This document shows, in pieces, positions 1-64,000 of a DNA stretch of 64,000 nt. Position numbers and translations under genes: made by a program. The first letter of the stretch is position 1, and each line of letters begins with the position of its first letter. The notes beneath the pieces are model-generated. The model saw only the letters and a program-made list of their open reading frames with translations. It was not told where the DNA came from and ran no database searches. Source of the stretch: Aphrocallistes beatrix (taxonomy: Eukaryota > Porifera > Hexactinellida > Sceptrulophora > Aphrocallistidae); NCBI GenBank assembly GCA_963281255.1, contig OY725491.1:1116001-1180000 (forward strand), read 5' to 3'.

Positions 1-1034
1 CTTGGCCGCTTTCCCGAGCATTGCTCCGAAGATGACGCTGATGGAGACGGCCAGCAGCCAGTAGCGCGTCTGGCAGAAGATCACACCCCCCACGTACCCG
101 GAGCCCGCCCCTAGGTAGCGTCCGTCCACCGGAAGCAGCACGGCCAGCAGGAACAGGAAGTAGGTGCCGGAGAGGATGGTCACGGTGATGGCGGGCTCTG
201 AAGTGGTCACGGGGCGCATGCGTCGACACCAGCACACCAGCAGAACCGCCACGATCCCTGTCACGTAGAGACAGGCCGCCACGGAGAGAACCAGGACCAG
301 GGGGAAGATGGACACGTGGATGGGATGCATGCTGATCCCGTCAGACGCGAGATCTGCTCGCCAGCTCGTGTAGTCGGACTCCTTGTCGTACCAGATTCCG
401 CTGGTGTTGGCGAAATCGGACGGGTTGCGAGGGATGTTCCTGAGATGTCCTCGGAACTGGAGACTAGCATTCACAAACTCCAGCACTTGGACTCTCCCGT
501 CGTAACGCTCATTCCCCACGAAACTCATTCTCCCAGACCATCCTTGGAAGTCTAGTCCGATCACATTGTCGTAGAAAGCTTTCAGGTACTCACTGTCTGC
601 TGTGTAGTTCACACGCGTTATGTCGAAGCCTTGTTCGATCGTCTTATTTAGAGCTAATGCTAGCGCCCACATACCATCGTAGATAAAAATCTCTTCAATC
701 CTGAACTCCCTCTGAAAGAATTCTTCAGATTTTCTCTCACTAACATAACTACGAATTCCTTCATAAAGCTGCGTTGGTGTACGTCCAGAAATTGTTGGTT
801 GATTCGAGCTAATCAATTCGTTAATCGCGGGTAAGGAATTGAATGCGAGTGCCCCTTGGGTTAACCTCTCTATATCGGCGAGGCTGCATTCTCCATTTGT
901 AGTGGCTGTAACGTTCCCATACCACCTGTTCCCGTACCAGCCCAGGATGAATAGGGTAGTAAGAGGTGGATAGAGACTGGGGAATCTCTTGAGTTTACAC
1001 AGTATTTTTACTAAAGTATTCGGGTATGCGTTGA
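1..1034 (-). CDS. GABA-B-like class C receptor, exon with end of ligand-binding domain and TM1-TM3 (partial)
   Basis: The reverse strand reads without stop from an acceptor (TTATTCTTATAG) at 1035 to the left edge. It starts with the second lobe of the periplasmic-binding-like ligand domain (INAYPNTLVKIL, then FILGWYGNRWYGN, like the GABA-B FxIGWYxxxW strand). A membrane segment follows (LVLVLSVAACLYVTGIVAVL), then LLAVLLPVDGRYLGAG and CQTRYWLLAVSISVIFGAML, the conserved TM3 Cys and FGAM region of GABA-B receptors. TM4-TM7 lie beyond the window. The phase matches the upstream exon at 2613-3299 (both phase 1). Acts at the plasma membrane as a G-protein-coupled receptor; the ligand cannot be deduced. 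Confidence 0.9.
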
Positions 1035-1180
1035 CTATAAGAATAAAGTGAATGAAATAATTTAAGTTAATTGCAATGTGAACAACTTGATTATCCTCTA
1101 ACATGCTTGGTAACTTGAGCCACTGTATTTGTTTCTAAATGGATTTCAATTTCTCATTGTTTGTAATGAATTAATACATA

Positions 1181-1990
1181 CAAGCACCCTTCGCTTGTTT
1201 GCGCTGCGCTGCTTGCGGACACTTAGGGTCCGCAGAGTCGCCCTGCAGGCGCCTGGAATTACTCAATCTAGCCTATTTGGGGAATTTGTTTACTTTATAT
1301 AAATATTGTAAACAAAAGTTAACAAATAATTTCTCATATGGATCCGAAAATATAATATTCTAAATCTACACCTCTAAAAACCCCATATCAACCGTTGGAA
1401 GCCAGTTTCTAGCCTATTTTTGTAATTTGTTTACTATATGTATCTATTGTAAACAAAAGTAAACAAATAATTTATCATATCGATCTGAAAATATAATATT
1501 CGAATTCTACACCCCTAAAACCCTATGTTAACCGTTGGAAGCTAGTCTCTAGCCTATTTTTGTAATTTGTTTACTTTATGTATCCATTGTAAACAAAAGT
1601 AAACAAATAATTTATCATATCGATCTGAAAATATAATATTCGAATTCTACACCCCAAAACCCTATGTTAACCGTTGGAAGCTAGTCTCTAGCCTATTTTT
1701 GTAATTTGTTTACTTTATGTATCCATTGTAAACAAAAGTAAACAAATAATTTATCATATCGATCTGAAAATATAATATTCGAATTCTACACCCCTAAAAC
1801 CCTATGTTAACCGTTGGAAGCTAGTCTCTAGCCTATTTTTGTAATTTGTTTACTTTATGTATCCATTGTAAACAAAAGTAAACAAATAATTTATCATATC
1901 GATCTGAAAATATGATATTCGAAATCTACACCCCTAAAAACCCTATGTCAACCGTTGGAAGCTAGTCTCTAGCATATTTTTCAAAATTCG
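1181..1990 (-). repeat. Dispersed element with five 140-bp tandem repeats and a GC-rich end
   Basis: Units start at 1270, 1411, 1551, 1690 and 1830, with a partial unit at 1971, so the spacing is 139-141 bp. Each unit has an inverted pair TTTGTTTAC...GTAAACAAA around a short spacer and ends with AACCGTTGGAAGC. At 1181-1255 lies a GC-rich, hairpin-prone block (TGCGGACAC...GTCCGCAG) that recurs at 2405, 10250, 14549, 20107 and 59955. Central tandem repeats plus a structured end recall non-autonomous Helitron/Helentron elements, but I cannot see diagnostic 5'-TC or 3'-CTRR ends. Confidence 0.75.
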
Positions 1991-2128
1991 TCAAATGGTG
2001 TTAAAATATGTATATAAAGGTGTGAAAATATACATAAAACACCTTTTTTATTGCTATACACTATAATATAATTGAGACATGAAGTGAAAAGTTGTTTTCC
2101 ATTTTTTTTGCAGAGGTGTGAAAATTTC

Positions 2129-2262
2129 TATATAATAATTATATAATTATTATATAATTATTATATAATTATTATATAATAATTATATAATTATTATATA
2201 ATTATTATATAATTATTATATAATTATTATATAATAATTGTATAATTATTATATAATTAAAT
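2129..2262. repeat. AT-rich minisatellite
   Basis: Repeats of TAATTATATAATTATTA type run through the stretch between the two dispersed elements in the receptor intron. Confidence 0.9.
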
Positions 2263-2284
2263 TCCTAGTTCCATATTTCCGAAA

Positions 2285-2470
2285 CTTTGTGGCCACTTTT
2301 TGTTTTGTTTACAATAGATAGATATATTAAACAAAATTTCGAAATAGATTGGTGGAATCAGTCAATATTAGGCATTTTTAAAAAATATCCCCAGGTACCT
2401 GTACGGTCTGCGGCTAGGAAGTGTTCACTAGCCGCGCTATGCAAATGTGCGAAGCGCGCTTGCCTTATTG
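2285..2470 (+). repeat. Solo copy of the GC-rich-end dispersed element
   Basis: One internal-unit remnant (TTTGTTTACAATAGATAGATATATTAAACAAA split by a short loop) is followed by a GC-rich end finishing GCGAAGCGCGCTTG. It is in the opposite orientation to the element at 1181-1990. Confidence 0.65.
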
Positions 2471-2612
2471 AAAGATATAGTGAGTAAATCGAATATGGAG
2501 AATACGAATTTGAAGCTAAATTGGGTGTATCTGTTAATGAGAATAAATGCTATTAACTGACTAAATAAATTAGTATTATAACTACTCGTATTACGTAACT
2601 AACTTAACTCAC

Positions 2613-3299
2613 TTATTATAACACGGTATCCACGCGTATCCAAGTTACTCAGTATTGTCTCCACTTGTTCTTCAAACCTGACACTCTGTGGATCGAATAT
2701 GTCGACGTAATGCTCTATCTCCAGGGCTGTCAGTACGATCTGAGCCTCCTGGCTAGTGGACAGGAAGTAGTCATCTTGCTGGTTGATGATAGCCAAGCGT
2801 CTCCAGTTATTATCGCGGATAAATTTAATCCATCCAGCCACGATGAACGCATCAGAAGGGTTTCCCCGTATGAAGTAAGGGAATATTTTCTGATTGCCGA
2901 GGTGTGGCGAGCGAGAGGAGTAGGTGAAGAGGGACAGTCCGTAAAAGTGCGAAACTCGTGCGATCGCCGCTGCAGAATCGGAACAGGCCGGCCCGAAAAG
3001 TGCTAGGTAACGACGATTATCCTCGCGAATGAAATCAATGAAGGATGACATAGCATACTGTTCTAAACACCGAGAGTTTTTCCAAACAACTTTAATGTCA
3101 TAGTCTCGCAATATTCCAAGGTTATTGTTGTTGATATGACTCTCAGTGAAATTGGATGTATACGGAACATTAGGTGCTGATATGATGAAGGAATCTGGAT
3201 AGAATCCTGCGATATATATCGTCTCTTTCCCAGTAACGGAGCGAATAACGAACCGAAAAGCAGCAGAACGAAGGAAAATTCGGTGGTAGAAAATTTCAT
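2613..3299 (-). CDS. GABA-B-like class C receptor, N-terminal ligand-binding exon
   Basis: The exon codes for the first lobe of a type I periplasmic-binding fold: KETIYIAGFYP near the start, then ILRDYDIKVVW, ALFGPACSDSAAAIARVSHF, TYSSRSPHLG and WRRLAIINQQDDY, all in the order seen in GABA-B receptors. The donor is GTGAGT at 2612. The ORF is open back to an ATG at 3393, but that N-terminus is not secretory. An ATG at 3299 in another frame gives a convincing signal peptide (MKFSTTEFSFVLLLFGSLFA), so the frame appears to change by one base near 3225-3245. That is an assembly indel, a real frameshift, or an unseen 5' exon. The start is therefore uncertain. Confidence 0.82.
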
Positions 3300-4253
3300 T
3301 TTTCAATTCCTGAACCCAATTACAAACCATTTTACTATTTATATCATTCTTAGCATATGTTGGGGGATTGCAACATCTAACCAGACGACGCATTATTCAG
3401 GGCGTCTATTGATCAAAAGGAAAAATGCATTTTGTAATCAATTACGGAGAATTTAGGAGCATGTTCTTATCACAGAGTGGTTTGAAACACTAGTGTGATA
3501 ATTTTCTCCTGAAATGACATTATTTAATCTTGCATAGATCATTATCAATGAGTAACATCAGAAAATTTTATATTAAGCAAGATGAATAACTTTTGGAAAT
3601 ATTTTTACATATTTATTATTAATTTTGAGGAATTAATGAAATCTTTACAAAAGAGAAATGTAAGTTAATCATTGTATCTAAGTTAACAGCTGAGAATCTC
3701 CGGTAAATGTAACATCAAAAATCTGTTGTTAGGAGAAATATCTTATCATAAAATGGAATTTATGATTCAAACTATGTCGTAATTTCACGTGGTCCTAAGA
3801 TATATTACCTAATCCATGAACTGGGTGGAGTTAGGATTTATTGCTTCGTGTACATATATCTATTACTGTAATCAAACAAATATTTAGATATCTAATGGTT
3901 TTCATCTTACTGCCACTATTTAAATCGAATTCAGTGTTGAAAACGGGACTTTCTATAATGAGCGTTCGTATAGTGGAAATGATATAACAAAAGTATAATA
4001 CAAATACAGTCTTGTCATTTCCAATTATACATATCATAGCACCTTCAACCATATATATATACGTATATATATCAGACAAAGTGCGTTCGCAAAAAGTATT
4101 TTGGGTTAGAATGGAGGTCCTGAATGAATCTTGTAAAATGTTAACAATAAATTATTTTCTTATTCAAGAAATTTACGGGTTCTCCAAATATTTAATAATT
4201 TTAACATGATTTACACACATAAAAGTAACATATTATAAACTAATGTAACTAAC
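3300..4253. other. Spacer between plexin TM exon and receptor gene, no gene seen
   Basis: AT-rich sequence with no coding exon that I can support on either strand. It would hold the promoter of the GABA-B-like receptor. I looked here for plexin cytoplasmic exons on the minus strand and found none. Confidence 0.6.
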
Positions 4254-5126
4254 CTGTTTTAAACTCTTTAGCAAGGGTGGACTCCATCTTATAGTACTTA
4301 TCTATAATCCCTTCCACTTCAAGCAACTTCTTATATCTGTATAGCCAGATCACGATGATGAATATCAGGACAAGAATGATAACTAGGATGACTAGAAAAC
4401 CGCCTGAAGACCCAATTGTAATGTAACCATATCGCTCAAAAAATGTGAAGGAGGGCTCGATTGGATTAGGAAAAGTGCATTGGTGCCTCCGTCCAATTTG
4501 AACCTAAAATAAGTGTAAGTAACATACATCTCATGTATCACACCATACATGCCAACTTGAGCCATGATAAAAGCGAGACGAGGTGTTGAATTTCGCGGGA
4601 AATGGCGGTATGCAGTAGGAAAATATAGACATAGGATTAAAAAAAGCGGGCCTAATGGGGAAATTTCATGTAAAAAGTGGGCACACGTGAAAATTCGCTC
4701 ATTGGAAGAGTGAAAAATCGGGACGTCCCGCCCAAAACGGGAAAGTATGTGTATATTTTTTGAAGTATGTATTTTTCTGACGCATATGCAAATTATTCAT
4801 CAGTATTGATAAGAGAGTGAATAATTTCTTTCGAGGCGGCACACCAAATTGTCAGCATAATTTGAATAAAAAATTGCATGAACAATAGTATTGACTATTG
4901 CCTAGTATACCCAATAATATCATTAAATCATATTGAAATATGTAACTTTCACTTTCAAATTGAAGAAGTAGTTCTTACTTACAAGCAAGATTCCGGTGAC
5001 CTTCTCTTCTGGGAAGCATCCGATCTCATCATCATCGAGTCGGATGAGTGGACACATGACTATTCTGTCAGAGGAGTTAATGGAGACGGAATAGAAGTCC
5101 TCTGAGACATGTGTGAAATTAGATCC
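4254..5126 (-). CDS. Plexin last IPT, transmembrane segment and juxtamembrane helix
   Basis: Exon 5126-4983 has YSVSINSSDRIVMCPLI, an IPT end. Exon 4503-4254 has RRHQCTFPNP, then a glycine-led hydrophobic helix (GGFLVILVIILVLIFIIVIW), basic stop-transfer YRYKK, and a helical juxtamembrane region (YYKMESTLAKEFKT) resembling the plexin segment that precedes the GAP domain. The donor GTTAGT follows at 4253, in phase 1, so at least one more exon is expected; none is visible further left. Confidence 0.87.
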
Positions 5127-5401
5127 CTATAGTATATATGCAAACTAGATCATTTGAAATCAATCCACACAATTACAGCATTTTAAATATGCATAATACT
5201 ATATTACAAGTATAAATAAAGTAAGCATTCGAAATCAAGCATTTATCCAAGATTTATTTCTATTCTGAGCGGAGAATTATCAGATCTAATGGCGAGAAAG
5301 GATCCTATTAGTGAGCTAGACACTAAAGACGAGTTGATGTTGATTCATATAGTATCAGAGGGTAGCAATGAGATGGTCAAGTTGATTGACATACCATATA
5401 C

Positions 5402-5459
<58 letters not shown>

Positions 5460-8400
5460 GGGTGCCGAACTTTTTTAAATATATGGGCAATTTAAGGCTC
5501 TAGGGAGGGCTCAGCCCTATAATTTGTATTGCGTTTATGGGTCATCTTCGGATCCAGGGAGGGTTCGGGTCCCCGTGGCCCCCCCCTGGGTTCGGCGTCT
5601 ATGTATATATACATTAATCGAGTTTTAATAGTAAGGATATCAATTAAAATGAACCTCTGGTTAATGAACGCCCGATATACTGAACAAGAACTCGGGTCCG
5701 AAGGTGTTCAATATATAGCGAGGTTTGACTGTAAATTAATTAAAGTGACTGAAACTGGTATCATAAATAATGTTTACTCAATCCTAGACCTAGACTAAGA
5801 GAGTGAACCTGCACAATTTTCTCTGTGAGCAAAATCGTGATGGGCACAACAGTTATAATTGTAAATAGGCTTAATGCTATATTACAAGAGTATAAATAAA
5901 GTAAGCATTCGAAATCAACACTATGCAAGATTTAATTTTATTCTGAGCGGAATATTATCAGATCTAATGGCGAGGAAGGAGGCAATTAGTGAGCTAGACA
6001 CTAAGGACGAGTTGATGTTGATCCATATAGTATCAGAGGGTTGCAATGAGACGGTGTATGGTGGATACAAGAAAGAAATTATAACTCAGAAACTATCAGT
6101 GATGGAAAATACATTCGTTGTATGCTCAAAATGCGCTGGAATTATGCGAGACGCTACTAGTATCAGATCTGGGTTGGGGATGATGTGTGAAGTGTGCATA
6201 GGCGAGGAAGAAGTAACAATAGCAGCTGGGACGGTTAGGGGGATGGTGCTCAAGTTAGGATGCAGATGTCCGCTTAAACAGAGGGGGTGTGATTGGGAGG
6301 GGGAATTGGGGAGTTTGGCAGAGCATCTTGATGAATGCAGTCACTTTATTGTCCCATGTCCATTTCTCAAATACGGTTGCAAGAAAAAAATAAAGAGATT
6401 GCAATCAGAGACGCACAGAACTGAGGATAAGGATTACCATGCAGAACTGGTGAGTGTGTTTATGGCAGAAAAAGTGGAGAGACTCGAAATGGAAAATAAA
6501 GAGCACACTGAAGTAATTATGAAACTGGAAAAAAATGTGAACTTTCTGCTTAATAGGATGAAGTATGACAAGTTAAACGGTGTTGTTTGGAATATGGGAG
6601 AGAGAAACGAGATTCTAACAAAATTACTTAAACTAAAATACCCGCCTAAAACAGAAAACAGTCCACCATTGCCAATTATTCGACCAAATTCACCTTATTC
6701 TTCACAACCAAATTCACCTTATTCTTCACAACCAAATTCACCTCGTTCACAACGCAATCCATCTTATTTACAAGCATGGTCATCTTATTCACAACCCAAA
6801 ACTATTCCTCAAATTAAAGTAAACAATTTGCGTCCATGCGATTACTCCAAATATAAATATTGGAATCTTGATACTTGTGAAGATGATGTGAAAAACGATA
6901 AACATTATTGTCAATGGAGTGGGAATATCTGTGAAGGTCCGAGGTTCCTAATACACTCTATGTATGAACTATATCCAAACTTAGATGTTAGCAACTCGAA
7001 TACAGTGACTCTAAACTTAGCCACCGTTAAGAAGCAAAACTCCATGATGTCCTGGCCTATTCAAGGGAGATGGGAGGTATTTTTGGTCGGAAAGGAAGAT
7101 GCTGATATTTGGGGGAAAGAAATTAGTGAATTGAAAATTAACAATGGAGGAACAGTCAAATTGATTGACATACCATCTGACGTACTAATAGATGAGAAAT
7201 TCAATCACAACGGGACAATTGTAATGGAGATATTCTTCAAAGCATCATGATTCTCTATTATTAATTGAATACAAGTACGGTGCATAACATAATATTGTAA
7301 TTTGTAATACTTAGATAGAAATAGGTAGGTAGTGCAAGTATATTACAGAACTAGTATTTTTGTAATTGATTTTTCAATTCAAGTTAGGAAGGTTTATGAA
7401 GATCTCACCAATACCTCCTTGGGAAACTCCTAAAATTCTAGAAAAGTAAATATTATACAGATGAAGATTAAACGATGTGTAAAGCTACTCTCGTAAACTG
7501 TTGCAAAATTTAATTCCTAATATGTTATTTTGCCTTAGCCACAACGACTGTAGTATTATAGGCATTCTAGGATATGATTGAACAACAAGAACAAGAACAA
7601 TAATAAAGTTAACCATATTATTATTAATATGAATAGAATGGAATATACGCAAACTTACTTTTATCAAAATGCTGTCAGAATAGTCAACTTCTCCAGTGCA
7701 GCTAGGATTGGGTAGGAATCTAAGACTAGACAGCTGCACCACTAAATTATCCATTTGGAACTCAACACTGTACTCCAAGTTCGTAGTGGGAGGAGATTCA
7801 CAAGTTATCTCAGCCTTTTTGTCCATTGTTTCGGTTACACTCTCGCACCGCTTCCTCTCGACTATCACACCGTTTTCATCCGCCACGACTAACTCAGGCC
7901 TGTGCAAGGACTGAGCATCAGTCGCAGTTAGAGTCAGGGGTATCCCGCCGGCAGCAATCACAGTGTTCTCACTGAGACTGATACTGAGCTCAGAGTAAGT
8001 GAATACTGCTCCTTGATAAAGGTAACGAATACCATCGATCTCAACTGTTATGATACCACTAGGAATTCTTTCCATGTTATCCGTTGTCAGGCACGTGATG
8101 AAACTAATATCCGGTGTGTTAATAACTTTATCTTTATTCGTGATATTACAAGTTAGCTGGTTTTCTGTGATATCTACACTGATGCTCGCCCCTGCTCCTA
8201 GATTAGCCCCAATGATCTCGAGCAGTGTTCCCCCTACAAACACTCCTCTCAGTACTGAATCTGCGTGTGTTGAGTCAGATAGAGGATCTGTGTGGAGGTA
8301 GGTCTGTACGGTCCTAACTACCGGATCGAGATATTGGAATGTATCAGTGCTTGTGGCTGTTTGGCTGCCTTGGACTGTTACTGTGACTGGACCAGTTGGA

Positions 8401-11400
8401 GAAGCACTCAGCAGCTTACCAGTCATGCAAGTTAAACTAAAAATAGAAAGATTGGTGAACACCCCAGGATTGGATTCCTATATGATATGAGGTCCGTAGT
8501 AGATTTGCTTGTAGGCATCGAAAACAGTAGGAAAGTAGGATACAGCATAATTCACTTATTAGCAACTCGAGTTTTGCTCATAAAATGGTTGCTAATACGC
8601 GAAGTTGCTAATAGGGGAACACATAATCTTCACTTGGGATCTGAAAATTGGTTGCTAATAGAGCAATATTGCTAATAAACGAATTCCACTATACATTCAA
8701 TGTTAAATCTTCAGAGTATACGATATGGGTGAAGGGAATAGGTAGGACACACATCTGATTTACTTTTCCGATTTATTTAACATGTATTGTACAATTTACT
8801 AATTTTGTTGAAAGCCTTCCAACCAAGTACAGTAGATGCCGGATAACCGCACATTATATGCAGTTCCCAACAGTGTTCTTATAACCGGCATCCACTGTAT
8901 ACATTTTTTAGTACAATCTCTCAAGTTACAGAGGAACTCTACGTGTACAATGCAACAAACGTAAAGACAATCATAATCATGTATAAGACTATACCTTGAA
9001 TTACTATTACTATTACTTAGTTTAATTAAATTCTCCCTCTTGAATGCTAACAAGAGAAATGATTACAATGATGTTATCTATGTAGCAATAAACAACCTAA
9101 CAAAATATTAATGACAAAATGTATTTCGTCTAAAAGATTGACAAAAGTTAATTTCAACATTTCTAAGAAACATGATTCGCTTACTTTAGAAATATGAACC
9201 ATAAGCTCACAAATATAATTAATGATAATCTACATTATCCTGTGGAATACTCACGTTTTCCTTACAATATCGTAGGAAGTGATCTGACAGGATACGTTGG
9301 CTACAGTCACGGAGAGAGCTTCTTGACTGCCTCCGAAATTATCTCCAGAAATCGTGACTGGGGTTCCTCCATCAGTGCGTCCTCCTTTCGGCATGAACTA
9401 AAGAAAATATCATTAACTACAGTAGAACCACGTTAATGCGAACACGGACAATACGATAATACGAACAGATATTTGTCCCCTACGGAGGAAAACACATGTA
9501 AATCACTTCGGTTAGAACGAATTCTTGATAATACGAGCAAATTTCAACAGTCCCCTGGTGTTCATGCTAACGAGGTTCTCTATTGTATTATCAATACTGT
9601 CAAGAAAAAATATTTCCAAATACTAATGAATTGAAGATATTACACAGACTCCGCTTAATCGGGAGTTGATATTTTGTCTGATTAAGAGTTCCCAATTAAC
9701 TGATGTGATTTAGTATAGTTTCTGTGTAGCCAATGTCTGTAACTAACCCCAATATTGGCTGGATCTGGACAAGAAGGATTTGAGGGATCAGTGAAGTTAA
9801 ATCCTGCTCCACACTGGCTCTTCAGTCTGCAGGTGGGATCGGAGAGGAGAGGAGTGTTCTTGTAACAAGGTCCACACCCGAATCTACCCCCGAACCCGAA
9901 ACAAGAGCTACAGTCCTGTTCAAACTTTTCACAGTTGAATATAGTGACTAAAAAAATAAACTTAAACTAAAAGCTATTCATTTTATTAGGGGTGTAGATT
10001 TCGAATATCATATTTTCAGATCGATATGATAAATTATTTATTTACTTTGTTTACAATAGATACATCAAGTAGACAAATTAAAAAAATAGGTTAGAAACTA
10101 GCTTTCAACGGTTTGACATGGGGTTTTCAGGGGTGTAGATTTCGAATATCATATTTCCGGATCCATATGAAAAATTATTCGTTGACCCTTTGTTTACAAT
10201 ATATATATATAAAGGAAAAAAATTCCAAAAATAGTTTAGATTGAGTAACTCCAGGCGCCCGCAGGGCGACTCTGCGGACACTATGTGTCCGCAAGCAAGC
10301 GAAGCGCGCTTGTATTATAATATATTACATAGTACAAATTAATCTAAATATATTAATTAAATACATAAGACAACCATGAACTACTAGTTCGATATAATCC
10401 CTTCTCATACTTACCAACCCTCCAGGGATCCCTGGATTATCCAGGAAAATGACTTATGATCCAAGGATCCAGGGATTTTGTGCTTTCAACTAGCCCAGCG
10501 TTTCTCAACCAGGGGCCCGTGGCCCCCCAGGGGGGCCACGAGGCCTTCACCGGGGGGCTATGTTTAAGTATTGACTCAAACATACTGTTATTGAAGGGCA
10601 GGGGGCCACGGGTACTGAGGGTCTCGGTAAGGGGGCCACGGACCATGAAAGGTTGAGAACCACTGAACTAGCCTATAATAATGTCCATTAATATAGTTTA
10701 TGGAATTTATTGTAATTTTATGTTACTAATTATTTAACAAGTCTTCAGGGATCCTGGAAGATTTCCTGGACTCACGAATTTCGAACGCGTAAGATAACAT
10801 TATATACGATGTACCTTTCTTTAAATAGTTTACTTGTCCTTTTCGAAATCTTTAATTACATATATTCGGCCTTTAGTTAAAATCCACGAAATTCCCTAGA
10901 TATCCAGGGATTTCCCAGGATCGCGAATTTCGAAATTTAACCTGTCTATTGATTCATGCTAATTTAGTAATTAAAATTAAAAATATGATAACATCCAGGG
11001 ATTTACCATTGAAATCCAGGGATTCCACTCCCAAAATCCAGGGAAATTTTCAAGAGAGGTTGGTAGGTATGTCTTCTAACTTACCGTTGATTAATTCTTC
11101 CTCGATGTTATATTCTTTCAGACCCCATTTCAAATAGACTCGAGCCAGCATCGTTCCTTCTACCGTATATATAAACGGGGGAGGTGGGCATTTCAATAAC
11201 TCGCTACTCTCCCATGTCCCACCCAACCTTATCTCCATGTTGTTAATCTGATACAAGCACTTGTACTGGTAGCTACCCATGGGTTGAGGCATGTTTATAG
11301 TTTGCAATTCAAGAACGTCCACAGCATTGGTGCCGTTGTGTACTGAGAGGTCTGTGATGTTTGTAATAGATGGACAAAAGCTGGAGTTCCTCTCAGGCTA

Positions 11401-14400
11401 GTATAAATAGACAAATATTTGAATATTATCAGAGAAAATACATAACAGCTTAAGTCAACTATCTAAATGGATAGATAGTGCTAGATCCAATTAACTGGTT
11501 TACCCATTCGAATGATGAATTAGACCAGCGGTTCCCAAACTGGGGTGCATGAACCCCCTAGGGGTGCACGGGACAAGGATTCGTCCTTATTATTAGTCGT
11601 CCTTATTGCAATGACATGTCGGATCAATAGAGTTTTTCAGACTTAGGTGGGTCCTGGGGTGAACAAAATAACTTTTAGGTGTCAGGGGGTGCACGAAGTA
11701 AAAGAGGTTGGGAACCACTGAATTAGACATAGGAATAGATTCTGGTATTTTCTCACATTTAATCCAATTGATTTAGACTGAAAGTATTTGGAATAAAGCC
11801 AATCTAATAATAGAAATAAGGTCTACTTATTAACTAACCACAATATAGCCTAAATGACAGTTGGAACTTGCGTGAGTGCACAGGTTGTCGTAGAGACACC
11901 AGTAACACGGAGCAGGAGAGTTGGTGCAGGATTCACACCTTGAATAGAAACTGCAGTTGTAGAACGTGAAACCGTTTGCTTGTTCTGCGAACTCCAAACC
12001 TAGCTCAGTTGATCGCAGAGAAAAGTTTATTCGTTGGTAATCTAGGCGAAGGAGGAATTAAATCTATTTATTGAATTTAATTGATAGTGGTATTTATCAA
12101 GGGATTATCTAGGAGCGCGAGACGCTTATGATTTTATGCCCGAAAGTGTTTGGAGCGTGAAAATTTCGAACATTACCCAATTTATCCTATATCATACTGT
12201 TATTAATCGATTTAGGCGTATGAATATTTATGGTTTGAGACTAGGAGCGTATCCTGGAAGGCTGTATAATACCCTGGTATTTATCCATAGTTAAACTAAC
12301 CATTATTCAGGAAGTAGTTGGTAGGGACTGGACAGCTGATGGAGACAATTCCAGGGGTGTTGGGGCCTGTAAGATTCAGAGGCGAGTCAGACATGGAGAT
12401 GTTAGTGACGTTAGTTATGTATTGCTCAAATATACACTCGAATGTATGAGGAGATTGCAATTTAGGTAGGTTGGAGACGTTTACATTGATCTAAAGAGAA
12501 ACAGATTCATATAAGAGATATTAGGTTCTGTGAACTAAATACTTGCTTATCCATCCTATTTTCATCTACTCTGGCGAAAATCTAGCGCTTGAACATATGT
12601 ATGCCGTATGTGTACATGTAATTTTGGATGAGTTGAATCAGGGAGATTCACTCCAATTCACTCCACCAAGCAATATCTGGATCCGCTACTGGTTCTTTAA
12701 TTATTATACATGACAATTGCAGCTTTATTAATTAAATCTGTTTACCTGTGTAAGCTCTCCCACTTGAGCTAACATGGGGGTGACAGAGTTCAGAGAGAGA
12801 CAAGTGTTAGAGTTGTCTGTTATCCATCTTAGAGGAAGATCAGCATTCGCACAATCAGACCTATATTAAATGTATTGTGTATTCATATAAATACAGTAAG
12901 CACGATTATAAGTAACCATATGATAAAAAATAAACACATTCTAAACTCAACATGTTAGTTGCATAATAAAATATAATTGTTCGAAAATTCATGGCATCAC
13001 CATACTATACACCGCCTGCTATCGAAGACACTCAAGAAGTCTACACTGAAAATGAAATTTATTTTTACATCCAAAGACTACTATCACAAATACGCACCAG
13101 TCCCGGTGAGCTACGTTTTTCTGAGTTGGAATATGATGAAGACATCGGTAGATTCATTGAAAAATTAGATGGAATATTATCCGAACTTCAAAAAATATCT
13201 AACATCCTACAGGGATATTTTGATTCGCATTCCTATGTGGGAAATTACATGGTAGGTGACCCAAAAGAAATACTGAATCAAGTTAAGACTTGTCAGATAA
13301 TTTTAGAATCATACTTTCCAAAGCTAAATCGTATCAGAGGTAATTCAGAAAAGATCTACATGATCCTCATTCAGTTAGTGTTGGAAGGTGTTCAAGTGCC
13401 TCAGATGGAAGATTTCAGACGAGTACCACTACAAATGTCGATCACTAACATAGTACGAGCAGTTCAGGAAAACGACACTACACATCCAGTTGGAATTGTA
13501 GTAGAAAACATTGTAAAAATAATCATAGGATCACTTGGTGAGCGATTCGCAGAGTGTAAATACTATCACCGTCTTCTAGATTCAGCTGCTAGCATCATCG
13601 TAAGAATCGGTACGACCATATGTACCCTGACCTATCATCACTTTGAATTCCATAAAGATGCATGCAATAAAATATCTGAGTTCAAGAGAGAATTCGCTGC
13701 TTGTGGGATCAGAGAGAACCTGGAAAGAATCAGTAGATACCTCGACACAGCCGTAACGAATTCTCAAAGTGATGTTTTAGCAGGAGTAAAGCAAAGTCTT
13801 TGCCTAGTATGGGAATCACTAAAGAGTTATAAACAGAATTATCCTCATAAATGTGGCAGCGAGATTCTAAACGAATTGAGCAGACTTCCAGCCTGCAGTG
13901 GCCTTGTCCTGCCTATAGTAACCAAGGTGCAGTGTAGCAGCCAAGATGCCTGGGAGATTGTGATACAGCTCTTTTCCTCGCTACGTAATCCAGCCCTACT
14001 TGAACTGTGAGATCTAGACTAATACGTAGGTAATTACTGTACCTAGTAAGTTAGAAAAAATGTATTTAGGATCATTCCTTGCTACTACAATATTTTACTG
14101 TTTTACAATATTCTTATAATCGCTTTTGTAACAAAAATAATAATCTATACTGTCTCATTCTATGATCAATAGATGTTCCACATGAATCATGAATTGGTAG
14201 GATACCTTTTTAATGGAACGCCAACTTGAAGACTTTAGGCCTGTCACGAAATACGTATTATAATATTAGTTATCTATTTTACCATCGCTGCAAATACATT
14301 TTTGTATGTAGTATTGTTGACAGCGAGAACAATGCAACCTGATTACAAAATTGGGAGTAATTGCACCTAGCTACAGTGCTCCAACACAGTTTCTATGATT

Positions 14401-17400
14401 TTCGGTTATGTCACACGCAGAGGATAGACACTCCACAATAAGATTGTTGAAGTGAACAGACAGAGAGATGCATTTAATTTATTACATATTTCAGTTGGTA
14501 TTGTTATACATACGTATACCAAAACATATAATTAATCAATGTGAGCCCAGGCGCCAAAAGGGCGCCTCTGGCGGATAATTTGTGTCCGTCAGCCGCGCAG
14601 CGCAAGCAAGCGAAGCGCACTTGTACAAAAAGAAAATGGTAGAGTATAGGGATGTTGGTAGCTCAATTTCTCAAATCCAGGACGTATGAGAAACGAAACA
14701 AATGAATTACTTAGTAGTTTCACATTTTTATTGTTCTAATTTAAAAAATCGCAGTGGTTTGGTATCCATGCTCAGAGGCGTAGTTATATCTTTTTAGGGT
14801 GCGCACAATCAGACCTATCAAATGTATTGTGATTACTTTAGTAGCTATGATTGACACATGAATATTATAAATAACCATAATAAACCTCAGGAATATATGC
14901 TGCATGTTATGAGTCACAATATTGATTTGCAAATTCATGGCATCACCATACTATACAACACCTGCTCTCGAAGACACTCAAGAAATCTACATTGAAAATG
15001 AAATATGTCTTTTCCTCCAAAGACTATCACAAATACGCATCAGTCCCGATGAGCAGCAACGTTTTTCTGAGTTGGAATATGATGAAGATATCGGTAGATT
15101 AATTGAAAAATTGAATTGTATATTATCCGAACTTCAAAAAATATCTAACATCCTACAGGGATTTTATGATTCGTATTCCTCCTATGTGGGAAATTACATG
15201 ATGGGTGACTCAAAAGAAATACTGAATCAAGTTAAGAGTTGTCAGAACATTTTAGAATCATACTTTCCAAAGCTAAATCGTATCAGAGGTAATGCAGAGA
15301 AGATCTACATGATTCTCATTCAGTTAGTGTTGGAAGGTGTTCAAGTGCCTCAGATGGAAGATTTCAGACTAGTACCACTACAAATGTCGATCACTAACAT
15401 AGTACGGGCGGTTCAGGACAACAACGCCGCACATCCAGTTGGAATTGTAGCAGAAAGCGTTGCTAAACTAATAATAGGATCACTAGGTGAGCGATTCGCA
15501 GAGTGTAAATACTATCACCGTCTTCTAGATTCAGCTCCTAACATCATCGCAAGAATCGGTACTTCCATATTTGACCTAGCCTCTCATCACCTTGAATCCC
15601 ATAGGGATGCATGCAATAAAATATCTGAGTTCAAGAGAGAATTCGCTGCTTGTGGGATCAGAGAGAACCTGGAAAGAATCAGTAGATACCTTGACACGGC
15701 CGTAACGAATTCTCAAAGTGATGTTTTAGCAGGAGTAAAGCAGTGTCTTTGCCAAGTATGGGAATCAGTAAAGAGTTATAAACAGATTTATCCTCATGAA
15801 AGTTACAAGGAGATTCTAAAAGAATTGAGCAGACTTCCAGCTTGCCGTGGTCTTGTCCTGCCTATAGAAACCAAGGTGCAGTGTAGCAGCCGAGATGCCT
15901 GGGAGATTGTAATACAGCTCTTTTCCTCACTACGCAATCCAGTCTTACTTGAACTATGATATATAGACTAATACATAGGTTATTACTGTACGGTACCCAA
16001 GTTAGCAGGATATATATTACGAAAAAATCAACCTGTATTTAGGATAATCTCTTATTATTTGACGACTACAATATTTTACTGCTTTACAATATTCATATAA
16101 TCGATTTTTGTAACAAATATGAATCTATACGGTGTCTCATACTATAATAAATAGTAGATGTTATACTTCAATCGTGAATTGGTAGGGTACCTTTTTAATG
16201 GAACCCAACAAGACGTTAGGCCTATCACGAAATATAACATTAGCCTAGTTATTGTACCATCGCTGCAAATACATTTTTGTATGTAGTATTGTTGACAGCG
16301 AGAACAATGCAACCTGATTACAAAATTGGGAGTAATTGCACCTAGCTACAGTGTTCCAACACAGTTTCTATGATTTTCGGTTATGTTAGTATGTCACACT
16401 CAGAGGATAGACACTCCACAATAAGATAGTTGAAGTGAACAGACAGAGAGATGCGTTTAATTTATTACATATTTCAGTTGGTATTGTTATACATACGTAT
16501 ACCAAAACATGAACTTATGATCACATTATTGTATATGAATTGTGTGGTTAATCCACCTCGTTATCTGAACTAATGCTGAGGTGAAAGAATTGTTCGCATT
16601 GTATGCTGTCTCGATTGGTACTTAGCGAGTCTAAGTGCTTCAGGATGTGCCATGCAGTTTCACTCGAGCATTTCAGACTAGACATGATTGGAGATATTAG
16701 CCCGCGAGATAGCGCGTGAATCTTCATATCCTTAAACAGCTGTTCCCTTGATTTCCCGCTGTTATATTCCTCTGTGGTGAAGGATTCAAAAGAAATTCGG
16801 AATTGCTCGTATGTCTGGTAAAGATTTTTTAAGCTCACGAGTGCGACGGGGTTGTGATCAGAAATGGAGAATTCTAGCCAAGTATTGGTCGATTTCAGTT
16901 TTGTGCTCACTTCGCTGCTTTCTAACTCCTTTCCGAATTCGGCTACTTTGCCGAGGCAGAGTTCCAAGTCTTCTTTAAATGACATTACTTCAGATGATAT
17001 TCTGCGTCTGAAATATACACTAATAATATACTTCACGCGTCTATTATATGTTCGAAACATCAGGATATGATAGCTAGCGCAGTTTATAAGAAACTGTATG
17101 CTCCTCTTATTGAAAATGGTCCCAATCATCTGAGTGACATCTACCTCGTTAAGCATTCTGTTGAGAGAATCTGTGAGAGAGGATTGGGGAACTTGGAAAT
17201 CAGGGAAATCTGGTAGATCAACTTCAAACAGCAGGAAGGCACTTATTATCTGAAATATTTCGTTAGCTGATTGATTGAGTTGTTCTAAGTGGGACAATCC
17301 TGCTTTGATCAAAAGTTTTATTTCAATCAATTGTTCGTATACGTTTTCTGGACTCGGGTCTACTGCTTGAATCATGCTGTGAGCAAATATGCCAGTGCAA

Positions 17401-20400
17401 GACCATTTGTAATAGGAAATTAACTCTTGGATTTTGTCACCATTTGAAACCACGCTTTCAAGCATTTCAGACAAATGCACTCGAGACTTTTCCACGTCTA
17501 TTGAGAAGGATATTCTAGAGTAGCGATTAGATTTCAAACTCTCCAACACCAGACTCTGAATGGAATTAAGTTCCAAAGAATCCTCGAGATTACCCTCTTC
17601 CTCGATAGAAAATCTGGTGGCCATCTGTATTATTGAGTAGGGCACTGTTTATGTTGTTGTAGAGTGCAGTTTAGATGAACAAATAACAGTTATGGTTTTA
17701 CAGCATTAAGTGTATGTAGATTACGTATACAGAGGTATCTGATAGTAACAATGTGTAATTGAATTATAAATATCAGGGCAATCTGTATCAAACACCAATT
17801 CATTCTATAATTACTACGTATAGGTTAAACAATGAATTTTCTATAAAACCGAATACTTTCTCTCTTTTAAACTTTTAAGAGTTGTATTTGGTCTGCTTAT
17901 TCAATATATAGATATAACAATGCTCGCAGGAAACTAATTTTACGGACATTTACGTAACAAAATAGGTAGTTAAATACAAATATTTAACCAAAATATCTCT
18001 ACAAAGGACAACCATGTGATATCCGATGTAATAGAATATATTATTAAAGTAAGAATTCAGTTACAGGATGTGATGTATTATTCTACTCTTAGAAATATTT
18101 TTTTCAAAAGTTTTATTTCAATCAATTGTTCGTAGACGTTTTCTGGACTCGGGTCTACTGCTTGAACCATGCTGTGAGCAAATATGCCAGTGCAAGACCA
18201 TTTGTAATAGGAAATTAACTCTTGGATTTTGTCACCATTTGAAACCACGCTTTCAAGCATTCCAGACAAATGCACTCGACACTTTTCCATATCTATTGAG
18301 AACGATATTCTAGAGTAGCGATTAGATTTCTTCACTTTCCTACAAATAGCCGTTCTGACTGAATTGTGAAAATTAGCTAGTATTTCTGTCTAATCACTGA
18401 TTGATAAATAAGATCTATGAAGTCTGATTAATTTTAGAAAATATGGAAATAAAATGGGTTCAATTCACTATAACACTTTGCTCTTTATGATCCTAGTTAA
18501 CTACAAATTAACAATTAACCGATTTAAGAGCTGTGAAAATGTTTATAAACTTATTTATAATTTGTTCTAAATTTGCTCAGTAAAAACTGCTACAGTACAA
18601 TATTTACGTAAACATTCAATGATGTAAAACCATAATACTTAACTCAGGTACCCAGAACTACCAGTATTGGGGCAATGCTAAATTTCGTGTGAGTGATGGC
18701 GACTAGATTCTCCATAGAAGAAGAGAGCAATCTGGAAGATTCCTTAGATGCTATTTCCATCAGGAGTATGCTGATAGAGAGCGTCAAGGAAGATAGCTTC
18801 TCTAAAGTATCATTTGATGAAGACGATTTCCGTCAGAAGCTAACAGGAATGCTAGTCAGTGCCAATGCTTCTATAGACAGGATTGGGGAGCTTATTTCCT
18901 ACTACAAATGGTCTCTGTCAGGCAACATAGCACACGGCATTGTGGAGACATTTGAACCAGATCCTCAGTATGTTCTCGAGCATATGATCCAAATAAAAAT
19001 ATTAATCAAAGAAGGTTTATCGCATTTGGAAAAGCTTTATCGATGCTCGGACGAAATTTTTCAGATGATAGGATGTCTGCTCATATTTGGAGTTAGACTG
19101 CCAGACCTCCCTGACTTCGAGGTACCCCAGCCGTCCCTAACTGACTCTCTGGCCAGAATGCTGAGTTCGGTTGATATAAAGAATATCGTAGAAAAGCTAG
19201 CTAGTACTCAATGCATGCGAATTCTCTTCAATACACTCACACACTACATCTTAACGCTGAGGAATTATCGGAGAAACGTGGGAAGATTCTTAGAGAACTT
19301 ATCTGTTGAATTCATCAGCCGTCAGATCTCATTTGAAGTGAGGCAAATTAAAGAAGGGATGGAACATTGCCTCGACAAAATCTCACAATTCGGAATCATG
19401 CTAGAGAGCAGTGAAGTGAGAGCAAAGTTGAAATCTGCAAATACAATGTTAGAAGTTGCCATCTCTCAAGACTTTTCCATCGCAATCCTGAGATCTATCT
19501 TTCAATCCTACAGCCAATTCCAAATCTCCTTGAAATGCTTCAGCGAGGAGGAAAGAAACATTGGGAAATCAAAGGATGAGTTATTTCAAGAGCTCAAGAA
19601 CAACTCCATATCCAGTGGGTTGATATTTCCTATTGCTTCAACGCTTAAATGCTCCAATGAGAACGCTTGGAAGATTTTGAAACATTTGGATTTGAGAAAT
19701 GCAAGGCAAGCCAGTATAGCATACAAACCCTTAGATGACCTAGATTAACTCCAGTTATTTAGTATATGATAGTTTACTAACTATTTTACTCAATATTAAA
19801 ATATGTGTACTATGCTTTGGGATTCATGAATTGAAAAAAGGCGGGACATAATGGGGAAATTTCATGTGAAAGCGGGACACTCGAGAAAATTGGCTCAATG
19901 GAAGAGTGAAAAAAGCGCGACGTCCCGCCAAAAACGGGACAGTTGGCAAGTATGTCCTAGAGTGTGATGTCTAAAGGCACGAATAGTTGTCGATAGTATA
20001 TACCTTCGTAAACCCATTTTGCAAACTCAGGAACAACTAAATCCCAAATTATGTTAATTGAGTCTAGAATCTAGATATATATCCCAATTACATTTTTATT
20101 CCACTACAAGCGCGCTTCGCTTGCTTGCGCTGCGCGACTGGCGGACACTTTGTGTCCGCCGGAGGCTCCCTTCGGTCGCCTGGGGTCACATTGGTTAATT
20201 ATAAGGGAGATAACATCTCTAAATACGTCTGTCCTACTGTTATAATCTATTTCGCACGAAAAATCACCAAATTTATCAATTTTTAAAATTTTGATGAGTA
20301 ATGATGACGTCATAAAAAAAGTGATGAGTCATCATTTTTTGATGATAGCGATATCATATGTGAGGTATGTTAGTATACAGATTCTATTAAAATTTCACCC

Positions 20401-23400
20401 TTCTATCTCCTATAATGGCTGAGTTATGCCCGAATAACTGTGTTGCTTAACTTTTAAAAATGTGACAATGACGTCATAATTCCATGATGAGCCGACATTT
20501 TGGTCTGAGCTCAGAACTTACTGGAGCCATAGCCAAAAGACTCCCACATGCCAAAAATCAGCCTTCTGCGCCCGGCAGTTTCTTCAATCAATTCGTTACA
20601 TATATATATATATATATATATATATACTATATACAATAATCGAGTTTTAATAGTAAGGATACTCCAGATTTTATTTTCCTTAGATGACAACAATAGCTGT
20701 AGATCGATATTTGAGCGTCTAAGATTACAATTTTTTTCCCCAGACCCCCCTTACCGTCGCTCGGATATTTAAGACACCAATATGTATTGGAAACAGAATG
20801 TAATAGACTCGGATGGATGATCAAAACATGGGTACATAAGAACATCATTGAATTTAGAAGCTGCATAATAAAAAGTAACACCTGTCAGAAATTATTTATT
20901 TTAAGTATTCTCTTCATTGACTGGAATGTAATAAACGAGAAATATAAAAAACAATTCACATAAATAGATCTATTTCTTCAAATCTGATTTCAAGCCGCGT
21001 CTCCGCATTTAATTTAAACAACCAGAGCTATTCAAGGTATTTTTCTAAACAATGGTATGGAGGAACAAAGCCATAGTTCAAGCATATATGCATATATTTG
21101 TCAAGACGCGTATATAAGAAATGTCAACTTGATGTAAGGAATAATAATACTTCTACGTTAATGGCGTCATTACATCCTATATCAGTTTCCCCCGAAGAGT
21201 TACAAGAGTTGGATACAGCTACTGTGCAGGAAGGAATTCAAAATATCATCCAAAATCTAACTCTTGCTCCCAGTCAAGAGCTGACAAGTTTTTCCAATTT
21301 AGAATTTGATAAAACCATCCATGAATTTCTCAAAAAGTTGAATGATATGATATTCAAACTTGAACAGATATCCAGCATCCTCACAGAATTCTTAAATGCA
21401 AATTATTCTTTTGAAAGATTAGTGGCATCTAACAAGGATAGTGCACAAGAAACACTCGACCAAGTTCAGGAATGTATCAAGATAGCAGAGTCATATATCC
21501 CAAAGATCCGTACAATCCGGGGTAACTCTGAGAAGGTCTACATTATTCTTATCCAATTTGTCTTAGAAGGAATAGAAATACCTCAAATGGAGGATTTTGG
21601 CCCACAAGTACAAATATCTATTTCTAATATCGTTAGGCACTCGATTGAGGGAGGTAATACAGCGCACCCAGTCGAAGTTGTAACAAAAAAAATTCTAGTA
21701 CCATTAATATTCGCGCTCGCCAATCAATTTGCAGAGGCTAATAGATATCTAGTTTTTCTAGATGCAACTGTTTCCTTTATCACAAGAGTCAGTTCTTCTC
21801 TAGTTAAATCAACTTGTCAACTTTTGATTTATCGCCAGGATTCATACGATAAAATTTTTGAGTTCAAAAGGCAATTCACTGAACTCTGTGTAAAGAAGCA
21901 TCTAGAAAGGTTAAGAGGCTATCTCGACCAAGCCATTACGAACTCACAGAGTGGTGATACGATTATTGTTGCCGCGATTAGGCAATCTCTCTGCCAAGTA
22001 GAGGAATCAGTAAAGAATTCTAAAAAGCAGGATACTAACAAAAGCGAAATAGACATTGTGAAGGACATGAGCGAAACTCCAAATTGCTCTGGTCTAGTCC
22101 AACCTATAACAACTAACATGGGTTGTAGCCTAGAGCAAGCATGGAGTATCGTAATTCACCTATTCTCCTCACAACGTAGAAATCCAGCTCTGCTCTAAAG
22201 TGCAAGCTCAACTCTCCCATACTGTGCGTCATAACTCTAGCTCCAGCCTTAGTGCTTGATAGAATCAATTAGTATAGATAGGTAGTAGCTGACTTCTAAA
22301 TATAGTAGTACGTATTTCCAAATATATACTGTACTTACTTATTCATTATCTCAAAATAAATAAATGCTCAATGTATTCTAAGCATCATTAACTGGCAATC
22401 AAATTCAATGAGATCTATTCTCGTATATCAATACAGGCAAATCAAATTGAATATTCGAATGTGTTGTATCTGAAATTCTGAATCAAATTACTTCAAAAGT
22501 ATTATTAAAATGCATTTTATTTCAAGTCATCCCCTGGTAACATAAAGATATTTTTTCATTTGCACAATGTTTGTAATCGGAACTATCAAATAATTCCAGA
22601 CAGATGAGCATCTTGTGACTGATCGGTAAACATCCTGTTATTGTACTTATTCATATTAATTAATTCATCTTCTTGCGGTCAAAACTTGTAATGGTTGTCA
22701 AATCTTCAATTCGAAATTCTAAAATTAGGTTATTTAATGAAGCTGACTATTAACTCAGCCTAAAAGAAAATGCAACATGTTACTAAATTATGTGCAGCTC
22801 GCATTTTGAAAACAAAAATTTGTGCACAGCGCTAGCTGGAGATTTGTTTGTTACTCAATAAGACCTACATAGATTAACTCCAGTTATTTAGTATATGATA
22901 GTTTTTACTAACTATTTTACTCAATATAAAAAGATGTGTACTATGCTTTGTGATTTATGGATGGAAAAAGGCGGGACATAATGGGGAAATTTCATGTAAA
23001 AGTGGGACACTCGAGAAATTAGCTCAATGGATGAGTGATAAAAGCGCGACGTCCGACTAAAAACAGGACAGTTGGCAAGTATGTCCTAGAGTGTGATGTC
23101 TAAAGGCACGAATAGTTGTCGATAGTATTTTGCAAACTCAGGAATAAGACAGCAAAAAATGAAGAGCTTGATGTAAATACTAAGTTATTCAATTTTTGCA
23201 GTCAACTTCAGTGAAACGAGTTCTCGAGACAATGAATTTGTAACTATGGTAGAATTCGCCTATTAGCAACTCCCTTATTAACAAATCGCTCTATTATCCC
23301 AATTTTAAGTACCAAGTGTGGATTTTGTATTAATTCTGTTCCTTTATAAGCAACTTTCCGTTAATTTTTCCGTTAATAAAACCTGAGTTCATAATAATTT

Positions 23401-26400
23401 GCAAATTTCACTGTCAAGTATAGTATTATAAACTCATTTTTACGATAAATGTAAATCTCTACGGTTATTATGGGGTATTCGACCATGTACAGTTCAGAGT
23501 TTATTTTTAGAAAATTATTTCTCGATGTAGTACAAGTGTGTTATATTAATTGATGATACAGTCGGACCTACTCTAACGGCCACCTCTATACAGCGGTCAC
23601 CTGGACATAGCGACCACCTAAGAACAGTCCCATCCGTTTTACTATAATATTGAACCTGTGTATAACGGTCAGTGGGTCATCTTCTCAAAGCGGCTAGTGA
23701 CCATTCTTTTTGGGTCCCTTGAGGCCCTTTAAACTGTCTATGACGGCTACATCATGTTTAGAACTACATACTGGCATATGTTTAGTACGATCCCTATTCC
23801 GAAGTAACATAAGTAGTAACGCACATCATTGAGTACATTTATAAATTGTCACTGCATCGCATCGTTACAACCTGACACTATTCTGGATCCTACCTGTATA
23901 TAAAGTCATTTTCGATCAGTCCCTTGGGTGAGCTTTATAGACTGGATTGACTGATTTACACTTAACTTCTCTCAGTAACTAACTGGTCCTGCAGTATCGG
24001 TCTGTGTCTGCCGAAATGTTTAGCATTTTTATGTGATTACCTTATATACTTCTAGGTTTATTGTATCGCTTCGATAATGCTTGAGTCAATAACAATAGCA
24101 TGGTATAGAATAATAGGCGCCAAATGTGGGGGTACCTGGGGGGACGTGGCGCCGGGTGGAGCAGTGGAGGAAGCTGTAGTATGGCAGGACTTCACACAAA
24201 CTTATAGGTTACAACTAAACCCCAAATTATGTTGTTAAGATATATATCCCAATTACATTTTTATTCCAATAAAGTACGAGATTTTCTTTTCTCTAAGTGA
24301 CAACAATAGCTGTAGATCGATATTTGAGCGTCTAAGATTAAATTTTTTTTCTGAGGGGCTTGGCCCCCCCCGGTTTTATTTTATTTGGCGCCTATGTATA
24401 GAATATATAAATATTAGTTTTTGCAATAGTATTTTTAATACATACTCGTATAACTAATTGAATTAGTATGTGATCTAACCATCAATATCTTAGCTTATCT
24501 TAATTTACAAGGACCTATGGAACTGTTCTGATATTCTTTAAGTATGAGATACAATTACGACTGTTTTAGGGGATAAAATAAACGCAGCACTAAGTGGAGA
24601 ATTGCGCATTTCTTTACAATAATCATTTCACTTTTGATCGTTCTGTTGACACATCTTTGGAGATTCTTTTCCTTGTACGATAAGTTTGTCTGTTGTTGTA
24701 TCTTCCTCATTTTCTAATATTACTTCATAAAGGAGTCGGTCTAAGTTCTTCAATTTCACACTGAGACCGCATTCAATGAGTCTTAATTTGATTTCAAATA
24801 GTACTGTCTTACCATTGGACCAATAATAATAGTACATTGTCCTAACAAACCAGAAGACACCAGTCGCGAATTTTAGGTATTTAAAAAGTCCAGGTAATAG
24901 AGGAATTATTTCGAAATACCCACGAACTATGTCAAGCATGTTTACATATACTGGCTGTGAGATATTTTCTTGAGCGGGTTCCTTTATGATGGGAATGAGA
25001 TTAAATGGTAGTATTTTAATGCCAGATATTTGCCTTTCAAGAAAAATTACATTTTCGGGATTCTTTATTATCGATAACTTGATGGTCCTCTGATAGGACT
25101 GCAAAGTTTCAGTATACTGCTCAATGTCTTTTAGAAGATCTCGTAATTCACTTGAAGTTTTTGGAATATTCCATTCGGTCGCAATAGCATTTATTCTTCC
25201 TGTCATCTCAGCAAGTTGGTTTGATGTATCTATTACTTTGCAATGGATATTTAGAAAAAGTTGATAAGTTTCGGGGTCGGAGAATCTAGGATGAGAGGTG
25301 CTGTCATTGGGTTGATCCAACTCAAAACTGTTGTTTGAAGTAAAAGTCGGTTCATTCAATGGAGTTGCCATTATATTTCGCGTGTGTTTAGAGAAATTGA
25401 ATGCATTTATTTATACAGAAAATTAGCAATGTTATGGTTTCTTAGCATGTTTAGTTATTCTCCTGTTTACATATTTATTAAGTACCGTATGTATTCAGAA
25501 TATTTGATACTTTCATTACGTAGTAGTACGTAGGTAAACTGAAGTTGAACCTGAAAGTAATTGTGGAAATTGTTTAAGAAGTATGTATTTTTATTTCGTT
25601 GATACTGTTGAAAACCCCAAAAGCACTTAATTAAATATTAAATGACATTATGAATAAATAGAACTAAAGTCATAATATTATTGTGTTCAGTGTATTTTGT
25701 ATTTTTAGGATCATTGAAAGATATTTTGTTCCTATTCGCGTAATTATGCTAATAATAAATATATTAGTGAGATGCTTATTGTTGGAGCGGTTTTATAGTT
25801 ATTCAATAATCTCGACATTGTTCCATAATATGTATTAGTTATTTTCATCAAAGAGCTGATATCTTGCAGATTCAAATGCACGAGTGAAAGTAAATTTCTG
25901 CTTCTAACCTTCCCAATTTTTAGTAGAACATTTCATAGTTTTTTAAGCCTTTTGAAATCTTGTCGTATACTGCTTTCAAGAATATTCCACCTGCCCCCAT
26001 CCCGACCAATACTATAGTCTCAATATTAGGTATCATCGCGACACTACTCTGCATAAAGGACATTAGTTCATCTAGATTCTAGACGTTATGAGTATTTTTT
26101 TCATTTCCTGCTTTACAGATACCTTTGAATACAAAATATATTACTGAAGTGTGGCAAAAAGTTTCACTGTTAAACTTAGAAATTTGAACATCTGCAATAA
26201 CATTTGGCAGAGACATGTGATATAATCATTTGCAAAATATTCTCCCCTCTAGCAGAGAATTCTAAACTTCAGTTGGTTTTGAATCTCTTTTAGATTTCAC
26301 TAAGTTATTTTCAGTTTTACTCGTCAGTAAACATTTGACGAGCATTCCTTATATAATGCGTGTTCTATAAATGAACTCTTCTATTTGCTCAATCAAAAGA

Positions 26401-29400
26401 TATATTGATAATCTGGCTTCCTCAACTCAATCATATATGTTAAAAACCCATAAACGTATTGACAAGAGTTTTAAAGTAACATTATTTAACATTGTATAAG
26501 GGCAATGTAAAAGGCAACAAACACCAATCAATTCAAAATGCTTTCTTCAAACACAACTCCACAATCTGCTCTAAGCAAAAGTGAAAAAGTCTCGTTCCTC
26601 GATGCAGTACTCTCCAAAGTGGAAGTCAAAGAATTTACCAAAAAAATTATAACAAAGATCTATGAGATGATAGATGAATTTGATCAAATATCAGGCAAAC
26701 TACATGAACACAGGAACTCAGCTCTTGGATTAGCTATAGCTCATCCAAATCTCGATGACGATCTGTACGATAAAACAGCTTTTAAAGAAGTTGGATGGTG
26801 TACGAAAGCCTTAGAATCGTTAATCTCAAAAATAGAGCAAATGCAAGAGAATTCACATGATAAATATTTGGTTTTACAAAATTTGATATTTAACATACAA
26901 ATTCCGGATATAACTAAGAAGTCCGAATGCCCCTTTCGCGCATTTAATAATCAGCTAATAGAACTGTCTTTCAAAAAGAAAGTGGAACGAATTAACGATA
27001 TCATAAACAAGAGTTTAGCAGAAACTAAAGATAAAGAATCAAAGAAAAGAGCAGTTTTTGAACAAACTTTCAAGCAAATACAAGAATCAATCAAGACTTT
27101 TAAAGTAAAGTATCCAGGCAAAAACGAATGGGATATTGCAAAAGAAATGAGCGAAAACCCTTTATGCTCTGGCCTTGTCCAGCCGCTAGCTACCAGCCTA
27201 AAATGTAGCCAACCCTTAGCATGGGCGTTGATAATGGAGGAGTTCTATAAACCATGAAAGCAAGTCAGAGTAATACTGAGTAGGATATAATAGTATATTG
27301 TCTAGTGAATTAGTTAGGTTACGAAGCTAGATTTGCACATTAAATTATTGTTCCAAATATGTTTTATTTCAGATCAAAAAATAATCAAAGCACTAGCAAC
27401 TGACCCAGATATCAAGGGAAACAGTATTGCAAGCAATTGAAATTCCACTGTACTACAAGTGAATTGGTTACATCTCTAATTAGCTTCTATCAATATTACG
27501 GATGGAGCATATATTGTAACAAAATCTTAAGAAATACTATTAATATCATTGTAATATACAGTCGAACCTGCTATAACGGCCACTCTATATAACGGTCACC
27601 TCTCTATAGCGGTCACCAATGAACAGTCCCGTCCGAAATTCCATAATATTGAACCTGTGTATAGCGGTAACCTGCTCAACGAGGCCAGCGACCACCCGTT
27701 TGTAGTCCCTTGCTGACCCTAAAACTGTGTATAACGGCCATCACCTGTCTATAAAGGCCACTACCTGTCTATAATGGCCATCACCTTTTTCACCTTTTTA
27801 TGAGTTTATTACATGACCTGTTATGAACGATAAACAAGTTTCATGTAATTACTTCAAGTAATTGATTTCTAAAAATTTTTTGCACTATGTTGATACCTTT
27901 TGGGGATTAAGACAATCACCTGTATATAACGGTCACCTGTGTATAACGGTCAATTTTGTCCAGTCCCTTGGGTGGCCGTTATATACAGGTTCCACTGTAG
28001 TTAGAATTAGAAAATAAAATTGTAAACGTGATACTAGGATAATTTTACTTTGACACAACTACTACCTATTCAGTTAACTTATGAATAAGTATATGGATAA
28101 CCAATTATCAAATATTCTGAAACTTTTCAATCGCCAAACTACAGTTCGAAAGGATCGAGCTGCTTTTATGGAATTTCTTAACACCTTGAGATATGAAGGT
28201 AACATTTCAGATTGTGGTGACTTACAAATTTATTCCTCAATCATCACTAAAGAGTTTACAGACCCTAATTTGGAATCGCAACAAGCATTGGCATTTATTT
28301 CTGGTTATGCAACCTCCTCTTTAATGAAGAAATTCATCAAGACCTTTGAATTATGTAATATCTTATTTCTAACTCAAGATTAATTGCTTGATATTGAGGA
28401 AATCCCATCTACTTTAAATTGATTCAGCTCTCTGATCGTGGTGGACTAAAGTGGCCTTCGAAAACTGTTTTAGACGTAGTTTTTTTTCCCGTTGGAGCAT
28501 ATTTAACGAGATAAAGCAGCCTCCTATCATGTTAAAATACTTTTTGACTTCCAATTATCGCACAATATTAGTCCAACTCACTCTCTTAAAACTTGAAAAT
28601 GAAGAAAATGATGAAGTAGCCTATGAGTGTTTCCAGTGTAATGTAACGGGAAGAGAAATGTTAAATAAAGTGTTAATTGTTACAAGCAATTGTTTTCTTA
28701 ATAATACAGCAAAAAATATCAACCCATCAGCTACTCATGCCCTGTCCAGAGAGCCTGAAAGGAAAATTTTAAAATTTAGTTCAAAGTAATATTAGATTTT
28801 TCTTTATCACACGTTACATTATGCATACTTATATGTTTTATATCTTTAATGGCGATTATTAAACCACATTTTAGTAAAATATCGATGATATCTGTATGGG
28901 AACTTTATTAATTAATTAAAACTCGAAGTACTCGTGCTTGAAAAATATATTATTTATAAGTAACTAGGTAACTGGAGCAACAATATATGCTAAGAAACCA
29001 TAATATTTGTAGTTATATGATCATTATTGACATCGTACGTAATATCAATATATCCTGGCTGTGATACATAATGGCAAATAATCTGCAAGAATCTTCCTCA
29101 ACTCGACTTTCTGCACAGAACACTTCTTACAAGAAGATTCTCCTGAATTGGATCAACGCATCGCACAGTCAGGCAGGAATAACATTATTCAAAACATAGA
29201 ATTACTCATTGATGGATCCCATGCTACTTTTTCTGATTTAGAAATTCATCAATTTATTCTGGGTATCAAGACTAAAATAATTGAAGCACTAGATCAACTT
29301 GACGAGATATCAGGAAACATAAATGCTATTGCAAGCTATTGGAAAATTCCAGATACAGCGATTGAATTGCGAGATCTTCGTGAAGACATCGATTTTTATA

Positions 29401-32400
29401 AGAATACATTGGAATCCTATAACAGCAAGTTAACTAAAATCAGAAGTAGTTCAGAAAATCTCTATCTTCTCCTTAAACGGATGTTAGGCATTCGAATCCC
29501 TCAGATGCCGGAAATTAGATTTCCACCACCAATTTCTCTCACTCGAGTCATGATAGAATCCATTCTAGAGCTAAATGGCCCACAGCCAAGAGAAAGCATG
29601 TTCGAGTTAATAATATGGGAACTTGGAAACCAATTCGCAAAGTGTAAATTCTACGAGAAACAGTTTGTTGCTGCAGGCTGCCGGATTGCAAGTATTGCTT
29701 ACAAGAATTGGTTTAACAGTCTATAAAGAATACAAATCACAGAGCGACGCCAAAGAACAAATATCAGAAATTAAAATAGAATTCATTAGATGTGCTCTCA
29801 AAGAGAAATTGGAAAGAATAAACAAATTCTTTGATCAAGCGATAGCAGAAAGTGAAGGTAGTCTAAAAGCAGCGATGGATCAAACTCTCAAGCAAGTAAA
29901 AGAATCGATCAAGATGGAGAAAGAGATCCATCCTCATGAAGATAATTTAGAAATACTAATGGAAATGCGCAAAATCCCACTTTGTGCTGGACTTATTCTA
30001 CCTCTAAAAAGCGCATTGAATTGTAGCTCACAGCTAGCTTGGGAGCTGATACTAGAGCAATTTCGCAAACCACGTTCTCACAGTGCACTTGAGATGCACT
30101 CTCCGACATTATAATGATAGTTACTATAGTATAATATTATATTTTCTAGATCTAGTTAGCATTAGTCTCCTAAATAAAAATAGTAGATATAATCGACAAT
30201 GACTCTACATGTATAGCACTAGTACTACGTATAATTAAATTCCTATTTGAAAAATGATTTATTACATAATTATTCAGATTATTTTGATTAGGTAGCTGGG
30301 CGCATGGTAATGTCTCGGGGGCGCTGCATTTGTCATAATTTTCTAGTTGGCATTTGTCGGAATAGTCGTGACTGTTACTTGTCTGAATCAATATTAGGTC
30401 AACTGCCACTTGTATGAATAAATATTTTAACTCACATCTACACAAAACCCTTCAGTTATTATTTCTCATATACTATTAATCATTGATATTTATACTACTA
30501 TGATATTCTAACTATCATTAGGTTAGTCAAACAATCGTCACCAAATCTTGGTGTAACTCAGCTTAATCACGGTGTAACCACCGAAAAAATATTAACCAAA
30601 TATTGCCCACGCTGCAGCGGCCGACCCAAATCGTGGTGTAACTCCCAAAATTCGTGGTGTAATTTTTACACCACGATTGCCCTTAAAAAAACCCTGCCCA
30701 TATGGACCATGGTTGCAAAAATTATTCTTACCATTCTAAAGGTAGTAAGAATACAGTCCTAAATCTTAGACACAAAATACATTGCACCAATAAAATGACA
30801 TATGGCTTCAAACTCAAGTGTAAGTTAACTTAATATAAATTTATAGAAACTACGTACGTGTATTTGTTTATTATTGTCGTTTTTCAATAACATATCCAAT
30901 ATCACTTATACTTGGACATGTTAGAAAGCCATACAATTTTTGCACAAGTGTCAAGTTGGATGAGTTGTTCTGACAAGTTTAGTAACTAATAAAATATAAT
31001 GGTAACTAATCAATCAACAGAACCTCTTTCATCGAATACAACGAGTAATGACAGTACTCAAGATGCTTCTTCTAGCCTAGGGTCAAGTATTGCTAACATA
31101 ATGGAAAACCTGGGAACTTTATCTCTAGTAGCAGATCACACAATACTTTCTAAATCAGAAGTAGGTAATTGTATTCGAAATATGGTGGATAAGATCTCGG
31201 CGAGTATCAACAAACTTGATACTCTATCAGGCATAGTAAAAAATATGAGGTGCAATCGCGAATATGGGTATCACATCATTGAGTACATTTATAAATTGTC
31301 ACTGCATCGCATCGTTACAACCTGAAACTGTCTATTTTGACTCCTACCTGCATATAAAGTCATTTTCGATCAGTCCCTTGGGCGACCAGGGAAAAAGAAT
31401 GTGAAATTGCAAAAGAAATGAGCAAAAGCCCTTTATGCTCTGGCCTTGTCCATCTAGCTACCAGCCGAAACTGTAGCCAACACTTTGCATGGTAATGTTG
31501 AAAATGGAGTTCTATAAACCATGAAAGCAAGTCAGAGTAATACTGAAGGGTAGTATCGGATAGTAAAGGTAGTATAGGATAGTATCGGATAAGATTGCAT
31601 AGGATAGTATATTTGTCTAGTGAATTAGGTAGGTTACGTAACTATATTTACTCATTAAATTTTTGTTTCAAATGTTTTATCTCATACTAAGAAAATAATA
31701 AAAGCACTAGCAACTTGACCAGATATCAGAGGAAACAGTATTGCATGCTATTGAAATTCCAGATACAACAAATGAATTGGTTATACCTCTAATTAGCTTA
31801 ATGTTACGCGGATGGAGCATATATTGGATCAAAATCTTAAGAAATACTATTATCATTTTAATATAATTAGAAATAGAAAATAAAGAAAATAACATTGTAA
31901 ATGTGATACTTAGGATGATTAGATTCGCTGTCTTGCCTTGCCTTGGCAACTTCGAAGTTCTGAGACAACTACTACCTATGCAACTAACTTATAAGTATTT
32001 GTTAAGATTCTAGGGGACCTAAAGTTGAACTAATAATAAATCTCTTATTGACTGCTTTATTAAGCTACTCTTTTTTCAATATATCTTTCATTATCATCCA
32101 AGCCAACTCTTTTTCGCATTTCAATGCTTCTACTACTGGGTATATTAGTACATTGAATGCTGGATTCTCTGACATTTCTTCAAGAATTTGCTCCTCATTT
32201 TTTTCCTTGTTTATTTCTGAAGACTTGCTATCTCTGATTGAAGTCAGTACTTGATTGTAGGAGTTTCTAACTACTACAATGCTATTAGCAGTTCTTCTTT
32301 CGTTAGCAAGTTCTTTCTCAAAGTTAGACAACACTGTTGTTAATTTGGCGCTTATCCCACAGTTAAAAAAATCCGTTTCGAATTCCCCTAATTCCTTGTA

Positions 32401-35400
32401 AAACGCTTCATTGTTCTGTAAACATCTTAAAGTCTCATCACACAATGATTTTAAGAACACTCCACCGACTCCTATGCCAGCTGTTATTGCAAGTTTCATA
32501 TTATATGACAAAAGAAAGCAGCTAGAAAGTGCGACTATGAGACATTTCGTTGCAGAACTATCCTGAAGATATGACATTAATTCTTTGACTTTTTTTGAGG
32601 GCATTGCTTTAGTAAAAACGTTGGCTGCAGATATCGTGTTAATGGAAGATAAGTTGAAGTGCTTCAACTGAGGAATCTTAACTCCTTGTGTCAACATTTC
32701 GCAGAGACATGTGATGCATTTGTTTACAAACTCATCCTCCTCACCTAGTAGATCGAGGAGGAGATCAAGCTGTTCTCTTACTTCTTTCAAGTTTTTCAAA
32801 ATTCTTTTCGGTTGTACTTGATCTGTAGCAATCATATTACGAACATTCCCTAGAACTCCTATTCTCTCAATAAACGCTTCTATCTGCATAATCAGTTGAT
32901 TGATCTGTGCAAGGTAAGCGAAAATCTCTTTCTTGGTTTCATGTGTTTTTATTTTATCTCTGAGGACGGAATCGTCACGTTGGCCACTCTGTATGAGACT
33001 TAAACTTTCTAAAACCTCTTTAATGACATCTTCTAGACATTGTTTGTCAGATACTCCTGAATCAGCCATGATCAGGTAGAATTATAAATAGGAATAATCA
33101 AATTATAAAAAGTAAACAATCAACAATTAATAAGAGACACCAATATTGGAAACAGAATGTAATAGTCTCGGATGGATAATCAAAAATGGGTACATAAGAA
33201 CATCATTGAATTTAGAAGCTGCATAATAAAAAGTAACACTTGTCAGAAATTATTTATTTTAAGTATTTTCTTCTCATTGATTATGTAACAAACGAGAAAT
33301 ATAAAAGGCCATTCACATAAATAGTATCTATTCAAATCTGATTCAAACTGCTCTCCCGGATTTAAATAGAAATTCCTAATATTTTTATCGCTATTTTATA
33401 TTTTTAATTTACTGAATTATCTACTCCTCTATGTATGCAATTCTTATCAACGGTACTCACAAATGATACCTTAAACACTTTACTTTAAAACACTAAAGCA
33501 AATACCAGAATTATCAGAGAAACTTGAGGAGGTTCTTAAAGAAATTTACTGTTGATTTTAACCTAAAATTTCAGATACGTATTATAGCATACGTAAAGGG
33601 TGCTGAATACATATTCAAAAGTAAGAACTAGCAGTAACTAGGTAACAAGATGTTTGCTAGTTTTGTGATCATTTATATTATAACACATATGCATTGATAA
33701 TACGTCACGCTATCTGAGAAACAGAATGGCAACTCATTCTCAAGAATCCTTCTCAACTCAATCACATAACTTACAAGAAGATTCTCCTGAATTGGATCAA
33801 CGTATTGTCCAGTTAGGCAGGAATAATGTTATCCAAAATATATCAAATTTACTCATTGATGGAGCTGGTGCTACCTTTTCCGATTTAGAAATTCATCAAT
33901 TCATTCTGAAAATCAAGACTAAATCGAAGCACTAGAGCAACTTGACAAGGTATCAGGAAACATAAACGCTATTGCAAGCTATTGGAAAATTCCAGATACA
34001 GCGAGTGAATTGCGAGATCTAAGACATCGATTTTTATAAGAATACATTGGAAAAAAATACCATTACCCAGGGTGATTTATCCTGTTCTCATTGACGATAA
34101 AATTGGATTATTGAAGCTGATTTCATTTCCAAGAGAAATATTGAAAGCATTTCGTAAATACTGTACTATATTTAGTGTTTTTATTTTCTAACTAATCTTG
34201 ACAAACCACAAACTTGTTGTCAGAGGTTAGAGCAAGGTTGTTTAGAGCACAACGTTAAGTGCATTATAATGGCAAATTCCAAACAATCAACATCGCTTTC
34301 TTCAAATGAAAATACTCCAGAAAATTCTTCCGTCCTGGGATCAACAGTTGATATAATACGTAATGGGAAACTTTGCAGAATATACAGCTCTCTCCAAAAT
34401 AGAAGTCACTGAATCTCAAAAATTTGTAAAGAAAATCTCTGAGATTCTAGACAAATTGGATACAATATCCGGAAGAATACAATGTTTAGCAAACATAGTG
34501 GATTATCGTGACTCTGAAGTTGAGTGGTGCAAGAAGACCGTATAATCATTTATTTACAAAATTGAGAATATACAATGGAATTCACAAAGCATCTCCGTGT
34601 TTTTAGAAAATCTGATGCTGGTTAATATTCAAACTCCAAATCTAAATGAAAAATGCAGTATACGGATTATAAAAAATCAGTTTAAGATATCGGATATTAA
34701 AAGGAAAATAGAAAGAATCAATAATTTCCTAGAGATGAACTTAGCAAAAAGCAAAGGTAAAGAAACGACAAGAACAGCTCTTGAGCAAACCTTTAGGCAA
34801 GTGCGAGAATCAGTCAAGAGTTCTAAGGAGAAATATCCTGGCAAAAACGAGTTAGAAATTGTAAAGCAAATGAGCGAAAACCCTCTCTGCTCTGGTCTTG
34901 TCCAGCCTCTAGTTGCCAGCCTAAAATGTAGCCAATACCTCGCTTGGGCAATGATACTGGAGCAGTTCTCTAAACCACCTCCATAGTTCCTCCTTTAGCT
35001 TTCAGAGAGTATTATGAGTAGGATAGCATTACTTGTACTAGCTAGTTGTTAATTAGGTACGTAGGTTACATGACTATATTGCATTTGATTACAAAATTAT
35101 AGTTTTAAACATATTTTAATGGGTCTCAGCTGATAAAGTATTGATTCGTATAGTAACACTTCTGTAATAATCGAATCTAATTTTAACAGTGAGTATACGG
35201 TAGATACATAGTTTCACATCTTTGGTTGCTATCTTTCTGCAGTAGAGATGCTCTATCGGTCTTTGAATAAATATAATCTTAACTCAATTTATAGTTGCAT
35301 CATAATTAGAAGTTAAACATGCTAAAGAACCATAAGATTGCTAGCTATGTGTTTAGATAAATAAATAATTAAGCACCCGAAATACTACAAAATATCATGG

Positions 35401-38400
35401 CAACTCCAATACAGGAATCCTTCTCAACTCAACTTTCTGAACCATTGCGTTCTCCCCAAGAGAATCCTCCTGAATTGGATCAACGAGTGGCAAGATTGGG
35501 AATGAGTGACGTCATTGAAAACATAGCAAATACTCGTATCGATAGAACCCAGACTGCATTTTCCGATTTAGAAATTCATCAATCTATCCTAAAATTCCAA
35601 GGTGGAATAATCGAGGCTATAGATCAACTCGACAAGATATCAGGAAACATAAAAGCGACCGCAAGGTATTGGAAAATTCCAGAGACATCGAGTGAAGTGC
35701 AAGAACTTCTAAAAGAAATCGATTTTTATAAGAAAACTCTGGACTCCTATACTATCAAGTTAACAAAAATCAAAAGGAGTTCAGAAAATCTATATCTTCT
35801 CCTTAAAAGGATATATGGTGTTCAAATCCCCCAGATGTCGGATTTTAGATTTCCACCAGAAATTCCTCTCACGCAAGTTGTAATAACATCGATATTGGAG
35901 CCAAATACCTCAGAACGAACAGGAAGCATGGTCGAGTTGATAGTAAAAGAATTTGGAAATCATTTGGCAAAGTGCGATTCCTATGAAAAACAGTTCATAC
36001 TGTATGCAGGCTGTAAAATAGCGAATATTGCCCTCAAGATTGGTGCAGCATTATTTGAGAAATACAAATCAAAGAATGAAGCTAAGCAAAAAATATCTGA
36101 AGTTAAATTAGAATTTATTAAATGTGAACTCAAAATGAAATTGGAAAGAATAAACGGATCCCTTGAAAGAGCTATATCAGAAAGTGAAGGTAGTCTGAAA
36201 ATGGCGACAGAACAATCTCTCAAGCAAGTAAAAGAATCGATTGAGAGTCGCCAACAGAGTAATCCACATAAAAGTGAAATGGTCATTGTGAAGGAATTGC
36301 GCGATTCTCCACTTTGTGCCGGACTCATCCTTCCTCTCAAAAGCGCTCTGAACTGCAGCCCAGAGCTGGCATGGGAGCTTATACTAGAGCAATTTCGCAT
36401 ACGACCTCGCAGTGCATTTTAGATAAGTCGTTGTATTGTATTTGTACCGCAAGTGCTAGCTCGTTATACACATAGCACATGTACGTGTATTCTATCTTCT
36501 AAATTGTAATTTGGCCCTTTAATTACTAAGTACAAGGTCTCGTGAAGAAGAGTTGCTGTGGGATATCTTGGATAGATAAGACCTCTTAAGTGGGAGAGCA
36601 CTGTACGGCGAAAATATGCCTACTCTCCCATTCCCCACTTATGATATTGTACGTAACCACAGGATATTAAGCAAAATGGTTTGGATCAGGGGCTGTGCTA
36701 GCCCATCACTGGTACGACACAGATGGGCTACATATTTCTTGAAAAAAAGTTTGGTTTTTTGATATGCAATTTCGCTCATTGTTAGACTATTTAGATCAAA
36801 GTGGTGTCAACACAGATTATCTGAAAATTATTTTCTAATTCAAGTCAGGTCAAGTCAGGAAGCAAACTTGTGATGAACTGCAAATTGTGTCCAGAAACCC
36901 ATTCTCCTACCACTTTATCGATGAGAAACCATACTTTATTACTATTTTTTTCAATTATCGATCACGCTTGTTAGAATGCCATAAACTTGTTGACAAATGT
37001 TAAATGGGATAATTATGTTTTGATAATAAGTAAAAATATAATGGCAACTCCTAATCAAACTGCAAAACCTCTACCATCGGACACAATCAATACTACTACT
37101 CAAGATGCTTCTTCTGTCGTGGGATCAAAGATTTCCAACATTATGGAAAACCTAGGAACTTTATCTCTAGAGGCAGATCACACAACGCTTTCTAAATCAG
37201 AAGTGGTAAATTGTACTCGAAATATGGTGGAAAAGATCTCGACGAGTCTAATCAAACTTGATACTCTAGCAGGCAAACTTCAAAACAATAAACGCTACTT
37301 AGATTCGCAGCCTATTAAGCTAATTACAAGACTATATGGAGATGTAGAGTGTTATAGGGAAACTCTAGAATATTTTATCACAAAAATAGATCAAATAAAA
37401 GGATGTTCGGATAATACATATTTGTTTTTACAAAAAATGTTACTAAGCATAGAAATCCCAGAAATCAATATGAAGTTACAAAATCCTTTTCACAATCTTC
37501 TAACACAATTTATAGAATCGTTTCTTGAAGAGAAAATAGAAAGAATTAAAAAATTCCTAAAAACGGCCCTGGCAGAAACTGGGGGACGAGAAAACATGAC
37601 AATAGTTCTTGAGAAGACTTTCAGGCAAGTGCGAGATTCAGTTAAGAGTTCCAAATCAAACTATCCAGGCAAGAATGAGTTGGAGATTGTAGAGGAGATG
37701 AGCAGACATCCTCTATGTTCTGGTCTAGCTCAGCCTCTTGCTACCAGCCTAAACTGTACCAAGTACTTGGCATGGGGGATTATACTCGAGCTCTTCTCTA
37801 AACCGCCTCCAAAGTTCCTCAGTTAACATTCAGAGTAGTAATGGGTAGGATTGCATTATTTAGGACAGTATTACTATGTTAGCATTACGTATTTTTCTTA
37901 GTGAATTAGGTAGTTAATATATCACTATATTCTATTGCATTTACTCATTAAACTATTGGTTACTTGAAATATGGTGTTTAATAATGGGTTCCAGCTTGAA
38001 TTATAATTGAATTTAAGTTTATATACAATGAACATTAGAAAGAAACGAAATAATATTATACATTATGAAGTACGTGATAAAAGTGTGTGCAGATTTTTTA
38101 GATTTTTACGTAAAAATAAATATAATTTGATTGACTAATAGCTGCGTATATACATAATGGACACAACCTACTTTCTGGTGCAAGTCTCAGAGAGAGAACA
38201 GTAGCCACAAACTGGGTCTATCGTCTCCACACAGCTCTGACAGGACTGATAAGCTCCGCAATGGATGAGCTCCACTCGATACAGCAAACTGTCTCTTGAA
38301 GCGTAGAGGTGCTCTGTCCTGCTATCAGGGATTATCTTACTGAAACTCGTCTGTAGGACCTGGTTGAGATCAATGTTCTCTATCAGGTTCAAAACTGTCA

Positions 38401-41400
38401 AGTTGGTTAGTTGATACTAAATGAAATAATTCATATAATCCGAATAATGGAATATATATTATTCTTACAATTGATATATATTTTACGGTTAATATAATAA
38501 GTGTCAACACGTATACACATTCTAACTATAATGCGACGAAGTTGTTTTAATTATGAAATTCGAAGTAAGATTCAAGTTTGCAAGGTTAGTTTCAGCTACC
38601 GTTTAACACTAAACGAATAACCAACTCTCCTGCATTGGGATAAGAACTCCCATATCACACAATAATCAGACATTTTCTTTATAATTGAAAGTTTTAATAA
38701 TAATCGGATTCCGATTTGTGCATAAAAGTGTCCAGGAGAGGTAGGAAGTCATCACTAAGTGCCTAAAGATCCATTCATTTACTGGGGCAACCAAGGAGTC
38801 AATGGGGCAAAGACCCTTCAGCTCCAACAACTTAACTCTACAAACCACAAAGTTCGACGCCCATAGAGGAAACCTCCTCTCACTGTTTCAAAGAAAGGAT
38901 GGAAATATTATGATAAAGAGTGAGAATCGCACCTTCAGTAACTCTCCATTGACAGTGCCAATGAAGACGAGGTCAATCTCATCTATAGTAATCATACAGT
39001 GAGCTGTCATCTTGCTGTATGAGCTGACGTCATACCCAGTCAGCTCAACCCCGTTAACGCCGCTATAGTCAGATAAGTGACAGGGAGAAGTGCCGTGACA
39101 TAATCTGCAAACACCGTCTGGCTACAAAGAAGTGAAATTAAAAAACTAAAATATAGGGGGCACTCATTTCAGAAGTTGGTCACTATACAACAGTCTGGGT
39201 CGCTTATTGTGAACCACTAGGACAGTGGTTCCCAACCTGGGGTCCATGGACCCCTTAGTGGTCCACAGAAGATATCAGGGGGTCCACAGGATTCGAAATT
39301 TTGTGTCACGGTTAATAGGAGGGGGTCTACAGAATATAGGAAAATCACAGTCAGGAAAGGTTGAAAACCGCTCACCAGGGGATCAAAAATCTGTTCATAA
39401 TAGAGATACTTCTTATTAAGCGAACTTGATTCAATACAAATCCTATCTAAAAAATGAAATTGGGACTAGGGGGTCAGAATAAACGAATGTTCATAATAAG
39501 CGACCCTGACTGTAGTATAGTCGGCAAACTAAAAAATACATCCAAACATTCAGTGAATAAATCGCTATTGTAAATCTATACCAAAAGTTTATTGATACTA
39601 CACAACAAGGCCATAGCCTGAGCATACCATACTGGCGGTACGGTTGCCCGGTTTCAACCGGATCACTTCAAACCGGTAGTTATGTCCCTGCACAAGCAAC
39701 TCACCGCTCCTACCATACTACAAGGTGTCTGTAAACTCGTTGTCCATGGTAAACTGTAGAAAAGTGAAGATCCACTAGTACAAGCTTGAATAGTGCCTTC
39801 AACCATATCATCGATATCTGATTGTGTGTACACACAGAGGCTAGAACTTGTTGCATCTTTATCCGCGGTGAAGGTAAGTGCTAGAACTTGCAAATGAGAT
39901 CTGTCCAACCTCCCAACAGTAGCGGTTTGAGGGAATTTCTTTGAGCTGTCACACGGGGTCAGTTCTACCTCGACAATAGACTCAATCACTGCATTGTTCG
40001 ACTCATCTTGACACATTCGCATCAGGTAGGCGGAGATAGCTGGTGATCCGGAGTTCTGAGGCATCTCATGTCTTACTACGTAGTAGATATGGTCTCCGTG
40101 AGTGTATATAGTTAGGTATGTTCTGGTTGGAGTATTAGATGTAACTGATTGACCAATGAAAACTTTTTTAGGCATAACCGAGACAGTGCTTGGAAATGTA
40201 GGGATCGAATCGATACTAAAAAATTGAGTAAAAACAAAATCTTTTGAATTTGATTAGTAAACAAAGTAAGGTAAATTTGGACTTTGGCAGAAAAGATAAA
40301 TTGGTTGAAAAAATAGAAGGGAAATAATATTTTAACTGTTTCTCAACTTCTGATATTTCTGATAAAAAATTTCTAACTTACAAAATTGGAAAAGTTGGAC
40401 TCTTTCCTAATCCAATTGCAAATGATGTCACTCCTCTCAGTGGTACCATTGCCAAGGCAAAATCCTCAAACGGTATAGTGGAAATAACTTGAAATTCTGA
40501 AGGAATGGAGAATTGTGTCACATCTGAAAGGTTGAAGGTGAAGCATTTGCCAGTGAGTTCAGAGCAAGCGAGCCCTGTATGCTCATCAGGATATACGATC
40601 ACATTTCTAAAAGATTTAAATTTCATATATGGATAGATTATCTATCAAATATACTAACAGAATATTATACTTCTCCTAAGCTGCCATCTAACAAAATAAG
40701 CAAGCGATTAATTCTAATTTACCAAAAATATTCAGTGGAACCTGCTATTAGCCTTGATAACTCGTCTTTAACTTAAATAAGAATTTTTACAAAAGGTGTG
40801 AAAATATGTATACATCCATATGTAGTAACTCATAAATGCTCATATTGTTCCTTTCAAGGTGCGAAAACCAGACTCTACACATTAAAACACCCTATATTAG
40901 AACCAAGGTGTGAAATATGTATATAGTATTATGTACAGGGCTGCAATAAGAAAGCAGTTCATTGGAAATCCGTCCCTGGGTTTCACTACTTCGATCCAAG
41001 TAGCAGATTGGCCAATGCTTGGGGATAAAGGCGTAATGCTAGGAAGCAAGTCGGTTAATCTGATCTAGGACCACACCTTATAAGGAAGTCTATACTTGTT
41101 ATGTAGAATAGTCAAATGTTGATCTTAATACAAGGAAATCAACATCACATAGATGAACAGTTAACTTTGATAATACATTTCGCCATTGTTCCCGAGGTCC
41201 TATACTATATCAAATTAACTTGTTAATTAAATCCTGACACTTTTGGGCGGAGAAAAGGTAACAATAGATTTGTGTACTACGTAAAAATGCACATTTCAAC
41301 AGAGTTTATTTGAGTAACAATTCAAATTACGTATTTATTATAATACATATTTATAATACCAATATAAAACATATTTAAAACTGTAGGTAATATAATGAAC

Positions 41401-43828
41401 AAAGGAACTGGATGGTCTTGCACAAATATTTTGAATTATCTTGCCATTATTTAGTTATAAGGGTACGTATTTGTTGTTAATTAAAGGAGATAAATCATTT
41501 CATAGACTTCAATATAACGTATCAATCTTCTCATTCTTTGAACAAAGATGTCTGTTGAAGGGGAAATAATGTTTTTGTATCCTTGTTCCACCAGCATCAT
41601 ATCACAATAGAGATCAATTTAATAACGATACAACATTTAGGGCAACTCAATGAGAAAAACATTTAAGTCAGAATAGCCATGACAATCGATATATTCCCAT
41701 TTTGTACAGAATAAATAGGATTTCACAAATTTCAAAAGTTGACAAAGTTCCAGTGAGAACTTTATTTCACAAAACCTGTCTCAAATATCAAATCCAGAAG
41801 ATGAAATCCCAAAATTAAACCGTTACAGGCAATACCACAGTTCTTTGCAAGCTTCAAATTCAACCTTCCTGGGTTTGTTTCGAGGATCGAGTTAGGAAAA
41901 TCCACAAAGCACAAAATGCAATCAATATCCCTGCTGCAAGACACAGAAACAATAGCATTCTTTATCTCCTAGCTGAGTGGAGGGATTTGATTCTTCTGCT
42001 CTAGTTCATCCCACCGCATCGTAGATAGCAGAGATATATCAACAAAATGGTGCAAGGATTGTCAGTATTTTGAAGCTACATTTGTCAGAATAGTACGAAA
42101 TGAGACTTGTCAGAATGGATTATATTGTAAAACCCATTCTGACAAGTGTCAACTCTTAATATACTGACAAATGATAGCTTCATAATACTGACAATGCAAA
42201 TTTAGATCTGAGTATAAGTACTCTCACAATTTAAACATCAACAATGCTTGTTGCCAGCCGTCCTACAGCATGGAATAACATTCCTGTGAAAATGCAACAG
42301 GTATCACATGAAGAAGCGAATTTATCCTGTCTGTTACTCACTCCATATTGTGGCATACGTTAGATATCAACTTGTCAGTTACCATAATGGATTTGTGGAT
42401 TGGAGATGCGTTTTAGAATCAGTTGTTAAGAATCGTTACAAGTGTAGGTGTGCATTAGAACAAGTTGAAGATTCCATATCCCACATACTATATTGTAGTC
42501 CTTGATTTAGTTTCATCTCTTAACATTGTGGTTTGCTAGCAATGTAATGGTAATGTTATAGCCATCTAGGATATCTGATGGATTATATTTCAATTACATG
42601 AATTCTACTTAAATATAGCAATTTTATCAAAAGTTTAGAATCAACAAATATCAAATTAGACTCCAGGAATTGCAGAAATGTGCTTAGATTTAGTAATGTT
42701 TGAATGAAATTAAATCAAACAACTCAACAAAAGAAAATTTTATTAAAAGAGATTTGGAATGCTGCGTCTCTCTTGAAATATCTTCAGATTATCTATCATC
42801 TTCCAGGCTTAATTATAGAATGAATTTGTCCTAACGTAACACGTATGCAAATAAACTAAATTATTTTATTTCGTAAGAAGGGCAAGCGGAAGATTCTAGT
42901 CCACAGCACTTATTGCACTGCACGGTATGTTTCCTGAAGTCTTAAAAACTTCTGTGAAAAACGTCCGAAATCATAAGACTTCGTAGACTATTTTGCACGA
43001 CAATAACGCAAGGCTCACACAGCAGCTACAAAATGAGATTTATAACTGACGCACCGATTCAATTGCTTAGCCTCTGCTATATTCTCCTGGCCTAGCATCC
43101 TACAACCCATTGGTCTTTCCAGAAGTGAAGACCTGATGCTTGATATACGTCTTGCAGTAGAAGCCTATAAGACCACCTTGAGCCTCCACCAGTCACGATG
43201 GTGTAATCCAAGGGTGCTCAAACGGTGGCCCGCGAGACCATTCGCTGTGGCCCGCGGATAATTCGCTTGTTTTCATTATTCATATATATACAGTAGAGTG
43301 CTTCAATCGTCAGATAATAATTGTTTTTTTATGATTTGTGGCCCGTAAGGCGGAGCCTAATTTTTAAAGTGGCCCGTAGATTTAAAAGTTTGAGCACCCC
43401 TGGTGTAATCTCATATAAAGTGGTTTGCAAGGATTAAACTTTAGGAACATGTTCTCTGAACTATAGGAACATGTTCTCTGGAGTTTTTATTATATGAGAC
43501 TAAAGATAATACGTTCTTTGAAAAACATTTTTAAATAATTCAAAATTTTCGTGACTAAAACGTTTCGCTTGTAACCTCTCATTCAAGTTGAAACTCACGT
43601 TGCAGTGATCTCATTGTTCTCCAGTGCACTGATCTGCTCTCTCAAATCTCCACTCAGATGGTAGAGAGAGGTGGCAGCCACATACACTTCAGATGTGTTC
43701 TCATGCAGCTTAAAATCCAGAATTAATCTCTGCTCAGACCATTCTCTGTAAGGAGATGGCAGCACTGACTGTACTCTCCCCAATTGAGATAATGAGATGA
43801 GAAATACAGTGAGCAGTATGAACTCCAT
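4254..43828 (-). CDS. Plexin (semaphorin receptor), 14 exons, signal peptide to transmembrane segment
   Basis: Exons (minus, 5' to 3'): 43828-43599, 40606-40382, 40215-39714, 39121-38933, 38416-38172, 12860-12746, 12490-12301, 11999-11839, 11397-11085, 9947-9748, 9397-9255, 8436-7659, 5126-4983, 4503-4254. All junctions are GT/AG and the phases chain without a break, giving about 1,230 residues. Domain order is signal peptide, sema, PSI, plexin TIG, PSI, TIG, PSI, several IPT/TIG repeats, transmembrane helix, juxtamembrane helix. This is a full plexin ectodomain. The cytoplasmic RasGAP-like domain is missing from the window: either it lies beyond the left edge, which would place the GABA-B-like gene in an intron on the same strand, or the gene is truncated. 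A 25-kb intron (12861-38171) hosts the unknown gene family. Role: cell-surface semaphorin receptor in guidance and adhesion, known for the family. Confidence 0.9.
4640..4760 (+). repeat. Short dispersed repeat, copy 1
   Basis: Shares AATGGGGAAATTTCATGT and GACGTCCCGCC...AACGGGA with stretches at 19840-19965 and 22965-23090. Class unknown; it may be a MITE or a SINE-like piece. Confidence 0.7.
5220..5400 (+). pseudogene. Internally deleted copy of the TRAF-like gene
   Basis: The leader and first 27 or so codons match the neighbouring gene at 5967 closely (ATG at 5289, SELDTKDELMLIHIVSEG). They then jump straight to the VKLIDIP segment found near that gene's C-terminus (around 7159). So the start is fused to the tail, with about 1.1 kb lost between. 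A TA microsatellite follows immediately. Confidence 0.8.
5395..5457. repeat. (TA)n microsatellite
   Basis: Uninterrupted TA dinucleotides except for one CG near the start. Confidence 0.95.
5967..7250 (+). CDS. TRAF-like zinc-finger protein, intronless, nested in a plexin intron
   Basis: The start is the ATG at 5967 (MARKEAISELD), because the partial copy at 5289 begins with the same residues; an in-frame ATG at 5874 gives a longer, less likely start. The product is about 427 residues. A degenerate RING-like Cys pair set (CSKCAGIM, MCEVCIGEE) precedes a TRAF-type zinc finger (CPLKQRGCDWEG, HLDECSHFIVPCPF, YGCKKKIKR). A coiled coil (VERLEMENKEHTEVIMKLEK) and a Pro/Ser-rich linker repeating PNSPYSSQ come next. 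The C-terminal part has WPIQGRWEVFLVG, weakly like a MATH/TRAF-C fold. TRAF-like proteins are usually cytoplasmic adaptors or ubiquitin ligases; activity here is unproven because the RING looks incomplete. Confidence 0.8.
   Translation: MARKEAISELDTKDELMLIHIVSEGCNETVYGGYKKEIITQKLSVMENTFVVCSKCAGIMRDATSIRSGLGMMCEVCIGEEEVTIAAGTVRGMVLKLGCRCPLKQRGCDWEGELGSLAEHLDECSHFIVPCPFLKYGCKKKIKRLQSETHRTEDKDYHAELVSVFMAEKVERLEMENKEHTEVIMKLEKNVNFLLNRMKYDKLNGVVWNMGERNEILTKLLKLKYPPKTENSPPLPIIRPNSPYSSQPNSPYSSQPNSPRSQRNPSYLQAWSSYSQPKTIPQIKVNNLRPCDYSKYKYWNLDTCEDDVKNDKHYCQWSGNICEGPRFLIHSMYELYPNLDVSNSNTVTLNLATVKKQNSMMSWPIQGRWEVFLVGKEDADIWGKEISELKINNGGTVKLIDIPSDVLIDEKFNHNGTIVMEIFFKAS
7251..7658. other. Plexin intron remainder, no gene seen
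   Basis: AT-rich stretch between the TRAF-like stop codon and the plexin donor at 7658; no coding or RNA feature recognised. Confidence 0.6.
7659..12860 (-). CDS. Plexin middle block: rest of PSI 1, TIG domains, PSI 2, PSI 3, IPT repeats
   Basis: 12860-12746 completes PSI 1 (SDCANADLPLRWI). 12490-12301 is a plexin TIG domain (VNVSNLPKL, FECIFEQY, ISCPVPTNYF). 11999-11839 is PSI 2 (YNCSFYSRCESC, CYWCLYDNLC). 11397-11085 is a second TIG (YQYKCLYQI, LLKCPPPPF). 9947-9748 is PSI 3 (NCEKFEQDCSSC, RFGCGPCY). 9397-9255 and 8436-7659 are IPT repeats (GGTPVTISGDNFG; GGTLLEIIGANLGAG; IAAGGIPLTLTA). The last exon ends ILIK, joining GSNF of the next exon to make an IPT IKGSNF turn. Confidence 0.9.
8540..8693 (+). 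repeat. MITE-like repeat with TTAGCAA motifs
   Basis: Several ATTAGCAACT / TTGCTAAT motifs in both orientations; related sequence occurs at 23250-23400. Outer ends are not clear. Confidence 0.55.
8830..8897. mobile_element. Very short MITE with TA flanks
   Basis: Terminal inverted repeats CAGTAGATGCCGGATAAC and TTATAACCGGCATCCACTG enclose about 30 bp, flanked by TA on both sides. Tc1/mariner or pogo type by target site. Confidence 0.8.
9420..9585. mobile_element. MITE with inverted ends, TA-type
   Basis: CAGTAGAACCACGTTAATGC at the left end pairs imperfectly with GTTCATGCTAACGAGGTTCT at the right end. It lies in the plexin intron between exons 9397-9255 and 9947-9748. Confidence 0.7.
9985..10318 (+). 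repeat. Dispersed 140-bp-unit element, plus orientation, with GC-rich end
   Basis: Two copies of the same unit as at 1270-1970, reverse-complemented, followed by the GC-rich end at 10250-10318 (GGCGCCCGCAGGGCGACTC ... GCGAAGCGCGCTTGT). It inserted in a plexin intron. Confidence 0.8.
10496..10665. mobile_element. hAT-type MITE with perfect 8-bp target duplication
   Basis: Ends are CAGCGTTTCTCAACC and GGTTGAGAACCACTG. AACTAGCC is duplicated exactly at 10488-10495 and 10666-10673. The GC-rich interior has repeated GGGGGCCACG blocks. An 8-bp duplication with CAG...CTG ends is diagnostic of hAT elements. Confidence 0.93.
11526..11720. mobile_element. hAT-type MITE with perfect 8-bp target duplication
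   Basis: Ends are CAGCGGTTCCCAAACTGGGG and GGTTGGGAACCACTG. AATTAGAC is duplicated at 11518-11525 and 11721-11728. Confidence 0.93.
12991..14010 (+). CDS. Unrecognised intronless helical protein, subgroup A member 1
   Basis: ATG at 12991 (MASPYYTPPAIED); 339 residues with no intron. I do not recognise the family. The protein is mostly alpha-helical: an N-terminal helix bundle (FIEKLDGILSELQKISNILQ), a conserved RIRGNSEKIYMILIQLVLEG...PQMEDF region near residues 125-145, a mildly hydrophobic stretch near 190-215, a charged helix (KISEFKREFAACGIRENLER) and the C-terminal signature PACSGLVLPI...CSSQDAWEI near residues 300-325. It lies in the 25-kb plexin intron, opposite in direction to plexin, about 130 bp from a plexin exon. 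The tandem copy at 14937 is about 85-90% identical by eye. Confidence 0.85.
   Translation: MASPYYTPPAIEDTQEVYTENEIYFYIQRLLSQIRTSPGELRFSELEYDEDIGRFIEKLDGILSELQKISNILQGYFDSHSYVGNYMVGDPKEILNQVKTCQIILESYFPKLNRIRGNSEKIYMILIQLVLEGVQVPQMEDFRRVPLQMSITNIVRAVQENDTTHPVGIVVENIVKIIIGSLGERFAECKYYHRLLDSAASIIVRIGTTICTLTYHHFEFHKDACNKISEFKREFAACGIRENLERISRYLDTAVTNSQSDVLAGVKQSLCLVWESLKSYKQNYPHKCGSEILNELSRLPACSGLVLPIVTKVQCSSQDAWEIVIQLFSSLRNPALLEL
14011..14544. other. 3' flank of subgroup A member 1, duplicated at 15960-16505
   Basis: Shares long matches with the 3' flank of the next copy (CATCGCTGCAAATACATTTTTG, CCTGATTACAAAATTGGGAG, GTTATACATACGTATACC), showing that the duplication covered gene plus flank. No other gene seen. 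Confidence 0.75.
14545..14626 (+). repeat. Solo GC-rich end of the dispersed element
   Basis: GGCGCCAAAAGGGCGCCTC, then TGTGTCCGTCAGCCGCGC and GCGAAGCGCACTTGT. Same type of end as at 10250-10318. Confidence 0.75.
14937..15959 (+). CDS. Unrecognised intronless helical protein, subgroup A member 2
   Basis: ATG at 14937 (MASPYYTTPALED); a longer open frame upstream would need a TTG start. 340 residues. It shares the whole length of member 1, including the RIRGNAEKIYMILIQLVLEG block and the PACRGLVLPI...CSSRDAWEI tail. Small in-frame length differences (LLSQ versus LSQ, an added Ser-Ser, one extra Gln) show the copy is diverging without losing its frame. That suggests a working protein. Confidence 0.85.
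   Translation: MASPYYTTPALEDTQEIYIENEICLFLQRLSQIRISPDEQQRFSELEYDEDIGRLIEKLNCILSELQKISNILQGFYDSYSSYVGNYMMGDSKEILNQVKSCQNILESYFPKLNRIRGNAEKIYMILIQLVLEGVQVPQMEDFRLVPLQMSITNIVRAVQDNNAAHPVGIVAESVAKLIIGSLGERFAECKYYHRLLDSAPNIIARIGTSIFDLASHHLESHRDACNKISEFKREFAACGIRENLERISRYLDTAVTNSQSDVLAGVKQCLCQVWESVKSYKQIYPHESYKEILKELSRLPACRGLVLPIETKVQCSSRDAWEIVIQLFSSLRNPVLLEL
16548..17624 (-). CDS. Unrecognised intronless helical protein, subgroup B member 1
   Basis: Start ATG at 17624 (MATRFSIEEEGNLED); in-frame codons upstream lack an ATG. 358 residues. Helical, with IQELISYYKWSCTGIFAHSM, then LLIKAGLSHLEQLNQSANEIF, a P-D-F-P-D-F-Q-V-P-Q block matching the A subgroup's VPQMEDF, and a C-terminal tail ALSRGLISPIMSSLKCSSET-AWHIL, a version of the A signature. 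Convergent with the A member at 14937-15959. No function is recognised. Confidence 0.83.
   Translation of the reverse strand: MATRFSIEEEGNLEDSLELNSIQSLVLESLKSNRYSRISFSIDVEKSRVHLSEMLESVVSNGDKIQELISYYKWSCTGIFAHSMIQAVDPSPENVYEQLIEIKLLIKAGLSHLEQLNQSANEIFQIISAFLLFEVDLPDFPDFQVPQSSLTDSLNRMLNEVDVTQMIGTIFNKRSIQFLINCASYHILMFRTYNRRVKYIISVYFRRRISSEVMSFKEDLELCLGKVAEFGKELESSEVSTKLKSTNTWLEFSISDHNPVALVSLKNLYQTYEQFRISFESFTTEEYNSGKSREQLFKDMKIHALSRGLISPIMSSLKCSSETAWHILKHLDSLSTNRDSIQCEQFFHLSISSDNEVD
18078..18345 (-). pseudogene. Subgroup B N-terminal fragment
   Basis: Nearly identical to about residues 37-110 of the gene at 16548-17624 (NRYSRISFSIDMEKCRVHLS, ISYYKWSCTGIFAHSM). It starts and ends abruptly, with unrelated sequence on both sides, so it is a partial duplicate. 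Confidence 0.85.
18346..18695. other. Spacer upstream of subgroup B member 2
   Basis: AT-rich, no coding feature. It probably holds the promoter of the plus-strand gene at 18696; no convincing core elements can be singled out. Confidence 0.5.
18696..19748 (+). CDS. Unrecognised intronless helical protein, subgroup B member 2
   Basis: ATG at 18696 (MATRFSIEEESNLED); 350 residues. Roughly 50-60% like member 1 by eye. Conserved blocks are IGELISYYKWSLSGNIAHGI, IKILIKEGLSHLEKL, LPDLPDFEVPQPSLTDSLAR and the tail ISSGLIFPIASTLKCSNENA-WKIL. Its 3' flank is repeated at 22871-23145 without the gene. Transcribed opposite to plexin. Confidence 0.84.
   Translation: MATRFSIEEESNLEDSLDAISIRSMLIESVKEDSFSKVSFDEDDFRQKLTGMLVSANASIDRIGELISYYKWSLSGNIAHGIVETFEPDPQYVLEHMIQIKILIKEGLSHLEKLYRCSDEIFQMIGCLLIFGVRLPDLPDFEVPQPSLTDSLARMLSSVDIKNIVEKLASTQCMRILFNTLTHYILTLRNYRRNVGRFLENLSVEFISRQISFEVRQIKEGMEHCLDKISQFGIMLESSEVRAKLKSANTMLEVAISQDFSIAILRSIFQSYSQFQISLKCFSEEERNIGKSKDELFQELKNNSISSGLIFPIASTLKCSNENAWKILKHLDLRNARQASIAYKPLDDLD
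19840..19965 (+). repeat. Short dispersed repeat, copy 2
   Basis: GGCGGGACATAATGGGGAAA through GACGTCCCGCC...AACGGGACAGTTGG; matches 4640-4760 and 22965-23090. Confidence 0.75.
20103..20192 (-). repeat. Solo GC-rich end of the dispersed element, minus orientation
   Basis: ACAAGCGCGCTTCGCTTGCT followed by GGCGGACACTTTGTGTCCGCC. It interrupts a sequence that is intact at 24240-24272 (CCCAATTACATTTTTATTCC), which gives a paralogous site without the insertion. Confidence 0.75.
20599..20632. repeat. (TA)n microsatellite
   Basis: A TA dinucleotide run next to a dispersed repeat beginning ATAATCGAGTTTTAATAG. Confidence 0.9.
20634..20768 (+). repeat. Dispersed repeat shared with 24262-24405 and 5610-5650
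   Basis: GACAACAATAGCTGTAGATC and ATTTGAGCGTCTAAGATTA occur in both copies; the leading ATCGAGTTTTAATAGTAAGG also occurs at 5615. Confidence 0.75.
20770..21005 (+). repeat. Segment duplicated at 33131-33365
   Basis: About 230 bp nearly identical (GGGTACATAAGAACATCATTG, TTAGAAGCTGCATAATAAAA). It sits just upstream of the A member at 21161, so it may include the 5' flank of a family gene. Confidence 0.8.
21161..22198 (+). CDS. Unrecognised intronless helical protein, subgroup A member 3
   Basis: ATG at 21161 (MASLHPISVSPEELQ); the frame runs further upstream only from a TTG. 345 residues. Same block order as A members 1 and 2: LEFDKTIHEFLKKLNDMIFK, KIRTIRGNSEKVYIILIQFV, EIPQMEDF, VFLDATVSFITRVSSSLVKS (the central hydrophobic part), KIFEFKRQFTELCVKKHLER, PNCSGLVQPI...CSLEQAWSI. 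Much more diverged from members 1 and 2 than they are from each other, so it is an older duplicate. Confidence 0.84.
   Translation: MASLHPISVSPEELQELDTATVQEGIQNIIQNLTLAPSQELTSFSNLEFDKTIHEFLKKLNDMIFKLEQISSILTEFLNANYSFERLVASNKDSAQETLDQVQECIKIAESYIPKIRTIRGNSEKVYIILIQFVLEGIEIPQMEDFGPQVQISISNIVRHSIEGGNTAHPVEVVTKKILVPLIFALANQFAEANRYLVFLDATVSFITRVSSSLVKSTCQLLIYRQDSYDKIFEFKRQFTELCVKKHLERLRGYLDQAITNSQSGDTIIVAAIRQSLCQVEESVKNSKKQDTNKSEIDIVKDMSETPNCSGLVQPITTNMGCSLEQAWSIVIHLFSSQRRNPALL
22871..23145 (+). repeat. Orphan 3' flank of a subgroup B gene
   Basis: Matches 19745-20020 from the stop codon onward, including the embedded short dispersed repeat (22965-23090). No coding remnant precedes it. Confidence 0.8.
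23566..23955. mobile_element. Degenerate TA-type MITE related to 27559-27997
   Basis: Starts CAGTCGGACCTACTCTAACG, contains repeated ACGGTCACC-like motifs and ends near CAGTCCCTTGGGTGAGC. A piece of it also occurs in the pseudogene at 31270-31385. Confidence 0.65.
24262..24405 (+). repeat. Dispersed repeat, second copy
   Basis: Matches 20650-20745 (CAATAGCTGTAGATCGATAT) and ends with a C-rich tract then TTTGGCGCCTATGTATA. Confidence 0.7.
24628..25371 (-). CDS. Unrecognised intronless helical protein, long subgroup, truncated at the C-terminus
   Basis: ATG at 25371 (MATPLNEPTFTSNN); 247 residues. The N-terminal half matches the gene at 35397 (NQLAEMTGRINAIATEWNIP and KTSSELRDLLKDIEQYTETL). 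A clear hydrophobic stretch (LLPGLFKYLKFATGVFWFV, then Tyr-rich) sits near residues 165-195. The charged helix (FEIKLRLIECGLSVKLKNLD) is present, but the C-terminal Cys-Gly-Leu signature is absent. The protein ends in a short acidic/Lys tail. It is a shortened member, or one whose end was replaced. Confidence 0.75.
   Translation of the reverse strand: MATPLNEPTFTSNNSFELDQPNDSTSHPRFSDPETYQLFLNIHCKVIDTSNQLAEMTGRINAIATEWNIPKTSSELRDLLKDIEQYTETLQSYQRTIKLSIIKNPENVIFLERQISGIKILPFNLIPIIKEPAQENISQPVYVNMLDIVRGYFEIIPLLPGLFKYLKFATGVFWFVRTMYYYYWSNGKTVLFEIKLRLIECGLSVKLKNLDRLLYEVILENEEDTTTDKLIVQGKESPKMCQQNDQK
25900..26400 (-). pseudogene. Decayed relic of a gene like the one at 32065-33069
   Basis: Reverse-strand pieces match that gene. 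About 25925-26085 gives LDELMSFMQSSVA then VLVGMGAGGIFLKAVYDKIS, parallel to KELMSYLQDSSAT and GIGVGGVFLKSL. Near 26190-26230 the DNA GGCAGAGACATGTGAT matches CGCAGAGACATGTGAT at 32700. Stops and shifts interrupt it. Confidence 0.75.
26538..27257 (+). CDS. Unrecognised intronless helical protein, short subgroup member 1
   Basis: ATG at 26538 (MLSSNTTPQSALSKSEK); 239 residues. It matches the gene at 37041 over its full length. The first helices (IITKIYEMIDEFDQISGKLH) and an IQIPDI block are followed directly by the charged helix (KKKVERINDIINKSLAETKD) and the tail NPLCSGLVQPL...CSQPLAWAL. Compared with the long forms, about 90 central residues containing the hydrophobic stretch are missing. 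The short form therefore looks soluble. Confidence 0.83.
   Translation: MLSSNTTPQSALSKSEKVSFLDAVLSKVEVKEFTKKIITKIYEMIDEFDQISGKLHEHRNSALGLAIAHPNLDDDLYDKTAFKEVGWCTKALESLISKIEQMQENSHDKYLVLQNLIFNIQIPDITKKSECPFRAFNNQLIELSFKKKVERINDIINKSLAETKDKESKKRAVFEQTFKQIQESIKTFKVKYPGKNEWDIAKEMSENPLCSGLVQPLATSLKCSQPLAWALIMEEFYKP
27559..27997. mobile_element. TA-type MITE, 439 bp, with an empty paralogous site
   Basis: Ends are CAGTCGAACCTGCTATAACGG and CCGTTATATACAGGTTCCACTG, flanked by TA. The flanks match 31855-31890 without the insertion, so it arrived after the local duplication. The interior has multiple ATAACGGTCACC motifs. Confidence 0.88.
28081..28480 (+). mobile_element. P-element/THAP9-like transposase C-terminal fragment
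   Basis: The open frame 28081-28383 has ALAFISGYATSSLMKKFIKT followed by a Cys, like the YxAGYxxxKL...C region of P-element/THAP9 transposases. After a stop, 28420-28470 gives LSDRGGLKWPSK, matching the RGGLxxPS motif of that family. Catalytic residues are absent, so this is a dead remnant. Confidence 0.65.
28481..29070. other. Spacer, possible transposon remnant, no gene seen
   Basis: An open frame on the plus strand (28451-28789) is probably decayed transposase sequence. The rest is AT-rich, with no feature I can support. Confidence 0.5.
29071..30114 (+). pseudogene. Long-subgroup helical protein copy with two frame breaks
   Basis: ATG at 29071 starts a leader like that at 35397, but the frame changes near 29115-29145 (the ELDQR-like start lies in another frame) and again near 29690-29710, at the central hydrophobic segment. 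Between and after the breaks the match to 35397 is strong: ISGNINAIASYWKIPDTAIE, SSENLYLLLKRMLGIRIPQM, EYKSQSDAKEQISEIKIEF, PLCAGLILPL...CSSQLAWEL. With both breaks it cannot make the full protein as it stands; assembly indels are an alternative. Confidence 0.8.
30115..30998. other. Intergenic spacer with GTGTAA repeats
   Basis: No gene seen. 30315-30430 carries several CATTTGTC/ACTTGTC motifs resembling the MITE at 42059. 30540-30690 has a cluster of GTGGTGTAA-type motifs. Confidence 0.55.
30999..31500 (+). pseudogene. Chimeric, internally deleted short-subgroup copy carrying a MITE piece
   Basis: The first 85 or so codons match the gene at 37041 (IMENLGTLSLVADHTILSKS, NMVDKISASINKLDTLSG). 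From 31265 to 31385 the sequence is MITE DNA identical in type to 23820-23945. From 31400 the tail of a gene like 26538 resumes (EMSKSPLCSGLV), and a stop comes early. The 3' flank (31505-31870) matches that of 26538. Confidence 0.82.
31505..31990 (+). repeat. Duplicate of the 3' flank of the gene at 26538
   Basis: Corresponds to 27240-27558 plus 27998-28075. The MITE at 27559-27997 is absent here. Confidence 0.8.
32065..33069 (-). CDS. Unrecognised intronless helical protein, divergent member with membrane-like centre
   Basis: ATG at 33069 (MADSGVSDKQCLEDV); 334 residues. N-terminal helices are followed by GVKIPQLKHFN, the family's IPQxxxF block. A strong hydrophobic region near residues 175-215 (CLIVALSSCFLLSY and LAITAGIGVGGVFLKSL) could be one or two membrane helices. 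The charged helix FETDFFNCGISAKLTTVLSN matches FKREFAACGIRENLERISR of subgroup A. The tail (NPAFNVLIYPVVEALKCEKE-LAWMI) keeps Ala-Trp and the Cys but has lost the first Cys-Gly. It is the most diverged intact member and links the family to the glycine-rich proteins at 49-54 kb in architecture only. Confidence 0.82.
   Translation of the reverse strand: MADSGVSDKQCLEDVIKEVLESLSLIQSGQRDDSVLRDKIKTHETKKEIFAYLAQINQLIMQIEAFIERIGVLGNVRNMIATDQVQPKRILKNLKEVREQLDLLLDLLGEEDEFVNKCITCLCEMLTQGVKIPQLKHFNLSSINTISAANVFTKAMPSKKVKELMSYLQDSSATKCLIVALSSCFLLSYNMKLAITAGIGVGGVFLKSLCDETLRCLQNNEAFYKELGEFETDFFNCGISAKLTTVLSNFEKELANERRTANSIVVVRNSYNQVLTSIRDSKSSEINKEKNEEQILEEMSENPAFNVLIYPVVEALKCEKELAWMIMKDILKKE
33131..33365 (+). 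repeat. Duplicate of 20770-21005
   Basis: About 230 bp of near identity with the 5' flank of the A member at 21161. It lies between the minus-strand gene at 32065 and the broken copy at 33726. Confidence 0.8.
33726..34060 (+). pseudogene. Truncated long-subgroup copy
   Basis: ATG at 33726 (MATHSQESFSTQ). Good match to 35397 through LEIHQFILKIKTK, then a frame break near 33925. The match resumes in another frame through the YWKIP block and stops being recognisable near 34060. The rest of the gene is missing. Confidence 0.82.
34269..34986 (+). pseudogene. Short-subgroup copy with a frameshift and an in-frame stop
   Basis: ATG at 34269 (MANSKQSTSLSSNE). The frame changes near 34350-34365; the next frame has ALSKIEVTESQKFVKKISEI and then a TAA at 34543 in the middle of the family alignment. 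The last part (34597-34986) is open and well conserved, with IKRKIERINNFLEMNLAKSK and NPLCSGLVQPL...CSQYLAWAM. Confidence 0.8.
34987..35396. other. Spacer before the intact long-subgroup gene
   Basis: AT-rich; no gene or RNA seen. It includes the presumed promoter for the gene at 35397. Confidence 0.5.
35397..36422 (+). CDS. Unrecognised intronless helical protein, long subgroup, intact
   Basis: ATG at 35397 (MATPIQESFSTQ); 341 residues. This is the best reference for the long form. Its order is a polar N-terminus, IIEAIDQLDKISGNIKATAR, ARYWKIPETSSEVQELLKEI, RSSENLYLLLKRIYGVQIPQ, a central hydrophobic helix near residues 200-220 (LYAGCKIANIALKIGAALFE), a charged helix (SEVKLEFIKCELKMKLERIN) and the tail PLCAGLILPL...CSPELAWEL near residues 304-330. 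Several Ser-Pro/Ser-Gln sites lie in the N-terminus. No enzyme motif, signal peptide or known domain is seen; probably cytoplasmic or membrane-associated. Confidence 0.84.
   Translation: MATPIQESFSTQLSEPLRSPQENPPELDQRVARLGMSDVIENIANTRIDRTQTAFSDLEIHQSILKFQGGIIEAIDQLDKISGNIKATARYWKIPETSSEVQELLKEIDFYKKTLDSYTIKLTKIKRSSENLYLLLKRIYGVQIPQMSDFRFPPEIPLTQVVITSILEPNTSERTGSMVELIVKEFGNHLAKCDSYEKQFILYAGCKIANIALKIGAALFEKYKSKNEAKQKISEVKLEFIKCELKMKLERINGSLERAISESEGSLKMATEQSLKQVKESIESRQQSNPHKSEMVIVKELRDSPLCAGLILPLKSALNCSPELAWELILEQFRIRPRSAF
36423..37040. other. Intergenic spacer, no gene seen
   Basis: AT-rich spacer between two family genes in the same direction. Nothing recognisable on either strand. Confidence 0.5.
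37041..37826 (+). CDS. Unrecognised intronless helical protein, short subgroup member 2
   Basis: ATG at 37041 (MATPNQTAKPLPSD); the frame is open upstream only from TTG codons. 261 residues. IMENLGTLSLEADHTTLSKS, then helices around KISTSLIKLDTLAGKLQ, SIEIPEINMKL in place of the IPQM block, a direct join to EEKIERIKKFLKTALAETGG, and the tail PLCSGLAQPL...CTKYLAWGI. It lacks the central hydrophobic segment, like 26538. It is the last family member before the plexin exon at 38172-38416. Confidence 0.83.
   Translation: MATPNQTAKPLPSDTINTTTQDASSVVGSKISNIMENLGTLSLEADHTTLSKSEVVNCTRNMVEKISTSLIKLDTLAGKLQNNKRYLDSQPIKLITRLYGDVECYRETLEYFITKIDQIKGCSDNTYLFLQKMLLSIEIPEINMKLQNPFHNLLTQFIESFLEEKIERIKKFLKTALAETGGRENMTIVLEKTFRQVRDSVKSSKSNYPGKNELEIVEEMSRHPLCSGLAQPLATSLNCTKYLAWGIILELFSKPPPKFLS
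38172..43828 (-). CDS. Plexin N-terminal block: signal peptide, sema domain, first half of PSI 1
   Basis: Exon 1 (43828-43599) has a signal peptide (MEFILLTVFLISLSQ) and sema strand NTSEVYVAATSLYHLSGDL. Exon 40606-40382 has VYPDEHTGLACSELTGKCF. Exon 40215-39714 has YYVVRHEM and SSLCVYTQSDIDD. Exon 39121-38933 has LVFIGTVNGELLK, the sema FIGTxxGxLLK strand. Exon 38416-38172 ends the propeller (HLYASRDSLLYRVEL) and begins PSI with CGAYQSCQSC and CGYCSLSETC. The PSI continues across the 25-kb intron with AAG split between exons, giving K-S-D-C, as in vertebrate plexins (CSRRDKC). The exon 1 to exon 2 join lacks the usual conserved TGP...C stretch, so a small in-phase exon may be missed. Confidence 0.88.
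39223..39372. mobile_element. hAT-type MITE
   Basis: Ends CAGTGGTTCCCAACCTGGGG and GGTTGAAAACCGCT. The flanking 8-mers CACTAGGA and CACCAGGG are an imperfect target duplication. It sits in a plexin intron. Confidence 0.8.
42059..42195. mobile_element. Palindromic MITE
   Basis: ATTGTCAGTATTTTGAAGCT at the left pairs with AGCTTCATAATACTGACAAT at the right. Internal CATTTGTCAGAAT motifs repeat in both orientations. Confidence 0.8.
43209..43402. mobile_element. hAT-type MITE with perfect 8-bp target duplication
   Basis: Ends CAAGGGTGCTCAAAC and GTTTGAGCACCCCTG. GTGTAATC is duplicated at 43201-43208 and 43403-43410. The interior has GTGGCCCG repeats. Confidence 0.93.
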
Positions 43829-44170
43829 TGTAAGTGATAGGGTTGCTATGTTAATGGATGCAAAATATGCGAGTTAATTTTTAAAGAATTAATAAAATAT
43901 TATTATCTAAAATTTAAAAATAAATTCAATACAGTGGTTTTGCAAAAATGAAGATGCACTTTTTTAGACTATGCATTATATGGATTGTCTGTCTTACAAA
44001 ATTTAGTGTAATTTCGCCCATGAAATATAATTGAATTGAGAACTGTATCTCTTTCATGTATCATATATATACAATAAGAATGTGAAGTAAAATATGCACT
44101 TGCTAGCAAAAAAACAATATTTACAACTAAGAATGTGGTACTAACTTCTGTAAGTGAGTGAGTGAGCGAA

Positions 44171-46051
44171 CTAGAATGAATTCTCAGTTACAGTGTATCT
44201 CTTCTGCTTGAAGATTGACAGCCGATACTTCTTGTTCGTAATGTGTCTGAGTGGTTTAAAAGTGGTGAAAACCGAACTGCTAGTCAAATTCCAGAGGTGA
44301 GTTTTAGGAGGATTTCGCGAGAAAGGAATATTTTCCTCTGAAAGCGCCTGTAACAACTTCACACCTCTATCTGTCTTCCCGTAAGGACCTGAATACCAAG
44401 CGTTCAAGAGCAGATTATAGTACCTCTGTGCAGGAAAATATCTGAGGTAGGCTTCTGAGCATTTCGCAGGAAAAATTCTTTCAAAATTCCCACAACGATT
44501 ATGTTCATCTTCCGTCTCAATCAGCATACGTACGTCATCAGGTGTTAAAGTGGCGAGTATCTTACTAGAAATGTCTTTTTGTGAGGCTTTCTTAGCGAAG
44601 TATGCGTGTTTACTGCGTTCGTTGGAAGTTAGCAAGACATGGTGGCACTGCTCGTGTGGTAGTCGATAGCCAGCTAAAGTCAAGAGATTAGCCACGAGTG
44701 GAGACTTCAAACTTACATCAAATTCGCAGATAGAATGTAAGCTTGGAGAAATGTTCACTTCGACTAGCCATGGCTTGTAACTCTCATCTAGTAGGACATC
44801 GAACCCGAACAGCTCGTGGACACAGTCTTTGAATTTCAAATTATTCTTTACGTAACTGTTGATTGGAGACTCAACTGAAATGATGGTTTTCAACGCCAGT
44901 GACTTTATACTTTCCCAAATCTTGTTCGTATCAATGCCTTTCTCTCGAAGGATTCTCCAAAATGTCTGCAGGGTCCATTTGTGTCCTTCTGCCTGCTTTC
45001 CATCTTCTGTGAGGTGAAAATTGGAGTTCAGTTTGTTGACTGAGTAATTTGTAAGATGCACAAACCGATTGGAAAGAGTATCCTGGGAATTCGTGTACTT
45101 TTCAGTCGCAAAGCGGACCACCCCATCGTTATATACGTACACTCTGAGAGGATCGAATGACGTCACGTAGACATAGATTCTCAGGTCGCACTTACGTTCG
45201 TTGATTATGAGTGGATTGGTAATGTAACGCTGGATAATCATCGGTTTGTCTTTGGGGATGTCATCGAAATTCTGCACCAACTCCACGCCGATCCCTCGTG
45301 CACTCGCCAGCGGTTTCTTGATCCATCTTTCGCCAGGTAGCTGAGAGTCCCATTGGAACTTGAACTGTTCGTATTCTCCCGGGAGTATGTAGGTCTGAGG
45401 GAGAAACGCGAATTCTTTTCGTGCGTTTTTCATCTGCATTTTGGTGACATTTCTCCAAAGACTGTCTTTGCGTCCCAGCTGGAAACTGCCAGGGAAATGA
45501 TTGAATTTCTGAAATGCAGCGATGGATTTGAATCCCCTCGCTTTCATGTGCTTCCCGTAATACCCAATCCACTCGTCGCCCGCCGTGTACTTGAACCCCG
45601 CCTCTCTAACACACGTCCTGACCACGTTGGGTGTTATGGCGCACTGCTTCCATATAAGGTAGGGCTTGGCTGTGCTTGGAATGGTTTCAATCTGCTGGTG
45701 GGAATGCGGGAAGTTTAGTGTGGGTGGAATGTTTGGAAATGAACTCTGCACATAGAACGGAATCAGTTCCTTCTTGGTTGATTCACAAACAGAGTTTGAA
45801 GTGTATTCTTCTGAGAAATCAGTACTGGACTCGAGAAAAGACTCGAACTGTTTGATGAACTCTTCCAGATTGTCGATATCTTCGTTGGGAGTTTCCACTT
45901 CAATCGTTTGATCGAATTCCTCACGCTCACAGCTTTCAGTCGTAAGATACTCAGATATTCCCTCATCGTCTGTAAACGTGAATAATCCTTTCTCGAGTCT
46001 GTCACATTCTATCTCCAAAATGTTATCCAATCTAGCATTTCTAACTGCCAT
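44171..46051 (-). CDS. TTLL4: TTLL4-like tubulin polyglutamylase, single exon
   Basis: Adds glutamate side chains to tubulin and other proteins (known for the family). The open frame begins at 46087, but the second Met (46051, MAVRNARLDNIL) looks a likelier start. The sequence follows human TTLL4 closely: LNHFPGSFQxGRKDxLWRN is seen as FNHFPGSFQLGRKDSLWRN; WIKKPLASARGIGVELV carries the ATP-grasp Lys and Gly-rich loop; then IIQRYITNPL, KCDLRIYVYVTSFDPLRVY, FVHLTNYSVNK, HELFGFDVLLDESYKPWLVE and EVNISPSLHS with the metal-binding Glu and Asn. An acidic N-terminus of about 130 residues precedes the domain. The catalytic residues look intact. A TTLL gene without introns is unusual and may be a retrocopy that kept its function. 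The nearest neighbour is the plexin start, 340 bp away, in the same direction. Confidence 0.93.
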   Translation of the reverse strand: MAVRNARLDNILEIECDRLEKGLFTFTDDEGISEYLTTESCEREEFDQTIEVETPNEDIDNLEEFIKQFESFLESSTDFSEEYTSNSVCESTKKELIPFYVQSSFPNIPPTLNFPHSHQQIETIPSTAKPYLIWKQCAITPNVVRTCVREAGFKYTAGDEWIGYYGKHMKARGFKSIAAFQKFNHFPGSFQLGRKDSLWRNVTKMQMKNARKEFAFLPQTYILPGEYEQFKFQWDSQLPGERWIKKPLASARGIGVELVQNFDDIPKDKPMIIQRYITNPLIINERKCDLRIYVYVTSFDPLRVYVYNDGVVRFATEKYTNSQDTLSNRFVHLTNYSVNKLNSNFHLTEDGKQAEGHKWTLQTFWRILREKGIDTNKIWESIKSLALKTIISVESPINSYVKNNLKFKDCVHELFGFDVLLDESYKPWLVEVNISPSLHSICEFDVSLKSPLVANLLTLAGYRLPHEQCHHVLLTSNERSKHAYFAKKASQKDISSKILATLTPDDVRMLIETEDEHNRCGNFERIFPAKCSEAYLRYFPAQRYYNLLLNAWYSGPYGKTDRGVKLLQALSEENIPFSRNPPKTHLWNLTSSSVFTTFKPLRHITNKKYRLSIFKQKRYTVTENSF

Positions 46052-46087
46052 TATTATGCAAAATGTTAAAACAAGTTCAGTTTCCAA

Positions 46088-48738
46088 TTTATACTAACTA
46101 GCCCGACAGTTAACCTCAGATATAAGGCTTATTCTGGCCATACAAATGGTATGTGGGTATCCCCATTCATTTACATAGTAATCGCTCTAATCATAATACA
46201 TAGTGTTGGTTGCCATATTGAATTTCTATACACATAGCAGTGAACTTACACGGTTACTAGGTTTGTTTGAATATGCTTATTATAGATGTTGAGTATTGCA
46301 GATACATAGTAACTACTAAGCTGGATTGGAATGTGTATTGCAACAGCATTAATTACTTCACGCTGTACTTGGAATGACACATTAAAATTCATTAATTAAA
46401 GTTCATTATCAAATTACACGTTACAGGATATAATTTGAAAATAAATATTTGTGCTACAAGTTAACATTTTAATTTCTTAATTATTTCTAGAAGGGTTGAA
46501 ACGTTTATAGAGATAAACTTAGTGAAGTATAAATAGCTACTAAGAAAAGTGATACTAGAAATGCTTGCATGTAATGAACGGTACAGCTGAATGATATCAT
46601 AGAATGCTAACCGAAATGCGTCAGTCACATTGTAACCTAACAAAAGCTTAAATTCAATTGAGTCTGGGTTCAGTTAGATTAGTTCGCTCTAAATTAATTT
46701 ATTTCAAACTAATCCTTGCAAAAAATGCAAAGCTGGTGAACATTAGCAATGAATAGAACAACAATTATTTAACTTTATCGATTACTCCTTCACAGGAATG
46801 ACAATTTAGGAAAGGAATTATTAGTTACTTCTCACCTAACTGAGTCAAGTATAATCAGGAAAACCTACTGGCTACATATATGCAGATGGACAGATTTGAA
46901 GACAGCAGCTACTACTACTTATCAAGCTAAATACATGAGTTACATGATAACGTTGGAGGTGGCGTATCGATTCATCACCTGGACACCTACTCAAGATTAA
47001 TCTTCATTTTGAGCTTATTAAAAATCAAATGACTCCACAGAGAATATCTTTAGACTTAGGTTCATATTATTACTCCATACTTCCTTCTTTGTACTGAATA
47101 TTAATACTTATAAGTGTGAATGTCTGAGTTGTTTACTAAACTGCGAACATACAGAGTTGTACCCAAGTAAGCGAATTAGTTTATAAGTCAGACTTTATTA
47201 AATAATCCTTTCAGTCACATGGAGTCGATTATATTTAGTAAATAGTTGATGAGTTTGCAAATCCATAGTTCATTTTAAAGCTATGGGAAATAATTATACG
47301 GTAATGCGGAAATGGTTCGACTTTTCGAAAAAGGAAATACTAGTTCGAATTGCAGATTTAGGAAATAGTTCGACTTTTTATTATTTGGATTAATGGCGGT
47401 TTTCATGTGAACTATTTCTATTTTTGGAAAGTCGAACTATTTCCGGTTTTTGTGCGAACTATTTCCACCATACCCAACATACCAATTATACCCCCTCAAA
47501 AACAATTGAATTTCAGATACCCACTAGCTATAGTGATCTGTCATCAGCTATCCTTGATGTGTCAGGTTCAATGGAATCTGAACTATCCAGAAACATATAT
47601 TCAAATTCACAGAAAGTCCTGTTTGCAGCCATGCATATAAATGATTACATTCTAAGCTGTACAAGAATATTATATTGATGCAACCTGCGTCAAACTACAA
47701 CTGTTCCTACACTAACATCAAACATCTAAATCCAATCATAATTAGATATACTCACATTCATTTAATGAGAAATCAGATAGCCCAATCAAATACTGAGAAA
47801 TGTCTGTACTAAGTTATCCTTTTCAAGTTTGATAGTAGAGATGCAGAATACTTACACAGAAGTGTTAATTACGTTAACTGATGCAGAAATGTTAGTATTT
47901 TCCTGAGTTCGCGACTGAATTATTCTCTTCAGTACGTTACTTATTAGAATCAGCAGTATAATGTAGATAATTAACAACTATGATTCGGTATCGAAGCATG
48001 TCTTTATGTACCAGTTTCAATGGAATTTTTCTAACAAAGGGAAACGTGATCACCAAGAACAATGATCAATTGTAATTAAAATACATTCAAATTCATACTA
48101 TCATAGAGATTCAATAATGAAATAGGAGAATGACAACCGCCGTTTCTCTGAGACCGGTTTCGAAGATTACAAATGAGTAAAAATAAAATAAAATAAAATA
48201 ACAGTGGCGTAGCTAGGAAATTTGAGTGATTGGAATTCAGGACACTCAAAAACATCTGGAAAAAAGCATCTGGAAGTAAAGTAAAATTTAGGAATTTATC
48301 TTTATTATACTCGTTGTAGAATGATTCGTACCCAAGTTTCAGAAGATCGGCTGGCCCATCCGGTATACATGCCTTGGCAAAGTTCATATTACTGGATTAG
48401 TGAAAGTGGAAGTGGAGATGACATCACCGAACCTCGTAATTATGATCACAATGTGCTACTTGCTTATCGGGTAATACTTCATATATGCGAGGTGTGTCCA
48501 TCTATCGACATATAGTATTTCATCCATTATCGCAACCCACGAGTAATTCAATCACACTAAGCTATCTCCTTAAGAGGAATACAGAATGCAATATCAAATT
48601 AACAGTTCCCTCAATAGCCCTACTAGCTAATGGTATATATTAGCATTCTCATCTTCATAGATTTAGTAGATATTATTTTGATACTTCAGTACAATTTTAA
48701 GTGTAAATAAAGGCATACAAACATCACACATCTCAAGG
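46088..48738. other. Intergenic region, no gene seen
   Basis: About 2.6 kb of AT-rich DNA. The only structure found is an inverted-repeat element at 47308-47444. Short open frames at 47407, 47424, 48076 and 48321 show no family resemblance and look accidental. Confidence 0.6.
47308..47444. mobile_element. Hairpin-forming inverted repeat
   Basis: GGAAATGGTTCGACTTTTCG at the left pairs with GGAAAGTCGAACTATTTCC at the right; additional GGAAATAGTTCGAC copies lie inside and just outside. Confidence 0.7.
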
Positions 48739-48799
48739 TAAGTCAAAACTAAAAAAAGTATTTACAATATAATGCAGCGTATATTATTTAAAAATCTCA

Positions 48800-48977
48800 C
48801 TGCCCTGGTTATTTAGCTCAGAGGACATTATAGCCCGATTAATAAGCGGAGAACTCTATTAATTAACCGAAAATATTGTGTGTTAGCTTCTATGCGTGAG
48901 AACTATTCCGGTCCTACCAAAAGTGGTCCGATTAAGCGGTTAGCCCGATTAAAACGGTGGTCTTATTAAGCAGAGTC

Positions 48978-48984
<7 letters not shown>
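48800..48984 (-). mobile_element. Pogo-like MITE remnant of the CAGTCGACTCCGCTTAAT family
   Basis: Ends TTAAGCAGAGTCGACTA, with the conserved interior GTTAGCTTCTATGCGTGAGA seen in the copies at 55651 and 62052. It lies inside the predicted 5' UTR intron of the gene at 49029 and abuts a TA microsatellite. Confidence 0.75.

Positions 48985-49014
<30 letters not shown>
48977..49014. repeat. (TA)n microsatellite
   Basis: A pure TA run directly before the ATG-proximal splice acceptor of the gene at 49029. Confidence 0.9.
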
Positions 49015-49016
<2 letters not shown>

Positions 49017-49028
49017 CAATGTTATAGG

Positions 49029-50205
49029 ATGGCTGAAAGAAAATCGCCCTCTCCCTTGAAAGATACGATTCCACAAACACAAGCACCTGCTGGAACACCC
49101 CCTCCAATGAATATTGAACAAACTCTTAAAGATATCTGCGGAGATTACAGACTAACGCAGATGACAATTAAAAAGTGCATCGTCGTACTCTCAGATCAGA
49201 CTTGTGGGTTAATGAGCAGAGATTTCATAGCAACAGTCGGAGATAAAATGAAAATGAACAATAAAATTATGAACCTACAAGTATTTCTCGCAAAGCTGAA
49301 CGAAATAGACAGGTCCCTCAACAAAGCTTTGTCTTACTTGAAATGGCTGAAGAATCACACAGTTGAACTGATCAAATTCGAAGATGAATTGAAAGAAAAT
49401 ACTATGTACAAAGACATAGGAGTGGGAAAAAGTATCGATAAAGTGAGTAAAATGCTAGACAAAAAAATCTAGCAATCAAGGGATTGACCATATCTCCTAT
49501 ATGTGGTGCAATCGTAGGTGGAGTTGGTGGAGCTGTTATTGGAGGTGGAGTGGTAGCTGCGTTGATTGCAATTGTTGGTATCCTGTCCGCGATTGGAGTG
49601 TCTGGAGTGGCTGTAGCTGGCGTGGGGGCATTAGCCACAGGGGCAATCGCAGGATTAGTTGGCGGTGCAATAATCGGGATTGGGATCTGGTTAAAGAAAG
49701 CGTATGAGATAGGGAAAGCTCGTAAAGCTAAATATAGCCAGATTGAAGAGATGGACAAGGAAATAAATGCCAAAGACGTTAGCCTTCGGCTCTCTATGAT
49801 AAACAGTAACCTTCAGAGGACAATAGGACTAGTGAAAGATGCTAATGATCCAAATTATCATTTGGAAATGAGAAAACAAACGAAGCAGATATAGATAGAG
49901 CGGTTCTAACCTATAGAGATACGCATTCAAAATTTATGAAGATGGGAAAGAATCTTCCAGAAGAAAAACGAATTGAAATGGCTGAAACGGCTGCTAGGGA
50001 TGCTTGCAAGGCTGTTTTAGCTAAGGATCCACTCTACAATGATGATAGTTACGTGGATGCGTTTATTCGCGAAAGAGTGAACACAGGAAGGGCACGAGAA
50101 AATTCGCGTTTGTTCCCGATCAGCAAGCAGCAGATATCCCTGTTGATGAGGTTTCACACCCTGATGAACAAGTGGATACTGATAAATAAAAATTACTTAG
50201 AATAG
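49029..50205 (+). pseudogene. Unrecognised glycine-rich helical protein, copy 1, two frame breaks
   Basis: ATG at 49029 (MAERKSPSPLKD), just after an acceptor-like TTATAG; a donor GTAAGT at 48739 suggests a 5' UTR intron. Compared with the open copy at 51377, one base is missing in the A-run at 49463-49469 and four bases (TTTC) are missing near 49872. The frame therefore breaks before the hydrophobic centre and again before the tail. All three segments are well conserved: LTQMTIKKCIVVLSDQTCGL, GILSAIGVSGVAVAGVGALA, RIEMAETAARDACKAVLAKD. It is a young pseudogene, or the breaks are assembly indels. Confidence 0.78.
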
Positions 50206-50689
50206 GATACGTACCTCGTTATAAGCTATAATACTGTGGTTTCAGTATGAGTTTACTTCATAAATATAGATTTACGCTAACTGCTAATGTTTTAAATGTT
50301 TATTTTTGTTATATCTTTTTGATTGATTGTTGTACTAATTAATTAAGTTCTAAATAAGATGGTAAATGAGATGTTAACTGAAAATTCACTCTTTCTGAGT
50401 TTCGCTTGTATACGCTGGTACAGTCCCGGCAAAAAGTCTGGAACATTGTATGTAAAATATGAATATTCTAGTTTTAGCAAAAAAACAAATTTTAATATAT
50501 AGCAGAATATTTTTTATGAATTTATGTCAACTCTTTCTATAACACGAAAAGTATGAAATATTTAATTAAAATATATCATATGTTTATTACCGGGCAAATT
50601 CAAAAAAAATGGAAAATACTAAATATTCATGGGAAATACTAAATATGAGTTTTTGCCGGGATTGCATACTCTGAATGTTACTGCATGCA
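50206..50689. other. Spacer with a Tc1-type MITE
   Basis: 50425-50665 starts CAGTCCCGGCAAAAAGTCTG and ends GAGTTTTTGCCGGGATTG, an inverted pair typical of Tc1-type ends. No gene otherwise. Confidence 0.6.
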
Positions 50690-51135
50690 ACAAATCGCCA
50701 AACGTTCATCAGGAAAGAGGACACAAATCCTGCCAATATTCAACAATGTTCAACAATGCTCAGAGTTATGAAGGAGGAGTTAGCATGTTTTCCTATAGAA
50801 AATAGAAAATAGAATCCAGACTGCACAGAAGCTGACTTTAGCAGACAAGAAGAAAAGGTTGGAGCTAGTGCAGGTTTTGACTGACAAGATTGAACTCTGC
50901 AAGAGTTTCCTTCCCAATTTCTGGACAAGTGACGAAGCTCATTTTTACCTTGATGGCCAAGTTAATTCCAAGAACGATGTCACAGTTTGGTGTGCAATGT
51001 CGGCCAGAGGGATTATCGGGTCAATGTTTTTTGAGAACGAACGAAAATGGCAAAATGTGTACATTGAAAATACCATAATTAAGGGGTTTCCATTTTTTTG
51101 GACCACCCGGTATTTTGAAAACAGCCTTGTTTTGG
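50690..51135 (+). mobile_element. Tc1/mariner-like transposase fragment
   Basis: One frame has SDEAHFYLDGQVNSKNDVTV and VWCAMSARGIIGSMFFEN, the first-to-second catalytic Asp region of Tc1/mariner transposases (FxSDEAHF...VWxxMSxxGIIGPxFF). Upstream, STMLRVMKEEL and LTLADKKKRLELV match the segment before it, interrupted by stops. No complete catalytic triad or intact ORF. Confidence 0.82.
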
Positions 51136-51376
51136 GCAAAGAACATGTTACACTTCCTTATTCTTCACCTAAAATGCCCTATTTCTCCAAAATAAGTTCC
51201 TTGCCCAAAACTTGTTCTTTTTAATTTTCAAAATCGACCTATTTAGTCGAACCATAACTTAAATTGTGCATGATTATATAAATAGTAAATAAGGTTAAAA
51301 ATTGTGTTTGAGTCATTTTGAAGTTAAGTTTTTATCAAAAACATTTGTATACTATCAATTTCTACACTACTACAGG

Positions 51377-52474
51377 ATGGCTGAGAAAGAACCTCCTCCT
51401 CTGTTAAAACCTCATTCTCCTTTACAACCTCCAATAAATGCCAATGTGGAACAAACTCTTAAAGAGATCCTCGAAGATTACAAACTAACTCAAAAAACGA
51501 TCAAAGAGTGCATTATCGTACTCTCAGATGAAACTAGAGGCTTAATGAGTAGAAATTTCATGAAAACAGTCGGAGATATAATCAACAAAAATAAAATAGA
51601 TCTGGAAAAATTCCTCCGAAAATTAAAGGAAATAGACACATACCTCAACGAGGCTATATCATACCTAGAATGGTTGAAGATGAATATCGTTCAGCTAGAG
51701 AAGTTCGAAGAGAAGTTAAAGATGGATACACAAGATAAAGAAATAAGGATTGAAAATAGTCCTGTTGAACCAACTATCAGAATGTTCGATAAAGAACGTA
51801 CTGCGATCAAGGGATTGGTTATATCTCCTATTTGCACTACAGCCGTAGGAGTAGCTGGTGGAGCTATTATTGGAGCCGGGGTACTAGGTATTTATGCTGG
51901 ATTATTTGCATCCGTTGGAATCTTGTCCGCGATTGGAGTGTCCGGAGTGGCGGGAGCTGGCGTGGGTGCATTAGCCACAGGGGCAGTCGTGGGATTCGTT
52001 GGCGGTGCGATCATCGGGATTGGGATCTGGTTAATGAAAGCGTATGAGATAGGGAAAGCTCGTAAAGCTACATATAGCCAGATTGAAGAGATGGACAATG
52101 GAATAAATGAGAAAAATGTTATCCGTAAACTTTATCAAGTAAATAGTAACCTTGAGAGGACAATACGACTAGTGAAGGATGCTAATGACCCAAATTATCA
52201 TTTGGAAATGAGTTTCAAAACAAACGGAGCAGATACGAATAGAGCGATTCTAACCTATAGAGATACGCATTCAAAATTTATGGAGATGGGAAGGGATCTT
52301 CCACAAGAAAAACGAATTGAAATGGCTGAAACGGCTGCTAGGGATGCTTGCAAGGCTGCCTTGGCAAAGGATCCAATCTACAGTAGTGATCAGATGATAG
52401 ATACGTTTATTCAGAAGTGTGTGAACACAGGAAAGGAACGAGGAAATTCACATAGATTTTCAGTTACGTCATAG
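51377..52474 (+). CDS. Unrecognised glycine-rich helical protein, copy 2, intact
   Basis: ATG at 51377 (MAEKEPPPLLKP), preceded by acceptor-like CTACTACAG; the upstream in-frame codons start with TTG. 365 residues. A proline-rich N-terminus is followed by helices (LKEILEDYKLTQKTIKECII, GLMSRNFMKTVGDI, FLRKLKEIDTYLNEAISYLE). Residues about 146-219 form a long glycine/alanine-rich hydrophobic region with GxxxG-like spacing (VAGGAIIGAGVLG, GVSGVAGAGVGALATG, VGGAIIGIGIWL). After that come AYEIGKARKATYSQIEEMD and a charged tail (RIEMAETAARDACKAALAKD). A membrane hairpin flanked by coiled coils is likely. ApoL-like or bacterial alpha-helical membrane-inserting proteins have similar layouts, but I see no real sequence match. 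Confidence 0.85.
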   Translation: MAEKEPPPLLKPHSPLQPPINANVEQTLKEILEDYKLTQKTIKECIIVLSDETRGLMSRNFMKTVGDIINKNKIDLEKFLRKLKEIDTYLNEAISYLEWLKMNIVQLEKFEEKLKMDTQDKEIRIENSPVEPTIRMFDKERTAIKGLVISPICTTAVGVAGGAIIGAGVLGIYAGLFASVGILSAIGVSGVAGAGVGALATGAVVGFVGGAIIGIGIWLMKAYEIGKARKATYSQIEEMDNGINEKNVIRKLYQVNSNLERTIRLVKDANDPNYHLEMSFKTNGADTNRAILTYRDTHSKFMEMGRDLPQEKRIEMAETAARDACKAALAKDPIYSSDQMIDTFIQKCVNTGKERGNSHRFSVTS

Positions 52475-53257
52475 CAGATAGCCCTGTCGATGAGGCTGCA
52501 GATCTTGATAAACAAGTTGCATGTGATAAATAAATAAAAATTACTTAGAATAGGATACGTACCTCGTTATAAGCTGTTTCAGTCTATACTTTTTACTTCA
52601 CGTATATAGAATTACACTGCTAATGTTTTATATGTTTATATGTTTATATTTTTGGTTGATTGTTATACTAATTAATTAACTGTAGAATGCCCACTAGGAC
52701 AGTGTCCCGATATCGCGGATGTCTCCCAGTCATTTTCTATGCAAGGGAAGCCATATAAATGCTGCGCATTCTACAATTAATTAAATTCTAAGTAGAATTG
52801 TCAAAGGGTCTGTAGTCAACTCTGTGGTTATAACTCGCATCATGGATTTAACTTTGCTTAGTATAACCGGAGTTCAGCATGAACAAAGTCCATAACTATA
52901 ATATCTTGTGGATACATCTATCTAGCCTTCACAATACGTGAAGAGTAATTTAATCCACTAAGATATCTTATCAGGAAATTATATACTGTTAGACCATATC
53001 TCAATAGTCCTACCAGATAGCATATATTGACGAGAAGATACAGAACCAAAGTTAAATTATTGTAAACTATTGATACGCGTTACTACATATTAATCACATA
53101 TTTCAGGTAAGCCAGACATAATTTTTTAAAAACAAACAAACAACAACAGTAAAACATCAACACACCCGTACACCATATACTACTAAGAATATTTTACCAG
53201 GGCACAAGAATAATATGACCTACTAACTCACTGAAATGTTATATATTTCTAATTCAG
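52475..53257. other. Spacer with a palindromic MITE and a 5' UTR donor
   Basis: The start (52540-52570) repeats the 3' flank of copy 1 (GAATAGGATACGTACCTCGT). A MITE lies at 52675-52780. At 53106 a donor GTAAGC follows TTTCAG, and the acceptor TAATTCAG ends at 53257, directly before the ATG of copy 3. Confidence 0.6.
52675..52780. mobile_element. Palindromic MITE, also at 63563-63669
   Basis: Ends TTAACTGTAGAATGC and GCATTCTACAATTAA are inverted. The centre CCGATATCGCGGATGTCTCC recurs reverse-complemented at 63618-63640 (GGAGACATCCGCGATATCGG). Confidence 0.88.
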
Positions 53258-54297
53258 ATGGCAACCAATGAAATAGAAGAATCTGTCACGGCTCTATTGC
53301 CACCTCCCTCACCTCTGAAAGAACAAGAAATTCCAACCAATCCAAAAATTGAAAAACTTCTCAATGAGATCTGCGGAGATTACAAACTGACTCAGTTAAC
53401 GATTAAAAAGTGTATTATTGTACTCTCAGACAGCAGTTGCGGATTAATGAGTAAAGCTTTCATAGCAAAAGTAGGAGATAAACTCGCTCGTAACAACATC
53501 ATAGATCCCAAAGCTTTTCTAGAAAAACTAAACAAAATTGATGACTCTCTTAACAGAGCTATTAAATTCCTGGAATTCCTGCAGTTGCACATGGTTGAAC
53601 TGAACAATTTAGAAGAAAACCTGAATCAAGATACGCCGGATAGCAAGATTGGGATGGAAAAAGGTCCAGAAGATCAGCTCTTGGAGAAACTGCGCGACAA
53701 ACAACATGCAGCACTGAAAGTAGTTACCCTGACTCCCATATGTGGTGTAGTAGTAGGTGGAGCTTGTGGAGGTGTTATTGGAGGTGGGGTTAACTGGATT
53801 GATTACATGCAATGGCATTCTAAGTGCAATTGGAGTGGCAGGAGTTACAGGGTTAATTGGTAGTTTGATTATAGGGATTGGGATCTGGTTAGCGAAAGCG
53901 TATGAAATTGGACAGAGCCGTAAAGTGTTATATGAGCAAGTTAAAGAGATGGACGAAGAAATCAATGAGAAAGAAGTCACATTGAAACTCTCTATGATAA
54001 ACAGTTATCTTAGCAGAATGGTTGAATTAGTACAGGAAGCTATTAAACCTGGTTACATTGATGTAAGAAGGAGCATCCCATTAGAAACAGATTTAAAGAA
54101 GGCTATTCAAAATTACAACAAGACGTACAAAGAAATGAGAGAGATTGGGAGGGATTTCCCAGAAAAAACGAGAGGAAGTAGCCAGACATTCAGCTAAGAG
54201 AGTTTTGGAGGGTGGGTTGGTTAGTTTTTCATTCTACAAAGATGAAAATAAAATCGATGAGCTGATTCAAGAAATAAAAAATACTGAAAGGAACTAA
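53258..54297 (+). pseudogene. Unrecognised glycine-rich helical protein, copy 3, two frame breaks
   Basis: ATG at 53258 (MATNEIEESVTALL) directly after an AG acceptor. The first 185 or so residues match copy 2 (LTQLTIKKCIIVLSDSSCGL). The frame breaks inside the glycine-rich centre near 53785-53815, where about 20 residues are also missing. The second frame carries GILSAIGVAGVTGLIGSLII and KAYEIGQSRKVLYEQVKEMD, then breaks again near 54160-54175. A third frame reaches the stop at 54295-54297 with EEVARHSAKRVLEGG. As it stands it cannot make the full protein. Confidence 0.78.
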
Positions 54298-55122
54298 AAA
54301 ACTTCAGAGAAAGGCCCCCAAATCAAGTTAAAATATGTGATTATTGAATTAGTTTTAATTCTACTCGTGTATTACTAGAAAGGCATTTGTAAGAAATTCT
54401 GAGCTATTTCAGACTAAAGACGTGCTTTATAATTTTAAAAGATCGTATGTACCTACATTCCAGGAACCCTCACTTTCGCAAACCGTAAATCTAGACAACT
54501 CAGGAGTCAGGACCATGGTTTTATCTAGGATTTTCCAATCCGGCACTTTTTTGGAGGTGATAAAAGTTATCTGGCACCCAAACAGTGGTTTATCTTGGAA
54601 TTCCAGGGGTGATAGCAACCCGATGCCAAAATCGAATCACACTGCAAGCACCTTGGCTCCTCGGACGATACCAGACTGGCACCTATAAGTGCCGACCGAG
54701 CACCTAGATAAACCCCTGGTCAGGACCTATAACATGACTTTGGCGGTAGTTGGACAAATAAAAGTTTACACTTTGATTTTAAGACAAGTAAAATTAACTA
54801 TTATATACATATATATACTACGTATGTATGTATTTCATTAACTTTTTCCCCCATGAATAATTAGAAATATACTACAATTATCTGAGAGAATAAACTGATA
54901 GGAAAACAAGGTTAAGTTAGCTACAATTTTGAAATATTTGGATCCTAAAAATCTCGAAAATATTATTTCCATTTGAGGTGTCAAAATGTGTCAAACCATA
55001 TTTTAAGAAATATTTGTTAAAAGCTTACAAACCTTCACATCACATCTCGCAATCAAATAATGAAATACACCAGTAAAATAGTAAAACAGGACACTACATA
55101 AGAGATTCACAATACAGTCTAA
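54298..55122. other. Intergenic region before the pleckstrin 3' end
   Basis: No gene seen. 54515-54715 holds an inverted pair (TTTATCTAGGATTT / CACCTAGATAAAC) around GC-richer sequence, possibly a decayed mobile element. The 3' UTR of pleckstrin probably starts here on the minus strand. Confidence 0.5.
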
Positions 55123-58100
55123 CTACACTTCAACTCCATTGGTGATGGTAGGATTGCATAGAGAGAGTTTAACAATGTGGTTGTTGATGGTCTCCACCCA
55201 TTGGTCCCTTTCCTCGACAGAGGTAGCTGCCAACCGAATTCTCTTTCCTTTGTCTCCGCGGATCTGGAAAATGTGTTTGTAGCAATCCTCTGAAGGGATT
55301 GGGATGATGGTAGAGTTGGAGAGTTTGATGGAACCGCTGGGTCGAATCGGTAGACGCTGAACAGAAATACGATAAATTAATCTAAATCAAAATCCCCCCC
55401 CCCAATCTTCTCTACTAACTAGTTCGAGTATTACCTTAAAATTGCTAACGTTAGAGAGCTTAGCTCCTGCAAAGTATGTAATACGATTGCTTCCTTCTCT
55501 GAGAATGAACTTCCGTTTCTTCCAATTCACTCTGATTCCAGTCTTACACTAAAACCAATATCATCGTTTCAATTCAATATTTTGAAGCTACTTTGAAACA
55601 GTATCTGAACAGTTCAATCAAAATTAAATCCACAAAATAAATTTTATATACAGCCGACTCCGCTTAATAGGGCCACTGTTTAATCGGGCCAGCCGCTTAA
55701 TCGGGCCACTTTTGGTAGGACCAGAATAGCTCTCACACATAGAAGCTAATACAAAATATTTTCGGTTAATAGGGTTCTCCGCTTAATCGGGTCAAAATGT
55801 CCTCTGACCGATGTGGCCCTATTAAGCGGAGTCGACTGTATTTTAAAATTCCTTTTTGGAATAGAATTTAAAGTAATGCAGTTAGTTATGTATGAGATCT
55901 AACGCCATACTTACCTCTTTCAAGAGAAATCCTTGTAGAACAATCTCTCCCACTTCATTCGCCTACAAACATAACATACAGATAATATAGATGTCTCTTT
56001 TTCTGCAACTTCTCATCATTTGACATAAATTGAATTTACGAAACAGTAATGTAATATGAGGCAAATATAATGATAGGAGGAATGAATTGATTGGTATAGC
56101 ATAATTGAGTGAACTTAGGTCTTAGACAGACAGAGGGAGAGAGACAGAGGGGGAGGGGGGGGCAACAGACAGAGAGGGAAATTGAGAAGTAACGAAACCT
56201 GACCTGATCAAAAACATTATCATCATCATCATCATCCCCAGACGACAAAGACAAATTATGTAAGTCAGTGAGGGACTGGGACTTTACCAGCTTCCGTGGA
56301 GGACTATCCGCGAGTAGACTATTCTGACTGAATTCACGGGGAAGTGTGAAAAGAAAATCTCCTTCTTTAGAATACTGAGATCTCTCCTCGGTAGGAGAAG
56401 GTCGTGTTATATCTGATATGTCTCTAGACACGATAGAGAGGAAGGCTTGGTCTGTGATGGGTTCAAGCTGGGAGGTCTGACGTAACGTGACCTAAAATAA
56501 TACATTTAAATTCACTAAACTCATTTAGCTGTAGAAATGGAACAGTTTATCTCAAACCATTAAACATAAGAACTCAATCATTTTATTAAAGTGACTAAAT
56601 TTACTGGTTTTAACTACACACTTCAATATTCTCGTTAAGTTACTAAACGTAATTTTATGCTTTAATTAGACATAAATGTATTTATAGTCAACTGCCTCTC
56701 ACTCTAACGAAGCGCTCGAGATCTCGATTTATCTTTTAAAAGCGGAGTTTTTTACTAATAATGATTTAAGCTGGGTCCAAAGAATATCTGAGTTAACTAC
56801 ACTAGATTCTTCACTCTGAGTTCCAAATAAAAATTGAAGTCTCATTTATTTGAATAGCAAATAGCCATGTTCCGTCCAGTGAGACTGTCCATGTACGAGC
56901 AAGAGTACATAGTGGGAGGAGTAGAGAACTCCATTCGGGGGGACGGTAGGACAGAATCGGACTACAGAGACTTCAGTATAGAACTGGGAGTGGTGTCCAA
57001 TGCCTACGGATCGGCACGAGTGGATCTGCACTCCGACACTACACTCGTGATGTGTGCAGTCAAAGCGGAGCTGGTCTCCCCCGCGGAGGGACATCCGGAA
57101 GAAGGGAGGCTAGAGTTCTCTGTGGACTGCTCCCCTCTGGTGGGACCGGGGTTCGAGGGACACTCTGGAGATGCTATTGGTACGAACAACTCTACTCACA
57201 TGCAGGGCATTAGTCGATCGCGATCATTTTTGTTACTTGACACATTTTTTTAATCGGCACTAAAATTCGAAATACTAATCAAGCTTGGCTATCAGAATAC
57301 GTAATAGTCTTTAGTGCTGGAAGAAGACTAAAATTGATATAACAGCTTAGAAAAATAGAAAAAGTTAATGATGGTGAAGAGAGAAGACAATACAAATTTC
57401 CAAAAAGATTGGAAAATTGATCGAGCTAAAAAATATCGCGATCTTCCATCTGATCTTTCAAAAAAAATAAAAGATCAGCGATCCTAATGCCCTTACATAC
57501 TTACATGCAATACTTCCTCATGGTTACTCGTGTTTTTAGTCAATTAAATTGGAAAAAGAGTATGGAAGTATTTTTAAATATACTTAGAATGTTCGATATA
57601 ATTCAAAATTGTGAATTTTGGTCAAGCATTTTGCAGGAGATTTGTTGCAAACACTAATCATAATTTAAGTCATAAATCCCTCAAAGAAGTCCCTCACTAA
57701 ATGAATTCCTTATCATTGTAACACGCAGGCCTGGGGCTAACACATCTGGTGAAGAAGCTATTCCTGACGAGTCCGAATGCATTCAACACTCGCACGCTGT
57801 GTGTGCTGCCAGGCAGACAGTGCTGGTGTCTGTACGTGGACACTCTGGTCCTACAGATGGGAGGGAACCTGGCCGACGTGGTGGTGATGGCAGTGCGGGC
57901 GGCACTAGAGAACACGAGGCTGCCCAAGACGACAGTAGTGGCAGATGGTATGTCGCATGAACTGAGCTAATTCAACATTACGTAGTACAGTGATTACTGC
58001 CAACTCGTAATGTAAAATGTACCTTAATTACCTGTAATGGCTATTATAAGGTATTATGAAGCTAATAGCTATCCATATATATAGCTAGCTCCTAATATTA

Positions 58101-61100
58101 CAAAGTTACTTCTACTAATCGATTATTAATGTTATGGCTTATGAGAATATTACGATTTTATCGCTCTTAAAGACGATGGATTAACCCTAGTTGGACTTGG
58201 AATGTTGAAGTGAAAGTGAAAGTTAATTGAAAGTGAACTGAAAGTGAAAATGAAAGTGGGAATTTTCTATTTATACCTTTGACCCCAAGTCCAAGTAGGG
58301 TTAAAATCCATACTAAAGGAATGTCTCACGCTACAACACAATCAGTTGGCTGTATCAGACCAGGGATATGCGTAGTTACTGTCTTTGAATAACTTATGCG
58401 CCCCGGCGCTTATTTTTCTCGTGCTCAAAACCAAAAATTTAAACCGCCATATATTTTGCATATTATCTAACCTAAGGGGCTTATTCAGGGAAAGACAGTA
58501 TGTTCACTGTACTCTTGTCAAGGAGACGATCCTGAGATCGACGTATCGGATGACCCCACTAGCCAAGTGGAGCTGGACACGCGCGGGGTTCCTCTCTGCG
58601 TGACTCTGCGCAAGATAGGCAGCAAGCTGGTGGCGGACGCGAGGAGAGAAGAGGAGACCTGCAGCAAGGCCGGCCTCCACGTGATGGTGAATGAGAGAGG
58701 GAAGGTGTGCGGTATGCACATGTCGCAAGGTGGCAGTTTCACACCTCGACAGGTGTTGTCAGGTGTGGAGAGAGCGGTGAAGCAGGCAGGGGCGCTGTTC
58801 GAGATGATGCAAGAGAAGAGAGAGGCTGTGAGCGAAGGAGAAAGTCGTGGGACTTTTCTTAATTGAGTACTTCCTTATTTGGAATAGCATCTCTTCTACA
58901 CTTGTAGATTATGCTGTAGAGTTAATGCATAGTTTTATTGGATAAACATTCATTTGAGAGATTTCTGTAGTTTTTAGGTGTTTTATAAAGAGTGGGAAAT
59001 CATATAACATCCAATCATCAGAGACATCCTCGAATTCCTTAATTGATATACAGTCGACTCCGCTTAATTGGGACAAGTCTCCAGGAACGGAATGGTTCCC
59101 ATACATAGAAGCTAATACTAAATTCCATCGGTTAAGTGAGAACTCCGCTTAATCGGGACAAAATATCCGGAACCAAAGTGTCCCGATTAAGCGGAGTCAC
59201 CTGTATCTATTTTTAACTAACCGAATTTATGCACACGTATATTCCCACTACCGCTATGTCACAGTGTTACGAGCTACGAGTTACTAGCATCAATTAGCTA
59301 GTATAATAGCATTCACGTTGTTAGCTTAAAAGTGGTTAATGGCGATTTCTTACACTTCTCCAGTTATTAAATTTGAGAGAAATGCTAGTCCGATCCTAAC
59401 GACAACATAAGCACAATAATGTAAGTGTGTAGGAGTGAATCTTAGGTTTATAGGTGACTTACAAATCTGTAAAGGACTGTATTCTGGTCTCTGAAGAGAG
59501 AGAGGGACAGACTCTCTACTGGCTGTAGGTGTCCTCTCTGTATCAGATCTTGTCCTATCCGCTGTCCTTCCGAACGGTTGTCAGCGAAGGACCAACTCAT
59601 CAACCAGTCCACCACTGAAGATCCTATTCAAGCACATTGCATTACACCTCTAAGCTCTAGCTGAGTTGAATCATGGAAATCAGATTCGTTTGAAAATTAT
59701 TTGATTAGAGACGAATATTTTTAAAATAGGATTGGAATATAATTTTTTTGTGACAAAAATCAAGTAAAATTCTAATAAAATGGATTTTTATTCATCTTAC
59801 TTGTAAGTATCGGTATCATATGTTCGAAACTATATGAAACTATATGAAACTATTTGATAATTATTTTGTTTGCTTTTGTCAACAATAGATATATAAAGTA
59901 AACAAATTTCGAAATGAATCAGTGGAAGTAATTAATATTTGGTGTCTCTGTGGAAAGACGCTACGAAATTGCGCGAAGCAGCTTGTATTAAATATGCATC
60001 TGAAGTTCTGAATTAACAGACTCAGCATGTCTATTCTCTTACCAGTGAATACGTTGCGGAATATCTTCCCGTCCACGTTCTCTGTTCTAAGCGCCAATCC
60101 AGCTTGTCTATCCTGCATCGCCAGCACGATGTCTCTACCAATCAAAAACAGATGATGTTATAGTAGATTTTCAATAAAATACTAACATCATTAGATTTAT
60201 GGTTACACCGATTATTGAAAGAATAATCATTAAATTATATCTATTTAGATATTGCATAGGATGGATGTATTAATTTACGAATGTCTAAAATAGGCTTATA
60301 AGATACAAGGTACTAACCTCACATCTAGAGATGTATTCTCCGGGTCTAGCTGGTAGAGAGACAACTTCTTGATCCCGACACTGTTACGTTTTTGTATTGA
60401 AAGTGGCTACAGACATATTGAATAGGTAAATTAATAGGAAAGACAATCAATCAATCAATATTCTCGTACGTCGTCGTAATTATACACATCATTAATCTCA
60501 ACCCACATTTTGAATATCTTTCTGAAGTGTCTGGATCTGCTTCTCTATAGCGCGACCCCACATCTCGCACGACTCCTTGTCCAAGGCTTGGAGCAGGAAT
60601 TCTCTGCCTGACAGACCACACGTAACTTGTAGCAAACACTGTGGAGTGAGGAGGAATTAATATAGACCCATTCCTGGGTTTTAAAGTTGATCTAATGATG
60701 ACTTACGTTACGCTTCTTGTAGTTGTCGGGAGATAGGACTAGGGAGGCTCCTATCAGAGAAATAGTGCCAGCTGGTTCCTCATCCTATGTAGAGTAAATT
60801 CATACATAAATAAACACACTTTTCACTGAAAACACACTTATTCCACTCATAAATTCGAACAATTTTTATCAGCAACAATTGCGTATGTAACTCTAATAGA
60901 TGTGTACAAATAATTTCGAAAATTCTAAAAAAATATTTCTAAAAGTTTTATTTTAGCTGCATGATCATATCAAAGATAATAATGTTTATAGTCATAAATA
61001 TGCAAATTACTGACCCCTCGATTCTTGTAGTATCTGATCTCTCCTCTGTACAGAATGAACCATCTCGTCTTCCAGTTATGTCTCACGTGTCCCTATGAAT

Positions 61101-61306
61101 GATAGAGCTATGCCATAAAGATGTTCATTGAATTTAGTACCGAAATCTGTAATTTTTATTGGTTATCACTGAAACTTAGAATGAGTTATTAACACTGATA
61201 AAATAAGATTTACCTTTTTCACTAAAAATCCTTCTTTAATCGGTGCCAGAGTTAGGGCAGACTTGGATCTCTTCTTCGTAGGAATGCAACCAATATCTTC
61301 AGACAT
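55123..61306 (-). CDS. PLEK: Pleckstrin (PH-DEP-PH), 11 coding exons
   Basis: Exons (minus): 61306-61214, 61092-61015, 60784-60707, 60638-60507, 60406-60318, 60134-60043, 59623-59463, 56491-56204, 55962-55915, 55548-55435, 55356-55123. All phases agree and give 468 residues; vertebrate pleckstrins are about 350. PH1 (residues ~25-125): IKEGFLVKK, then HNWKTRWFILYRGEIRYYKN, with the basic K-x-N-W-K-x-R phosphoinositide loop, ending with CEMWGRAI. DEP (~160-240): SSVVDWLMSWSFADNRSEGQ and LIQRGHLQPV. An exon of 96 residues adds a linker with SPPRKLVKSQSLTDLH and a run of Asp. PH2: GFLLKE, RVNWKKRKFILREG, EERDQWVETINNHIV. Family role: a phosphoinositide-binding cytoskeletal and secretion adaptor at the plasma membrane. 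EXOSC7 lies antisense in the intron 56492-59462. The end of exon 4 is chosen by phase (donor GTGGGT). Confidence 0.92.
55651..55838. mobile_element. Pogo-like MITE, full copy
   Basis: CAGCCGACTCCGCTTAATAG and CTATTAAGCGGAGTCGACTG are inverted ends flanked by TA. Lies in a pleckstrin intron. Confidence 0.9.
56867..58866 (+). CDS. EXOSC7: Exosome complex subunit EXOSC7 (Rrp42), three exons, nested in pleckstrin intron
   Basis: Exons 56867-57179, 57729-57947 and 58523-58866 join in phase 1 at both junctions (GTACGA, GTATGT donors; CGCAG, GTCAAG acceptors) to give 291 residues, the same length as human EXOSC7. Matching blocks are YIVGGVENSIRGDGRTESDYRD in the RNase PH start, VVSNAYGSARVDLHSDTTLV, LEFSVDCSP, GLGLTHLVKK, CWCLYVDTLVLQMGGNLADV, AALENTRLPK, VSDDPTSQVELDTRGVPLCV and LFEMMQEKRE. 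It is part of the hexameric RNase PH-type ring of the RNA exosome (nucleus and cytoplasm), a structural rather than catalytic subunit in animals. It is transcribed opposite to its host gene, and codon use is GC-richer than the surroundings. Confidence 0.95.
57180..57728 (+). other. EXOSC7 intron 1
   Basis: AT-rich GT/AG intron without recognisable features; the frame continues past the donor only for about 24 codons of non-conserved sequence. Confidence 0.8.
57948..58522 (+). other. EXOSC7 intron 2
   Basis: AT-rich GT/AG intron. 58180-58310 has an inverted pair (AACCCTAGTTGGACTTGG and CCAAGTCCAAGTAGGGTT) around repeats of GAAAGTGAAA, a hairpin-like element. Confidence 0.75.
59051..59203. mobile_element. 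Pogo-like MITE, shorter copy
   Basis: CAGTCGACTCCGCTTAATTG and CGATTAAGCGGAGTCACCTG ends flanked by TA. In a pleckstrin intron, downstream of EXOSC7. Confidence 0.85.
59870..59996 (+). repeat. Solo copy of the GC-rich-end dispersed element
   Basis: TTTGTTTGCTTTTGTCAACA and AAGTAAACAAATTTCGAAAT resemble the internal unit, followed by a degraded GC-rich end (GCGCGAAGCAGCTTGTATTA). In a pleckstrin intron. Confidence 0.65.
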
Positions 61307-62051
61307 TTTAAATAAAACAAAATCCGAGTTAGTTTTTAGCTTGAAAAATGGTTTAAATACAACTTTTATAGAGTTGTGGTTGCTTTAGACTTTTATTAAA
61401 CTGAAACAGCTAGGACATCTAGCCTTGGCCTTATATAGACCACACAGATCATGAAAGTATGTACCTACGATATGAAATCATCAGATTCAAGCAGTGCTCT
61501 TCAAATCCTTTCTAACACAAATGAATGGATTAAGTAGGATGAGCTAGGCATTATGTGTTTATAAAACAAGCAATTCTGCAATATCGCATTACTTTGTATG
61601 GAATTGAACTGTTGGAGTATGAATCGGGTCTACGTGGTTACAGAAAACAATGAAATCGCAAGTACTTAAGGAATAAATTTGTGATGATACAACCTCCTAA
61701 ATTTGTGAGTGTAAGAGTATTCTTGTGCAGAATTTATTATTAATGAAATACAGTATAGATCTAGGAACCAATTTGTTCTATGGAATCAAACTGATTGTTT
61801 TTAGTAGCTAAGCTAATGCATTTTGAAGAAAATCACTTTATACGAAAGTTATGAAAGACATTATTAGAATTAGACAAATCATTGTGCAGAATAGTTCAGG
61901 TGAGTTCAACATTCACGAACTTTCACATTATAAAAAGTGAATAAGCAATTTTCAGAGTTCATATGCAATACCGAACAAAAGTATTCGAACAATCGTGTCT
62001 GGTGGCAAGTGGTTTAGCGATAAACTTGGAAATTCTAGTGATTATATAATA
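61307..62051. other. Intergenic region upstream of pleckstrin
   Basis: AT-rich, no gene seen; probably holds the pleckstrin promoter on the minus strand. Confidence 0.5.
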
Positions 62052-62222
62052 CAGTCGACTCCGCTTAATAGGGCCACTGTTTAATCGGGTCACTTTTGGC
62101 AGGACCGGAATAGCTCTCACACATAGAAGCTAATACAAAATATTTTCGGTTAATAGGGTCCTCCGCTTAATCGGGGCAAAATGTCTTCTGACCGATGTGG
62201 CTCTATTAAGCGGAGTCGACTA
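62052..62222. mobile_element. Pogo-like MITE, full copy
   Basis: CAGTCGACTCCGCTTAATAG and CTATTAAGCGGAGTCGACTA ends flanked by TA; interior nearly the same as 55651-55838. Confidence 0.9.
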
Positions 62223-62408
62223 TGTATTTCTTAGCAGATAGTGTATGAATACTTTATATCATTATTCCCATAGTTGACTCATTTTAGAAGAATATATTAT
62301 TTAAATTACTGCGGTATGATAAACATTTGGTCAGGTACAGCATTATTGCTTTATTTATCGATAAAATTGATCATTTATGCACATATTTATACGCCACATG
62401 TATCACTA

Positions 62409-62489
62409 CAGAGCGTCTCAAAAGTTGTTTCCGGGGGTACAATTAATAGTTAATAGTAAAACCGGAAAAAACTTTTGAGGGGCGCCCTG
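62409..62489. mobile_element. Tiny MITE with inverted ends
   Basis: CAGAGCGTCTCAAAAGTTGT and AACTTTTGAGGGGCGCCCTG, flanked by TA, only about 80 bp. Confidence 0.75.
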
Positions 62490-62500
62490 TATGTTATTTA

Positions 62501-62735
62501 CAGGGTGTAACAAAAGTGGTCACCTTTCATCTTAGCACAAATTTAATAGGTCAACAAAAATTTGATAATGGGAAAGGAAAAGTGCATTTCGCAAATGGTG
62601 TGATGTCACAAAATATAGTAATGCGTGATAGAGCTAACGACAGGCTAAGAGTTTTGTATTTGGTTACTATTGGTTCGATATCAATCAAGCATAATGATGA
62701 ATAATCTAGGGTGACAACACTTTTGTTACACCTTG
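62501..62735. mobile_element. Mariner-type MITE
   Basis: CAGGGTGTAACAAAAGTGGT and CACTTTTGTTACACCTTG are inverted ends with TA on both sides. Eleven bases after the previous element, so the two are adjacent insertions. Confidence 0.85.
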
Positions 62736-63022
62736 TAGTATGCAAACTGATGCACTACATATCAGTAGGGCAGCCTCTCAAGTGGCACTAGCCACCCCCT
62801 CGGGGGGTTAGTCCTCCTTGAAAATATTATAGACCCCTTAACCCCCTTGAAATACAGCCAGAAAAAGATCTTGAAATCTTGTAATTGAAACACATAACAT
62901 AGTTCGTATAATTAAAAGCAAGAAGCATGGAAAGTGATAAAACGATGCTCAAAGACACGAAATATACAAAGAAATTCTAAAATAAAAGCAAAGCTATGGC
63001 CCACATTTGAAACTATTGGCAT

Positions 63023-63521
63023 TTAAGTGGGAGGAGCTGTTAGTAAGAGAGGTGTTAGGTCATTTGGTTTGTGTCTCTCCGCAAAAGATGACACAGGAGA
63101 TCCAACCACCAAAATATGGTTCCCTTTAATCCAAAATCTCCACACACCTTTATGGAACCCTCTAGCATCGAGATCCCACAGCTTAAAACATTTCGCAATT
63201 TGCATCCAAGTATCAAAATGCACGCGAGTCTCCATAGCGATGTAGAGTACGTAAACTTCCCCAGTTGTACCAGGGATGAAATCTTCATCGCAAGGGTGTT
63301 TGTTATGGTCCAGGATTCGTGCGCTACTGAGGAGATTGTGGATTAGCAGGTCGTAGCGGTCTGCGGTTAGTTGGTTGATGTTCTCCAGTCGGGTGTTAGG
63401 GTCCGTGTTGATGGCGTGTCTCTTGAAGTAGAGGTCGTGGAAGTAAGGATTCATGTTCAGTCCCGATTGTCCAAAGTGGAAGGTTCGTGACACGTCTGGA
63501 ATGATGCACTCTCTGTCTTTT
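63023..63521 (-). CDS. POMGNT1: POMGNT1, last exon
   Basis: Protein O-mannose beta-1,2-N-acetylglucosaminyltransferase 1 adds GlcNAc to O-mannose on alpha-dystroglycan and other proteins in the Golgi (known for the family). The exon starts after the acceptor CATTCCGTTAG at 63522 with RECIIPDVSRTFHFG, then LNMNPYFHDLYFKRHAINTD, SSARILDHNKHPCDEDFIPG, FDTWMQIAKCFKLWDLDARG and HKGVWRFWIKGNHILVVGSP. This follows human POMGNT1 through to a few residues before its C-terminus, so the catalytic domain's end is intact. Confidence 0.96.
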
Positions 63522-63562
63522 CTAACGGAATGAGGCAAAATAATATTTTGACAGACGTACTG

Positions 63563-63669
63563 TTAACTGTAGAATGCCCAGCATTTATAAGGCTTCAGTG
63601 CCATAGAAAATGGCTGGGAGACATCCGCGATATCGGGGACACTGTGTCCCCTCGGGAATTCTACGGTTA
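63563..63669. mobile_element. Palindromic MITE, reverse copy of 52675-52780
   Basis: TTAACTGTAGAATGCCCAGC to GGAATTCTACGGTTAA with the shared centre GACATCCGCGATATCGGGGA. In the POMGNT1 intron, next to a degenerate pogo-like MITE (63670-63808). Confidence 0.85.
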
Positions 63670-63808
63670 ATCCGCTTAATCGGGAGAGATCTGTCTCGAT
63701 ATTTTTTCAGGATTAAGAGTTCCGAATTAACCGATGAAATTTAGCTTCTATGAATGGGAACTATTCCGCTCATGGAGATTTGTACCAATTAAGTGGAATC
63801 GACTGTTA
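63670..63808. mobile_element. Degenerate pogo-like MITE
   Basis: Contains CCGCTTAATCGGGAGAG, TTAGCTTCTATGAATGGGAA and TTAAGTGGAATCGACTG, a diverged version of the 62052 family, possibly end-joined to the preceding MITE. Confidence 0.65.
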
Positions 63809-63896
63809 TTAAATCAAGAATAGTACTGCATAGATGTAAGGACTCTGGTTTTTTAATACAAATTTTTAATATATAATTTTAAACTGGACATCTCAC

Positions 63897-64000
63897 CTGA
63901 TGAAGTCAGTTCGCATCCACATGTCCCAGTCCCAGAACTTGTCGGGTCCAGGCCACTGCGGTTCCAACTCTTCCACGAATAGTTTCCTCTCCAGCATCCA
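63897..64000 (-). CDS. POMGNT1: POMGNT1, penultimate visible exon (runs off the right edge)
   Basis: Reads [20 protein letters not shown] and [14 protein letters not shown] on the minus strand, matching the conserved DWDMWMR block of POMGNT1/MGAT1-type enzymes. Donor GTGAGA at 63896; phase joins the exon at 63521. The 5' part of the gene is outside the window. Confidence 0.95.

Follow-up and report, generated by a model that had tools for sequence, protein, structure and literature searches.

A plexin gene of the glass sponge Aphrocallistes beatrix raises the question of how a gene for a receptor can accommodate 25 kb of other genes in one intron, and with it the question of whether this lineage defends itself with helical membrane proteins of its own. 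The window that we analysed is a stretch of 64,000 nucleotides (mean G+C 36.6%) from a genome that is compact, here 100.5 Mb. The host gene lies on the minus strand. Its upstream exons (38172..43873) start with a signal-peptide-like segment and a Sema-like region, both recognised by eye, and end in the 5' half of a first PSI domain, a half that the PSI profile matches; its downstream exons (4252..12860) carry the 3' half of that domain, a further PSI, TIG/IPT and, by eye, a transmembrane-like segment. Between them lies an intron of 25,311 bp (12861..38171), with the donor GTAGGT at 38171 and an acceptor TATAG ending at 12861. The exon 5' of the intron ends ...AGA AA at 38172, the 3' exon opens G TCT GAT TGT at 12860, and splicing out 12861-38171 restores, as read from the sequence, both a split AAG codon and the first PSI domain (...CGYCSLSETCTRK followed across the junction by SDC...W). 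The original prediction had held that these two exons belong together, and the rebuilt codon and domain agree with it. Matches to the plexin cytoplasmic-domain profile on the same strand, left of the window (C4:1105907-1111677), would by position and strand be part of the same plexin.

Within this intron, on both strands, sit 16 loci of one protein family, here family A: nine are full-length, one is truncated and open, and six are broken. Open frames of at least 200 aa number ten, versus none in any of 30 first-order Markov shuffles, and a chain of BLAST pairs at E < 1e-10 joins all ten open proteins. The plus-strand genes at 12991..14010 (339 aa) and 14937..15959 (340 aa) form the youngest pair; in a second public assembly, P0001 is 99% identical to the former and P0002 is a homolog of the latter. 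Open frame, alignment and BLAST together identify further genes at 16548..17624 (minus strand, 358 aa), 18696..19748 (plus, 350 aa), 21161..22198 (plus, 345 aa) and 35397..36422 (plus, 341 aa), and a strongly diverged member lies at 32065..33069 (minus, 334 aa). Two open short forms are found at 26538..27257 (plus, 239 aa), where the central segment is missing, and at 37041..37826 (plus, 261 aa; from open frame, alignment and hydropathy). The frame at 24628..25371 (minus, 247 aa) stops before the C-terminal signature, and we regard it as truncated because its homology to 35397 continues beyond that stop. Among the broken copies, 18099..18362 (minus) is kin of 16548 and keeps the N-terminal part only, 25854..26296 (minus) is kin of 32065, and both ~29071..30096 (plus, with a frame shift) and ~33726..34064 (plus) are kin of 35397; the other two are short-form copies, one detected by BLAST at ~30996..31492 (plus) and one, from BLAST and sequence, at ~34269..34992 (plus), counted as broken with its internal stop. 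The proposed count of ten open and six broken loci in a single family is thus borne out, with 24628 the truncated one among the open loci, and so is the view of intronless genes undergoing tandem birth and death within a plexin intron.

The sequence AACCATA occurs eight times in the intron, in all eight cases in sense and 64-114 nt upstream of a family A start. One copy (12914..12920, plus strand) precedes 12991, and the other seven begin at 14873+, 17697-, 18628+, 25439-, 28996+, 35328+ and 36927+. It ranks top among 3,936 7-mers tested for upstream sense placement and also comes out first when k-mers from the ten upstream regions are ranked. It is absent at the starts of 21161, 26538 and 32065, the last being the only open member that lacks CCATA upstream. 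We regard AACCATA as a candidate promoter element, retained while the proteins diverged to 20-30% identity, and the family A units may be transcribed independently. Its placement supports the reading of these loci as real genes, as does constraint on their proteins.

Such constraint is visible at the protein level, with dN/dS of 0.23-0.52 in three older family A pairs. For the young pair, 12991 and 14937 (83% protein identity, dS about 0.11-0.13), the ratio is 0.60 (95% bootstrap 0.38-0.96), while two other methods give 0.69 and 0.75, and the differences fall 28, 28 and 31 on the codon positions, a pattern close to neutral. Their coding alignment holds three single-codon gaps in 338 codons, and 532 aligned bases of the 3' flank hold 11 gap runs. 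The dN/dS check that had been proposed for this pair therefore came out below 1, but with an upper bootstrap limit of 0.96. The description of the family as expanding is only partly borne out: it fits one young pair, whereas the next-closest open pairs are 40-50% identical. A 260-nt block 3' of 12991 recurs 3' of 14937, and a search across the genome found it in just those two places. Repeats of at least 60 nt in the intron are mostly family parts; the rest comprise a small number of short dispersed pieces and a single inverted pair (115 nt).

In a ten-row alignment of the open family A proteins, the 'IPQ' block has a nearly invariant Pro, Cys...Ala-Trp is found in nine of ten (it is missing from the truncated 24628) and C-x-G-L in six of ten, so that the signature first described is correct as a motif but not universal. 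The absence of a known domain, also part of the original prediction, holds at cut-off for all ten proteins in Pfam and for the four scanned with cut-offs shown in NCBIfam; over 15 family A rows the best NCBIfam E is 7.8e-4, in a single row, to a DNA polymerase III epsilon model, an isolated weak match like that of Gcn1_N to 26538 (E 2.1e-4, 21.2 bits versus a cut-off of 26.9). A check for transposon, viral or housekeeping profiles likewise found no confident match for family A. SLATT_4 on 32065 (18.8 bits versus a cut-off of 55) and SLATT_6 on L073 (11.1 bits versus 100) both fall short of SLATT membership, the PADLOC 2TM profile matches 32065 at E 2.8e-4 over 52 residues, and apolipoprotein L (ApoL) is absent from the matches of the ten family A proteins at E <= 10.

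Where else does this family occur? Four genome-wide searches at E <= 1 gave 56 match rows, all 56 inside the intron, and detected no family A copy elsewhere in the genome. Homolog searches, which detect only relatives having exact words in common, returned two and three proteins, all from one contig of the second assembly and apparently of the same species. Scans of viral contigs and prokaryotic genomes, made with one protein each and reaching close relatives only, found no relative. Neither family nor array is reported in the literature searched, which comprised open-licence papers; family A is an undescribed protein family, and the best explanation is that it is lineage-restricted.

A second intronless family, family B, lies at 49-54 kb in the window, 11 kb from the intron. 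It has one open gene at 51377..52474 (plus strand, 365 aa) with a Gly-rich hydrophobic hairpin, and broken copies at 49029..50202 (plus; three overlapping frames, 49029-49472, 49451-49891 and 49849-50202) and 53258..54194 (plus; from sequence searches). The same contig holds a larger family B cluster of 70 kb at a distance of ~310 kb (C4:749-819 kb). By eye, that cluster lies between a USP19-like gene and another single-exon family, and on reading these flanks no host intron is shown around it. A homolog search for family B, in which only the 8,000 candidates with most words in common were scored, returned seven proteins, six of them apparently from the second assembly; the seventh, P0007, sits on a 1,398-base contig that comes from a different source. 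No single-sequence search connected families A and B. Their global profile score of 30.4 was reached by 0/40 column shuffles, 0/40 block shuffles, 0/40 circular shifts and 0/1 reversal, with a small margin over the circular shifts (maximum 28.6), and their local score was reached by 33/40 circular shifts. The global alignment covers the hairpin region, and the C-terminal Cys-Ser regions of the two families align. Judged from these alignments, family A is probably a distant relative of family B along its length, and so probably not isolated but an intron-confined branch of a larger superfamily.

The two families differ in their centres. In eleven of 12 family B rows the central segment is apolar, with a best 19-residue Kyte-Doolittle mean of 1.86-2.75, the twelfth row being an N-terminal piece. 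The eight longer family A proteins peak at 1.27-1.68; six do so centrally, and the other two, 16548 and 18696, before the centre. Neither open short form shows a peak of 1.2, and family A proteins are without N-terminal hydrophobic peaks. Models of both families show long helices, a low-confidence centre, long helices again and short C-terminal helices; these models are weak (mean pLDDT 60.2 and 57.9, pTM 0.47 each), and their fold matches amount to common helical arrangements. A central apolar element between long helices is thus found, by hydropathy and a low-confidence model, in family B only; family A has it in weak or displaced form or not at all. The alpha-xenorhabdolysin A profile matches two of 12 family B rows (E 4.1e-7 and 7e-4) and none of three reversed controls; it matches none of P0005-P0008, which makes two of 16 family B sequences in all, and none of 15 family A rows at E <= 1. 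At 29.6 bits versus a cut-off of 125 the match falls short of the ClyA-family profile, and we do not claim toxin-family membership on a match below cut-off. LeoBC (PADLOC) matched three of 12 family B rows (best E 1.2e-7) and was set aside; composition contributes to this match, because two of three reversed controls match as well, at 8e-4 and 2.7e-3. Halogen_Hydrol (E 3.8e-4, two family B rows), rve_2 (integrase core; E 0.0047, one row) and NheA (E 0.3, one row) are isolated weak matches, and ApoL is absent from seven family B proteins at E <= 1 and from the best 25 of 33 families in the 16-member B scan. We take the apparent membrane hairpin of family B as a mechanistic hint.

The reading that we favour is one of membrane-active helical intracellular proteins with hairpin-poor partners, perhaps defensive, with a function suggested by the sequences. 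Family A would live and duplicate locally in the plexin intron, most units with their own upstream AACCATA, as the intron-confined branch of a superfamily whose other branch, family B, would encode helical proteins bearing a Gly-rich apolar hairpin at their centre. B-type proteins might insert this hairpin into a membrane and oligomerise via the flanking long helices, and their assembly could perturb or permeabilise the membrane, in intracellular defence or in self/non-self recognition. A-type proteins would retain the helical scaffold, with the hairpin region weakened, or absent in the short forms, and may pair with the membrane-active members, regulate them or act as their decoys. The array, its confinement as far as the searches reach, the AACCATA element and the constraint on the proteins are observed, and the kinship of families A and B has statistical support; we infer membrane insertion and oligomerisation, and likewise the role in defence. 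As the whole explanation, this scheme of an intron-confined family A and a hairpin-bearing family B acting at membranes in defence or recognition is tentative, a possibility to work with more than to rely on. A bolder version, in which these are animal-evolved alpha-helical membrane-perforating immune effectors, with the hairpin branch as pores, the plexin-intron branch as regulators or decoys and the intron as a private recombination ground, we consider unlikely.

It is also possible, if somewhat doubtful, that family A proteins are soluble coiled-coil scaffolds or adaptors with no membrane role, making up a lineage-specific regulatory array and sharing with family B at most the ancestry of a scaffold. 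The short forms lack an apolar centre, only 32065 in family A has a Kyte-Doolittle mean above 1.6 (1.68), and among solved structures the profile of family A best matches a designed coiled coil (E 2.4e-4); but the global alignment with family B runs across the hairpin region, and central apolar segments are kept in six of the eight longer proteins. Another model, quite unlikely in our estimate, is that these proteins shape or fuse membranes in a SNARE-like or IncA-like manner and are not pore formers; chlamydial IncA counts among the closest known systems.

Two further models concern the origin and fate of the array. That the loci are what is left of a mobile element or of an endogenous virus that landed in the intron and then duplicated strikes us as highly improbable: at the Pfam cut-off family A matches no transposon, viral or integrase family, the scans of viral contigs and prokaryotic genomes gave no relative among the close ones within their reach, the longer intron repeats are mostly family parts, and no genome copies were found outside the intron. 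In favour of it are the intronless structure, the use of both strands, the several broken copies and the weak rve_2 match in one family B row. A decaying array of non-functional duplicates might explain why 6/16 copies are broken, one more is truncated and the young pair is near-neutral, yet there are still nine full-length frames, at about 20-50% identity apart from that pair, the older pairs keep their low dN/dS and the upstream element is conserved, so we find this very unlikely. The locus lets the birth and death of a gene family be followed in a compact and bounded setting, in which every member detected in the genome lies within one intron and that single intron shows recent duplicates next to strongly diverged members, besides short forms and broken copies.

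How does this array compare with known systems? ClyA-family alpha-pore-forming proteins (alpha-xenorhabdolysin A, YaxAB, AhlC) are bacterial toxins, whereas the genes here are intronless animal nuclear genes with a match below cut-off. For Aphrocallistes vastus, PMC10282587 describes a compact genome with many nested genes, and tandem expansions of mostly single-exon genes, considered species-specific, one of which carries AIG1 domains, with a link to immunity suggested. In its section on these clusters, that paper does not present them as occupying a single intron, and AIG1 is not among the Pfam matches of the ten family A proteins. The dunce intron of Drosophila holds a nested cluster of related short intronless genes (Sgs4 and ng genes), and across the wider ng family genes have duplicated and copy numbers have changed, according to PMC10835880. 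As in that account of dunce, several homologous genes lie here wholly within one intron of an unrelated host gene; unlike there, they number 16 loci, occupy both strands, form a helical family without N-terminal hydrophobic peaks and have no copy detected outside the intron. Because dunce-type and glass sponge clusters, that is, intron-nested paralog clusters and tandem single-exon expansions, are already published, the array represents a known kind of arrangement in a large version.

The plexin intron at 12861..38171 (- strand) holds a nested array of intronless genes, which we call family A and whose members we name by their start in the window. In this genome (100.5 Mb, 28 contigs), where the window corresponds to C4:1116001-1180000, the upstream plexin exon ends ...AGA AA at 38172, the intron runs from GTAGGT at 38171 to TATAG at 12861, and the following exon starts G TCT GAT TGT at 12860. 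Joining these exons rebuilds a split AAG codon and a split PSI domain, so the exons flanking the array do belong together, as the original prediction held. The minus strand also carries, at 38.2-43.9 kb, Sema-like exons and a start resembling a signal peptide (both named by eye); at 7.5-12.9 kb, more PSI exons along with TIG exons (profile matches); at ~4.3-4.5 kb, a transmembrane-like exon (by eye); and, beyond the window's left edge, four rows from a profile search for the plexin cytoplasmic domain (C4:1105907-1111677, contig coordinates), two of which contain stops within the matched stretch, as when a match overruns an exon end. From order and strand we infer that all these parts are one gene, in which case it spans ~54 kb, with the array intron taking up 25.3 kb. 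If the animal is a glass sponge, as seems likely, a yardstick is the mean intron length of 194 bp and 516 bp on two scaffolds compared in the genome paper of the glass sponge Aphrocallistes vastus (PMC10282587). A single-exon frame at 5865-7247 (+), which weakly matches a TRAF-type zinc finger (E 6.4e-5, 24 bits against a cut-off of 27), also lies between plexin exons, so plexin seems to host more nested genes. Between the transmembrane-like exon and the cytoplasmic-profile rows there is a class C GPCR-like gene at 1-3396 (-; ANF_receptor E 9e-24, 7tm_3 E 3.4e-8), on the strand of its presumed host.

Ten frames in the array intron are 200 aa or longer; 30 Markov shuffles contain none. All ten are related, with identities as low as ~20%, and the predicted tally of sixteen loci of one family, ten open and six broken, is confirmed: nine are full-length and 24628, though open, is truncated. 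Two open short forms, 26538 and 37041, lack the central stretch, and two broken copies look like them. A tree of 14 rows (the A2 set minus the database protein P0001, with one broken copy entering as two pieces) falls into three groups: 12991/14937/21161; the short forms together with 35397/24628/29071; and 32065 together with 16548/18696/18099. Close relatives adjoin in several cases and inverted copies are also present; the kinship of neighbors would fit local duplication. Within the searches made, the family is confined to this intron: four members searched genome-wide gave 12, 20, 12 and 12 match rows (E <= 1, self matches included), all 56 within C4:1129.0-1153.8 kb, in a search that scores best candidates only, such that very distant copies elsewhere could escape. 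Three database proteins match, P0001 (99% identical to 12991), P0002 (like 14937) and P0003 (24628's own protein), so the array is, at least in part, also present in a second assembly. Short dispersed repeats between members, at 23584-23669 and 27583-27668 (~80% identical), contain GCGGTCACC-like words.

The A genes have an upstream element in common. CCATA was first spotted by eye, and a blind k-mer ranking of ten upstream regions placed AACCATA top among 7-mers (7/10), with CCATA in 9/10; the shorter word alone precedes 21161 and 26538, and 32065 has neither. Over both strands of the intron, all eight AACCATA occurrences are in sense and 64-114 nt upstream of an A start (ten open and four broken members, omitting two broken copies with no recognizable start). 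About 2% of intron strand-positions satisfy this placement rule, and AACCATA is the best of 3,936 7-mers occurring at least five times, but because A duplicates have a common history the computed probability is too small. Within close groups the element may reflect common inheritance; the only upstream regions aligned are those of the young pair, 12991 and 14937 (115 aligned bases, 60% identical). In family B, a second intronless family with a Gly-rich apolar hairpin, the interval -30 to -120 (some stretches being shorter than 120 nt) contains ACCATAA or A[AC]CCATA in 0/9 cases and CCATA in 2/9; the B gene 51377 has AACCATA at -127, just beyond that interval.

The A proteins are under constraint. 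For the young pair, on which the original prediction proposed this comparison, dN/dS is 0.60 (0.38-0.96) with our own Nei-Gojobori script and, in Biopython, 0.62 (NG86), 0.69 (YN00) and 0.75 (ML). Older pairs give 0.35-0.44 (12991/21161), 0.46-0.52 (26538/37041) and 0.23-0.25 (16548/18696, near saturation, with no NG86 value). The young pair's 3' flank has 11 gap runs in 532 aligned bases, and the coding alignment three gaps of one codon each; substitution divergence in the flank (JC 0.127) is not above dS because ~200 nt are 97-98% identical, with 82-84% identity elsewhere. The stretches 14275-14534 and 16250-16510, 3' of the two genes, are 95-99% identical, exceeding the genes themselves, and have no further match anywhere in the genome; gene conversion and a conserved element are possible readings.

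That family A carries no known domain, as predicted, held up: none of ten proteins reaches the Pfam cut-off and the four compared with NCBIfam cut-offs fall below them. The best NCBIfam match over 15 A rows is one row at E 7.8e-4, and the best in PADLOC, which gives no cut-offs, one row at 2.8e-4. Family B is represented at 49.0-54.2 kb by one open and two broken intronless frames. A search with one member gave 39 match rows, which are pieces and not gene counts: 35 in C4:748.6-819.1 kb, forming a cluster of 70 kb on the contig that also carries the plexin array, two in the window, one on C6 and one on C17 (E 0.1). Single-sequence searches with A or B queries show no link between the families, and local profile comparison gives weak scores at different but collinear places; its score of 27.5 is reached by 0/40 column shuffles, 0/40 block shuffles and 0/1 reversal but by 33/40 circular shifts, against which it therefore carries no weight. 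The global alignment (290 columns, score 30.4) exceeds all 40 column shuffles (maximum 6.0), all 40 block shuffles (13.1), the single reversal (4.1) and, by a small margin, all 40 circular shifts (28.6). It sets the A C-terminal Pro ... Met-Ser or Leu-Ser ... Cys ... Cys-Ser opposite a like-patterned B region. Kinship of A and B thus has statistical support at the profile level, and the two probably form one superfamily. Four B starts (49029, 51377 and 53258 in the window, and 1291 in the B-related stretch L075) immediately follow splice-acceptor-like AG/AGG sequence, by eye, possibly reflecting a spliced leader or an intron in the 5' untranslated region. Adjoining the B cluster are two related single-exon frames (L082 1095-2311 and 5326-6450; C4:820.3-825.7 kb) with many hydrophobic segments, receptor-like by eye.

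An alpha-xenorhabdolysin A model matches 51377 (4.1e-7, best over 196-260, the hairpin end and next helix) and 49451 (7e-4), and none of three reversed sequences or of the database proteins P0005-P0008; we read this sequence match as a hint of a pore-former-like mechanism and not as family membership. PADLOC LeoBC also matched 51377 (1.2e-7), yet two reversed controls match as well, and we set it aside. We propose that the A genes are transcribed independently, that B proteins insert into the membrane and that A proteins act as their partners or decoys. A role in defense or recognition might be expected from the apparent lineage restriction, the tandem turnover and the analogy to published single-exon expansions. 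The whole chain, from nested genes through membrane-active B and an A partner or decoy to defense, is tentative and strikes us as somewhat doubtful.

We found no published report of the family or array in the open-licence literature, judged at listing level. As far as the accessible text of PMC10835880 describes it, Drosophila dunce has a cluster of related intronless genes within an intron, as plexin does here, and tandem single-exon gene clusters are known from the glass sponge genome (PMC10282587, likewise in part), the A genes also being single-exon. The A array stands out for its size, for a strongly diverged family that is confined to a single intron, and for its unnamed proteins.
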